A DNA stretch of 42,843 nt from a virus. Both the position numbers and the translations under genes were made by a program. The DNA lies in IMG/VR virus record IMGVR_UViG_3300027852_000017, positions 1-42,843 of that record. The stretch is one strand, 5' to 3'. The notes under the pieces were generated by a model. That model saw only the letters and a list, made by a program, of their open reading frames with translations, had not been told where the DNA came from and made no database searches. Positions 1-42,843 of the stretch are shown in pieces (position 1 is the stretch's first letter; each line of letters begins with the position of its first letter).

Positions 1-127
1 TACTTGGCTATTAATATTAGAATCGTTAAAACTCAAAGCCTCTATGATAATTTCAGCAATTAATTGACCCTTAAAAATAGAATTATCAAGGTTTAAAATT
101 TCTGTGATAGAAGTAGATATTTGCCCA
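1..127. repeat. Terminal direct repeat, left copy
   Basis: Bases 1-127 are identical to 42717-42843. A reading frame continues uninterrupted through the join, so this is the overlap of a circular or circularly permuted genome rather than a biological repeat inside a linear molecule. An exact 127 bp is also a common assembler k-mer length, which suggests circular closure by the assembler. Confidence 0.95.
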
Positions 128-1200
128 GCATTAATATTAGAATCATTGAAATTAATACTATCAGTTGTTAATGCAGTGTAGTTAAGTGCGGCAAGATTAG
201 AGTCAATAATAGTCATAAGGTCAGAAATAGTATTTTCGCAAATAACATTATTTTGTATTAAATCTGAAATGCTTAAATTTTCAGATAGAGAATTTAAAAA
301 TAATTGAGCATTAGAATTAGAATCTAAAATGTTAAGAGCGTCTTCAATAAAATTAGCAAATTCTACATGGATAATATTAGAATCATTAAGAGCAATTATG
401 TCATTTATGATGTTATTTGAAGTTATTTTATTAGCGTTTACATCTAATATATTAAGAGTTTCTTCAATACTATTAATTAATGCTGCACTGATAATATTAG
501 AATCATTAAGAGCAATTATATCAGAGAATGAAGAATCGAAAGCTGAAGAACCTGTATTATTATCAGCAAGAGTAATTGCCTCGCTAATATTGCCATTATA
601 CAGTAGCGACAAGGAGGCAGTATCAGCAATATTAAGAGTATCGGATGTATTATTGTCTCCGGTCAAAACTGTCGGCACAGTATCGGCAATATTAAGAGTA
701 TCGGTAATAGTTTTAGAATATTGAGAGGTATCAGAGTAAGTGACTTTAACATAATACTCGGCTATGCCTGCCCACGCATAATCACCTTGAGCGCAATATA
801 TGTGACATCTGATGTCAAGATTTTGGATATCAGACCAACTCCAAGTAGAAGGAGCGGCCGAATCACTTGTGATGTCGGTATAAGAGGTTTCAAAATCGTA
901 TCCTGAAGGAGTCCCCAAATTATATTCAGTCCCTAAAGAGCTACCTCCAAAATTAGGCGTCATCCTTAACTCACCTTCGTCGGCCGAGAAGTTAACCCCG
1001 ACTTCTACTTTTGAGATAGACCCTCCGGAGGATGGAGCATCGTTTGTTTCTGCTTGCAACCATTTTGTAGTCTCGTTCCCGCCATCCTCTATACTTCTAT
1101 CAGAATATGAGTCTAAGTCATCATCCCATGCATCATCGTCTAAATACCAATAATCACCCGCCTCCGACCCTGCACTGTATTTATATGTAGTAGTTGTCAT
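1..1200 (-). CDS. Large repeat-containing tail/fibre protein, N-terminal part (continues at 42716)
   Basis: This is the N-terminal 400 codons of a gene that wraps the circular join and ends at 41664, giving 2,253 nt and 750 aa in all. The ATG at 1200 has AGGAAT just upstream. Residues 1 to about 155 form an acidic, Ser/Thr/Gly/Tyr-rich region with a beta-sandwich look, beginning MTTTTYKYSAGSEAGDYW. From about residue 160 the chain becomes a tandem array of units of about 20 residues resembling AEIITENLSLNDSNINNQL. I do not recognise a named family. Position after the hub-like and fibre genes, and the repetitive, low-charge composition, suggest a distal tail fibre or tail-surface protein. Function is inferred from context only. 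Confidence 0.8.
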   Translation of the reverse strand, partial: MTTTTYKYSAGSEAGDYWYLDDDAWDDDLDSYSDRSIEDGGNETTKWLQAETNDAPSSGGSISKVEVGVNFSADEGELRMTPNFGGSSLGTEYNLGTPSGYDFETSYTDITSDSAAPSTWSWSDIQNLDIRCHIYCAQGDYAWAGIAEYYVKVTYSDTSQYSKTITDTLNIADTVPTVLTGDNNTSDTLNIADTASLSLLYNGNISEAITLADNNTGSSAFDSSFSDIIALNDSNIISAALINSIEETLNILDVNANKITSNNIINDIIALNDSNIIHVEFANFIEDALNILDSNSNAQLFLNSLSENLSISDLIQNNVICENTISDLMTIIDSNLAALNYTALTTDSINFNDSNINAGQISTSITEILNLDNSIFKGQLIAEIIIEALSFNDSNINSQV

Positions 1201-1225
1201 AAGATTATTCCTATTCTGATTATCT

Positions 1226-2389
1226 CTATTTCAATTTAGTTTTTGCAGATATAATATAATCGGGTTTTGGTATTTTTCTTTTTTTTATTTTTACATTACC
1301 CTCATTAATAGAAAAGTGCCAATCAAAATCCTCTGGGAGGCCTACCGTGACCTCATCTTCAGGCCAAAACAAATTATCTTCAATAACATCAAAATGCTCA
1401 TACAAAGTTTTAATAGAATCTTGACCACCCTCTCTTATTTTTTTTCTGATAAAAAGCATTTTTGTTTTATCTGGATTTGTTACTATCATTTCAACTTCGT
1501 CATCTTTCTCCTCTTTCCCTTTGTAAAATAGTTTATTGTTTTCTTTTTTGATAATATCAGGAAAAGGGTGCTGCACTATATCCGGATTGCCTCCATTGCC
1601 AAAACAAGGATGGTCTGGAGCTGAATATGTAGAAATAATCGCCTTTGTTTTTTTATTTCTGGTGATAAACATCCAAAAAATTTCACCAGAACTTGTTACG
1701 TATCTTTGTCTTGCATAGGCCGTCCCTGATGACGTAACCGAAACTCCAAGCCTAATGCAAGTCGCATATGTTGGTGATGGAGAGAGTCCAGCCGTCCAAT
1801 TGCCTGTATTGTAAGCATATGAAATTGTTGCCATAACATCGCCGGACGTGCATCTAATTTGAGGGTAAAACCCATACTCTCCACCTGGAAGTATCTCCAT
1901 TTCTCCATATTGACCACCTGATATACCCCAATCGGATGTTGCAGAAACTTCACCTGTAGATGTTTTTAGCTTACTTTGTGAGATAGCTGCATCGCCTACC
2001 TTGTTTGTAGTCACTGCACCTGAATCAATTTTGGTCTCTGTCACAGCGAAAGAGCTTATTTTAGTCTCAATAACGGCAAATGAATCAATCTTAGTTTCTG
2101 TAATTGCAAATGAATCAATCTTGCTCTCTGTCACAGCAAATGAGTTTATCTTAGTTTCTGTAATCGCAAATGATGCGACTTTTGTTGAAGTCACTGCAAA
2201 GCTATCAATTTTGCTTTCGGTCACTGCAAAAGAACTAATCATTGTTTCGGTAATATAATTATTTGCAAGCACCGGCGCGCCGGAATCCTTTGCGAATGCA
2301 GCCGCAATATTGTCCCTAAGGTTTTGCATTTGGGTATCAGTTAGCGTTGTCTCAAACCCAAACGCTGAAGATAAGTCCGACCATGCCAT
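1226..2389 (-). CDS. Tail fibre-like protein with ten-residue repeats
   Basis: 387 aa, started at the ATG at 2389 behind a strong AAGGAGG. Residues 1-50 (MAWSDLSSAFGFETTLTDTQ and on through an LRDNIAAAFAKDSGAPVLAN segment) are nearly the same as in the protein at 15361-16359. About residues 45-145 are tandem ten-residue units of the type SFAVTETKID, a pattern typical of trimeric phage fibre shafts. The C-terminal 240 residues form a globular domain containing APDHPCFGNGGNPD and VQHPF, again shared with the capsid-locus paralogue. It lies directly downstream of the hub-like gene, so a tail-tip or receptor-binding fibre is the likely role. The shared ends with a variable middle suggest gene duplication inside this phage. 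Confidence 0.7.
   Translation of the reverse strand: MAWSDLSSAFGFETTLTDTQMQNLRDNIAAAFAKDSGAPVLANNYITETMISSFAVTESKIDSFAVTSTKVASFAITETKINSFAVTESKIDSFAITETKIDSFAVIETKISSFAVTETKIDSGAVTTNKVGDAAISQSKLKTSTGEVSATSDWGISGGQYGEMEILPGGEYGFYPQIRCTSGDVMATISYAYNTGNWTAGLSPSPTYATCIRLGVSVTSSGTAYARQRYVTSSGEIFWMFITRNKKTKAIISTYSAPDHPCFGNGGNPDIVQHPFPDIIKKENNKLFYKGKEEKDDEVEMIVTNPDKTKMLFIRKKIREGGQDSIKTLYEHFDVIEDNLFWPEDEVTVGLPEDFDWHFSINEGNVKIKKRKIPKPDYIISAKTKLK
1990..2290 (-). repeat. Array of 30-bp direct repeats coding for ten-residue units
   Basis: About nine to ten in-frame imperfect 30-bp repeats encode units such as SFAVTETKID and SFAITETKIN. They form the shaft region of the fibre-like protein. Changes in copy number would lengthen or shorten the shaft without breaking the frame. 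Confidence 0.8.
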
Positions 2390-2409
2390 ATTTTTTCCTC
2401 CTTATTTTT

Positions 2410-3585
2410 TTATAGTAAAATATCGTTACCATCTAACAAAGATTTATCAAGATAAAAAGCGTTTATTACAGTCGCCTCGTCAAGTGTATACATTGTATTG
2501 CCTGTATATGCGTCAACCTCGGCTGTTGTTATACACCATCCTTGTGAAGAGTCAACCTGGAAAAAAGAATCAACCAGTCTAATATTGTCTCCTATCTCAG
2601 CGTGCATTAATGAAAGATCTGATTTGACTTTATAAACCCTTGGAGGCTCTTTGAGTAGCGTTATTTTTCTTGCTGCCAAAGATAATGCATCAACGGATGA
2701 TACATACCAAATAGTCTCGTCCTGAAGCATAAGTTCATGCGTACCAAAGCTGTCGACTGATGTGCTGTCAATCTCTGTGACTGTTTTTTCCCAATAATCG
2801 CTATCTACTGAATAATCGAATCCGACTACAACCCTATTCGACAGTCTTGTTTTTTCAACATCAAGCTCAATTGATTTATTACAACCTTCATCAACTGTTA
2901 TAAAATTGGAGGACATTTCAGCAAATCTATGAAACTTTATTTTGCCATCACCATCCGTCCAAATAACGGAATCCGTCATATTTGCTATTCTTGTTATTGC
3001 ATCAAACACCTTTTCACCTGAATAATGAGCATCCATGGTTATTGACTCACTTGAAAATTGTTCGCTCCAACCGGCAAAACTTGAATAATCAATGTGAGGG
3101 TTCGTGTCGCATGTTATGCCTGATAAGCCACCATAGCAAGTGCATAGTGTCCAAGCAATATCTGAAGGTATTGTCGAAGTGAAATCAACAGCGCTATTCG
3201 TATCGGATATATTTCTATTGCCTAAATCTGATAAAATATCTTGTAATTTTACATTGCATTTTGTTTTTGAATAAGATACTCCGAAAAGATTGCCCGTATA
3301 AAGAGGCAATAGCTCATCCCCGCTTGTAGGATGGGTAAAGCCCATTTTTATACTGCATGATGTTGCTGTAGTGTACGTGCTAACAAAGAAAAGGTTTAAT
3401 CCTCCATCTGTATTGTCAAGGGAAACTCTAACGCCAGTCGAAGCTACCTTGTCTGATGTCTTTTTTATTTTAGGCCACTTAAGCACCCTGGAGGAGTAAT
3501 CAGAATTGCCTATAGTAAACGTTCTTTTTGGGCTTGAAGATGGTTTTTGTATTTCATCAATAAACCAACTTGACACTGTATGCAT
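2410..3585 (-). CDS. Tail hub / tail-tip structural protein
   Basis: 391 aa. The start at 3585 follows GGAGGATCAT. The protein begins MHTVSSWFIDEIQKPSSSPK, is rich in Ser, Asp and aromatic residues, and has no signal peptide or membrane segment. A stretch near residues 225-250 (SVIWTDGDGKIKFHRF) and a late segment on 'initial condition' style beta strands resemble tail hub proteins of long-tailed phages, but I cannot name a Pfam family with confidence. Placement immediately after two small distal-tail-like proteins and before the fibre gene fits the usual order tape measure, distal tail, hub, fibres. It could instead be another tail-tip structural component. Confidence 0.5.
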   Translation of the reverse strand: MHTVSSWFIDEIQKPSSSPKRTFTIGNSDYSSRVLKWPKIKKTSDKVASTGVRVSLDNTDGGLNLFFVSTYTTATSCSIKMGFTHPTSGDELLPLYTGNLFGVSYSKTKCNVKLQDILSDLGNRNISDTNSAVDFTSTIPSDIAWTLCTCYGGLSGITCDTNPHIDYSSFAGWSEQFSSESITMDAHYSGEKVFDAITRIANMTDSVIWTDGDGKIKFHRFAEMSSNFITVDEGCNKSIELDVEKTRLSNRVVVGFDYSVDSDYWEKTVTEIDSTSVDSFGTHELMLQDETIWYVSSVDALSLAARKITLLKEPPRVYKVKSDLSLMHAEIGDNIRLVDSFFQVDSSQGWCITTAEVDAYTGNTMYTLDEATVINAFYLDKSLLDGNDILL

Positions 3586-3595
3586 ATGATCCTCC

Positions 3596-3967
3596 TTAAT
3601 ACCCTGATAGTATTATTTTCCCATCATATCTATCATAATACGGCATACTAAACTTATCTATTGGAGACATTGGGTTGATTATCATAACGCTTGAGACATC
3701 TGATACCCCTCCTGAATTAACCCAAAAAAGCAGTTGGTTACCATCCTCCCAATATCTGTTTATAGCTGTTTTATCATCCTTTGATATGTTTTTAAGCTTA
3801 ATAATTATATTATCGAAGTCTCCGAATTTATATATTGATCCTTCACCGTTGGCTTTTCTCGCTTTAGCTGTTATTTGTTTTTTTGTTTTTTGATAATCCC
3901 CCCAAACAGGGGAGAGTTTGATATTATCCGTGGAACTTATCCCAAGGTAAAAAGAATCCAAGCTCAT
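3596..3967 (-). CDS. Small tail-tip protein, paralogue of its neighbour
   Basis: 123 aa. Its ATG at 3967 overlaps the stop codon of the preceding gene by one base, so translation is probably coupled. Its C-terminal end (NPMSPIDKFSMPYYDRYDGK) matches that of the upstream gene (NKSSPMDRHAPPYDTLYKGK) in spacing and key residues: Ser-Pro, Asp, Pro-Tyr, Tyr-x-Gly-Lys, then a Gly. The two genes are therefore probably an old tandem duplication. They sit between the tape measure and the hub-like protein, the usual place of distal-tail proteins. No enzyme motif is visible. Confidence 0.55.
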   Translation of the reverse strand: MSLDSFYLGISSTDNIKLSPVWGDYQKTKKQITAKARKANGEGSIYKFGDFDNIIIKLKNISKDDKTAINRYWEDGNQLLFWVNSGGVSDVSSVMIINPMSPIDKFSMPYYDRYDGKIILSGY

Positions 3968-4392
3968 TAAGAAAACCCTCCCTCTAATTTTAACTTCCCT
4001 TTATAAAGAGTATCATATGGGGGAGCATGTCTATCCATAGGGCTGCTTTTATTTGTAAGCACAAGCCCTGTATAATCGGTATCATGGCTTATTTTGCCTA
4101 TGTTTAGTTTTGAAATATTAAGTATAAATTTATTGCTTGACGGTAAGACATCCTCAAATAAAGTCAAGACTGTATTATTATCATACCAATCATTTATCTG
4201 ATTTGTATCTGATATAGAAACGTAACTTAAACCAAAACTAAAGCCTGTAAAACTGCCCCATATATATCTTTTATATGATCCGTTCTTATTCCTATGTTGG
4301 CTTACTACTTGCTTTTCTTTTTCAGCAAAGGACTTATCAGGATAGATATCGATTGCGGTTGATGAGTCAACCCCTAATCTAAAAAAACTCAT
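3967..4392 (-). CDS. Distal-tail-like protein
   Basis: 141 aa, with the start at 4392 behind GGAGGTTATCC. This is the first gene after the tape measure. It is beta-rich with many aromatic residues (YIWGSFTGFSFGLSYVS), no catalytic signature and no membrane segment. The C-terminus is related to that of the next gene. By position it could be the distal-tail adaptor that joins tube to tip. The assignment rests on gene order and the shared C-terminal pattern, not on a recognised domain. Confidence 0.5.
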   Translation of the reverse strand: MSFFRLGVDSSTAIDIYPDKSFAEKEKQVVSQHRNKNGSYKRYIWGSFTGFSFGLSYVSISDTNQINDWYDNNTVLTLFEDVLPSSNKFILNISKLNIGKISHDTDYTGLVLTNKSSPMDRHAPPYDTLYKGKLKLEGGFS

Positions 4393-4409
4393 GGATAACC
4401 TCCATTTTT

Positions 4410-6575
4410 TTATATTGTTTCATAATCCATGCCTTGTTTTTTCAAAATAGCCATTGCCGGCATGATCTGGTCGATTACAATATCCTCCCAGTCATTTTTG
4501 TCCATACTCAACATTGCATCCGCGTTTGTCGCGTTTGGAAGGACTTCGATATTTATTGTTATGTTTCCTTGCTCTCCGTCTAAACCCGCGTCAATTGCTG
4601 TCGGACGATTGCCACCGCCGCCGTTTCTCGTCTTTTCATCGTCAAGAAAATTTGTTAAATCAATATTTTGTCGCGGCGATAAGACTTTCTCACCCCTATC
4701 AAGAAGATATGTTCCCTCCCTGGGGATATAGTCCATGCCATCATGTGCGATTCCAAGTAAGTTTCCTGATATTGCCGCTACTTGAGAGTTTCCGAACGCA
4801 ATGGCCGCCGCCGCCGCCGCCGCGCCCAAAGCCGGCCCCACCACTGGTATACCAGCCATAGCCTTATACGCTGATATGGCGGCCGCCTTCGTGTCATTTC
4901 GTGTCTGGAAAATGGCTAAAGCTGAAGATAAAACAGCCCCTTTTTTTCCGAACAATGTTGCCAAACTATGCAAATTATCATATCTTTTGTTACTAACTGC
5001 AAGCTCTCTCTCGTTAGCTTGTTTTTGTAATAATTCTTTTTTCGCTTGATCTTTTTGCTCATCTTTGGCTTTGATCTTTCTTCTTTTATCTTCATTTTTT
5101 TTCTTTTTCGCGGCATACATTTCTTCAATCATTCTCTTGCCTTCCTCATGGTCATCAACTCTGGCAAGTTCCTCCTCCCTCCATAATTCTAAACGTTCGT
5201 CCTCGGACAAGGTATGCTCTTCGTATATCACCCTTAAATTTTCAAGCGCTATTTTTTGATTTTCGTTTTCATTTAAAATATTTTCATTACTTCTTGCAAC
5301 ATTTAAATCTGTAAAAGGGTAAAGGCCATTGCTTGCGTCATCTTTTAAAGCGGAACTCTCAGACAATATCTGATTGACTTCGCTTACCTGGGCAATTATC
5401 TCTTTTTTTGTTTTACGAATATTATCTATAGTTGTTTTAAGTTGTTCTTCCTGGAGCTTACCTATTAGACCACCTTTAAGACTTAAGCCTGTTATGTCTG
5501 GCAGGTTGTTGTCTGAAGCTGATGATGTTTCCTGCTTGCTACCATACCCCTTTGAATTATCGTCCCATGAGTAAGGACTGGCTGCTTGTGCTGCCGCCTC
5601 ATTTATCTTTATCATTTCACTCTCAACTGCTCCAATGGCAGTTAACGCACCTTTAGCACCATCGACAAAAGAATCCCAACCTTTAGTTGTGGTCTCAAAA
5701 AAACTCTCCATTGTGCCTTTTACCGTTACAATAGCCTCTTTGAAAAACATTAAAACATGCACCACACCTTTAATAGAAATAACCACACCATTAAAAGCGG
5801 TCTTTATACCTTCGCCAAGCGCTGCAAATGTCTCTTTATTATCTACCACAAGTTTTGAAATGCCGTTCATTACTCTTGTCATAACGGGCATTAATTCAAC
5901 TGCCATGGTGTTTGAGATACCTTTAATAGAGGAGGACATCCTTAACATAGAATCATTAAAATTTGCAGCGGCCTCTCCTGCATCACCAGAAATAACAAGG
6001 CCAAGTTTTTCGGCCTCATCACCCATTTCTTTAATGCCTTTTGATCCATCCTTCATAGACTGGAGCATTGAGACACCTTCGGTATCAAACAGCGCCATGG
6101 CTAATCTTACTTTATCAGACTGCTTTTCCATGCCGTGCATAGCATCCGCAATGTCCGCGAATTGTTCGTCTGGTTTTTTATTTTTGATAGAATCAACTGA
6201 AATCCCAAGCTCTTCAAGTGCTTTTACGGCGACTCCTGTCCCTACGGACGCCTCAGATATCCTCCTTGTCATACGCTGGATACTTGTGCCCATAGCCTGA
6301 GTTGATATACCTGAAAGATCGGCAATATGGTTTAGCTTGCTCATTGCCTCCGTTGAAATGCCTATGCGGTCTGAAAACTTTTGAACTTTATCGAAAGAAT
6401 CCGCAACATTTTTTGTTAATGCAAAAACGCCAACAGCCGAAGCCGCCGCCGCCGCCCCGATAGCAAGTATAGGAACTTTTGCGGCTGAAAGCTTAGATCC
6501 AAGCTTATCCATTGTTCCGGAAAACTCATCTTTTCCTTTAATCGTAAATGTTAAATAATCTTTAGAATTGCCCAA
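4410..6575 (-). CDS. Tail tape measure protein
   Basis: 721 aa. The start is TTG at 6575, preceded at short distance by GGGGGG. The N-terminus carries a hydrophobic Ala/Gly segment at about residues 34-55, followed by a long helical region. A charged coiled coil (many Lys/Glu/Asp) spans about 430-540. A second Ala/Gly-rich hydrophobic block at about 570-610 (GPALGAAAAAAAIAFGNSQ) is typical of the membrane-inserting part of tape measures. The C-terminus has a Gly-rich, low-complexity end. The protein sets tail length and is ejected with the DNA. By the usual rule of about 0.15 nm per residue the tail would be near 110 nm. It follows the chaperone pair, as expected. Confidence 0.88.
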   Translation of the reverse strand: MGNSKDYLTFTIKGKDEFSGTMDKLGSKLSAAKVPILAIGAAAAASAVGVFALTKNVADSFDKVQKFSDRIGISTEAMSKLNHIADLSGISTQAMGTSIQRMTRRISEASVGTGVAVKALEELGISVDSIKNKKPDEQFADIADAMHGMEKQSDKVRLAMALFDTEGVSMLQSMKDGSKGIKEMGDEAEKLGLVISGDAGEAAANFNDSMLRMSSSIKGISNTMAVELMPVMTRVMNGISKLVVDNKETFAALGEGIKTAFNGVVISIKGVVHVLMFFKEAIVTVKGTMESFFETTTKGWDSFVDGAKGALTAIGAVESEMIKINEAAAQAASPYSWDDNSKGYGSKQETSSASDNNLPDITGLSLKGGLIGKLQEEQLKTTIDNIRKTKKEIIAQVSEVNQILSESSALKDDASNGLYPFTDLNVARSNENILNENENQKIALENLRVIYEEHTLSEDERLELWREEELARVDDHEEGKRMIEEMYAAKKKKNEDKRRKIKAKDEQKDQAKKELLQKQANERELAVSNKRYDNLHSLATLFGKKGAVLSSALAIFQTRNDTKAAAISAYKAMAGIPVVGPALGAAAAAAAIAFGNSQVAAISGNLLGIAHDGMDYIPREGTYLLDRGEKVLSPRQNIDLTNFLDDEKTRNGGGGNRPTAIDAGLDGEQGNITINIEVLPNATNADAMLSMDKNDWEDIVIDQIMPAMAILKKQGMDYETI

Positions 6576-6589
6576 GTTCCCCCCTTTTT

Positions 6590-6873
6590 CTAATATCCAT
6601 TATCTATTTTAATCTCTTCATTTTTGATAACCCTGAAGGCTTCAATGATTATATTGTTTTGCTCCATGATGCTCCCGCTATAAGGTAGGCATATCCTGGT
6701 GTAATAACCCGTCCTTTTATTTTTATTTTTAATCTTAGTCGAATTCCCATCAAAATGATATTCATGACAACTATAAAACATATCTAAAAGGATGGCCGTG
6801 CTGATACCAGCAACTTTATCAAGATGAGACGGCGGTTGACCTGCTATAACATACCGTCTCACGGCCTTTTTTA
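6590..6873 (-). CDS. Tail assembly chaperone, frameshifted C-terminal extension (gpGT-like)
   Basis: This frame is open through the end of the upstream chaperone and has no good start of its own. The only candidate is a GTG at 6862 without a ribosome binding site. It is exactly the -1 frame relative to the upstream gene and is entered at the A AAA AAC heptamer at 6874-6880. The expected fusion is 122 residues of the chaperone plus about 94 more, in all about 216 aa. The extension contains a segment YVIAGQPPSHLDKVAGIS and a basic central part. In lambda and many siphophages the G and GT proteins guide tube assembly around the tape measure, and the tape measure gene follows directly here too. 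Confidence 0.75.
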
Positions 6874-6880
6874 GTTTTTT
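6854..6880 (-). other. Programmed -1 ribosomal frameshift site
   Basis: Read on the minus strand in frame, ATA AAA AAC TAA contains the classic slippery heptamer A AAA AAC (6880-6874) immediately before the zero-frame stop at 6871. The -1 frame then reads CTA AAA AAG GCC GTG AGA and enters the downstream open frame. A small GC-rich hairpin CCGT-GAG-ACGG (6864-6854) follows nine bases after the heptamer. Site, distance and gene context all fit the conserved G/GT tail-chaperone frameshift. Confidence 0.82.
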
Positions 6881-7239
6881 ATTTCAGCGCCACTCATTGT
6901 AGACATCCTGATCAATTCGCCCATTATATCTATTATAAGCGTTGAGAACATTGAATATTCGCATAAATCCTCAACAGTAGGCATTTTGCCATTAATAGTA
7001 AACCCTTCCTTCCATATCATATGATGCTCTAATATTTTTTTTGATGTTCCTTGCATTTCAAGACCGGCCTTAAAAGATTTAGTATGGTTACTTTTATTTT
7101 CTTTTGCTTCATTTACCTTTTCCAGATCAGGTATTATCAAAAGAAAAGCCTCCCGTGTTAATTTTTTGAGCATTAACACAACCTTTTCGTCTTCAAAAGC
7201 TGTCTCATATTTTTCCCAGTCTATTACATAGTTAGTCAT
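6871..7239 (-). CDS. Tail assembly chaperone (gpG-like)
   Basis: 122 aa, the zero-frame product of the chaperone pair. It is acidic in the middle, helical and without Cys. It lies between the tail tube and the tape measure genes, the standard place of tail assembly chaperones. The gene ends in ATA AAA AAC TAA, giving a -1 slippage site directly at its stop codon. Assignment rests mainly on gene order plus this frameshift signal. The start at 7239 follows GAGGAGAATAAAAA. Confidence 0.75.
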   Translation of the reverse strand: MTNYVIDWEKYETAFEDEKVVLMLKKLTREAFLLIIPDLEKVNEAKENKSNHTKSFKAGLEMQGTSKKILEHHMIWKEGFTINGKMPTVEDLCEYSMFSTLIIDIMGELIRMSTMSGAEIKN

Positions 7240-7293
7240 TTTTTTTTATTCTCCTCTTGTTTTAGTTAATATAATTATTTAAATTTTATTAAT

Positions 7294-8247
7294 TTAATAC
7301 CCTGTCATAGCGTTTGTTAAGGATATATCCAAAGCCGTTGATGATCCCACGTTGTATGAACATGCCCCCGCAAAGCTTATTTCAATAGCCCCAGTGCCGC
7401 CGATATTGATAGGATATTCTGAGAACTTAAAGCTCGGCATAATTACCTCAAGCTCATTGCTTGTGTTTTCAGTAAAAGTTGTTATCATCTCGATAGTATC
7501 ATATGATCTTGCAATATCTAAATTTGTATCATCTTCATAAAGAATTGTCCCCGATACTTCAATAGTTCTTTTACCCGTTCTCCTTATTTTACCTGGCAAT
7601 TTTGTTGAATTAAGGACGCCAACAGCTTCAAGGTTGTTATTAAAAGTCATTGTAAGCCCTGTGATATCATCTGCACCACTACCATTTATACTGATACTGG
7701 TAGTGTCCCATAAAAAGCTTTTTGCTGTAGTACTAAATGAAGGCGTGGTTTTTGCGGCTTTGGCATATTTGCCGCCTACCATGCCCATTGTCACTTTAAC
7801 TATCTCGCCGGCTGCAACTTCGAGAGTTACCTCGTTACAGCACATATCATAATATTGGAATGAGCTACCTATATCTCTATAAACCTCTACTGTCATTGGG
7901 ATAGTCGCGGCGTCAGCATGAAAGTCAGAAGTTTCAGGGGTTAACTCGTAAAACTGCCCGTTAGCAGTTGATGTCGGTGCTGTTTTATCACCTAACCACG
8001 CAAGAAGGGGTATGCCTATCTCGTCAGCGTTTGGGTAAAATACCACTTCTCCTGAGATTTCATTCAACCCTTGGTAAGCGTCCTCTTGATCAAATCGGCC
8101 ATAATTACTATCATCTATTAATTGAGGTTTTGTCTCTACGAAGCTTTCAGAAACAAATGGAATATAATGGAAACTATCCACGTTTGCCGTTCCAAAAGCG
8201 CTTTGAAAAGAAATCCCTAAATGTCCCTTCATACCATATGCACTCAT
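7294..8247 (-). CDS. Major tail tube protein
   Basis: 317 aa, with the start at 8247 behind AAAGGAGAAAAAGT. It is mainly beta-strand, begins MSAYGMKGHLGISFQSAFGT, and has the layout of the Phage_tube_2-type tail tube proteins. These show an early 'YIPF.SESF' segment, a 'GEVVFYPNADEIG.PLLAWLG' stretch near residues 65-90, and a C-terminal SFAGACSYN segment. Tube subunits stack in hexameric rings to form the tail channel. The gene sits right upstream of the chaperones, as in most siphophages and Mu-like phages, and about 50 bp separate them. Confidence 0.75.
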   Translation of the reverse strand: MSAYGMKGHLGISFQSAFGTANVDSFHYIPFVSESFVETKPQLIDDSNYGRFDQEDAYQGLNEISGEVVFYPNADEIGIPLLAWLGDKTAPTSTANGQFYELTPETSDFHADAATIPMTVEVYRDIGSSFQYYDMCCNEVTLEVAAGEIVKVTMGMVGGKYAKAAKTTPSFSTTAKSFLWDTTSISINGSGADDITGLTMTFNNNLEAVGVLNSTKLPGKIRRTGKRTIEVSGTILYEDDTNLDIARSYDTIEMITTFTENTSNELEVIMPSFKFSEYPINIGGTGAIEISFAGACSYNVGSSTALDISLTNAMTGY

Positions 8248-8259
8248 ACTTTTTCTCCT

Positions 8260-8700
8260 TTAACTTGATTTTTTTTGAGTAGTTATTGTTATTGATGCGC
8301 TGTTAAAATAAATTGTCTCCCTGGAAAAGTCTATTCCGGAATAATTTATTTCATAGCTTAGGATAGCGTCCACGGTGTCATTTAATGTTCTATTATCAAT
8401 AAGAACATCCATGACTGCTTTTTCGGCATCTTGGAGTTTGTCCTCTGCATCACTTCCACTAATTGCTGATGAGCATTGAATTTCTATATTGATAACAGGC
8501 GTAGCAAACAAAAATTTGCCGCCAACTGTCAACGGTTCATACTCAAGGCTATCTTTGTAAATACCTATCCACCCGCTACCTGTCACGAGTGTTTGATTTA
8601 CGTCAACGTTTTTACTTCTATTTCTTGTTATTTGATAACCAGTGAGATTAGCTTCAAGAATATCTTTGACCGCTTTTGTTATATCTGCAAAGTTTATCAT
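8260..8700 (-). CDS. Tail terminator / head-tail completion protein
   Basis: 146 aa. Its ATG overlaps the stop of the upstream gpG-like gene (ATGA), so the two are probably translationally coupled. The length, the alpha/beta pattern with an N-terminal helix (FADITKAVKDILEANL) and a set of strands, and the position between a gpG-like protein and the tube fit a tail terminator or minor tail completion protein. No motif is decisive. The call is from order and size. Confidence 0.5.
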   Translation of the reverse strand: MINFADITKAVKDILEANLTGYQITRNRSKNVDVNQTLVTGSGWIGIYKDSLEYEPLTVGGKFLFATPVINIEIQCSSAISGSDAEDKLQDAEKAVMDVLIDNRTLNDTVDAILSYEINYSGIDFSRETIYFNSASITITTQKKSS

Positions 8701-9119
8701 ATTGTTTTTTTAGCCTCCTTGTAAAAATGCATTGCGACTTTTAATATTGTTTCTATTTTTTGCTGATCGTTCGGTAAAAGTCTCCTTTGAGCAACGCCTA
8801 TCCCTAAATGGTGTATTTTTGCATAATTTTGCCTTGACCTAATTCTTGCCATGGTTTTAGTAGCTTTATGCTCCCATTTTTTTTTCATGTCGCCAGTAAT
8901 ATGAAGAATTTTGCTCTTACCTTTTTTTCTTTTTGATGCAATTGTCGAATGTTTTAGTTTTGTCCATTTTTTACCATCACCAGATAATCGACCTTCTTGC
9001 TCAAAGTTTCTCGATATCCATTTACTAAATTCTGTAACATAAGCAGAGTTTAATTTTTTTTGGTTTTTAATTTTTTTGGTAATCTTTTTAATTTTTTTTT
9101 CATAGGCCGGAATGTCCAT
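8697..9119 (-). CDS. Phage virion morphogenesis protein (Mu gpG / P2 gpS-like)
   Basis: 140 aa, very basic. It shows the pattern of the virion morphogenesis family: W-x-x-L then a Thr and a Lys-rich run (about 45-65), ILHITGDMKKKW (about 70-81), a HHLGIG segment and RRLLP near the C-terminus. In Mu and P2 these proteins complete the head-tail joint or tail. It is followed with a 4-base overlap by the terminator-like gene. Start at 9119 behind GAGGTAGTTATA. Confidence 0.68.
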   Translation of the reverse strand: MDIPAYEKKIKKITKKIKNQKKLNSAYVTEFSKWISRNFEQEGRLSGDGKKWTKLKHSTIASKRKKGKSKILHITGDMKKKWEHKATKTMARIRSRQNYAKIHHLGIGVAQRRLLPNDQQKIETILKVAMHFYKEAKKTI

Positions 9120-9213
9120 TATAACTACCTCGAATCATTATCTTTTCCTGTCAAAAGCTCGTACAGGAGGCTTAAAATCCTCCCATACGATAACATTACT
9201 TTAATCGTGAACA

Positions 9214-9615
9214 TCAATTGTCGGCTAAACTATGACCTTTTTTTTGTCCGATATAACAAAAAGATTGAGGAGGTCTTTTATAACCATAATCGTCTAAACT
9301 TTTGGCAATTTTATATCTTACCGCATTTTTAATCTTAATTGCATTACCTACTTCTTTGTTCTCAAAATACTTCCAGAAAAAAAATTCGGATATACCTGAT
9401 GATTCTTTTGTTGCAGCCCATAATGCTATCAGTCTTTCAGATAATATCCTCTCTACTTCAAACTCACCAATGACCCGCTTATCAGGAAAGCTTGAATATA
9501 CGATAACTATTTTGAACTTTTCAACAGGAACTACTCTTCGATATTCATACAATTTGTTTCCATTGAAAATTTTTTCTGCAAACTCTGGTTTAATCGACAT
9601 TAAAACTTTTTTCAA
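9214..9615 (-). CDS. ASCH/PUA-like domain protein
   Basis: 133 aa. The start is probably TTG at 9615, with GGAG seven bases upstream; an ATG lies five codons in. The sequence follows the pattern of ASCH-type PUA-like proteins: MSIKPEFAEKIFNGNKLYEYRR at the start (key K-P-x-x-A-x-x-I and Y-E-Y-R-R), then a VIGEFEVERI strand, and PPQSFCYI near the end. Such domains bind RNA or modified nucleotides. It is not a structural family, yet it lies among head-tail joining genes, between gp36 and the gpG-like protein. It may be an extra gene carried as a passenger. Confidence 0.7.
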   Translation of the reverse strand: MKKVLMSIKPEFAEKIFNGNKLYEYRRVVPVEKFKIVIVYSSFPDKRVIGEFEVERILSERLIALWAATKESSGISEFFFWKYFENKEVGNAIKIKNAVRYKIAKSLDDYGYKRPPQSFCYIGQKKGHSLADN

Positions 9616-9617
9616 CT

Positions 9618-10076
9618 TTAACTCCTTTCATTTTCCAAATCTTCGATATAATCGGAATCTATACCAGTAAAAGGATTTTCTGTATCAAGCATACTCTCGG
9701 TTGGATGATAATCTTGAGTTGTACTCCACACGCCAAATTTATTTGCCGATTGTTCAATAATTGTCCCCGAACTTGTGACAATTCCTATTTCGCCTTTTTT
9801 AAGCTGTTTGATCCTGTCATATAAAAAATCTTTGAAGGCCATAGCTCTCTCAATATCTTGCCTGATTAAGAGTTTATAGTAGGCCATGTCAATCGCAAGG
9901 TCTTTCACAATAGGAGGTGTATCAGAAAAAGGAGTAGAATACTCAGGTGAAAGAGCAGAGTTTAACTCAATATCGGCATAATCCAATAGACCTGATTTAA
10001 TATTGGTAGGATTTACAGCCCATGTTGAACATATTGGATATCTTAATATAACATCTTCATAGCTTGCGTAACTCAT
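9618..10076 (-). CDS. Head-tail connector, Mu gp36-like (DUF1320)
   Basis: 152 aa, start at 10076 behind AAGGAGAAAAA. It begins MSYASYEDVILRYP, the typical opening of gp36-like connectors. A long helical part follows with a LLDYADIELNSALSPEY segment (about 29-45) and a DLAIDMAYYKLL segment (about 60-71). In Mu-like phages this protein forms a ring between portal and tail. Here it is separated from the capsid gene by an insert of about 4 kb, but it still precedes the gpG-like and tube genes. Confidence 0.72.
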   Translation of the reverse strand: MSYASYEDVILRYPICSTWAVNPTNIKSGLLDYADIELNSALSPEYSTPFSDTPPIVKDLAIDMAYYKLLIRQDIERAMAFKDFLYDRIKQLKKGEIGIVTSSGTIIEQSANKFGVWSTTQDYHPTESMLDTENPFTGIDSDYIEDLENERS

Positions 10077-10099
10077 TTTTTCTCCTTAGAGTTTTCTCA

Positions 10100-13030
10100 T
10101 TAGAAATATTTACTTTCATACACCAATAATTTTTGATCGATTATCAAATTTAAAAGAGCTTTAAGGTCTGATTTGTCTGCAAACATTGATTCTATTGTTG
10201 TTTGGGAGCTTTTATCTTTATTTGCTTTACTTAAATACTCTATATCGATTTTAGTTACAATGCCAAAACCTTTAGTCAGGAACATTGATGATTCGGAGTA
10301 ATATTCCAAAGCATTTATAACATTTCTTATATTTTCTTCTTTGATAAATTCCAGAAAAGTGTTTCTGATTGTTATGGCTTTTTCAATGATACTTTTTGAA
10401 ACGACTCTTTTTTTCTCATACTCATATTTATTTAAATGCGCAAGGTCTCTGACGTATAAAAATCTGCCCAAAGTTCTTTCCGGATATTTTTCATGGTCTC
10501 TTTGCATTAAAGGCCAGTTACGTTTAAATCTTTCACGCCTAATTTTTTCAGTAGCATACCCAATATGCATAATATGAACATCTTGTAATACTTTAATATT
10601 GCCGACACCTTCATTTAAACTTGTCTCAGGATGCTCATGCACCATGCCAAAGAATTTAACACCTCTTCTATTTCTGAATATTCTGACAGGGTAATCGGTT
10701 TTATAAAGAGCGGCCGGCTCTACTGCATAATGATGCTGTGGCACGCTATATCCGTCATAAAGATTTTTCTTTAAATATTTTTTAAGATTATAATCCATTT
10801 CGATAGTTTCGTCACCATCTATCCACAATATCCAATCCATAGATGCTCTTTCTACAGTAAGATTTCTTGCAGCATCAAAGCCGATTTCGATAGGAGACTT
10901 TATTGTAAAATATTTTATATTTACACCCTCCTCCATAATCATTTTTACTATAGTATCAATAGTAAAATCTGTAGTAGTTCTGTCGACTCCGATAATTATT
11001 TCATCGGCAATGTTTTTAAGTTTATCAATACAATTACGTATTTTTGCCTCTTCGTTTTTGACAATCATGCACACGCTCAAGGTCTCCTGGGGATCTTGAT
11101 TGTATCTTTTTTTATTTATATCATGGACAACAACATCTTTTTGGTTAGGTTGAAATGTTGCCAAATAATGCCCGTAAAGGTTATCGGCTGGATGGGGGAT
11201 AGTAAATACTTTAAGATTGTCTTGTGTCCCTAACATTTCGATAATATCCTGTTTTTCAAAATGCCAAATATGCGCCCTGCACCAATCAGGGTTGTCATTA
11301 TACCCTATTGCTTCCCATGCCCCATAAGGTGTAGTTATTATAACCATGCCCCCTGGGTTAACATGTTTTTTTAATGTGTTTATAATTTCAGTTGGATTTG
11401 GGACATGCTCAAGAACTTCGCCCATTATTAAGATATCAACTTTTGGTATTGGAGGTAAATCATCATATTCTGCTTCAAAGAAAGATATATCTTTATCAGG
11501 ATAAGAAACGTTCTTCCATTTTTTAGCAGCCTTGATGTTCTCTGATGAGATATCTATTCCAATGTACTTTTTTATAGTGTTTTCTGGTAAATACTTTTCC
11601 AAATTCATAGCATAATGGCCATGAGCGCAACCATAATCAAGGATAGATATTGGTTGGTCTCTATCTTGGCTCATACGATAAACCATATTAAGACATGCCT
11701 TAAAACGATTGCAGGATGAAATGTCTTCTGCCTCATATTCAATACCTCTGCTTTTTTCATATTCATAAAAACGCTGATAATGTTTTTTATAATCTCCATC
11801 AAAAACAAAACCATATTTGTTCTGGAATTTTGGATCAACATTTAAAATGTCTTCCAAATGCGTAGTATTTATTAGAGGTATAATATCACTGTTATGGATC
11901 ATATGTTTAATGAAAGCTGTTTGAGAATTTTTACCCTCAAATATTTTAAATATTCTTTTTTCCCAATCAAAAGCAATATCATCCCATGCCTGTTTTTTGG
12001 CTAAAGCTTTTTTATGGAGTGCATTCCAAATTCTGTCATCATTACATATATTCTCAATTGTTACTGTGAGAAAAGGCTCATCTATTTCGTCATCTTTCCT
12101 TAACCTTAATAATGTCGCCCCTGCATCTTTCATTGTTTCAGGCAATGCCCCAGTTTGGAAACCAACAAAAGGCGTGCCACATGCATTTGCCTCAAGACTT
12201 AACATGTTACTGGTATCTTCAAAAGTTGTCGGATGAACCACAAGCATACACTTGCTCATCTTTTTGTTTAATTCTTTTTTTGATAAATGGCCAAGTATTT
12301 CGACATTTGGTAAAATATTACATCTATGGTACAGCTCATCATAATATGGTTTCATTTGTGCTGTGACATTTTCGTACGAACAAACATATAATTTATGTTC
12401 TGGAAGTTTCTCCATTATTCCACCAACTTTAACAAGGTTTTCCAAACCACGCTCAGGCCTTGATGCAAATATTAATGAATTTTTCTCTCTCTCTTTATAA
12501 GGAGTATCTTTAATTTTATCAAAAATAGAATAATCTACCCCATTTTTGGTAACGTAGATAGAGTCAAGAGGTATATTATATGTCTCGTGAACTTGCTTCT
12601 TATGCCAATCGGAAACGGTAAAAACTTCGTCTATGTTCATGAAATGACGGTCGTCTTTCGCTCTAATAACAGCTATATCATGCAGCCACCAGATTTTTAC
12701 TTTAGCATTGATCCAGTCATCGAGAAAAGCTTGTCTGTGTCTCTGGATAATACATACATCATGCGGCGCATAAGCCGTTTTATGGAATATTTCTCCAAGA
12801 GGATACTCTTCGGATATTTCTCCACAATAGAAATATGATACATTGCTTGATGTTCTTTGCCGTTCATCCTTCGTGAAGACTCTAACAGTGTGGCCTCTCT
12901 TAGATAGCTTCTCGGCCATATAATATCCGGCCGTTTCGCTTCCTCCCAACCCTTCCTCTTTAAGAGTTTTCCCGTCAAAAGGTAACCCGCCAACATGAAA
13001 GATTATGTCTAACTTTGTTTTATTTTCCAT
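10100..13030 (-). CDS. Three-domain glycosyltransferase-methyltransferase-glycosyltransferase
   Basis: 976 aa, start at 13030 behind GGGGAG. Residues 1-370 are a GT4-like, GT-B fold glycosyltransferase: GGSETAG at 29-35, an ASRPERGLENL segment at 189-199, and EDTSNMLSLEANACGTP at 271-287, the region of the E-x7-E signature. Residues 440-625 are a class I SAM methyltransferase with motif I ILDYGCAHG at 463-471, an acidic motif II, and GEVLEHVPNP at 537-546. Residues 650-970 are a GT2, GT-A fold glycosyltransferase: LSVCMIVKNEE at 651-661 and WIDGDE at 736-741, where the D-x-D pair binds the metal and sugar nucleotide. It probably decorates a virion protein or host glycan. It lies in the insert between capsid and connector genes. 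The target is unknown. Confidence 0.85.
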   Translation of the reverse strand: MENKTKLDIIFHVGGLPFDGKTLKEEGLGGSETAGYYMAEKLSKRGHTVRVFTKDERQRTSSNVSYFYCGEISEEYPLGEIFHKTAYAPHDVCIIQRHRQAFLDDWINAKVKIWWLHDIAVIRAKDDRHFMNIDEVFTVSDWHKKQVHETYNIPLDSIYVTKNGVDYSIFDKIKDTPYKEREKNSLIFASRPERGLENLVKVGGIMEKLPEHKLYVCSYENVTAQMKPYYDELYHRCNILPNVEILGHLSKKELNKKMSKCMLVVHPTTFEDTSNMLSLEANACGTPFVGFQTGALPETMKDAGATLLRLRKDDEIDEPFLTVTIENICNDDRIWNALHKKALAKKQAWDDIAFDWEKRIFKIFEGKNSQTAFIKHMIHNSDIIPLINTTHLEDILNVDPKFQNKYGFVFDGDYKKHYQRFYEYEKSRGIEYEAEDISSCNRFKACLNMVYRMSQDRDQPISILDYGCAHGHYAMNLEKYLPENTIKKYIGIDISSENIKAAKKWKNVSYPDKDISFFEAEYDDLPPIPKVDILIMGEVLEHVPNPTEIINTLKKHVNPGGMVIITTPYGAWEAIGYNDNPDWCRAHIWHFEKQDIIEMLGTQDNLKVFTIPHPADNLYGHYLATFQPNQKDVVVHDINKKRYNQDPQETLSVCMIVKNEEAKIRNCIDKLKNIADEIIIGVDRTTTDFTIDTIVKMIMEEGVNIKYFTIKSPIEIGFDAARNLTVERASMDWILWIDGDETIEMDYNLKKYLKKNLYDGYSVPQHHYAVEPAALYKTDYPVRIFRNRRGVKFFGMVHEHPETSLNEGVGNIKVLQDVHIMHIGYATEKIRRERFKRNWPLMQRDHEKYPERTLGRFLYVRDLAHLNKYEYEKKRVVSKSIIEKAITIRNTFLEFIKEENIRNVINALEYYSESSMFLTKGFGIVTKIDIEYLSKANKDKSSQTTIESMFADKSDLKALLNLIIDQKLLVYESKYF

Positions 13031-13065
13031 TTTTTTTTACTCTCCCCTCGTTTTTGTTGTTATTT

Positions 13066-13227
13066 TTAATCTATCGGATAATTTTTTTCTTCATATTTAA
13101 TGACAAGCTCAATTAACAATGCAAGATCTTCCATCCCTTGCGTTCCCATTTTGCTATCCCATAGGTCATCAATCTTTATTAGTGCCTGTTCATAATCGTT
13201 TTCATTTTCAATAGTATAAGCTTCCAT
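13066..13227 (-). CDS. HigA antitoxin N-domain-like small protein
   Basis: 53 aa, preceded by AGAGGTACAA. The pattern DYEQALIKIDDLWDSKMGT followed by LLIELVIKYEEKNYPID matches the N-terminal region of HigA-type antitoxins (COG5499 type: YEQAL..I..LWD...GT....L..L...IE.YE...YPI). A full HigA would continue with a helix-turn-helix domain, but this frame ends here, and no HigB toxin is seen next to it. It is therefore an orphan N-domain that could bind a host toxin or partner. It sits between the Rha gene and the glycosyltransferase gene. Confidence 0.7.
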   Translation of the reverse strand: MEAYTIENENDYEQALIKIDDLWDSKMGTQGMEDLALLIELVIKYEEKNYPID

Positions 13228-13256
13228 TTGTACCTCTTATTATTTTTTATCAAAAA

Positions 13257-13952
13257 TTATCCGCAATTGCCGTGTTTTGGCTTACAATAGTTGTCAATAA
13301 AATTTATTAAGCATAATTGTGTATACAGCATTTTTAATTCTATATCTTTTCTTTCATGAAAATCCATCAATTTAAAAACTCCGCTAATAATTGGAATATA
13401 ATATTGAGTAGGAGTATCCCCAAATCCGCCACCGATTTTTCTCGATATACATTTTTCTTTTGATATTTTTGAACAAAGTTTTCCGATTTTTGATTTAGGC
13501 CAAAATGTTGATTTGATATTTTTGTCATCACAATATTGTGATATGGACGAGTATTCGGTCAGGGTTAACATTTTTTGTCTTACGGTCGCCAACGTTCTAC
13601 TCATTGCCGTAAGCTTTAATTGAGTTTTTTCATAGGACTCTTCTTTGATAATTTTTTCCATTTCGTTGAAAGTTTCAATATATTTAATCTTTAGCCCCAT
13701 AGCCTTCTTGCCAGTATACCCCATGGCAAGAATTGTAAGACCGTCTTTAGTCAATTCGTACATCGGTCTTTTTTCACCTTTGGCATCTTTATATTCAACC
13801 AGTCCAAAATTGGACTTATTAAAGCCTTCTGGTATTTTAAGAGCTTTGATATCTCTTAGAACATGTTTATGTTCTTTCCCAAACACCTCAGCCACTTTCA
13901 AACTCGTTGTTCTCGGCTCTAAACCTTTAATCGTTATTGCGTTTTCAATCAT
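13257..13952 (-). CDS. Rha family regulatory protein
   Basis: 231 aa, start at 13952 behind GAGGAG. Residues 1-100 are a Rha domain: LKVAEVFGKEHKHVLRDI at about 19-36, then RPMYELTKDGLTILAMGYTG and a FNEME helix. A C-terminal domain follows, with FWPKSKIGKL and an IISGVFKLMDF segment that differs from the other Rha copies. Rha proteins are phage regulators seen in lambdoid and related phages, often treated as antirepressor-like. This copy is in the late half in a separately promoted block. Four other Rha-type genes lie between 33 and 40 kb. Confidence 0.82.
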   Translation of the reverse strand: MIENAITIKGLEPRTTSLKVAEVFGKEHKHVLRDIKALKIPEGFNKSNFGLVEYKDAKGEKRPMYELTKDGLTILAMGYTGKKAMGLKIKYIETFNEMEKIIKEESYEKTQLKLTAMSRTLATVRQKMLTLTEYSSISQYCDDKNIKSTFWPKSKIGKLCSKISKEKCISRKIGGGFGDTPTQYYIPIISGVFKLMDFHERKDIELKMLYTQLCLINFIDNYCKPKHGNCG

Positions 13953-13976
13953 TCATCTCTCCTCTAAATGATATGT

Positions 13977-14186
13977 TTAAAAATTAATTTCTTTTTTTAC
14001 TTCTTTGGGTATGTCTTTTCCTACACTAAGAACATCTTCAATCTTTTTTGTCTGGAGAACATCTTTAATCTTTTTTACAGGTTTTTTTACAGATTTTTTT
14101 TCAGGTTTTGATGGTAAACCAAACTTTTTTCTTTCTTCTTCTGTAGGTTCTATTAAACCTTGTAAAATGGCATCGTCACGCAACAT
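13977..14186 (-). CDS. Small lysine-rich protein, unknown
   Basis: 69 aa. I choose the ATG at 14186 because GGAAGGAG lies five bases upstream; the longer frame from 14201 has no site. It begins MLRDDAILQGLIEPTEEERK, and then a Lys/Pro/Val-rich middle repeats KKP and KKI with two similar KIEDVL/KIKDVL segments. It is the first gene after the capsid terminator and its new promoter. No family is recognised; the basic, low-complexity nature could suit nucleic-acid or capsid binding. Confidence 0.6.
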   Translation of the reverse strand: MLRDDAILQGLIEPTEEERKKFGLPSKPEKKSVKKPVKKIKDVLQTKKIEDVLSVGKDIPKEVKKEINF

Positions 14187-14232
14187 AATAACTCCTTCCA
14201 TATAATTATTTTTTTGACATTATTCGACTTTT

Positions 14233-14261
14233 ATCATAGCATAAATAAAGCAAAATGTCAA
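14233..14261 (-). promoter_or_regulatory. Sigma70-type promoter for the insert behind the capsid gene
   Basis: Minus strand -35 TTGACA (14261-14256), 17-bp spacer, -10 TATGAT (14238-14233). It is preceded by the partial conserved block AAACCC. It lies between the capsid terminator and the small basic gene, so the insert can be transcribed apart from the late operon. Confidence 0.72.
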
Positions 14262-14275
14262 GGGTTTAAGTAATT

Positions 14276-14349
14276 TATCAAAAAAAAAGCAAGCCATAAT
14301 AAGATAGCAAAGTGGAGGAGAGGTCACTTTGAATTAAAATGGCTTGCTC
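14276..14349 (-). terminator. Bipartite hairpin terminator after the major capsid gene
   Basis: On the minus strand AGCAAGCCAT pairs with ATGGCTTGCT, and inside it CAAAGTG pairs with CACTTTG around a pyrimidine-rich loop. Eight to nine T residues follow. The long two-level stem right after the capsid stop codon fits a rho-independent terminator or an mRNA 3'-end stabiliser for this high-level gene. Confidence 0.78.
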
Positions 14350-14364
14350 ATGAAACATACATAT

Positions 14365-15330
14365 TTAAACTGAGGTTACATGTGTAAGCAAAAACCCCAA
14401 ATTAGCACTGGTTATTTTCTCGTCCTGATAATATCCGAGCTCTATCTCTTCGGCCTTTGTTTTTTGGTCAAAAGGATGTATTTCTGCTTGCATATTAGGT
14501 AAACCACCAGCCGCCCATCTGAAAGAATACATAAAGCTTGGCTCTTCAATAGAAGGTGTAAGCGGCGCAAAATAAACAAGGACATAATCAGACCACAGCC
14601 TTGACAGAGAGGCATCAAGACCCTCCTGAGCTGTGTTCCTCCACGCTTTACCAACAACAAACCTATCAAGATCAAAGATTGTTTTCATATTATCATGAGA
14701 GGCGTATCTTGTTTTTGGTGCGTTTCCTGAACTTCCATGGATAACTTCCATAACGTCCTCGTGTTGTCTAAAGTTTGTCCAAGCAAGATCACTCATAAGG
14801 ATGCTATTAGGTTTATACCCTGTAAGACCTTCTACATTGTCAATTGCAGTCCATATGTCACTAATAGGTGCTGAATAACCGTTCCTATGTTCTATCCAAT
14901 CTGAATCTATTGTAGAATAACTCCCAATATTACTACCTGACGTGCATTTGTCAGCAAGCCTTTTTTCCCACCCCAACATGAGTTTTGATTTAAGGTATTT
15001 AGCTCGCCCACCTCTAAGTTCAGTAGCATACGCTGCATCCATATTTACTCTATCTTCGAGTGTAAGAGGCGTTTTCAAGGCATAATTTTGTGCAAAATAA
15101 GTTTCAGACGAAACATTTCTTGTTATAACGTTGGCCTCTGTTGCAGGCGACCTTTTATCGTCCTCTACTCTGAATGCATCCGCCTGTGACCAAACAAGAT
15201 AACTATCAGCCTGTTTTTGTACTGGAACGACTGGCGCTATTTGATCCGCAATCATCCCGTTTGGTCGATACTGCATTGCTATCCTCGAAAGAGGTATATT
15301 AACGTGCAAACCTTTTCCTAAAGTTGTCAT
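14365..15330 (-). CDS. Major capsid protein
   Basis: 321 aa, start at 15330 behind AAAGGAG. It is full-length with no signal peptide and reads like an HK97-fold capsid protein of Mu-like/encapsulated type. It has an N-arm (residues 1-60), then SETYFAQNYALKTPLTLEDRV at about 91-111 leading to a long helix with ELRGGRAKYLKSKLMLGWEK (about 121-140). A TGYKPNSILMSDLAWTNFRQ segment (about 172-191) follows, and then a strand-rich C-terminus. Order protease, decoration, capsid and the strong terminator right after the stop codon fit the most highly expressed virion gene. Residue ranges are approximate. Confidence 0.8.
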   Translation of the reverse strand: MTTLGKGLHVNIPLSRIAMQYRPNGMIADQIAPVVPVQKQADSYLVWSQADAFRVEDDKRSPATEANVITRNVSSETYFAQNYALKTPLTLEDRVNMDAAYATELRGGRAKYLKSKLMLGWEKRLADKCTSGSNIGSYSTIDSDWIEHRNGYSAPISDIWTAIDNVEGLTGYKPNSILMSDLAWTNFRQHEDVMEVIHGSSGNAPKTRYASHDNMKTIFDLDRFVVGKAWRNTAQEGLDASLSRLWSDYVLVYFAPLTPSIEEPSFMYSFRWAAGGLPNMQAEIHPFDQKTKAEEIELGYYQDEKITSANLGFLLTHVTSV

Positions 15331-15360
15331 TATTTACTCCTTTTTTTATGTTATTTTTTT

Positions 15361-16359
15361 TTAATTTTTTAATTTAGTTCTACCTAAAAGAACATGCTTT
15401 GGCCTTGGAATAACAGCTTTTATAGGCTTTGCTACACCATAAGACCAATCTAAATTATTTTCAAGACCTACTGTTATACATTTTTCCGGCCAAATTGTTT
15501 CCTTTAAGCTTGATGTCGTGTATCTCATTTCTTTGTTGAACACTTCTGTGAAATTTTGGTCGACTTGCATAGGATCACTTGACGGCATTTTGTCATAGCA
15601 ATATTCAATAATTTCTCTCTCTGGGTTTAAAACAATGATTTCAACAGCTCTTTTTTTCCCACTTTCAAGAAGGTAAAAACCATCATTATCAGAAAGAACA
15701 TTGCCAAAAGGATGTTGGACTAAAAGAGGTTTCCCTCCGTTACCAAAACAAACATGGTCTGGAGCGCAACTTTTAGCTATCTCTTCCCTTGTAGCTTTAT
15801 CCCTTAGTATAAAAATCCAGTAAATTTCGCCTGATGATGTATGATAAGTAGAGTTTACGTATGCGTATATTGCACCGATAGTATTTTTCATCCATAATCT
15901 TGTGACATAAACAGCCCCCGTAGCAACGCTTGGATTTATATACACCTCAAAAGGTTGTGCGCATTTAATGGATGGGTAATGAGAAAATGTTCCTCCTGGG
16001 AGCGTAAATGATACACCTGTCAACCCTATGACAGATTGCTCAGTAGTGCTTGTGCCTAATTGTGCTTGCTTTACGTCACCATCCTTTATTTTGGCTGAAG
16101 TTACAGCATCGTCTGCTATTTTAGTCTCTGTCACCGCACTTGTACCTATCTTAGCAGCCGTGACTGCACCCGTCCCTATTTTGTCGGCCGTGACTGCACC
16201 CGTTGCAAACATTGCCTCAGCAATATAACCATTTGCAAGCACTGGAGCGCCGGAATCTTTAGCGAAAGCAGCCGCAATATTATCTCTCAGGTTTTGCATC
16301 TGGGTTGAGGTTAATTTCGTACCATACCCAAAAGCCGCGTTTAAGTTTACCCATGCCAT
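15361..16359 (-). CDS. Fibre-like protein inside the capsid locus
   Basis: 332 aa, start at 16359. Its first 45 residues (MAWVNLNAAFGYGTKLTSTQ and the LRDNIAAAFAKDSGAP segment) closely match the tail-locus fibre at 1226-2389. A short array of ten-residue units (TGAVTADKIG type) follows at about 45-95. The C-terminal domain shares APDHVCFGNGGKP, VQHPF and an end in TKLKN with the paralogue. It lies between decoration proteins and the capsid protein, not in the tail cluster, so it may be a head fibre or capsid-surface appendage. Alternatively it could be a duplicated tail fibre that moved. Confidence 0.68.
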   Translation of the reverse strand: MAWVNLNAAFGYGTKLTSTQMQNLRDNIAAAFAKDSGAPVLANGYIAEAMFATGAVTADKIGTGAVTAAKIGTSAVTETKIADDAVTSAKIKDGDVKQAQLGTSTTEQSVIGLTGVSFTLPGGTFSHYPSIKCAQPFEVYINPSVATGAVYVTRLWMKNTIGAIYAYVNSTYHTSSGEIYWIFILRDKATREEIAKSCAPDHVCFGNGGKPLLVQHPFGNVLSDNDGFYLLESGKKRAVEIIVLNPEREIIEYCYDKMPSSDPMQVDQNFTEVFNKEMRYTTSSLKETIWPEKCITVGLENNLDWSYGVAKPIKAVIPRPKHVLLGRTKLKN

Positions 16360-16384
16360 ATTTTATACCTCTTTGTATTTTTTT

Positions 16385-16741
16385 TTACATTGAAGTAGTG
16401 ACGGAAAAATTAAAAAGCCCTACACCTGTCCCGCCAGAAGACACATCGGCCTTTGCTTTCCCTACGAGCCCTGTGCCGGCCGTAGCTGTAATAAGCCATC
16501 CTGATGTAGTAACTGTCAAAGGATCACCGGCCGATACAGCATCACCGGCTGAAAAGCTTAATTCTCCGACAACTCCAATAACGGCTGTACCTGAGGTTGT
16601 TACAGAGTTATATAAAATGCCGCTTGCTTCAATTCCATCGTTAGCTAATTTACTATCAACGAAGGCGAAAGCTTTGTAAAGAGTTGTTGCAGCGCTTAGG
16701 TCTTCGGCTGTAGCCTGTGTCGTTTTAATAGGCCTTCCCAT
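16385..16741 (-). CDS. Capsid decoration protein, second copy (DUF2190-like)
   Basis: 118 aa, start at 16741 with AGGAGG upstream. It is rich in Gly, Thr, Ala and Val, all-beta, with the segments SAGDAVSAGDPLTVTTSGW and a GTGVGLFNF end typical of DUF2190 capsid decoration proteins. It shares its layout with the upstream gene: TTQATAEDLSA versus TTIAAGEDLSA, an ILYN segment, then TTSGWL. Such trimers sit on the capsid surface and stabilise it. Confidence 0.68.
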   Translation of the reverse strand: MGRPIKTTQATAEDLSAATTLYKAFAFVDSKLANDGIEASGILYNSVTTSGTAVIGVVGELSFSAGDAVSAGDPLTVTTSGWLITATAGTGLVGKAKADVSSGGTGVGLFNFSVTTSM

Positions 16742-16786
16742 TTAAAAAACCTCCTATAACTGATTTAATCTGTTGTTAATTTATTT

Positions 16787-17155
16787 CTATAAACTACTTA
16801 CCTGGTGAACAGGGTTAGAAAAGTCAAAAAGTCCCATGCCTACAGCACCCGAAGAAACGGTCGTTTTTGACCTTCCAATTGACACACTTCCAGAAGCGCA
16901 AGTAGTAAGCCATCCTGATGTAGTTACAGTTAATTTCGCTCCGACACTTATGGCTGCTCCGGCTGCATATCTCATTTCACCTAAAAAACCGAGTGTTGCG
17001 TGCTGTGTATCGTCAGGATCATTATAAAGTATGCCTCCAGCTTCAAGCCCATTTGCTGCTAATTGCCCGTCATCAAGAGCGACTGCATGATACAAACAAG
17101 TTGATGCACTAAGGTCTTCACCCGCCGCTATCGTGGTTTTAACGTTTTTACTCAT
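16787..17155 (-). CDS. Capsid decoration protein, first copy (DUF2190-like)
   Basis: 122 aa from the ATG at 17155; the upstream GTG at 17164 overlaps the GGGAG site and is less likely. It opens MSKNVKTTIAAGEDLSAST and has the same block order as the next gene: ILYN, RYAAGAAISVGAKLTVTTSGW, and GMGLFDFSN. Two tandem diverged copies suggest two decoration proteins or a hetero-trimer on the capsid. Confidence 0.66.
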   Translation of the reverse strand: MSKNVKTTIAAGEDLSASTCLYHAVALDDGQLAANGLEAGGILYNDPDDTQHATLGFLGEMRYAAGAAISVGAKLTVTTSGWLTTCASGSVSIGRSKTTVSSGAVGMGLFDFSNPVHQVSSL

Positions 17156-17216
17156 ATCTTTCACTCCCTTTTATATTGAAAATTTATTGTTAATTTATTT
17201 TTTTTTATTAAAAATA

Positions 17217-18266
17217 TTAAGCGGCCATATACTTCTTGCTTAAATCTTTATTTTCCGATAAAACAGCATATACAGCCTTGTCATAATCAACTTTATTTTT
17301 CGTCGAATATTCTTTCGCGAGGCAATCAACCTCATCGTATACTGATGTATATTTGGTTTCTTTTCTACTTCCATCATCTTCAAGCCCAAGCTCATCCTTG
17401 AAAAACTTTGTTTGTGATTCGAGTATCTTTTCCATGGGCTCAATAACTTTTACGATTGCTTTTCTGTCCGCACCATCATTTTCAGAATAATTCTTTTCAT
17501 CAAAAAGAGAGACAAACTGGTCTCTTGTAGCTGGAGCAAGTTTTTTTTCTTTGACGAGAGTTTCACATTTTGAAAGAAATGAATTGACTTTTTTATCGTC
17601 TTCGAGTTTCGCCTGTTTTTTTACAAACTCAGAAAACGCCTTTTCTTTTTCTGCCTTTTCTTTTTCTGCTTTCTTAACTTCTACCTCAAGCTCTGCAATT
17701 TTTTTAATTAATTCTGCCTTTTCCATGTTTTTTTTATCCTCCTGATTATTTTTATTTTTGATAGTAGTTTTAAATACGTTTGGTGCTGAATATTGCTTAC
17801 AAATATTTATATCTTTTAGCTCTACATCCTCCTCTATTTTTATTTTTTTATCAGCAAAATAAGTTTCAAGCTCTTTTAATCCTGTTACGGCTGGAAGATC
17901 TGCACCGAGTAGCGCAACGCCAACAAGAACTTTGTCAAAAACCTTGTCATTAACTTTAGCATTCCATCTTATTTCGGAGCTTACTGTTTTATACAATTTC
18001 TTTTTGATAGCTGATTTTACTACTTTAGGAACGTCTGTAAAGTTGGCTACTAATGTTTCGCCATTTCTTTCAAGCCCGCTTATCCAGCCAAGAGCAGGGT
18101 GTCCATCCGAAAGTATACTTTTCATTTGCTCTTTGTTATGCCCTAACTTCAAAGGCGGCTTTATATCACCCTGGAGTGTTTTGAAATTCTTAACCATACT
18201 ATCGATATCATCAATAGAATAAGTGTCTCCCTTCCATGTTCCTGCTTTGAAAATTTCTACTTTCAT
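17217..18266 (-). CDS. Mu gpI-like prohead protease with scaffold domain
   Basis: 349 aa, start at 18266 behind GTAGGAG. Residues 1-140 match the Mu-like protease pattern: PPLKLGHNKEQMKS at about 38-51, a GWISGL strand, a LVANFTDVPKVV segment, and LYKTVSSEIRWN. Residues 165-240 are a Lys/Glu coiled coil, as in scaffolding proteins, and the C-terminal part is helical. In Mu-type heads the protease also supplies the scaffold and is removed at maturation. It precedes the decoration and capsid genes. Confidence 0.75.
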   Translation of the reverse strand: MKVEIFKAGTWKGDTYSIDDIDSMVKNFKTLQGDIKPPLKLGHNKEQMKSILSDGHPALGWISGLERNGETLVANFTDVPKVVKSAIKKKLYKTVSSEIRWNAKVNDKVFDKVLVGVALLGADLPAVTGLKELETYFADKKIKIEEDVELKDINICKQYSAPNVFKTTIKNKNNQEDKKNMEKAELIKKIAELEVEVKKAEKEKAEKEKAFSEFVKKQAKLEDDKKVNSFLSKCETLVKEKKLAPATRDQFVSLFDEKNYSENDGADRKAIVKVIEPMEKILESQTKFFKDELGLEDDGSRKETKYTSVYDEVDCLAKEYSTKNKVDYDKAVYAVLSENKDLSKKYMAA

Positions 18267-18274
18267 ATTGTCTC

Positions 18275-20524
18275 CTACATGAAGCCAACTTGAGGTCTAA
18301 CCGAAGTTGGCAGGTTATTTTCTTTTCCGTTCCAATTATCCAGCACTGTAACTGGAATAAGCAAACTCCTGCAACCCATATGATTTACTGGAGCATAGCT
18401 TCCAAAGGTTTTTAATATTCTTCCATGCATAGCCTTGCAAATTTCAGTTGTAGATTCATCAAGAACTGATGAATACTGAAAAGCCTGAATATAATCTTTT
18501 AAATCTGGTTGTGTAAAAAAAGCTTGCCGGCCTTGATTATAAGCATCTGCTATTGCAGTTCTTGCCACGCTGTAAAGCCTAAAAGGTTTACTTGATCCGG
18601 TAGCGTCTGGAAGTATCGAGGATACTACAATATCAGCCTCCAAAGCCATCATAGTTTCGGCCAAAGATTTATTATACTTAATAGAATTAAGTAGTACATT
18701 ATGGACGCCGGATTCTAAAGCGCCCGTAAGATTGCTATAATATAAAAGGCTTTTAACATTCAAGAAATTTTCAGCGCTACTAAAATCCAAAGTATCAGAA
18801 GGATATTTATCAGGAAAAGAATAATCGGCATTTTCTTTTTTCTTTTTATTGATAACGGCTTTTGAAGGCATTTCTTTTTTTGCAGACCTTGATCCTTTTT
18901 TTAATGCTGAATTTAAAGATTTTGAAATAACATCTTTGACATTTGATTTAGGAACTTTTATTTTCATTATCTTTTCAGGAGGTATGTTTGATGTGTTTAT
19001 ACCTTTATTCCTAAAAAACATGGCCGTGATTTGCTCCTCAAGCGAAGTTTTTACCTCAGCCATAGCATTAGTAAGCCCCTTTATATATGGTCGCTCAAGG
19101 CCGTCTAACTCTTTCGCTATCTCAGAGTAGTTGACACTCTTATTAAGCATAAGTCTTTTTCCCGCAATAGAGAACATTCTGTTGTTATCTTGCTTGCCGT
19201 CACCGTCATCTGGTTGAGCCGTTTTTTGCTCAATGGGCTGATTTTTAATAATTATAGCATCTTTTTTCCTTTTTTCTACTTCCTCTTTTTTTCTTTTTTC
19301 TACTTCCTCCTCCGACAACTCCGTAAAATTTAATATCCTTCGTATATACTGTTCATCCTCAACAATATTTTTCACTACTTTTTTTTGCGTAAGATCTGCC
19401 CATGTTTTTACATACTCAATCTTTTCCTGTTGGGTAAGCGGCTCAAATTTAAATTTCGGGAAAACATCCGTGCCAAAATTCCATAATGCTAATTGCCTAA
19501 AAAGCTGTTCGTTTAATACCTCTTCTAATGCTCTGGATAAAGAAAGAAGTGTCCAAAAAAAAGCTTTTAATTGTACCTCTGCCTGGGCGAAACTTCCAGT
19601 ATTCGTCTGCTCAGCAACACCGATTAAGTTAGGAACGAGGAGTGACCTAACAATAGCCTTGTTGTATTGCGAGACGGCCTTTTCATAAGCCTCCGTCCTT
19701 AAAGGTTGGAACGCTTCTAATTTGACTGAATCCGGAAGTGCCGCGCCAGTAGCAGCCGATACATTGGTGATAAGGTTTTTTAGTGCAGTGTCTTCATCGC
19801 TTGATAAGGGGGCGGACACGCTTGCGTAAAGAAAACCGCCAGCCGAACGTTCAAGGTGAATTGACTGAAATTTGATAGTAATATCTTTGTGCCAGTACTC
19901 TCGATAACATCCTTTTAAATCAGATTGCCCGTACAGTGGGGATATATTTGGATCATTAACAAAATGTATCACTTTATCTTTCTCAAGAACAGCTTCCTCG
20001 CCAGTATGAGTGAACTGTTTGAAATATTTTACATTGCCATGTTTATCAGAAATAATCCCATTATCAAATGTCTCGAACGGTCTTGTCTTAAAAGATTTGA
20101 TCCCCCAGTATGCCTTATTATCCCATTGTATATTCTCGTATATTTTTTCTGTGATACTATATCCATGCTCAAGAGCTGTTAATATGCCAGAAAGAGCATC
20201 GATAAAACTACCTTTGATATTATCAAGAACAAAGGTAAAAAAGTCTGCCATTTTATCCATTTGCTCAACTTCTTCTTTGCCTGTATCAAAAAAGAAACTC
20301 CTGCTAAGTATAGCACCTTTTTTTAATCCAAGGCCGGACTTAACGGCATCGTCCAGCATCATTTTGTTATAAACATTATACCCTTTGTTGATCAAAAGCT
20401 CATCTGGATTATATGGTATAATCTCGCCATACACATTGTTATGGGTTAGATAATAAGCCCCGACAGAGGATATCCCTTTTTCTTGTAGATCTGGTTTAAT
20501 TTCTTTTTTGTTTTTCTTGGCCAT
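18275..20524 (-). CDS. Portal protein fused to Mu gpF-like head morphogenesis protein
   Basis: 749 aa. The N-terminal about 430 residues resemble DUF935 (Mu gp29-like) portal proteins: GYNVYNKMMLDDAVKSGLGL, a long ALEHGYSITEKIYENI stretch, and LVPNLIGVAEQTNTGSFAQA. A Lys/Glu linker follows at about 395-430. The C-terminal part (about 640-735) has the gpF signature, with YSVARTAIADAYNQGRQAFF, a LDESTTEICKAMHGRI segment and an H-M-G-C-R-S end. In Mu these are two genes; here they are one frame. The portal forms the DNA channel and gpF is a minor head protein. Confidence 0.78.
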   Translation of the reverse strand: MAKKNKKEIKPDLQEKGISSVGAYYLTHNNVYGEIIPYNPDELLINKGYNVYNKMMLDDAVKSGLGLKKGAILSRSFFFDTGKEEVEQMDKMADFFTFVLDNIKGSFIDALSGILTALEHGYSITEKIYENIQWDNKAYWGIKSFKTRPFETFDNGIISDKHGNVKYFKQFTHTGEEAVLEKDKVIHFVNDPNISPLYGQSDLKGCYREYWHKDITIKFQSIHLERSAGGFLYASVSAPLSSDEDTALKNLITNVSAATGAALPDSVKLEAFQPLRTEAYEKAVSQYNKAIVRSLLVPNLIGVAEQTNTGSFAQAEVQLKAFFWTLLSLSRALEEVLNEQLFRQLALWNFGTDVFPKFKFEPLTQQEKIEYVKTWADLTQKKVVKNIVEDEQYIRRILNFTELSEEEVEKRKKEEVEKRKKDAIIIKNQPIEQKTAQPDDGDGKQDNNRMFSIAGKRLMLNKSVNYSEIAKELDGLERPYIKGLTNAMAEVKTSLEEQITAMFFRNKGINTSNIPPEKIMKIKVPKSNVKDVISKSLNSALKKGSRSAKKEMPSKAVINKKKKENADYSFPDKYPSDTLDFSSAENFLNVKSLLYYSNLTGALESGVHNVLLNSIKYNKSLAETMMALEADIVVSSILPDATGSSKPFRLYSVARTAIADAYNQGRQAFFTQPDLKDYIQAFQYSSVLDESTTEICKAMHGRILKTFGSYAPVNHMGCRSLLIPVTVLDNWNGKENNLPTSVRPQVGFM

Positions 20525-20532
20525 ATTTTCCT

Positions 20533-20985
20533 CTATCTTATATAACTCCCGATTAAGATACCATTGGCAAAAAATTCTGGTTGACCATCAATCACCAAAT
20601 TATAGACTTTTTCATTTACTGCATCTTGCCTGGTAATCATGTCGGGTGTTGCTTTTGTAAGAAGTGTATTGAGTAAAAGTGGGTTTTTGTTTTTCGTTAA
20701 AAAATAAATAGCATCTTCAGGAGATACCGCTCCAATTGTTTTTCTTTTTTCAATTTCATTTTTGATAGTTATTACCTTACAGTTATTAGTACATCTTAAA
20801 TTTCGTCCGTTGAAATTATATCTTTTAGTTTCTTTAGCCTCAACCCAAAATAAATCTAATATTTTTTTATAACCCTTTCTGGTAAAGGCAAAATCCCCCT
20901 CATCAATATCTTTAATCTTGATATTACCAGAAAAACATTTAATTATCGTTTTCCCAGATAGATAAAAACTATTATTTCTCCCCAT
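20533..20985 (-). CDS. Free-standing Hint (intein-like) domain protein
   Basis: 150 aa, start at 20985 with GGGGAG. Cys17 opens a CFSGNIKIKDIDEGDF segment followed by TRKGYKKI, the layout of the N-terminal splicing block (C-x-x-G ... I..I..GD.v.t..G). A block resembling B is LRCTNNCKVIT at 62-72, where the usual T-x-x-H has Cys69 in place of His. The end EKVYNLVIDGQPEFFANGIL at 125-144 is the usual C-terminal block, but the closing His-Asn is missing and IGSYIR follows. No homing endonuclease domain is present. It lies between TerL and portal. It may be a broken intein, or a domain with only N-terminal cleavage. Confidence 0.75.
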   Translation of the reverse strand: MGRNNSFYLSGKTIIKCFSGNIKIKDIDEGDFAFTRKGYKKILDLFWVEAKETKRYNFNGRNLRCTNNCKVITIKNEIEKRKTIGAVSPEDAIYFLTKNKNPLLLNTLLTKATPDMITRQDAVNEKVYNLVIDGQPEFFANGILIGSYIR

Positions 20986-20996
20986 AGCTCCCCTTA

Positions 20997-22247
20997 TTAT
21001 CTGTATCCTACGGTTATTTTCAATAAACTGCTTGTCATATCGTCTTCCATGGCATAGCGTAGGGCGTCAATAAAGTCGTTGTTTTTATCCTCAGGTTCAG
21101 AAGTGCTTGACCCGCTTTTGTCTTTTTTCCAACAATAAGCCTCAAAATTATCAATCGTCCCAGAACATGATTTGTCAATAATAATAGTCTGTTGTTGTAG
21201 CCACTGTATTCCAAATTTAATAGAGTCTTTACCTTTTTTAGCACCCTTTATCCTGATATTATATCCGTTTAATTCTTTTATTGATTTAGGTTCGGCACTA
21301 TCCGCCACAACTGTATGTTGCCCAACAAGGTACTGGATATCGTCAGAAATTTCGCTGTTTGTTTTACCTAAACAACTATACTCATCAAAAATGTAAATAA
21401 GCCTCTTTGCTCTATAATAATAAAGTTTAACAATGGCGGTCGGATCATTACTAAACCCAAAATCAAGCCCAATTTTAATGTTATCAAAAGTGCTGAAAAT
21501 TGGATCATTTTTAATATCTGCTATTGTATAATTCTTGAAAACAGTATTGCCTAAAACTCCCCACTTACCGTGCGTATAGACATCCTTCCAATATTTATCG
21601 GTTTCGTTTTCAAGTAGGTCTATGTCGTCCTGAGCTAAAAACTTATTGTTTTTATAAGTTGACTTCAATATTAAAATGTTTTCATCTTGATATTTCTGAT
21701 CGTTATCGCCAAAGACTCCCTGGAAAAAGCGTTTATAAATCCAGTGCGTCTTTAAAATTGGGTTAAAAATGTATGTTGTTCTTTTTTTCGTGTTTGATTT
21801 GCCTCTTAATCGTCTATCCAACTGTTTTATATCTTGCTCATCTATCTCTGTGGCTTCCTCAGCGACTATATCCGTGAAGACACCGATTATAGGAACAATA
21901 GATTTGAGTTTCTCTACATCGTCCAGCCCGAACAAAGCTATCATTCTCTGTGTAGGCCGGTAAATTATTGTTAAGTCAGTTTTGTTTATGTCAAAGTATT
22001 TAATAATTTTCCAAGAAGACAAGACCTGGGTTATTTCTTGAAGACAGCTTTTTTTTAAAGTAGCCCGTGTTTTTCTTACTACTATAAAGTTTCTTTCATT
22101 TTTGATAATATCCACAACCATACGTTGTGCTATGAATCTTGATTTGCCTGAAGATGATCCGCCGAAAAATATCTCATTGCGCGCGGTGAAATCTAAGTAT
22201 GGGAGGTAATAATCGTTGAATGTATTTTTTTCAATTATTAACTCCAC
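20997..22247 (-). CDS. terL: Terminase large subunit
   Basis: 416 aa. The start appears to be GTG at 22247, directly after the TerS stop. The ATPase has Walker A GGSSSGKS at 29-36 and a hydrophobic strand ending in acidic Walker B (VAEEATEID, E130/E131). The nuclease domain has IGLDFGFSNDPTAIV (D262), VVADSAEP (D316) and NNDFIDALRYAM (D391, D394), which form the RNase H-like metal site. It resembles the PBSX/Terminase_3 group. It cuts and pumps DNA into the prohead. The TerS candidate precedes it; the Hint gene and portal follow. Confidence 0.9.
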   Translation of the reverse strand: MELIIEKNTFNDYYLPYLDFTARNEIFFGGSSSGKSRFIAQRMVVDIIKNERNFIVVRKTRATLKKSCLQEITQVLSSWKIIKYFDINKTDLTIIYRPTQRMIALFGLDDVEKLKSIVPIIGVFTDIVAEEATEIDEQDIKQLDRRLRGKSNTKKRTTYIFNPILKTHWIYKRFFQGVFGDNDQKYQDENILILKSTYKNNKFLAQDDIDLLENETDKYWKDVYTHGKWGVLGNTVFKNYTIADIKNDPIFSTFDNIKIGLDFGFSNDPTAIVKLYYYRAKRLIYIFDEYSCLGKTNSEISDDIQYLVGQHTVVADSAEPKSIKELNGYNIRIKGAKKGKDSIKFGIQWLQQQTIIIDKSCSGTIDNFEAYCWKKDKSGSSTSEPEDKNNDFIDALRYAMEDDMTSSLLKITVGYR

Positions 22248-22610
22248 TTATTCAATCCTTATCCTAACGACGTCTTCATTATCATTGCTATCATCTATGC
22301 CCCATAGCCGTCTCTCCTGGTCATGGAGGCTTTTTAAACTGACAACCGCTATTTGAGCAAACCTTATACGTTCATTTGCCTCACGGATTCTATCAACTTT
22401 ATCTTTTCCATCAAGACCTGTAGACTCTTCAAGCGTTTGATTAGCTTCAACGATAATAGCTTTTAAACGCTCGATAGCTTTTTTTTGCTCTTCGATAATA
22501 AAGTCTTTATCTTTCTCTATTGAGAAAAAAGGTAAATCAATAGTGTCAATATGATTTTTTAATATTTTAGGTTTGATATTGTCCACTGTTTTTGATTTAC
22601 CTCCTCCCAA
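22248..22610 (-). CDS. Terminase small subunit candidate
   Basis: 120 aa. The start is uncertain: TTG at 22610 lies next to GGAGGAGG but the spacing is poor. It contains a central amphipathic helix of charged residues (DKDFIIEEQKKAIERLKAII) and a coiled-coil pattern, as expected of small terminase oligomerisation domains. It is the first gene of the late operon, directly upstream of TerL with no gap. No helix-turn-helix is obvious. The call is from position and helical composition. Confidence 0.55.
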   Translation of the reverse strand: MGGGKSKTVDNIKPKILKNHIDTIDLPFFSIEKDKDFIIEEQKKAIERLKAIIVEANQTLEESTGLDGKDKVDRIREANERIRFAQIAVVSLKSLHDQERRLWGIDDSNDNEDVVRIRIE

Positions 22611-22658
22611 GAGACTTACGGCATTTTATTGCATCTATTAGTTTTAACTATATTGCCT

Positions 22659-22687
22659 ACTATAACACATTTTTATCTATTTGTCAA
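22659..22687 (-). promoter_or_regulatory. Late operon promoter
   Basis: Minus strand -35 TTGACA (22687-22682), 17-bp spacer, -10 TATAGT (22664-22659), preceded by AAAAAACCC. It lies just after the early terminator and before the TerS candidate. No convincing inverted repeat overlaps it, unlike several early promoters. Confidence 0.8.
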
Positions 22688-22708
22688 GGGTTTTTTGAAA
22701 AAAAAGAC

Positions 22709-22745
22709 AAAAAAAATACCCCCTATCAAAAAAAAAGATAGGGGG
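22709..22745 (-). terminator. Strong rho-independent terminator of the early region
   Basis: On the minus strand CCCCCTATC, an A/T loop of nine, then GATAGGGGG form a perfect nine-pair stem followed by TA and eight T residues. It lies after the thymidylate synthase-like gene and separates early from late transcription. Confidence 0.92.
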
Positions 22746-22777
22746 CACTGTTAAAATATAATTGTTTTGGCTACTGC

Positions 22778-23434
22778 TTATCTTCCCATAAACTGCTCGG
22801 CGGATGGGATACAAGACTCTACTATTCCAGCTTTCAGGCAAGAAAAATGCATTTGCCCATCCTTACATCCAATGCTCTCGGACATATATTCTTTAACCAA
22901 CTGTAGGGCTGCAAGGTTTAACGGAAACCCATTGTATAAATTCCATGACCTAAAGATAATATTAAAACTCAAACTCCCTTCTGATATTTTAGTATCTATA
23001 CCCCTCAGGCATGGTGAAGTCCCGCCCTGTTCATCATAAGCATCAAAGCTCTTTGCATCTCCTATTGAGATATAACAGTGCTTGTTTTGACCATGCTTTT
23101 TATAATACTTAATCATTTTTTCTATTTGTGGAACGATATATTGTCCGTAAGTATAATGCTCCCCATGTTTTTTATCAGTAGTTAAAAAATATCCAAGATA
23201 GTTCTCAAGGTATTTATTATCAAAAGGAGGCGTCATGCCTTGTGGGAATGTTGGTATTAATGGCCTACATCCTGGGTGAATAATAGTACCAGATAGAACA
23301 TCAAGCTCAAGCCTTTTAGCCTGTGTTGACGAACATTTAAGCTCGTACATTTTACCCCTCAATAAGCATTGTTGAAGGGTTAAAAAATATGCCTCATTTA
23401 AATCCCTACACTCAACATGGGCGCTATGATCCAT
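22778..23434 (-). CDS. Thymidylate synthase family protein, divergent active site
   Basis: 218 aa, start at 23434 behind GAGGAG. The core matches the short archaeal-type ThyA pattern: PCLRGIDTKI with catalytic Cys142, FRSWNLYNGFPLNLAALQL with R162-S163 and N173, and KEYMSESIGCKDGQ. Normally RS-x-D follows the Arg-Ser; here position 165 is Asn. The usual C-terminal H-x-Y motif, which binds the dUMP ribose, is absent (KAGIVESCIPS instead). It probably acts on a pyrimidine monophosphate in phage nucleotide metabolism, together with NrdD. A changed substrate or loss of activity cannot be excluded. Confidence 0.78.
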   Translation of the reverse strand: MDHSAHVECRDLNEAYFLTLQQCLLRGKMYELKCSSTQAKRLELDVLSGTIIHPGCRPLIPTFPQGMTPPFDNKYLENYLGYFLTTDKKHGEHYTYGQYIVPQIEKMIKYYKKHGQNKHCYISIGDAKSFDAYDEQGGTSPCLRGIDTKISEGSLSFNIIFRSWNLYNGFPLNLAALQLVKEYMSESIGCKDGQMHFSCLKAGIVESCIPSAEQFMGR

Positions 23435-23473
23435 AGTAAACTCCTCGTTTTTATTTAGCTAATTATTTTTTTT

Positions 23474-23746
23474 TTATAAGCTTAAAGCAAAAATGCATAA
23501 CCAATCATATTTGAAACAATTATGACCGACAATTTTTTCTTTTGTTAATCTTACCAACGTAATCCTTGCACAATTGGTTATCACCCATAACTCCTCAGTA
23601 TAATTCGGAGCGCATAGAGTTCTTATTTTGATAGGCTCTATGTCGGATGCAAGATGCATGTAATAACGATAGTCAATTTTTTCGTCAACACCGAAGACAC
23701 GGTCTAAAACAGTTAAATATCCTTTTTCATCTTGTGGGTTTATCAT
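23474..23746 (-). CDS. Small paralogous early protein, copy 2
   Basis: 90 aa. Its ATG overlaps the stop of the upstream copy (ATGA). It begins MINPQDEKGYLTVLDRVFGV and shares LTVLDRVFGV, PIKIRTLCAPNY, EELWVI and YKYDW with copy 1. No enzyme motif or membrane segment is seen. The family is not recognised. It lies in a small block between a nuclease gene and the thymidylate synthase-like gene. Confidence 0.6.
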   Translation of the reverse strand: MINPQDEKGYLTVLDRVFGVDEKIDYRYYMHLASDIEPIKIRTLCAPNYTEELWVITNCARITLVRLTKEKIVGHNCFKYDWLCIFALSL

Positions 23747-24027
23747 TCTTTACCTCCGGCCTCTGAAATAAAATTACACGTCCAATCGTATTTATAACAA
23801 TTATAACCGATTACTCTTTCTTTCATTATTCTTATCAAAAGAATTTTACCTCGTTGTTCTATTACCCATAGTTCCTCAAGATAATTCGGAGCGCATAGAG
23901 TTCTTATTTTGATAGGTTTTCTATCAGAATAAAGGATTTCATAATAAAGCGCATCAATTTTTTCGCCAACACCAAAAACACGGTCTAAAACAGTTAGGTG
24001 GTTTTTCCCTTCCTGTGGATTTATCAT
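23743..24027 (-). CDS. Small paralogous early protein, copy 1
   Basis: 94 aa, start at 24027 behind GAGGAGG. About half of the residues are the same as in copy 2, with the strongest match at LTVLDRVFGV and PIKIRTLCAPNY, and a shared conserved Cys in each. The two genes are a tandem duplication with overlapping ends. Function unknown. Confidence 0.6.
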   Translation of the reverse strand: MINPQEGKNHLTVLDRVFGVGEKIDALYYEILYSDRKPIKIRTLCAPNYLEELWVIEQRGKILLIRIMKERVIGYNCYKYDWTCNFISEAGGKE

Positions 24028-24043
24028 TCCAGCCTCCTCGTTT

Positions 24044-24550
24044 TTATTTTATTTTTCTTTTCATTTTACCTGTATCAGTCAATAAATATCTTTCAGGCAT
24101 AAAGGTATTTTTAAAAAACTTTGGGATTTCAATTTTTTGAACATAAATTCCATGCTGACTAAATAACCATTTTTGATTTACAGCAAACTCTCTATGGTTA
24201 TTATAAATTGAGTATCCACCTTTGATCTCGATATATGAAATTTTGTCATTTATAACTAATCTGTCCTTAATATCTTTCGACCTCAAGCTTTCTGACAGAT
24301 CAATTGTTAATTTATTTTTTCTATACCACTCAATTACGAAATCTGGAGTATAAATATGTTCTCTAAACAATTTTGTTTTCTTTGATAATTTGAAATGATC
24401 TTCATTATGGTAAACCCTTTTTATACAACCATGGTGTCTGGTTAAAGCATCATCCAAAAACCATTTGAAGTATATCTCTTCTTTGGAGTCAAATATATGA
24501 CCATCATGAGAATATTTTCTATCCTCTTTTATTATCGGTAATACTTGCAT
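24044..24550 (-). CDS. PD-(D/E)XK-type endonuclease (DUF1064-like)
   Basis: 168 aa, start at 24550 behind GAGGAG. It shows the core of small phage PD-(D/E)XK nucleases: FDSKEEIYFKW with Glu24, YTPDFVIEWY with Asp70, and ISYIEIKGGYS with the E108-I-K110 pair. The 'F.SKeE' opening and 'DF.v ... iE.KG' layout are those of DUF1064-like enzymes. It likely cuts DNA during recombination or processing. It is the first gene after a terminator, so its own promoter is unknown or transcription reads through. Confidence 0.7.
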   Translation of the reverse strand: MQVLPIIKEDRKYSHDGHIFDSKEEIYFKWFLDDALTRHHGCIKRVYHNEDHFKLSKKTKLFREHIYTPDFVIEWYRKNKLTIDLSESLRSKDIKDRLVINDKISYIEIKGGYSIYNNHREFAVNQKWLFSQHGIYVQKIEIPKFFKNTFMPERYLLTDTGKMKRKIK

Positions 24551-24571
24551 TTATTTCTCCTCATCGTTATT

Positions 24572-24604
24572 GTAAAAAATAGCCATCGCGGATGCAATGG
24601 CTAT
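24572..24604 (-). terminator. Rho-independent terminator
   Basis: On the minus strand ATAGCCAT, a ten-base loop, then ATGGCTAT form a perfect eight-pair stem followed by TTTTTT. It sits at the end of the gene at 24613-24930 and before the next ribosome binding site. Confidence 0.88.
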
Positions 24605-24612
24605 AATGATTT

Positions 24613-24930
24613 TTACCAAAATTTGAGCCTACCAATATTTCTACCAATAAAACCGACAACTGCTTTGCCTGCTCTCTTGAAAAAACCCTCAGCGTTTGCA
24701 ATAAGAAAAGGGACAATAATCTCTATCACCTCATTCACTATAACACCCTTGATGTCTTCAAGATTTGCTTTGGCTTCAGACTTAAGCTCGTCTCCAGCCT
24801 TTGCTACTGCATCTTTGACAATAACCTCAGTACTATCTTTAAGCTCGCCAACTTTTTCCTCAACAACATCTCTAACCTTATAAGTAATGTTGTCATCCAC
24901 AAACTGGTTAAAATTGTCAAAATCTCCCAT
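24613..24930 (-). CDS. Amphipathic small protein, possible lysis-module member
   Basis: 105 aa, start at 24930 behind AAGGAGG. Residues 1-60 are charged and helical (TYKVRDVVEEKVGELKDST). Residues 62-88 (GVIVNEVIEIIVPFLIANAEGF) are a hydrophobic stretch that could be a single membrane segment. The C-terminus is short and basic. It stands next to a DUF5675-like gene and is closed by a terminator, so a holin-like or membrane role is possible. No holin family is recognised. Confidence 0.5.
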   Translation of the reverse strand: MGDFDNFNQFVDDNITYKVRDVVEEKVGELKDSTEVIVKDAVAKAGDELKSEAKANLEDIKGVIVNEVIEIIVPFLIANAEGFFKRAGKAVVGFIGRNIGRLKFW

Positions 24931-24943
24931 ACTTGTTTCCTCC

Positions 24944-25441
24944 TTAATAGTTGTTTTTGATAATTAATTTAAATGTTTCATCCTCAACTCGTTCATAAAG
25001 CTCTGTTAAAGCCTTCATACTACCACAAACCTCCTTCCTTAAAGCATTGATCTGCATACCTAAAAGTATACAGCCACAAGTATCTTCAAGATAATTGCCT
25101 ACATGGATTAAAATATTGCTTCGCCCGTATACTTTATTTAAACCAAAAGCCATCAATTTTGATGATTCTTTTTTGCGTTTGGCAGTGTATACTCCATCTG
25201 GGATACACGATATGTTCACTCTGTTTGCTCTCCATGGCAATTCCATGGTAAAACAAAGTACTTCTTTGTCAATGGTTAATACACCAAAAGTTCCTTTGTC
25301 TGAGGTCTCCAGCCTTGTGATCTCTACAATATGCATGTCGTCCGTCTCCTTATTATAGTTATCTTGATGTAGCCACTCAAGCCCCCCGTAAAATACTTTA
25401 TCGTATCTTGGAGGACTTGGCTTTATTAACCCGCTACGCAT
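24944..25441 (-). CDS. DUF5675-like protein, possible cell-wall enzyme
   Basis: 165 aa, overlapping the upstream gene by eight bases. About residues 35-150 follow the pattern of DUF5675: ITRLETSDKGTFGVL, CFTMELPWRAN, SCIPDGVY, then ILIHVGNYLEDTCGCILLGM. The His in IHVGN and the Cys-Gly-Cys about ten residues on recall the layout of L,D-transpeptidase-like folds. This is a suggestion only. The gene may take part in host cell-wall processing or lysis; no classical endolysin was found elsewhere. Confidence 0.6.
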   Translation of the reverse strand: MRSGLIKPSPPRYDKVFYGGLEWLHQDNYNKETDDMHIVEITRLETSDKGTFGVLTIDKEVLCFTMELPWRANRVNISCIPDGVYTAKRKKESSKLMAFGLNKVYGRSNILIHVGNYLEDTCGCILLGMQINALRKEVCGSMKALTELYERVEDETFKLIIKNNY

Positions 25442-25733
25442 TTGGTTGATTCTTTTCTTTCATATAGTCTTTGGCAGCAAAACACATACATTGTTTCCCG
25501 TCTAAAAGATAAAGGCACTTGTTTTGAAATGAAGCTGGAGCAAAACCTTTACATTTCTTTTGGTTTTCAAAAAATTCTTTCTCTTTGCATTCAGTTATAC
25601 CATTTTTGTAAACGCTAAAATACTCGCCTTTTTCTGTATGAACGACCTCAGGCATTTTCTTTTTTTCAGGCTTGTCCTGGGCTTTATCTTTAACCTCATA
25701 AAGTTCATCATAAATATCATGATATCCGTACAT
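25434..25733 (-). CDS. Cysteine-containing small protein, unknown
   Basis: 99 aa, start at 25733 with GGGGAC. It opens MYGYHDIYDELYEVKDKAQD, then has a Lys-rich segment. Its C-terminal half holds five Cys residues (FENQKKCKGFAP, then NKCLYLLDGKQCMCFAAK), with spacing that could bind a metal. No family is recognised. It overlaps the DUF5675-like gene start. Confidence 0.55.
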   Translation of the reverse strand: MYGYHDIYDELYEVKDKAQDKPEKKKMPEVVHTEKGEYFSVYKNGITECKEKEFFENQKKCKGFAPASFQNKCLYLLDGKQCMCFAAKDYMKEKNQPNA

Positions 25734-25764
25734 AACATGTCCCCTATAAATTTAATAGTTAAAA

Positions 25765-26514
25765 TTATTTTTTAGATAACCATAATTCAAAGGCTTTCAC
25801 GAAATCACCTTTTCTTTTTGATGCGGATTCAAACAGTCTTTCTACATCGACTCCCTGTTTTTTTGCGGATTCACTTGCAAATTTTGCGACATCGGCTTTT
25901 TTTGACTCATCGAAAAAGGAAAATACCTCTTTAGCATATCGGTTTTCATCTTCAGCTGGAGGTTTTGCCTGATCTTGTGGAGGCGTTTCAGGTGAAATAT
26001 TATTTTTTACTTGTGAATTAGATGTTGTAGTAGGAGGAGGATCTTTTTTATACATGGTCTTCGTTTTATGTAATTCTGTTGGCTTAGTATCAGTTTCTCT
26101 TTTAAAATCCGGATCATCTGCCTTATGTGTAGGCAGGTTAAAATATTTCAATAAGAAGTACTTTTCACTATATGTTGCTGCCTTCCCTACTCCTTTTTCT
26201 GTCGATTTACCAATGCCTTGTCCCACAAACCTGCATTCCGTATAAGCTCCGGAATCAATACAAACGAAACGATATATAAAGCCACACTCCGTAAATATTG
26301 TTTTCCCATCATCCCTAAGTGTTGCCTTATAATTTTCCATATCTGTCTCCATGACTAACCTGTTTTCGTTGAGTAGTTTCCGGATGTCCCTCAAGACCAT
26401 TGGAGATGACGCATAGGCGAATTTCTCGAACGAATTAATGCTATCATATGCTATCGAATGCATACCTGATCTTACAGCGTGTAGCTTTTTATATAATTCT
26501 AATTTGCTTTTCAT
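25765..26514 (-). CDS. ERF family single-strand annealing protein
   Basis: 249 aa, start at 26514 behind GAGGAG. The N-terminal about 140 residues carry the ERF pattern, with GVGKAATYSEKYFLLKYF at 108-125 followed by HKADDPDFK. A disordered Pro/Thr/Lys linker at about 140-190 and a small helical C-terminal domain (AKEVFSFFDESKKADVAKF) follow. ERF proteins anneal single strands for phage recombination. It lies in a unit with its own promoter, next to a RecB-like nuclease and SSB in the same early half, so together they form an exonuclease-annealase system. Confidence 0.85.
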   Translation of the reverse strand: MKSKLELYKKLHAVRSGMHSIAYDSINSFEKFAYASSPMVLRDIRKLLNENRLVMETDMENYKATLRDDGKTIFTECGFIYRFVCIDSGAYTECRFVGQGIGKSTEKGVGKAATYSEKYFLLKYFNLPTHKADDPDFKRETDTKPTELHKTKTMYKKDPPPTTTSNSQVKNNISPETPPQDQAKPPAEDENRYAKEVFSFFDESKKADVAKFASESAKKQGVDVERLFESASKRKGDFVKAFELWLSKK

Positions 26515-26552
26515 TTTTTCTCCTCATTTTAAGTTATGGTTAATTTTTGTTT

Positions 26553-26594
26553 TGATCTTGAATGCAGTATATAATATCCAAGATCAAATGTCAA
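26553..26594 (-). promoter_or_regulatory. Early promoter with inverted repeat (ERF unit)
   Basis: Minus -35 TTGACA (26594-26589), 17-bp spacer, -10 TATACT (26571-26566), with AAAAACCC upstream. A 12-10-12 inverted repeat runs over 26553-26586: TGATCTTGAATG and TATCCAAGATCA, ten of twelve pairs matching. It covers the -10 and the likely start point, so it may be an operator. Confidence 0.85.
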
Positions 26595-26603
26595 GGGTTT
26601 TTG

Positions 26604-27542
26604 TTATATTTTTAAAGTTTTTGTTATATTTATTTTAATGCCTGGGATATTTTCCATACCTGCTTTTATCATCATATTTATAGTTGGTGCTATTGCTTTT
26701 TTTATTTGTTCTATCCTCTCCTCGAAAACATTGTCGGGCAATAACTTAAAATCAATTATCTCCCAATCAGTTTTATAAACATATTTTTGCTCGGCAAGTT
26801 CTATCTCAGCATCCCGTTTTGCTTTTTCAATCCGCTCTCTTTCTATGTTCGCCGCTTCTACGCGTCTTTCCTCTTCCATGGCCAACTGCATGGCTTTTTC
26901 TTTTGCCATGCGCTCTTGATGCTCTCGCTCGGCCTCAAGTTCTTTTAGCCTGTCCTCAGCCTCAAGTGTCTTTTTATCAAGAACGAAAAAACACTCCTCT
27001 TGTTCTTCAGTTTCAAGCTTTGCTTTTTCAGCTTCCATCCTTGCTTTTTCGGCTGCTTTTTCTGCTTCAATTTTATCTTCAATGGCTTTCTTTTTTTCTG
27101 CTTCAATTCTTTCGAGCTCCTGGTTTTCTTTTTCCTTTTTAAGCCTAATTTTTTCAAGGTCTGCTTGTATTTTTTCGGCCGCTATTTTATCAGCTTCGAG
27201 TTTTTCCTCCATGGCTTTTCGCTGTAGATTTGCATAATCACTTAGTTTTTCTTTGATAATCTTTTCTATATTTGAAACCTCTACAGACAATTCTTTGACA
27301 TGCCCATTAACAAGTTTTGTAAATTGTAAAGCCGGCGCATTGACTTTTTTTCTTTCAGCCTCAATATCCCTTCTTAACTTACCAACATATTTAAGACCTT
27401 TTGAAAAAGTGGCTTTATCGTCTTCTGAATTAAGATTTTTATCGACAATGCTATCTTTAAATACGATTAGATCGTTAGCAAATGTCGAAAATATACTTAC
27501 AACCTCTTGATCTGTGATTTTCCCAACTAAATCCATTTTCAT
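26604..27542 (-). CDS. Coiled-coil recombination-associated protein (DUF1351-like)
   Basis: 312 aa, start at 27542 behind GAGGAG. Residues about 75-240 are a long charged coiled coil of Lys/Glu/Ala. The N-terminus resembles DUF1351 (FKDSIVDKNLNSEDDKATF, GLKYVGKLRRDIEAERK) and the C-terminus has KTDWEIIDFKLLPDNVF and ENIPGIKIN, as in phage proteins placed next to RecT/ERF annealases. It is between the nuclease and ERF genes, which fits a helper of the recombination system. Confidence 0.65.
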   Translation of the reverse strand: MKMDLVGKITDQEVVSIFSTFANDLIVFKDSIVDKNLNSEDDKATFSKGLKYVGKLRRDIEAERKKVNAPALQFTKLVNGHVKELSVEVSNIEKIIKEKLSDYANLQRKAMEEKLEADKIAAEKIQADLEKIRLKKEKENQELERIEAEKKKAIEDKIEAEKAAEKARMEAEKAKLETEEQEECFFVLDKKTLEAEDRLKELEAEREHQERMAKEKAMQLAMEEERRVEAANIERERIEKAKRDAEIELAEQKYVYKTDWEIIDFKLLPDNVFEERIEQIKKAIAPTINMMIKAGMENIPGIKINITKTLKI

Positions 27543-27575
27543 ACTCTCTCTCCTCGTTTTTTTTGTTGTTATTGA

Positions 27576-27752
27576 TTAACCGAGTAACTCTTCATTTGAA
27601 ACACATGCTGAACATATCCATATTATAGGATTTAAATTTACAAGCTCAAAACCTTTTTCGCCATGAGCGCCACAAATTAAACATTTTTTTTCTTTTTCCT
27701 TATAAGCTCTTTTTTTTTCTATATCTGTGGCTATTCTATCGATATTATTCAT
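27576..27752 (-). CDS. Small zinc-ribbon-like protein
   Basis: 58 aa; its start overlaps the upstream nuclease stop by eight bases. It opens MNNIDRIATDIEKKRAYKEK, then has CLICG and WICSAC about 20 residues apart, a C-x2-C ... C-x2-C set that would bind one zinc ion. A short helix and basic N-terminus surround it. Function unknown; co-transcribed with the recombination genes. Confidence 0.6.
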   Translation of the reverse strand: MNNIDRIATDIEKKRAYKEKEKKCLICGAHGEKGFELVNLNPIIWICSACVSNEELLG

Positions 27753-28332
27753 TATTGATAACTCCCATCTCTATGTTTTCTTTATAGTAACTGATTAATT
27801 TATTTTTAAAAATTTTCAAGTTATCCTCATAGTTTCTAATTTTATCAAAAACGGCAAGGCCGCCATTACGCCTTACTCTTAATGATCCTGCCCTACCTAT
27901 TTTAATACCATTTTCCTCAGCAAGATATTTATATGAGGCTATTTGCAAACCCCATGCTTTTTCATTTTTAGCCATAGACGTTTTTATATCCACAAGGGTA
28001 TCAAATTTATCGCCATTTAATCTTGCAATAAAATCAATTTGCCCACAAAAAAGACCTTTTTTATCAATAAGCCTTTTCTCTATAAGGATTACATCTTTGA
28101 TCATAAGTTCAGACCATGCTTTGAACGACAAATAATAAGGCAAAATATCATTATCTATTGAAGTCTCTACAATAAAATGACCTTCAAGGTATAATTCGCA
28201 AAGGTAATGTACCAAAGTCCCCCTCGCTTTGCCTTCATCGGTGTAATACCGATCACAAGAGTCATCTCCGGAAGAAAGAATACTTGTTGATGACGGCAAA
28301 CCTGTGTTGTTGCTGTACTTTGGGATTTTCAT
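27745..28332 (-). CDS. RecB-like PD-(D/E)XK exonuclease
   Basis: 195 aa, started at the ATG at 28332 that overlaps the stop of the upstream gene (ATGA). It carries the RecB-family nuclease pattern: GTLVHYLCELY with His42, LFCGQIDFIA with Asp100, TLVDIKTS with D115-I-K117, and GLQIASYKYL with the Q-x3-Y motif at 129-137. Such enzymes, related to AddB/RecB and Cas4, resect double-strand ends. With ERF and SSB in the same early half it likely forms the phage recombination pathway. No helicase domain is attached. Confidence 0.82.
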   Translation of the reverse strand: MKIPKYSNNTGLPSSTSILSSGDDSCDRYYTDEGKARGTLVHYLCELYLEGHFIVETSIDNDILPYYLSFKAWSELMIKDVILIEKRLIDKKGLFCGQIDFIARLNGDKFDTLVDIKTSMAKNEKAWGLQIASYKYLAEENGIKIGRAGSLRVRRNGGLAVFDKIRNYEDNLKIFKNKLISYYKENIEMGVINNE

Positions 28333-28511
28333 ACATTATACCCTTTAACTATCTTTATCGAAATGTCGCAAGCATGTTCAGCTGAATCCATTTCAATCTT
28401 ATAGCCCGAATTGAGCAAATTTATCAACTCAATCCTGTTCATATATTTACCTATAAAATGTTTAAGGACGTCTGCATCCTCTATAAAATATTTTCTTTCA
28501 TAATCGCTCAT
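28329..28511 (-). CDS. Small early protein, unknown
   Basis: 60 aa, start at 28511 with GGGGGAG. It begins MSDYERKYFIEDADVLKHFI and is acidic and helical, with a KIEMDSAEHACDISIKI stretch. Its stop overlaps the nuclease start by ATGA, so the two are co-translated. No family recognised. Confidence 0.55.
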   Translation of the reverse strand: MSDYERKYFIEDADVLKHFIGKYMNRIELINLLNSGYKIEMDSAEHACDISIKIVKGYNV

Positions 28512-28540
28512 GGTTTATCTCCCCCTTTTTTATTTTGTTT

Positions 28541-28583
28541 TGATCTTGAATACAGTCTATCATATTCAAGATCATGTTGTCAA
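28541..28583 (-). promoter_or_regulatory. Early promoter with perfect inverted repeat (nuclease unit)
   Basis: Minus -35 TTGACA (28583-28578), 18-bp spacer, -10 TAGACT (28559-28554), with AAAAACCC upstream. A perfect 12-10-12 inverted repeat (28541-28552 TGATCTTGAATA, 28563-28574 its complement) brackets the -10 and the start site. This is the clearest operator in the window. Confidence 0.9.
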
Positions 28584-28592
28584 GGGTTTTTA

Positions 28593-28769
28593 TTAAGCAG
28601 TTCTCATTTTTTTGAAGTTATTATAAGCACCTTTTCTGCCATCTATTTTCCTTGAGATGACGTTTCTTAAGCAAACAATAAAACCAGCCCATGATCCTTT
28701 ATAATCAGCGCTGTTGAAATGTTTTTCCATTGGAATATCTTTTTGTTTGTTTATCAAATCTAAATACAT
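28593..28769 (-). CDS. Small early protein, unknown
   Basis: 58 aa, start at 28769 behind GAGGAG. It begins MYLDLINKQKDIPMEKHFNS and is basic (ISRKIDGRKG, NNFKKMRTA). Its own promoter lies just upstream (28823-28851) and the next promoter overlaps its end, so it is a one-gene unit. No family recognised. Confidence 0.58.
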   Translation of the reverse strand: MYLDLINKQKDIPMEKHFNSADYKGSWAGFIVCLRNVISRKIDGRKGAYNNFKKMRTA

Positions 28770-28822
28770 TTGGTTTCTCCTCTTTTTGGGTTATTGTTAG
28801 TTTTTATCTCAACCTTAAATAC

Positions 28823-28851
28823 AGTCTATCATGTTGCAAACCGTTTGTCAA
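28823..28851 (-). promoter_or_regulatory. Early promoter
   Basis: Minus -35 TTGACA (28851-28846), 17-bp spacer, -10 TAGACT (28828-28823), preceded by AAAAACCC. The flanks at the place where other copies have an inverted repeat match in only about five of twelve positions, so any operator is degenerate here. Confidence 0.82.
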
Positions 28852-28905
28852 GGGTTTTTATTTTGTTTTATCAAGAAAAAAAGTTTCCTCGTTAAATTAA
28901 TCATT

Positions 28906-29115
28906 TTATGACAGCTCTAACTTATCATCTTTTGAGTCAAGCTCTTCTATTATATTATCTATATGTCCGTTTATTTCATTTATGTTATCTTTAAGGCTGT
29001 TGTAGTAACCTTGCAAATATTCAATATCTCTTTTAAAAGATTCTATATTTTTTGTTAAAAACTCCGTCATTTCTAAAATTTTTGTAGCATCTACTATTTT
29101 GCTTTGTTCATCCAT
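28906..29115 (-). CDS. Small coiled-coil protein, unknown
   Basis: 69 aa, starting MDEQSKIVDATKILEMTEFL. Almost the whole chain is predicted amphipathic helix with Leu/Ile heptads and a Glu/Asp-rich end (IIEELDSKDDKLELS). The ribosome binding site is weak (GATGGGATAG). It is co-directional with the small gene upstream and may be translated from the same transcript. No family recognised. Confidence 0.5.
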   Translation of the reverse strand: MDEQSKIVDATKILEMTEFLTKNIESFKRDIEYLQGYYNSLKDNINEINGHIDNIIEELDSKDDKLELS

Positions 29116-29152
29116 AATTACTATCCCATCAAATTATTTTTTCGTTAAAAAA

Positions 29153-29344
29153 TTAATTGAAAATAACTCCTGTAGTCCTTTTGAAAAAGCCCGTAATAGT
29201 TAATTGCCCATATTTTTTTCTTGGAGCATGTGCCTTGGGCTTTGCATCTTTTACAATATCTTTATTCATGCAATATACTGTATAATTATAATCCTCCTCT
29301 AATCCAAGGCGTTGCTCACAATCTAAATTACTATTAACACCCAT
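29153..29344 (-). CDS. Small early protein, unknown
   Basis: 63 aa, start at 29344 behind a strong AAAGGAGG. It begins MGVNSNLDCEQRLGLEEDYN and has a basic segment APRKKYGQLTITGFFKR. It stands between NrdD (upstream in transcription) and its own promoter at 29394-29422. No family recognised. Confidence 0.55.
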   Translation of the reverse strand: MGVNSNLDCEQRLGLEEDYNYTVYCMNKDIVKDAKPKAHAPRKKYGQLTITGFFKRTTGVIFN

Positions 29345-29378
29345 GAGATACCTCCTTTTTAAATAATTAATGTTTTAT

Positions 29379-29422
29379 CCTAACTTCAAATATAGTCTAT
29401 CATATTCAAAGTTAGGTGTCAA
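29379..29422 (-). promoter_or_regulatory. Early promoter with a distinct inverted repeat
   Basis: Minus -35 TTGACA (29422-29417), 17-bp spacer, -10 TAGACT (29399-29394), with AAAAACCC upstream. A 14-10-14 inverted repeat runs over 29379-29416 (CCTAACTTCAAATA and TATTCAAAGTTAGG, twelve of fourteen pairs). It has the same geometry as the TGATCTTGA operators but a different outer half-site. Confidence 0.86.
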
Positions 29423-29428
29423 GGGTTT

Positions 29429-31204
29429 TTATTTAATCTTGTAGTTCTTTCTATCTTTATATTCAATTTTTTTGCCAACATTCCAAGAACTTATAGGTCT
29501 AATGTAGCCTGTAACTCGACTGTATGTTTCTGCTTTGCCGCCGCATTTTTCGCAAATTTCAACATGTCCTGGAATATACCCACATTTCTCGCAAATCGAG
29601 AACGTGGGCGTTATCGAAATATAAGGCAAAGAACTCTCCATTATTATAGTTTTTACAAGAGCTTTTGTACCTTCGACTCCAATGCTTTCTCCAAGCATAG
29701 TATGGAAGACAGCTCCCCCTGTGTATTCTCTCTGTATAGTTTCTTGATGCCTCATGGCAAAACCAATATCATCGGTAAATTCGACCGGTAAATTAGTCGA
29801 ATTAGTATAATAATCTTTATCTGAAATATCTTTTTGAGCTAATCTGTAAGCAGTACTCTCGGCTGGAGTAGCTTCCAAATTAAAAAGATCACCATATCTC
29901 ATTTGGGCTATGAGTAACTCTTTTTTTATATTTTTCATGGTCTCAATTGTAATTGTTTGGCCTAATTTTGAGTCAATACCTTCGCCTAAAAGAGTTTCAC
30001 AGGCTTCATGCATGCCTACGATACCTACAGTAGAGAAATGATTGTACCAATATTTATCAAATCTTTTCTTGATATCTCCAAGGTAATATTTTAAATAAGG
30101 GTATAAACCCTTTTCTGTAAAATCTTCAACCATTTTTCTTTTGATATTAAGTGAATAACAAGCAAGGTCTGTATACTCAGATAAAAGCCTTTTGAAAACC
30201 TTAACCCTCTCTGATATATGTTCGCCGCCTACACAGCGTGCAATGCTCGCATAACGTGGCAGGTTGAGGGTTACGACCCCAACACTCCCTGTAAGACCTA
30301 TTGACGAAAATAGGCCGCCTGAGCGTTTTTGGAGCTGCTTGCGATCAATACGCAAACGGCAACACATTGACGTGATCTGGTTTTCATCCATGCCGCTGCC
30401 CACATAGTTCCCAAAATAAGGCACACCAAATTTATCTGTCAACTTCCATAAAGGATTATATTTCTGACTTTCCCATAAAAACTCTTTTGTAATATTATAA
30501 GTTGGTATCGGGAACGGGAACATATTACCGTTAGCGTCCCCCTCAGTCATTATCTCCCAAAAAGCTTTATTAATCATGTCCATTTGTGGCTGAAAGTCGC
30601 CATAGCTCTTTTCAAAGCCTTCCAGCGGAGACACAACCACTTGTGTCCTCATATGGTCTGGGCATATAAGATCAAATGTAAGATTTGAAAAAGGTTGTTG
30701 AAAGCTAACTCTCGTTGGAACATTCATATTAAAGACAAAGCTCCTCAGTTCTTTTTTTACAGTTTTAAAGTCTTTAATATTATCAGCGAAAATAAATGGA
30801 GCAAGCAAAGTGTCAAAGTTAGAGAAAGCTACAGCACCGGCTACTTCACCTTGCACGGAAAACAAAAAGTTAACTATCTGCCCTAAGGCAGACCTGAAAT
30901 GCTTAGGCGGAGCGCACGCAATTTTGCCTTGTACACCACGAAAACCCTTCAATAAAAAATCTTTCAAATCAAACCCACAACAATAGGCCGAAACACTATT
31001 CAAATCGTGAATATGAAGCAATCCAGCACTATGTGCGTCTTTAATCTTTTTGGTGTAGATATTATCTTTCCAAAAACCTTTTGACACCATTTTTGATATC
31101 ATCCCATTTAACCCTTGTAAAGAATAACCCATGTTTGAGTTTTCCTCTATCTCCCACGTATTTTTCTCAAGATATTCACCGACTTCTTTGAGATAATCTG
31201 CCAT
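29429..31204 (-). CDS. nrdD: Anaerobic (class III) ribonucleoside-triphosphate reductase
   Basis: 591 aa, without an N-terminal ATP-cone domain. The core shows MCCRLRIDRKQL, GSVGVVTLNLPRYAS with the usual class III strand, and GIVGMHEACETLLGEG. At the C-terminus a zinc site is formed by C538, C541, C551 and C554, and the glycyl radical site is at G566 (YSRVTGYIRPI, then a WNVGKK segment). The enzyme makes dNTPs from NTPs, needs a radical SAM activase, and is destroyed by oxygen. I see no NrdG in the phage, so the host must supply it. It is followed by early genes and lies in the unit driven from 31660-31688. Confidence 0.92.
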   Translation of the reverse strand: MADYLKEVGEYLEKNTWEIEENSNMGYSLQGLNGMISKMVSKGFWKDNIYTKKIKDAHSAGLLHIHDLNSVSAYCCGFDLKDFLLKGFRGVQGKIACAPPKHFRSALGQIVNFLFSVQGEVAGAVAFSNFDTLLAPFIFADNIKDFKTVKKELRSFVFNMNVPTRVSFQQPFSNLTFDLICPDHMRTQVVVSPLEGFEKSYGDFQPQMDMINKAFWEIMTEGDANGNMFPFPIPTYNITKEFLWESQKYNPLWKLTDKFGVPYFGNYVGSGMDENQITSMCCRLRIDRKQLQKRSGGLFSSIGLTGSVGVVTLNLPRYASIARCVGGEHISERVKVFKRLLSEYTDLACYSLNIKRKMVEDFTEKGLYPYLKYYLGDIKKRFDKYWYNHFSTVGIVGMHEACETLLGEGIDSKLGQTITIETMKNIKKELLIAQMRYGDLFNLEATPAESTAYRLAQKDISDKDYYTNSTNLPVEFTDDIGFAMRHQETIQREYTGGAVFHTMLGESIGVEGTKALVKTIIMESSLPYISITPTFSICEKCGYIPGHVEICEKCGGKAETYSRVTGYIRPISSWNVGKKIEYKDRKNYKIK

Positions 31205-31207
31205 AAT

Positions 31208-31615
31208 TTAACTCCTTTTCTTTTCAAGTTTAGTTATAAATTTTTCTATTTGATTGATTTTCCTTGATTCTTTTAAAGGGTTTGCCTCAAGGTCGTCATA
31301 AAGCTCTATAAAGATGCCTTCCTCGTCGATAGTGGTTGTCAATGCGTAGACAGCCATTAACTTTGAGAGTCTCTCCTCTATCCTATTTAGGCTATCGTCA
31401 AGAGCTGCAAGATCACATAACTCTGAAATAGATCCGAGTTTTTCCTCTTTGATATAATTTTTTAAATCTAAGAAATTATCAAAAAAAGAATAACTAACAT
31501 CTGACGAAGTTATGTCAGAAAACGATTTTTCAGACGAAACATAAATGTCATATGTCGACCTGAATTTGCCAAAATCATCCCTCTCCTGAAGCCTTGAAAC
31601 ATTAACTATTCTCAT
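31208..31615 (-). CDS. Hypothetical protein upstream of nrdD
   Basis: 135 aa. I choose the ATG at 31615 because GGAGGTGG lies six bases upstream; the longer frame begins inside that site. It begins MRIVNVSRLQERDDFGKFRS, is acidic, and its last third is helical (RIEERLSKLMAVYAL and a Lys/Glu end). It is in one unit with nrdD, which starts four bases later. No family recognised. Confidence 0.6.
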   Translation of the reverse strand: MRIVNVSRLQERDDFGKFRSTYDIYVSSEKSFSDITSSDVSYSFFDNFLDLKNYIKEEKLGSISELCDLAALDDSLNRIEERLSKLMAVYALTTTIDEEGIFIELYDDLEANPLKESRKINQIEKFITKLEKKRS

Positions 31616-31646
31616 TTTATCCACCTCCATAAGTTATTTTATTTAT

Positions 31647-31688
31647 TATCATTAAATACAATATAATATATTCAATTACAGTTGTCAA
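31647..31688 (-). promoter_or_regulatory. Early promoter for the nrdD unit
   Basis: Minus -35 TTGACA (31688-31683), 17-bp spacer, -10 TATATT (31665-31660), with AAAAAGC upstream instead of AAAAACCC. An imperfect 12-10-12 inverted repeat (nine of twelve, 31647-31680) covers it. Same geometry as the stronger operators. Confidence 0.78.
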
Positions 31689-31693
31689 GCTTT

Positions 31694-31888
31694 TTATTTA
31701 TCCTCTAACCAAATAAAGGCAAAGTTATCAGCCATTATAGCGACAGGCATATTGTCGCCAACAGCCTTGATTTCTGGTTTTATTTCTGTCCATATCTCTT
31801 TTAAACTTTCTTTTCCTGCTAACCAACTTTCTGTTATCATCATGTCATATTGATATACTTTGTTTTGGTAATCGGTTGAAACGCTCAT
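31694..31888 (-). CDS. Small early protein, unknown
   Basis: 64 aa, start at 31888 behind AAAAGGGGAG. It begins MSVSTDYQNKVYQYDMMITE and has hydrophobic and aromatic patches (ADNFAFIWLEDK). It lies alone between two promoters. No family recognised. Confidence 0.55.
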   Translation of the reverse strand: MSVSTDYQNKVYQYDMMITESWLAGKESLKEIWTEIKPEIKAVGDNMPVAIMADNFAFIWLEDK

Positions 31889-31931
31889 GATTTTTCTCCC
31901 CTTTTCTTTAAGTTATTATTAATGTTTGTTT

Positions 31932-31973
31932 TGATCTTGAATGCAGTGTATAACACTCAAGATCATCTGTCAA
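31932..31973 (-). promoter_or_regulatory. Early promoter with inverted repeat
   Basis: Minus -35 TTGACA (31973-31968), 17-bp spacer, -10 TACACT (31950-31945), with AAAAACCC upstream. The inverted repeat over 31932-31965 has half-sites TGATCTTGAATG and CACTCAAGATCA (eleven of twelve). It shares a 20-base block with the promoter at 26.6 kb. Confidence 0.84.
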
Positions 31974-31979
31974 GGGTTT

Positions 31980-32498
31980 TTATTTAAAAAGTTTATTAAA
32001 AAAATGTTTCTGTAGTACATAATCGTTCATAGACATCCTGTACACTGTTAGATATAATTTATAATGTTTTTTAGCCATAGATTTCATATACCCAAAAGCT
32101 TCGCTCTGTTCGTCAAAAACTCGTTTCTGCATTATATAATCATGCTGATACCTTGTGACTGCCATTTTTTTAATTTGCCCATCGGCTTTATTTTCCATAT
32201 ATTTCAAAGCTTCAATTTGCTGATTAAAAACATATTTTTGCAATTCATAGTTACCTGGGTGTCTTTTCCCGACAAGCTTCCTAAGAGTTCTGTTTTTGAC
32301 AGTTGATATATAAACGTATGCAGCCATTTGCCGATTGTATGTATATAACTGCATTCTTTTGTTATCAGGATAAGCTTTCTCAGCATACCTGTCAATTGTT
32401 TCCTCCGCTAACGGAGAGAGAGTAGTATTCGCGAAACTAAGATTAGTTAATAAAACGACCATTGCTGCTAAAGTTAATGTTAATAATTTTTTAAACAT
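31980..32498 (-). CDS. Exported repeat protein, unknown
   Basis: 172 aa, start at 32498 behind AAGGAGAT. Residues 1-24 are a signal peptide: MFKKLL, a hydrophobic core, then LSFAN with probable cleavage after Ala23. The mature part has three full and one short unit of about 39 residues, each centred on N-x-x-LQKYVFNQQ-x-EAL-x-YM-like segments with conserved Gln, Tyr/Phe and Met. The protein is likely periplasmic or on the host surface. It has its own promoter and no structural neighbour, so a host-altering role such as exclusion is conceivable; nothing proves it. Confidence 0.7.
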   Translation of the reverse strand: MFKKLLTLTLAAMVVLLTNLSFANTTLSPLAEETIDRYAEKAYPDNKRMQLYTYNRQMAAYVYISTVKNRTLRKLVGKRHPGNYELQKYVFNQQIEALKYMENKADGQIKKMAVTRYQHDYIMQKRVFDEQSEAFGYMKSMAKKHYKLYLTVYRMSMNDYVLQKHFFNKLFK

Positions 32499-32831
32499 TT
32501 TTTATCTCCTTATTAATTATGGGTTAATGTTGCTTGTTTAGTATTATATTATTGCAAGAGACAAACCAAAGTATAAAAATATTATATTTATTTTACAAGT
32601 ATCTGATTTTATTATCAAAAAGAAAATAATAGTTTGTCCTTGCTATTTTAAAAATAAAAACTGATATACATTTGTGTAAACTTTTACATATAATGTGGTA
32701 ATTTTTTGCCGTTTGTTGGGTAAAAAAAGTGATATGTTCCTCATGTCTCTTATACTGCATTTTATTTTCCACGCATACCATTACATTACCCACCTTGTTT
32801 TTGTTCAGCCACGGCAATCTCGTGAGGCATA
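32499..32831. other. Noncoding stretch with a promoter and a repeated block
   Basis: No convincing gene in 333 bp. It holds the promoter at 32570-32598 and, at about 32600-32695, a block sharing its two ends with the region at about 35320-35425: CAGATACTTG at one end and TGTAAAAGTTTACA (minus strand) at the other. A GTG-started 87-codon frame (32593-32856) lies here but has no ribosome binding site. Confidence 0.6.
32570..32598 (-). promoter_or_regulatory. Promoter for the exported protein
   Basis: Minus -35 TTGTAA (32598-32593), 17-bp spacer, -10 TATACT (32575-32570). It lacks the AAAAACCC block and the inverted repeat seen at other early promoters. Confidence 0.6.
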
Positions 32832-33302
32832 TTAGCTTTTTTCGGATTGTCTCCACTTAACACCTGTTCTGACCTGTACAAGGCTTGTATCTTCTGCCAG
32901 TATTTGCTTTTTAGAACAGATATTATTTCTTATCATTTTGCCTATTATATTCAAAAAGCTCAACCGACCTTTTGGTCTTTCAAAGTTAAGGTCTTGATGC
33001 TCCCCACAAAAAGTTATAAAATTGTTGTATAGATCTATTGATGTGATATAATCATCAACATCCCCTGTAAATTCAAGAGTATTATCAATAAATAATTGCA
33101 GGGCATTTTTAGTTGATATTTTTATACCAGAGCAATCAACCCCAGCCTTAATATTTTTTTTAATAAGAGCGACATTCTCACGGTTTGTTAATTTTTCTTT
33201 CATAACCCTGATTTTCTTTAATTTTCTTTCTGCATTTATAACTTCTTGTATAGCAGTTACTTCTCTTTCTATCATCATGCACATTTCTCTGGATGCTTTC
33301 AT
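32832..33302 (-). CDS. Stand-alone primase C-terminal-domain paralogue
   Basis: 156 aa, start at 33302 behind GAGGAG. The N-terminal 50 residues are a charged helix (MCMMIEREVTAIQEVINAER). The C-terminal part has ALQLFIDNTLEFTGDVDDYI, a LYNNFITFCGE segment, RLSFLNIIGKMI and VQVRTGVKW. It lines up with the last 95 residues of the primase-helicase at 36083-38335 (SLNTFIDEKIDITGCDEDYL, KLSFSKRIAKLL, MRVRTGLTW). It has no helicase or primase motif. It may bind DNA, compete with, or load the full primase. Confidence 0.7.
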   Translation of the reverse strand: MKASREMCMMIEREVTAIQEVINAERKLKKIRVMKEKLTNRENVALIKKNIKAGVDCSGIKISTKNALQLFIDNTLEFTGDVDDYITSIDLYNNFITFCGEHQDLNFERPKGRLSFLNIIGKMIRNNICSKKQILAEDTSLVQVRTGVKWRQSEKS

Positions 33303-33337
33303 ATTGTCTCCTCGTTATTTAAGTTATTGATTGAATT

Positions 33338-33371
33338 ACTGGATCATACCACAATAATATGATCCAGTCAA
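33338..33371 (-). promoter_or_regulatory. Promoter overlaid by a perfect palindrome
   Basis: Minus -35 TTGACT (33371-33366), 17-bp spacer, -10 TATGAT (33348-33343). ACTGGATCATA and TATGATCCAGT (11-9-11) form a perfect inverted repeat over 33338-33368, whose arms fall on both hexamers. A repressor bound here would block RNA polymerase. Confidence 0.85.
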
Positions 33372-33375
33372 GCTT

Positions 33376-34071
33376 TTAAACAGTTAATTGCAAATTGATA
33401 TTAACATTTTTTTCTTTTTTATCAAAATACAAATTAAAAACCTCATCAAGAATAGCTTCGTGATAAACATTGACATGTCCATATCTTGTGTCTTTTGTTT
33501 TTCCTATCTCTATACCTCTGTCCCTGCACATTGCGGAGGCTATCCTACCCAATCTGTTTGCCGTCTTGACGTCAATATTAAGGCTTTTCATGGATGCATA
33601 CCCTTTAATAGAATACTCATCCACTTCAGATGTGATCTGCTTGCACTCGACTTTGTGAAGGCGTTCTTCTAATTCGGCCTGCTTCTTATTCGTGTCATTA
33701 AGTTTTTGTGCTACACTTATTAAGATTTCTAACTCATTCATGGGTTTAGCTTGTTGCTGATCTTTAATGTGCTGCTCCATGCGGTTGAACTCTGCAATAT
33801 ACACTTCTTTGAACTTTGCCGCTTTTTTGCCTGTGTAGCCCATACATAAAAAAGTTAGTCCGTCACGGGTAAGTTCATACATCGGTTGAGCTTTATTTTG
33901 TTTGTTGATATAAGAGGACGCCGCAAAATTGCCGAGTCTAAATTTATCAGAACATTCGATCTTTTTAATTGATTTTAATACATCATCATGTTGCTTCCCG
34001 AATACCTCTGCTACCTTCCTGGATGTTGTTGTCAGTTGATTATCTTTATTAATTACCACTAAGTCTTTCAT
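33376..34071 (-). CDS. Rha family regulatory protein, full-length
   Basis: 231 aa, start at 34071 behind AGGAGAG. Rha domain at 1-105: RKVAEVFGKQHDDVLKSIKK, QPMYELTRDGLTFLCMGYTG and a FNRMEQ helix. A linker with Gln/Lys-rich helix follows (about 106-150), and a C-terminal domain with IKGYASMKSLNIDVKTANRL and EIGKTKDTRYGHVNVYHEAI. It is the only intact copy in a group of three, the other two being a short N-domain and a broken gene upstream. Probably controls the phage switch. Confidence 0.85.
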   Translation of the reverse strand: MKDLVVINKDNQLTTTSRKVAEVFGKQHDDVLKSIKKIECSDKFRLGNFAASSYINKQNKAQPMYELTRDGLTFLCMGYTGKKAAKFKEVYIAEFNRMEQHIKDQQQAKPMNELEILISVAQKLNDTNKKQAELEERLHKVECKQITSEVDEYSIKGYASMKSLNIDVKTANRLGRIASAMCRDRGIEIGKTKDTRYGHVNVYHEAILDEVFNLYFDKKEKNVNINLQLTV

Positions 34072-34109
34072 AATTGTTCTCTCCTCGTTTAATTTATTGT
34101 TATTATTGA

Positions 34110-34415
34110 TTAATTTTTATCCATCTTGTTAAACATTTCAAGTATTTCTATTTTCTTTTTTGCCGCCTTTTTCCCTGTATAACCCATAGTTAAAAAAGTA
34201 AAGCCGTCACGAGTTATATTATACATTTTATTTTTCTTGCCAGACTTATCAGCATAATATCGCTCCTGAAAATTCAGGGCATAGAATTTATTAGAACATT
34301 CAAGATTTCTAATCGATCTTATTACAGCATTGTGCCTTTTCTCGAAAACTTCAGCCACTTTTCTTGATGTTGTTATTAATTCGTTGTCTTCGTTGATAAT
34401 CACTAAATCATTCAT
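34110..34415 (-). CDS. Rha N-domain-only protein
   Basis: 101 aa. The ATG at 34415 follows GAGGAG by six bases; the longer frame upstream belongs to the broken Rha copy. It has RKVAEVFEKRHNAVIRSIRN, KMYNITRDGFTFLTMGYTG and KKIEILEMFNKMD, but stops there, so the C-terminal domain is missing. It might act as a dominant-negative or accessory Rha. Confidence 0.72.
   Translation of the reverse strand: MNDLVIINEDNELITTSRKVAEVFEKRHNAVIRSIRNLECSNKFYALNFQERYYADKSGKKNKMYNITRDGFTFLTMGYTGKKAAKKKIEILEMFNKMDKN
34119..34153. repeat. 35-bp direct repeat, copy 1
   Basis: Identical to 34461-34495, offset by 342 bp. It encodes the end of the Rha N-domain (EILEMFNKMD) in both copies. A footprint of recombination between Rha genes. 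Confidence 0.9.
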
Positions 34416-34939
34416 ATTGTTCTCCTCTTTTAAATTATTGTTATTGTTGGCCAACTCTCTATCCATCTTGTTAAACATTTCAAGTATTTCTATTTCTTTC
34501 CAGTCGAATCAATATATTCACTGTCCCGAAAGTTCGGGTGAGTAAAATCCTCTGGAAGTTCAAGCTTTTCGATAGCTTTTAACACATTGCTAAAAAAGTA
34601 AATCCGTCTCTGGTCATTTCAATCATAGGTTGAGGTTTACCTTGTTTATTCAGGTAGTTAGACTCCCGAAAATTCGGGAGTGAAAACTCTTTTGTTAATT
34701 CATACATCGGCCTTTTTTGATTTTGTTTATCAAAATAAGACCCCAATCCAAAATTGAGCGCGGCGAAATCAGCATAATCACTCAGCCCAAATATGGGTTT
34801 AGTGCTAAACACTTCTGGAATATCAATTTTTTCGATATCCCTCAACACATGCTTATGATCTTTGCCAAAAACCTCTGCTACCTGTAAGCTCATTGCTGTG
34901 ATCTTAAACGCCTTTGCCGATCACTACTAAATTATTCAT
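34416..34939 (-). pseudogene. Broken, mosaic Rha gene
   Basis: A ribosome binding site (GAGGAGG) and ATG at 34939 open MNNLVVIGKGV, then a stop. One extra T in the run at 34906-34908 shifts the frame; the next frame restarts at 34893 with MSLQVAEVFGKDHKHVLRDI. That frame holds two partly repeated Rha middle segments (RPMYELTK and then QPMIEMTRDGFTFLAM) and ends at 34579. A third Rha piece (KAIEKLELPEDFTHPNFRDS) follows out of frame near 34500-34585. A fourth piece encoding EIEILEMFNKMDRE reaches about 34416. Several pieces of Rha genes have been joined by recombination. Confidence 0.8.
34461..34495. repeat. 35-bp direct repeat, copy 2
   Basis: Identical to 34119-34153. It lies in the broken Rha gene and encodes the same helix as the downstream copy. 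Confidence 0.9.
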
Positions 34940-35007
34940 ATTGCCTCCTCATTGTTTAAGTTATTGATATTATTGTTATTGCCTGTAAAATCACCATCAT
35001 TAAAAAC

Positions 35008-35036
35008 ATAATAACATATTGTTATTAGCTTGTCAA
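35008..35036 (-). promoter_or_regulatory. Early promoter for the Rha cluster
   Basis: Minus -35 TTGACA (35036-35031), 17-bp spacer, -10 TATTAT (35013-35008), AAAAACCC upstream. A perfect 7-5-7 inverted repeat TAATAAC/GTTATTA (35009-35027) overlaps the -10 and spacer, so this promoter has its own operator type. Confidence 0.85.
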
Positions 35037-35605
35037 GGGTTTTTGCTTAAAAAAAACAGGATCATCAAAAAAAAAGGTCTCCTGGAATTTGGTAGAAAAA
35101 GTCGTAACAGTTTGGGTGTTTTTCACGAGAGACTACCCCTATGTCTAAAATACAGTACAGTTTCTTTTTGAAAGCATAATATAATATGAAAATCCTTATG
35201 AAAGAATATAGTATATAACGGTTACTGGTTACAAAAGCTTCAAGAGTGTACTATAGGTAGTGATTTGAACAGTAGCCGTTTTGTAGCTGATGCAACCGAT
35301 AGGCGATATGTAATTTTCAAGTATCTGTTTTTATTACATATGTTATTTTTAAAACAATCGGACATTTTGGCCGATATACCACTTTTTACCCTATCTGCTA
35401 CAGTGATTATGTAAACTTTTACAGTTTTTTTTGCTCTTTTTTAGAAAGTGTAATATAGACAAAACCAAAAAAGCAGACCAAAAAGCTCCAAAATAACATC
35501 TTTTTGGCTATCTGTAACAGAACGAAAAAGAAAAAGACCAGAGGATTTCTCCCCCAGCCTTTTTTTTGATAAATGTCTTTTATGCTGTTTAATATTTTCT
35601 TATTT
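35037..35605. other. 569-bp gene-free region
   Basis: I find no convincing gene. Frames are short and interrupted, and there is no good start site. A segment near 35320-35425 shares CAGATACTTG and TGTAAAAGTTTACA (a perfect 6-2-6 inverted repeat) with the region downstream of the other primase-like gene. It could hold a regulatory RNA, an origin, or decayed DNA; the sequence does not decide. Confidence 0.55.
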
Positions 35606-36055
35606 CTATTCTTTCCACATTATACCGGTGCGTATATGTATTAATTTGCGGTCATATTTGCCCATCCTTATAAGTGTTTTATTTGACCCTGGAAGTAGTA
35701 TTGTAATCATCTTTGAAAAACTTAGCCTGTTTTTTATTCTTGCTGACATGCCAGACTTGTCACAAAACTCTTTATACCCGTCCCATAGCTCACAGAATGG
35801 AATGCAGTCATCATTGCATCCAGTTATATCTATTGTTGTGTTAAAGAACATATTGAAGGACTCCGCTACAGTCAATGGCCTTTTTTTTGATAAGCTATAT
35901 TTATCATTTGTTCCTGGATAATCTTTCTCGAAGCTATCAGACAAAAATGATAATTCTGTTTTAACCTCAACGAGCATTTGATTGATTCTTTTCTCTTCTG
36001 CAATTAACTCGACAATACGAATTGCTGCTTGCTGAATACTTTTTGTTTCTTTCAT
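35606..36055 (-). CDS. Stand-alone primase C-terminal-domain paralogue
   Basis: 149 aa, start at 36055 behind GAGGAG. The N-terminal helix (MKETKSIQQAAIRIVELIAE) is followed by a domain that matches the end of the adjacent primase closely: LSKKRPLTVAESFNMFF, TIDITGCNDDCIPF, RLSFSKMITILLPGSNKTLI and IHIRTGIMW. It lies directly after the primase gene (28 bp), so duplication of the primase 3' end is the simplest origin. Function unknown; may bind the same DNA or partner as the primase. Confidence 0.75.
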   Translation of the reverse strand: MKETKSIQQAAIRIVELIAEEKRINQMLVEVKTELSFLSDSFEKDYPGTNDKYSLSKKRPLTVAESFNMFFNTTIDITGCNDDCIPFCELWDGYKEFCDKSGMSARIKNRLSFSKMITILLPGSNKTLIRMGKYDRKLIHIRTGIMWKE

Positions 36056-36082
36056 ACCTTTACTCTCCTCGCTTATTAATGG

Positions 36083-38335
36083 TTAAATTTCTTTGTTTCT
36101 TACCGGATCATCCTTCCATGTTAAACCAGTACGTACTCGCATTGGTTTGCGGTTATATTTGTCCATCCTCACAAGAGTCCTATCTGTCTCTGGTAATAGT
36201 TTTGCAATCCTTTTTGAAAAGCTTAATTTGCTTTTTATCCTTGTTCCTTCCAATATCTTGTTATCATCACAAAAGGCTATGTACTTGTCGTAGACTTCAC
36301 AGGATGGTAGATAATCCTCATCGCACCCAGTTATATCAATTTTTTCGTCAATGAACGTGTTGAGTGATTCAGACAGTGTTATGAACCTTTTCTTTGATAG
36401 TCTTTTTTCCTCGTCACCTTCGCAACAAAACTTCCAGTTCTTTTCCCACATTTTTTTCTGGTTGATTGTCAAGACTGCTTTTAATATGGCGGCCTCATAA
36501 TCTTCATTCTTTAACTTATAAATTAAATTCTGGTCGCCTGGTAAATCAAGCATATTTTTATTAAATTCAATAAGAATAAGCCTTCTAAAAAAACCCTCAG
36601 TTTTATCAGAGCTTTGAGGTATCTCGTTCATGGAAAAGAAAAGCTTTGCATAGTTATCAAAAGTAAGGTCTGGAAGATACTTTCTTGCGCATGTTATCCT
36701 GTCACCTCCGGTTAATTTCTTTATAATGCCCATCTCCATCATTTTCAAATAAGGTATCTCGGCTGCAAAATTAGCGAATGATCCGAACAATGCCTCTCTG
36801 CCAAAAGCATCCTCCTTAATAAGTTGATTCAATCCAAGATGTGATATCCTACCCATACAGTCCTGAAGTATCCTTGTGTATGCAGATTTGCCAGTGCCGC
36901 CATCACCATGGAGATAAAACATCTTAGTCCTTTTTGCCTCTTCTTTCATAAGACAATACCCAAGTAGTTCAAAGAAAAGACTTTTATATTTTTCTCCAAG
37001 GATTTGCCCCGATATGGTTTCAATCATTATCTCATCGTTATTAATAGGGTTTTTCTTTTTTGATAATTCCGTTGCTTTTTCGTTGTATGCAAATGGAATT
37101 CTGTGCAAAAGATAATTTTCTTTTCTTGCATTTGTTATAGCGCCAGTTTTATAATTGATGTCACAATCTAACAAATTAATACAGCTTTTAAGCTTTTCTT
37201 TTTCCAAATTAATAGTAGCCGTTTCGCCAAGCTCTCTCTTGGCACGCTTAAGAACGATAATAGCATTTTTAGGGTATGCTATTGCCGGCGGTAAATGCTC
37301 GCATAGAATTTCGCCTTCGGCTATCTCATCTGTAAGTTCCATCCAAGTTTCTGTTTTTTTATTGTAGAATAGATAGTCCCCATTATCTGTTTTTATCCAG
37401 TCTTCTTTTTTCAAAGTTTCAAAAGTAACATTTTTAAGCCTTATTGCTAACGGTACTTTTTTGGGTTTGAGGTTTGCTCCAGTAGCATTTTCTATTTTCT
37501 TAATCCTTGCCTTTTTGTGATCTGCATAGTGCGCTGAAATATTTGAGCGCAAAGCGGTCTCAACTTCTGAATATGGAAAACCATTTTGCATCTCAGGATT
37601 TAGTTGGTCATACCATGATCTTGCGAACAGTTTAATATTCTTTTCAGAGTAGCCGTTTTTCATCCATGCTCCAACATTAGTGCATATTGCGTTGTTTCTT
37701 TCACCTTTACATGGCTGCATTATTAACGTTTTTATTTGGAATTGCTTGCCATCGCAAATATCTATACCTTTAATTTCTACATCATTATCTGGTTCTATTT
37801 TAGTTACTTGCTCTTCTTGTTCACCACCTTTGATGTTAAAACCTGCCTTTTCAAGAACAGGTCTAATATCCATTGCCCATGACACAGCCTTTATTGGTAA
37901 ATCCCTTACGGTCGTGTACTGACCTCCATCGGGGTGTGTTGACCCCGCGCCTACTACAGCATTTTTGTTTGTAAGCACATCGGCGTGCTTATCTCCATTT
38001 TTAAAAATAGCAGCTCTTTTCGTTAAAGAGCTTTGATCATTATTATAAAAATAATAATGAAATCCTTTTTTTGTTTTGGTTGTATGCGTATGTGGCAAAC
38101 CATCCATCAACCTTGCTATCTCGTGATTTGGATGATCATCGTCGACCACAAATAGTTTCTCCGCCTCCTCCCCGCACACGATAGCAATATTGCTCCCGCT
38201 ATTTAATATTTTTTCTGCATCTTCTCTACCAACTACTGCCTTAATCCAATCTGTACCTTTAACTTTTCTCGCCTTTGATTTCGGGTAAACAGCTAAAAAC
38301 TTACACGTTTGCAGATGTTTAGAAATTTTTGCCAT
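36083..38335 (-). CDS. Prim-Pol / SF3 helicase replication protein
   Basis: 750 aa, start at 38335 behind AAGGAG. Residues 1-180 are a primase-polymerase domain: VVDDDHPN at 63-70 with the metal-binding acidic pair, and GFHYYF at 91-96. A D5-type N-terminal region follows (about 310-460). The SF3 helicase has Walker A GDGGTGKS at 477-484, NFAAEIPYL at 522-530 and a SMNEIP sensor at 568-573. Residues 648-740 are a separate C-terminal domain that occurs twice more as single genes. It primes and unwinds DNA at the phage origin. Confidence 0.9.
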   Translation of the reverse strand: MAKISKHLQTCKFLAVYPKSKARKVKGTDWIKAVVGREDAEKILNSGSNIAIVCGEEAEKLFVVDDDHPNHEIARLMDGLPHTHTTKTKKGFHYYFYNNDQSSLTKRAAIFKNGDKHADVLTNKNAVVGAGSTHPDGGQYTTVRDLPIKAVSWAMDIRPVLEKAGFNIKGGEQEEQVTKIEPDNDVEIKGIDICDGKQFQIKTLIMQPCKGERNNAICTNVGAWMKNGYSEKNIKLFARSWYDQLNPEMQNGFPYSEVETALRSNISAHYADHKKARIKKIENATGANLKPKKVPLAIRLKNVTFETLKKEDWIKTDNGDYLFYNKKTETWMELTDEIAEGEILCEHLPPAIAYPKNAIIVLKRAKRELGETATINLEKEKLKSCINLLDCDINYKTGAITNARKENYLLHRIPFAYNEKATELSKKKNPINNDEIMIETISGQILGEKYKSLFFELLGYCLMKEEAKRTKMFYLHGDGGTGKSAYTRILQDCMGRISHLGLNQLIKEDAFGREALFGSFANFAAEIPYLKMMEMGIIKKLTGGDRITCARKYLPDLTFDNYAKLFFSMNEIPQSSDKTEGFFRRLILIEFNKNMLDLPGDQNLIYKLKNEDYEAAILKAVLTINQKKMWEKNWKFCCEGDEEKRLSKKRFITLSESLNTFIDEKIDITGCDEDYLPSCEVYDKYIAFCDDNKILEGTRIKSKLSFSKRIAKLLPETDRTLVRMDKYNRKPMRVRTGLTWKDDPVRNKEI

Positions 38336-38368
38336 ATTACAATCTCCTTATACTTTGTAGTTTCTCTT

Positions 38369-38398
38369 AATATAGCAGATTTACAGTGGGTATGTCAA
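38369..38398 (-). promoter_or_regulatory. Early promoter for the primase gene
   Basis: Minus -35 TTGACA (38398-38393), 18-bp spacer, -10 TATATT (38374-38369), AAAAACCC upstream. No clear inverted repeat is seen here. Confidence 0.82.
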
Positions 38399-38412
38399 GG
38401 GTTTTTATTGTG

Positions 38413-38874
38413 TTATTTTTTTAAATAATGATAAAATCTTTCATTCCAGCAAGCATCCGACAGTGCGTTATGTCCGTTTACAGGGCTTTTAAACATTGGT
38501 TTTTTAACAGTGTTGGCGAGTTGTTTCAAGTCATTACAATACATCGGCCATTCTTTTGGAAGGTTTATCATTGCGCCAAATAGCCAACAAAAATTAATCC
38601 AATCATAAGAAGAGTAATAGCCCCAAAATTCAGGAACATCCTCACCTATAAAACATAAAATACTATCCTTGATTTTTGCCTTTGGCATCCACAATTTATG
38701 ATCCTCAGATAATGACTTTATTACATGATCTTTGACCCAGTCAGACGCCTTTGTGGAGTCAAATTCATTATTGATAGCATAAAACGTTCGCTCATCTTCA
38801 CATTTTATGCCGATTGATATTAATTCAATCGAGCATGGATATTCGATAAATTCTGTATCAATAAAATACCTCAT
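38413..38874 (-). CDS. DEDDh 3'-5' exonuclease (Rv2179c-like)
   Basis: 153 aa. It follows the Rv2179c-like exonuclease pattern: FIDTEFIEYP with D6 and E8, IELISIGIK, FYAINNEFD, and in the C-terminal half YYSSYDW with D91 and NGHNALSDA with H135 and D140. These four residues would hold two metal ions. Family members digest RNA or DNA from 3' ends. The start is weak (AAGGATAAAAA); the gene lies after a terminator and before the primase promoter. Confidence 0.8.
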   Translation of the reverse strand: MRYFIDTEFIEYPCSIELISIGIKCEDERTFYAINNEFDSTKASDWVKDHVIKSLSEDHKLWMPKAKIKDSILCFIGEDVPEFWGYYSSYDWINFCWLFGAMINLPKEWPMYCNDLKQLANTVKKPMFKSPVNGHNALSDACWNERFYHYLKK

Positions 38875-38908
38875 TTTTTATCCTTTATATTTTTTTATAT
38901 TGTTTAAC

Positions 38909-38942
38909 AAAAAAAAGACGAGAGCAAATAAATGCTCCCGCC
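38909..38942 (-). terminator. Rho-independent terminator
   Basis: On the minus strand GGCGGGAGCA and TGCTCTCGTC form a ten-pair stem with two G-T pairs and a six-base loop, followed by eight T residues. It closes the SSB unit. Confidence 0.85.
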
Positions 38943-38968
38943 TTATTATTTTACTTAACGGTTAATTA

Positions 38969-39214
38969 TTAGGAAAAGAAAGCTAATAATTTACGGGCAA
39001 ACACATGGTAGCTATTATCAAGATTTGTGTCTAACAAAAGAAGTAGACCTGTTCTTGTCATAGCCACATCACCTCTTTTAATTTTAAAATTTTTATAACG
39101 AAAAGATTTTGTGCAGGGAAGTCCCCCTATTTTGTGGACAATATCAATCCCGCTCAGCTCTTTTTTGCCAGTTATTTCAAGAATATCACGAATTGTAATA
39201 TATTTTTGTTCCAT
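38969..39214 (-). CDS. Small early protein, unknown
   Basis: 81 aa, start at 39214. It begins MEQKYITIRDILEITGKKEL and has a basic centre (KSFRYKNFKIKRGDVAMTRT) followed by a hydrophobic helix. It could be a small DNA-binding regulator, but no helix-turn-helix is certain. It follows the Rha-GIY-YIG gene and is ended by a terminator. Confidence 0.5.
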   Translation of the reverse strand: MEQKYITIRDILEITGKKELSGIDIVHKIGGLPCTKSFRYKNFKIKRGDVAMTRTGLLLLLDTNLDNSYHVFARKLLAFFS

Positions 39215-39240
39215 CCTTATATTCTCCTGGGGTATAGGAA

Positions 39241-39753
39241 TTATGTTAAAGTGTTTAAATAATCAACGGCCTCTTTAAAATCAATATCAAACCACAATCC
39301 TATTACTCTGTGTGGCTCAAATTTTTTATGCATTTTGGTTTTAAGGTAGGACGTTTCTGCATTTTTAACATAATATTTCTTTATTATGAAAAAGCCTCCT
39401 ATTTTTTCTGTAATTTTAACACGTTTATCAATAGATGAGGTTATACCAATTTTAACGCGGCTAAATTCATTCTCTATTAAATATAATACTTTATCAACCT
39501 TCTCTTCTTTGTCTTTTTTTCCACCTTCAGGTTGATGATTACCATCATTTGTTAACATGCGCACACCATCCTCAGATATGCCATACAATGGAAACTCGTT
39601 GTTCTCAGCGTCAATATAGTCTCTATTTTCAAAATTTAAGGTCATAAATTCTTTAGAACAATCAAGTTTTTTGATCCGGTCTATTATGCTCAAATGATCT
39701 TCATTTATTTTCTTTGCAAGATCTCTTGATGATATTACCATTTTATTTTTCAT
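39241..39753 (-). CDS. Rha N-domain fused to GIY-YIG-like domain
   Basis: 170 aa from the ATG at 39753, which lies five bases after GAGGAG; a GTG two codons earlier overlaps that site. Residues 1-75 look like a Rha domain (RDLAKKINEDHLSIIDRIKK, EFPLYGISEDGVRML). Residues 92-165 resemble a T5orf172-type GIY-YIG nuclease: VLYLIENEF, VKIGITSSIDKRV, and TKMHKKF, then GLWFDI. The glutamate usual before the H-x-x-F segment seems replaced by Lys, so catalysis is doubtful. It may be a DNA-binding regulator with a nuclease-derived domain. Confidence 0.72.
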   Translation of the reverse strand: MKNKMVISSRDLAKKINEDHLSIIDRIKKLDCSKEFMTLNFENRDYIDAENNEFPLYGISEDGVRMLTNDGNHQPEGGKKDKEEKVDKVLYLIENEFSRVKIGITSSIDKRVKITEKIGGFFIIKKYYVKNAETSYLKTKMHKKFEPHRVIGLWFDIDFKEAVDYLNTLT

Positions 39754-39813
39754 ATTCACTCCTCGTTTTTACTGCATCATAAACATAACGGTATTATACA
39801 TTATTTAAGCTAT

Positions 39814-40200
39814 CTAAAATGGGATATCGTCTGATTGCGGATCATATCCGTGACTACCTCCATTATTCCGTTGACGGTCTTCATTATTTTTTGGCGTCAA
39901 AAAATCAATTTGATTAATTTTTGTTGATGTGAAATATTTCATAACTCCATCCTTTTCGTATTTTTTCGTTTCGGGAACGCCTTCAAAATAAAGTTTGTCA
40001 CCTTTTGCTAAATAATTCCCAACAGCTTCAGCAAGTTTCCCAAAAGCGACTCCATTTACCCACTCAGTTCCTTTTTTATTAGCAGCATTAGAATCATATA
40101 CTGAACATCCTATCGAAAATTTTGCGATAGCCATGCCTGAAGCTGTATAAGTGATTTCAGGTGTACGACCTACATTACCGATACCGGCTTGTTTTAACAT
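39814..40200 (-). CDS. ssb: Single-stranded DNA-binding protein
   Basis: 128 aa, start at 40200 behind GAGGAGAAAAATT. It is a typical OB-fold SSB: GNVGRTPEITYTASGMAIAK, NGVAFGKLAEAVGNYLAKGD and a LYFEGVPETKKYEKDG strand. The acidic tail ends in DDIPF, the C-terminal peptide that binds partner proteins. It leads the early region behind the promoter at 40258-40286. Confidence 0.92.
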   Translation of the reverse strand: MLKQAGIGNVGRTPEITYTASGMAIAKFSIGCSVYDSNAANKKGTEWVNGVAFGKLAEAVGNYLAKGDKLYFEGVPETKKYEKDGVMKYFTSTKINQIDFLTPKNNEDRQRNNGGSHGYDPQSDDIPF

Positions 40201-40257
40201 AATTTTTCTCCTCTGTTAGTTATTAATATTAATTAATTATTTAGTTATCTGAAAAGA

Positions 40258-40286
40258 GTTATACCATATAAAAAAACACCTGTCAA
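40258..40286 (-). promoter_or_regulatory. Early promoter for ssb
   Basis: Minus -35 TTGACA (40286-40281), 17-bp spacer, -10 TATAAC (40263-40258), preceded by AAAAACCC. It is the first promoter after the late terminator. No clear operator was found. Confidence 0.85.
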
Positions 40287-40301
40287 GGGTTTTTGGGTTT
40301 T

Positions 40302-40345
40302 TATCAAAAAAAAACCACCCTTTATTTTGATAAGGATGGCTTTAA
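40302..40345 (-). terminator. Late operon terminator
   Basis: On the minus strand AAAGCCATCC and GGGTGGTTTT pair over about ten positions with two G-T pairs, then T residues follow. It lies right after the gene at 40367-40729 and just before the ssb promoter. Confidence 0.85.
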
Positions 40346-40366
40346 TATAACATTTTTTCTTTCTGA

Positions 40367-40729
40367 TTAAATTAATTTTTTCTTGATTTCTTCAATGTCA
40401 AGCAATATCTCATTATAATTTTCTTTAATGCCTGTGTCCATCGGGTATTTTTTTAATAATTCTTTTAAGTAATATTTACGTTCAAGCAAAAATAGATAAC
40501 GTATTTTGGTGTCCAAGATACAAGTAGTCTGCCTCAAGCTTGTCGTTATTTTAGTAAATGAATCTCTAATATCCTGAAATGTGGTTACTGTCTCTTTTTT
40601 TAGCCTGATAATCTCCCTCTCCGATATTACTACCTGGGATGATTGATCCCAGTTACTATTTGCAAAGCATAAAATAGTTGTGATACCGACGATTATAGCT
40701 ATTATGGTTGATATATATTTTATAGTCAT
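40367..40729 (-). CDS. Membrane-anchored coiled-coil protein, spanin-like?
   Basis: 120 aa. One hydrophobic N-terminal segment (MTIKYISTIIAIIVGITTIL, about residues 6-24) is followed by a charged helical region to the end (SEREIIRLKKETVTTFQDIR and KENYNEILLDIEEIKKK). The shape, one membrane anchor and an outside coiled coil, is that of inner-membrane spanins, and it is the last late gene. There is no lipobox, no overlapping partner frame was identified, and the ribosome binding site is poor. The role is only suggested. Confidence 0.5.
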   Translation of the reverse strand: MTIKYISTIIAIIVGITTILCFANSNWDQSSQVVISEREIIRLKKETVTTFQDIRDSFTKITTSLRQTTCILDTKIRYLFLLERKYYLKELLKKYPMDTGIKENYNEILLDIEEIKKKLI

Positions 40730-40732
40730 AAT

Positions 40733-41077
40733 TTATTCTATGATAAGCCTCCCAAAGTCAATTGACATAGTAGATAAGTCAGAAAGTGTTATTATAAATA
40801 AAAGATAATATAAGCCTGTTGGTTTACCTCCGTGCGTAAGGATTACACTTACATAGTCATCACCTGATGTAGTGCTTGAAACTATGCCTGATATAGGCGT
40901 ACCATCATCAAGAGACGAAACGCATTGCACTACAGCACTGCTAATAGTTGTCCCGTAAGGCAGCGTCCCGTCATTAGCTGTAATCGAAGAAGATATAGAA
41001 AATGAAAACCTATACCCTACGCCAACATCATTCTTTTGAAGATTAAGTTTATTATTCCCACGGAAACCTTCTATCAT
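40733..41077 (-). CDS. Small beta-rich virion protein candidate
   Basis: 114 aa, start at 41077 behind AAGGAGG. It is rich in Ser, Gly and Thr with a beta-sandwich pattern (YRFSFSISSSITANDGTLPY, SSTTSGDDYVSVIL, GLYYLLFIITLSD). This looks like a small tail or baseplate surface domain, or an Ig-like domain. It lies between a tail-associated gene and the membrane protein. No family recognised. Confidence 0.5.
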   Translation of the reverse strand: MIEGFRGNNKLNLQKNDVGVGYRFSFSISSSITANDGTLPYGTTISSAVVQCVSSLDDGTPISGIVSSTTSGDDYVSVILTHGGKPTGLYYLLFIITLSDLSTMSIDFGRLIIE

Positions 41078-41119
41078 AAAACCTCCTTATTAGAGTTGTC
41101 AATGTATGCCATAACACTC

Positions 41120-41148
41120 ATTATAGTGCAATTGCGCAACATTAACAA
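41120..41148 (-). promoter_or_regulatory. Possible promoter before the last late genes
   Basis: Minus -35-like TTGTTA (41148-41143), 17-bp spacer, -10 TATAAT (41125-41120). It is in the 95-bp gap before the gene at 41077. It lacks AAAAACCC. An internal late promoter is possible. Confidence 0.5.
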
Positions 41149-41172
41149 CTCAGTAAAACATTTCATTTTCTG

Positions 41173-41652
41173 CTATGCATCGGCCGCTGTAATAGAATAA
41201 GTACAATTTAGGACGTCATCTGTTAAAACTGCCCTGGATGCTGAAAAATCTCCTACAGATATTAATGTGCCTGACGTTCCTGAAGCGGCCGAACAAAGAA
41301 ATGATCCATAAATTGTATCCGCCGAAGTAAAGGTAAAAGATGCCGGAGACGCTGAATTTGTTATATTTTGGGAGCTTACTCCAGCCTCAACCCATGCTTT
41401 TCTGTCACCGGTATAATTAGTTAATTCAGCCCAAGAAGCATGAGACGCTAAAGTATCAGCCGCCGCCGCCGTTCCTGTATCTTTTAACCCGACATAATGT
41501 GTCCCGTCTGGTGTTTCATCGGATAAACCAACTCCAAGAAAATAATCAAGCCCAGCGTTAACAATAAGGTTTTCTTGCTCTTCTGTCCAAATTACCTTCC
41601 CGTCTCTTATTAATTCCCATTTATATTTTCCACGGATCTTCATTGAATTCAT
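41173..41652 (-). CDS. Tail-associated structural protein
   Basis: 159 aa, start at 41652 behind AAGGAGAAAATT. It has the pattern seen in many phage tail-associated proteins: KWELIRDGKVIWTEEQENLI, VNAGLDYFLGVGL, HYVGLKDTGT, ADTLASHASWAELTNYTG, ASPASFTFTSADTIYGSFL and a final TYSITAADA. These are beta-rich and are thought to be virion components. It follows the long repeat protein. Confidence 0.6.
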   Translation of the reverse strand: MNSMKIRGKYKWELIRDGKVIWTEEQENLIVNAGLDYFLGVGLSDETPDGTHYVGLKDTGTAAAADTLASHASWAELTNYTGDRKAWVEAGVSSQNITNSASPASFTFTSADTIYGSFLCSAASGTSGTLISVGDFSASRAVLTDDVLNCTYSITAADA

Positions 41653-41663
41653 AATTTTCTCCT

Positions 41664-42843
41664 TTATAATTTTGAGTTAAAATTTCTGGTAATATTCTTC
41701 GACCTGAAAAAACGTTGCTCCTCCTTTGCAAAAAATAATGTTTTAAAAACCGCCAAGATTGATTCAAGCGAATCATAAAGACTTAACTTTTCAATTATTA
41801 TTTCATTGAAAAGCTGATTGCCAAAATTTATAATATCTGCAATATTAATTGTTTCTAATAAAGTTTCTGAAAGCTCTGCAACCTGGGTAATGTCATCGGA
41901 TAAACTAAAAGAATCAATTATAGTATTGTACAATTGTGAAAAAATTGATGTAGAGTCACCAATTGTAAATGATTCAGAAATTAATTTGCTAAATAATTGG
42001 AAACCAAGAGTAGAATTATTAAGGTTTAAAGTCTCTGCAATAAAAGCAGATATCTGCTTTCCATTAGAAACAAAATCATTTAAATTTAAGATATCTCCAA
42101 CAATTTCGGCAATTAATTGGTTATTAATGTTAGAATTATTGATGCTTAAAACATCTATAATGGTTTCAGCAATTAATTGGTTATTAATGTTAGAATTATC
42201 TAAACTTAAATTTTCTGTGATAATTTCAGATAGTTGTTTCCCGTTAATGTTAGAATCATTGACATTTAAAGCATCTATAATGCTTTCAGCAATTAATTTG
42301 TTATTAAAAATAGAATCATTTAAGTTTAAGGTATCTGTGATAAATTCAGCAATTAACTGCTTGCTAATATTAGAATCATTTAAACTTAAATTCTCTGTGA
42401 TAATTTCAGCAAAAAACTGATTGCCATAATGAATAACATCGGCGATACTAATTGTTTCTGATAAGGTCTCTAAAAGTTCTGCAACCTGGGCAATATCATC
42501 GGATAAACTAAAAGAATCAACTACAGCGTTATATAATTGCAAAAAAGTTGGTGTAGCGTCATTAATTACGAAAGACTCCGTGATTATTTTGCTAATTAAC
42601 TGATTACTATAAGTAAGATCGCTGAAGTTTAAACTCTCTGCAATAAAAACAGATAGTTGTTTTACATTAGACGTAAAATCATTTAATCCTAAGATATCCG
42701 CAATGCTTTCAGCTATTACTTGGCTATTAATATTAGAATCGTTAAAACTCAAAGCCTCTATGATAATTTCAGCAATTAATTGACCCTTAAAAATAGAATT
42801 ATCAAGGTTTAAAATTTCTGTGATAGAAGTAGATATTTGCCCA
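41664..42843 (-). CDS. Large repeat-containing tail/fibre protein, C-terminal part (begins at 1200 across the join)
   Basis: This carries the C-terminal 350 codons, the frame continuing from position 1 at the start of the window. The TTG at 42752 is an internal Leu codon of the wrapped gene, not its start. Nearly all of it is made of units of about 20 residues centred on ESL-LNDS-NINN-QLIAE. Two copies of a 108-residue super-repeat lie at 42372-42695 and 41769-42092. The last 30 residues (FFAKEEQRFFRSKNITRN) are basic and leave the pattern, as in a cap or attachment end. No enzyme motif. Likely a long fibre. Confidence 0.8.
   Translation of the reverse strand, partial: GQISTSITEILNLDNSIFKGQLIAEIIIEALSFNDSNINSQVIAESIADILGLNDFTSNVKQLSVFIAESLNFSDLTYSNQLISKIITESFVINDATPTFLQLYNAVVDSFSLSDDIAQVAELLETLSETISIADVIHYGNQFFAEIITENLSLNDSNISKQLIAEFITDTLNLNDSIFNNKLIAESIIDALNVNDSNINGKQLSEIITENLSLDNSNINNQLIAETIIDVLSINNSNINNQLIAEIVGDILNLNDFVSNGKQISAFIAETLNLNNSTLGFQLFSKLISESFTIGDSTSIFSQLYNTIIDSFSLSDDITQVAELSETLLETINIADIINFGNQLFNEIIIEKLSLYDSLESILAVFKTLFFAKEEQRFFRSKNITRNFNSKL
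41769..42092 (-). repeat. 108-residue super-repeat, copy 2
   Basis: Matches copy 1 at 42372-42695 over its whole length, for example DSFSLSDDITQVAEL here and DSFSLSDDIAQVAEL there. The copies are separated by about 93 residues of short units. Confidence 0.85.
42372..42695 (-). repeat. 108-residue super-repeat, copy 1
   Basis: The same five-unit block as copy 2, including the unusual unit SFSLSDDIAQVAELLETLSE. The spacing shows a block duplication on top of the basic 20-residue repeat. Confidence 0.85.
42717..42843. repeat. Terminal direct repeat, right copy
   Basis: Identical to bases 1-127; see the left copy. The true genome length is therefore 42,716 bp. Confidence 0.95.

Follow-up and report, generated by a model that had tools for sequence, protein, structure and literature searches.

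The 42,843-nt viral sequence IMGVR_UViG_3300027852_000017, analysed here at its full length as the window, raises the question of why one phage genome carries a dispersed family of near-identical promoters, and whether the palindromes lying over several of them are operators for different regulators. We consider it probable that these units are promoter cassettes for the host sigma70, copied together with a leader and ribosome-binding site and repressed by dimeric proteins, and that their operators have diverged between copies.

The exact 14-mer AAAAACCCTTGACA occurs nine times in the window, on the minus strand only; neither the other strand nor a reversed control gave a single match. With up to three mismatches allowed, 22 matches are found versus 8.0 expected, a count reached in 0 of 100 shuffles. 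A -10 box lies 17 bp from each exact copy, or 18 bp at 28591 and 38406 (promoters are named by their higher coordinate), and an ORF starts directly downstream of each (Table 1). All nine copies listed in the first-pass annotation were thus recovered with the spacing of 17-18 bp that it gave. Its three close variants at 14.2, 31.7 and 33.3 kb are also present, at 14269 (two mismatches), at 31696 (three mismatches) and at 33.37 kb, the last having TTGACT and an upstream sequence that is only loosely similar. That annotation had further held that AAAAACCC goes beyond what sigma70 needs, a view that is weakened because an A-tract and C before the -35 are generic in strong sigma70-type phage promoters. 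The same A-tract, N3 and C precede TTGACA in strong promoters of unrelated phages, in a sample that is not random, its loci having been fetched with the 14-mer and the fetching sites then removed. The 14-mer with a -10 box is present in at least 120 IMG/VR stretches, mostly in one or two copies per record. Judged by sequence, the extended -35 block is of a type common among strong phage promoters and gives no sign of a special polymerase; given how generic the A-tract and C are and how widespread the 14-mer is, we do not favour a dedicated polymerase or sigma factor for AAAAACCCTTGACA. Nine identical copies of the 14-mer within one genome are unusual.

Homology between the units extends beyond the promoter. 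Alignments between paralogous units run for about 45-107 bp at 74-89%, and a repeat finder returned the same units as families of nine, four and three copies, all of them direct repeats in a single orientation. Further copies of the leader element CAATAACTTAAA, with at most two mismatches, lie at 34440, 34099, 33329, 31918, 28796 and 26539. A hairpin with a T-run stands just upstream of only three of the 12 promoters (22695, 40294 and, weakly, 35044), and an Rfam search gave no known RNA elements.

Table 1. Promoters, putative operators, hairpins, leader element and candidate regulators in the window.
Feature	Position	Strand	Context
Promoter TTAAACCCTTGACA-17-TATGAT	14233..14269	-	before 74-aa ORF; no significant palindrome
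Promoter AAAAACCCTTGACA-17-TATAGT	22659..22695	-	before ORF upstream of terL, late region; no significant palindrome
Terminator-like hairpin, -21.4 kcal/mol, with T-run	22714..22753	-	just upstream of 22.7-kb promoter
Operator class A, TGATCTTGGATA-N10-CATTCAAGATCA type	26553..26586	-	
Promoter AAAAACCCTTGACA-17-TATACT	26566..26602	-	before ERF recombinase gene
Operator class A, perfect 12-10-12, TGATCTTGAATA-N10-TATTCAAGATCA	28541..28574	-	
Promoter AAAAACCCTTGACA-18-TAGACT	28554..28591	-	before 60-aa ORF and PDDEXK-like nuclease gene
Promoter AAAAACCCTTGACA-17-TAGACT	28823..28859	-	before 58-aa ORF (28593-28769); palindrome lost or never formed
Operator class B, CCTAACTT-N22-AAGTTAGG	29379..29416	-	
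Promoter AAAAACCCTTGACA-17-TAGACT	29394..29430	-	before 63-aa ORF
Promoter TAAAAAGCTTGACA-17-TATATT	31660..31696	-	before 140-aa ORF and nrdD; weak ATTGAATA/TATTTAAT dyad
Operator class A, TGATCTTGAGTG-N10-CATTCAAGATCA	31932..31965	-	
Promoter AAAAACCCTTGACA-17-TACACT	31945..31981	-	before 64-aa ORF
156-aa protein, predicted long N-terminal helix and phage-primase-like C-terminal part	32832..33302	-	candidate regulator under operator C
Operator class C, ACTGGATCATA-N9-TATGATCCAGT	33338..33368	-	
Promoter TTGACT-17-TATGAT	33343..33371	-	before 156-aa ORF
Rha-family protein, 231 aa	33376..34071	-	candidate regulator
Rha-family protein, 122 aa	34110..34478	-	intact copy absent from relative
Leader element CAATAACTTAAA	34955..34966	-	before GAGGAG and ATG
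Promoter AAAAACCCTTGACA-17-TATTAT	35008..35044	-	before Rha array
Operator class D, TAATAACA-N3-TGTTATTA	35009..35027	-	weaker statistics
149-aa paralogue of primase C-terminal part	35606..36055	-	candidate regulator
Promoter AAAAACCCTTGACA-18-TATATT	38369..38406	-	before primase gene; no palindrome
Promoter AAAAACCCTTGACA-17-TATAAC	40258..40294	-	before ssb; no significant palindrome in stretch scanned
Terminator-like hairpin, -12.5 kcal/mol, with T-run	40312..40351	-	upstream of ssb promoter

Palindromes lie over the promoter core at six of the 12 sites and fall into four sequence classes. Class A, TGATCTTGA-N16-TCAAGATCA, is found at 26.6, 28.6 and 32.0 kb, and the other classes at one site each: B at 29.4 kb, C (11-9-11) at 33.3 kb and D, statistically the weakest, at 35.0 kb. 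In 300 shuffles per site, the palindromes at 26602, 28591, 29430 and 31981 were reached 0-1 times and that of class D at 35044 in 12. The class C site has an inverted-repeat score of 11; a score of 9 or more is reached by five of the window's 17 promoter-like sites versus none of the 47 in a comparison set of 80 contigs (754 kb) whose terminases are related. No significant palindrome was found in the 60 nt scanned at each of 14269, 22695, 28859, 38406 and 40294. The half-sites described in the first-pass annotation, three of one type, one of another and one weaker, correspond to TGATCTTGA at three sites, CCTAACTT at 29.4 kb and the weak dyad at 31696, which is not significant against 300 shuffles. 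Of the two further palindromes that it reported, the 11-9-11 stands, and the 7-5-7 at 35.0 kb is scored here as 8-3-8. Its constant 10-bp centres hold for classes A and B, whose dyads are centred 25-26 nt from the first base of the -35, and fail for C and D, which are centred at 18.5 nt. Its central proposal, a copied promoter with a varying operator half-site, is supported by the paralogous alignments, by at least four operator classes and by the symmetrical changes between A and B in both arms.

The only close relative in the collections searched, IMGVR_UViG_3300002225_000108, is 95% identical and keeps all the palindromes. Its operator arms differ by one substitution in 108 bases versus about seven expected (third codon positions 6.65%; P 0.005), and both substitutions in operator C fall in the loop; classes B, C and D are each represented by a single site in the window and one orthologue. 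Across eight promoter regions, 11 of 560 positions have changed (P 2e-7 versus third positions, 5e-4 versus the overall rate). Conserved palindromic sites that overlap the -35 and -10 elements, the arrangement expected where dispersed promoters are under repressor-operator control, were thus found. Since the class A and B palindromes enclose the -10 box, their left arm falls outside the promoter's own transcript, a position that suggests recognition of the DNA itself.

These features are consistent with the following model. The phage genes, nearly all on one strand, would be transcribed by the main sigma factor of the host from a strong promoter family built of an A-tract, CCC, a perfect TTGACA, a 17-18 bp spacer and a -10 box. 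Duplication may have placed copies of a cassette, at most about 105 bp long and reaching from the A-tract to the ribosome-binding site, directly before individual genes. At six cassettes in the region for replication, recombination, nucleotide metabolism and Rha, where the palindrome covers the spacer and -10, a bound dimeric protein would block RNA polymerase, so that these genes could be shut off. The late-region, primase and ssb promoters have no such palindromic site. After duplication the half-sites would have diverged pairwise, left and right arm together, to give at least four classes, and paired divergence of this kind would imply different repressors, or repressor variants, for different units. 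Counting against this model are the half of the promoters that have no significant palindrome and the weakness of class D.

The most serious alternative, which we nevertheless judge unlikely, is that only the promoter matters: recent duplicates would be kept alike by selection for strength, and the palindromes would be incidental or read by one protein. The generic A-tract and C, the wide occurrence of the 14-mer and the copies that have no significant palindrome all fit this explanation, as does the sequence TTGAATATGATAGACT that A and B have in common; through its inner TTGAATA, both classes could in principle be read by a single protein. However, four of the palindromes are far beyond shuffles, their arms are conserved, the arm changes between A and B are paired, and C and D differ from A and B in both sequence and position. 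It is less probable still that the cassettes are chiefly recombination joints, similar to the PeSLs discussed below, and offer short homologies to the phage ERF annealing protein for gene gain, loss and shuffling, with regulation secondary. The genome does encode ERF, the units are direct repeats in the same orientation, and in the relative homology ends at the upstream side of the 31981 promoter, where the neighbouring gene is exchanged, while the 22695 leader has an insertion and partial duplication. Yet the other cassettes are colinear in this one relative, crossing-over between direct repeats would delete essential genes, and the palindromes and the conservation of their arms are left unexplained. 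That the palindromes serve host regulators, through which the phage would sense host state, is very improbable: the absence of an obvious phage repressor would fit, as would the presence, in an unrelated phage record without detectable Rha, of a class-A-like operator that keeps the same register, but when 84,980 bacterial and archaeal genomes were scanned for the class A pattern there were 18 single matches, mostly evidently coding and none in a recognisable promoter setting.

If the repressors are phage proteins, as our preferred model supposes, the Rha-family and primase-C-terminal-like proteins are candidates. Intact Rha proteins are encoded at 13257-13952, 33376-34071, 34110-34478 and 39241-39759. 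Among the phage proteins scanned, none with a recognised repressor HTH family was found. A structure model of Rha (mean pLDDT 75, pTM 0.41) has no match in the PDB at E <= 0.001, and many of its top weak matches are winged-helix regulators; the model of the 156-aa protein has a pLDDT of 65. An 81-aa protein was rejected as a Rha, its profile match being weak (13% probability). The class-A-like operator noted above occurs once, as TTGACA-N3-GATCTTG-N18-CAAGATC with a -10 at 17 bp, in a 61-kb record in which no Rha was found; in other collections most matches to the class A pattern lie within coding sequence. Because the relative, which has no intact copy of the 34.1-kb Rha gene, keeps every operator, and because this class-A-like site stands in a record where Rha was not detected, we do not, on what little evidence there is, favour the Rha proteins as readers. 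Different regulators for different units are plausible. We regard as tentative, and on balance doubtful, the stronger proposal that operators have been privatised, copy by copy or group by group, with paired changes producing at least four specificities, each with its own phage regulator drawn from the expanded families of Rha or primase-C-terminal-like proteins, so that a small phage would gain separately repressible units.

Repeated promoter-operator cassettes are known from other phages, where a single operator consensus is normal; it is unusual for the sites to differ between copies. If our model is correct, a family in which the promoter stays constant and the operators fall into several classes would offer a natural record of the divergence of repressor specificity that follows duplication of a cassette, and the genome is small enough for every protein to be tested against every site. 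Such a family could also bear on the role of the very common and poorly understood Rha-family proteins. No promoter family of this kind is present in Marinitoga phage MPV1, which by terminase is among the nearest phages in INPHARED. The closest known system is the SAS/ESAS of Cluster K mycobacteriophages, intergenic cassettes scattered immediately ahead of gene starts, whose role is reported as unclear; Adephagia has seven copies of a 46-47-bp motif with a SigA-like promoter of 17-18 bp spacing and an imperfect 15-17-bp inverted repeat, followed by a start-associated leader element (PMC3203893, PMC11373665). The window shares with it dispersed sigma70/SigA-type promoters of that spacing directly before gene starts. 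It differs in that ESAS/SAS inverted repeats follow one consensus per genome, whereas at least four half-site classes accompany an invariant -35 block here, and in the element before the start codon, GGGATAGGAGCCC in SAS and CAATAACTTAAA..GAGGAG here.

PeSLs, the mobile regulatory cassettes of T4-type phages (Arbiol et al. 2010, Genome Biol Evol 2:140), reportedly consist of an early promoter and adjacent stem-loop, are dispersed between genes and are reported to have been proposed as joints for module exchange. The window likewise has repeated promoter cassettes dispersed between genes, but its upstream hairpins stand at three of 12 promoters (one of them weak), and putative operators overlap the promoter at six. 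Many dispersed sites of a protein-binding type are also present in the genomes of Cluster O mycobacteriophages, as 17-bp dyad repeats mostly away from promoters, and of Cluster A mycobacteriophages, as asymmetric stoperators (PMC4351075); unlike the operators described here, each of those sets has one consensus. Finally, six promoters of the form TTGACA-N17/18-TATAAT, with a palindrome over the spacer and -10, are dispersed in IMGVR_UViG_3300032607_000889. In that record it is the operator, GCCAAAATTATA-N3-TATAATTTTGGC, that stays nearly constant and the block preceding the -35 that varies, opposite to the pattern in the window.

The first-pass annotation reported nine exact copies of a 14-mer, the shared promoter block that includes the TTGACA -35. 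All nine were recovered on the coding strand; the opposite strand and a reversed control gave no match. Each lies directly upstream of an ORF, and a -10 box follows after 17-18 bp. In pairwise comparison (repeat families D1-D4), the promoter units are mutually alignable over about 45-107 bp at 74-89% identity, so the copied unit is a cassette and not a bare promoter. The longest alignments run through the leader as far as the ribosome-binding site. A leader element, CAATAACTTAAA, stands ahead of GAGGAG at seven starts with at most two mismatches; among these are the starts of two Rha-family genes that lack their own promoter.

A dedicated polymerase reading the AAAAACCC block is not indicated. 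Among 123 strong promoters from 80 unrelated IMG/VR loci (707 kb, excluding sites used for fetching the loci), A makes up 54-67% at positions -9 to -5 before TTGACA and C 56% at -1, and the 14-mer plus a -10 occurs in at least 120 IMG/VR stretches, mostly at one or two copies per record. Given this preference and distribution, the block represents a common variety of strong sigma70-type promoter. This would fit an A-tract placed where the proximal UP-element subsite normally lies. The unusual feature is the presence of nine identical 14-mers within one 43-kb genome; these point instead to copying plus selection for strength.

What appears to distinguish the window is that the promoter is constant while the predicted operators diverge. 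Palindromes lie over the promoter core at six sites and fall into four sequence classes, A-D (table). Class A and B scores were matched by 0-1 of 300 shuffles and the class D score by 12 of 300; class C reaches 11 on a comparable scale. The A and B palindromes have their centre at the -10, 25-26 nt from where the -35 begins; measured in the same way, C and D are centred at 18.5 nt. An inner TTGAATA is common to A and B, which differ in their outer arms; there left and right changes go together, as would be expected of the half-sites of a dimer. No significant palindrome was detected within the stretch scanned at the remaining six promoters, including the late-region, primase and ssb promoters.

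IMG/VR scans returned a single close relative, IMGVR_UViG_3300002225_000108 (13,261 bp), about 95% identical to the window across 21.8 to 35.3 kb. It retains all six palindromes. Of their 108 arm bases 1 is substituted, whereas third codon positions differ at 6.65% (P 0.005). The class C palindrome has two substitutions, both at loop positions; across eight promoter regions, 11 of 560 bases changed. Palindromes of this strength occur at 5 of 17 promoter-like sites in the window versus 0 of 47 in 80 contigs picked by terminase similarity (754 kb). In the IMG/VR scan, patterns for the class B core and class C matched no other contig; a class-A-like palindrome in the same register was found at one promoter, preceding a 74-aa ORF in an unrelated 61-kb phage.

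The relative also differs locally. The leader after its 22.7-kb promoter has an insertion that includes a 38-bp partial duplication, and homology on the upstream side of the 31.98-kb promoter stops at the promoter itself. A gene for a small repeat protein with a signal peptide differs at 41% of aligned bases, against 1-8% divergence in its neighbours, and is probably exchanged or fast-evolving.

The window has seven matches to the Rha domain, several of which are fragments; the relative has two, a minimum count as that record is itself a fragment. The intact 34.1-kb Rha copy is absent from the relative, although every palindrome is kept there, and no Rha was detected in the 61-kb phage. Neither genome lends support to one Rha per operator, and the Rha proteins stay candidate regulators. 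The Rha array is decaying: its first copy opens with an ATG at 34938 but is cut off by an early stop, and after it come a mosaic of partial repeats (34579-34893), a fragment near 34.5 kb and two intact copies. In the relative, a single intact copy and remnants are present. The C-terminal part of the primase is present in three copies. Two of the proteins, of 156 and 149 aa, are free-standing copies of this part behind a helical N-terminal stretch and form a further candidate regulator pair; the 156-aa gene itself sits under the class C palindrome.

The window takes in an entire virus record of 42,843 bp. Its ends overlap by 127 bp, as would those of a complete genome that is circular or terminally redundant, and the annotated genes lie on the minus strand. 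Neither an integrase nor a CI-type repressor was found among the proteins scanned. The terminase is closest to those of Marinitoga phages (46%). The class III ribonucleotide reductase, which shares about 40% identity with the Oceanotoga phage enzyme and 42% with one from a human-gut phage, suggests an anaerobic host.

Positions of promoters, putative operators and genes (window coordinates unless stated)
Feature	Position	Strand
Promoter variants	14269, 31696, 33371	
Class A palindrome	26.6, 28.6, 32.0 kb	
Class B palindrome	29.4 kb	
Class C palindrome	33.3 kb	
Class D palindrome	35.0 kb	
Weak dyad	31.7 kb	
Class-A-like palindrome, IMGVR_UViG_3300036944_001020 (locus L146)	about 751-791 of locus	-
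Leader after 22.7-kb promoter	22636-22673; relative (locus L136), around 863-976	
Small repeat protein	31980-32498	-
Rha array	34110-34938	-
Primase C-terminal copies	32832-33302, 35606-36055, 3' part of 36083-38335	-
Tandem paralogous ORFs, 90 and 94 aa	23474-24027	-
976-aa ORF in structural region, resembling fused glycosyltransferase and methyltransferase domains	10100-13030	-
Tail, head, portal, terminase		-
ERF annealing protein, PDDEXK-like nuclease, class III ribonucleotide reductase (NrdD)		-
Prim-Pol/DUF5906 primase, SSB, several Rha-family proteins		-

Families of near-identical, dispersed promoters are frequent among phages, and several of the fetched IMG/VR loci have them. In one (IMGVR_UViG_3300032607_000889), six promoters carry a single palindrome, GCCAAAATTATA-N3-TATAATTTTGGC, over the -10; there the palindrome is constant and the upstream blocks vary. 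Among described systems, the nearest is the ESAS/SAS set of Cluster K mycobacteriophages (PMC3203893, PMC11373665). The window family appears to work like this set, yet is not a member of it, because its palindromes lack a single consensus and it has a different leader element. The window thus seems to hold a known kind of dispersed promoter family, in which the new part would be a constant promoter with diverging predicted operators.
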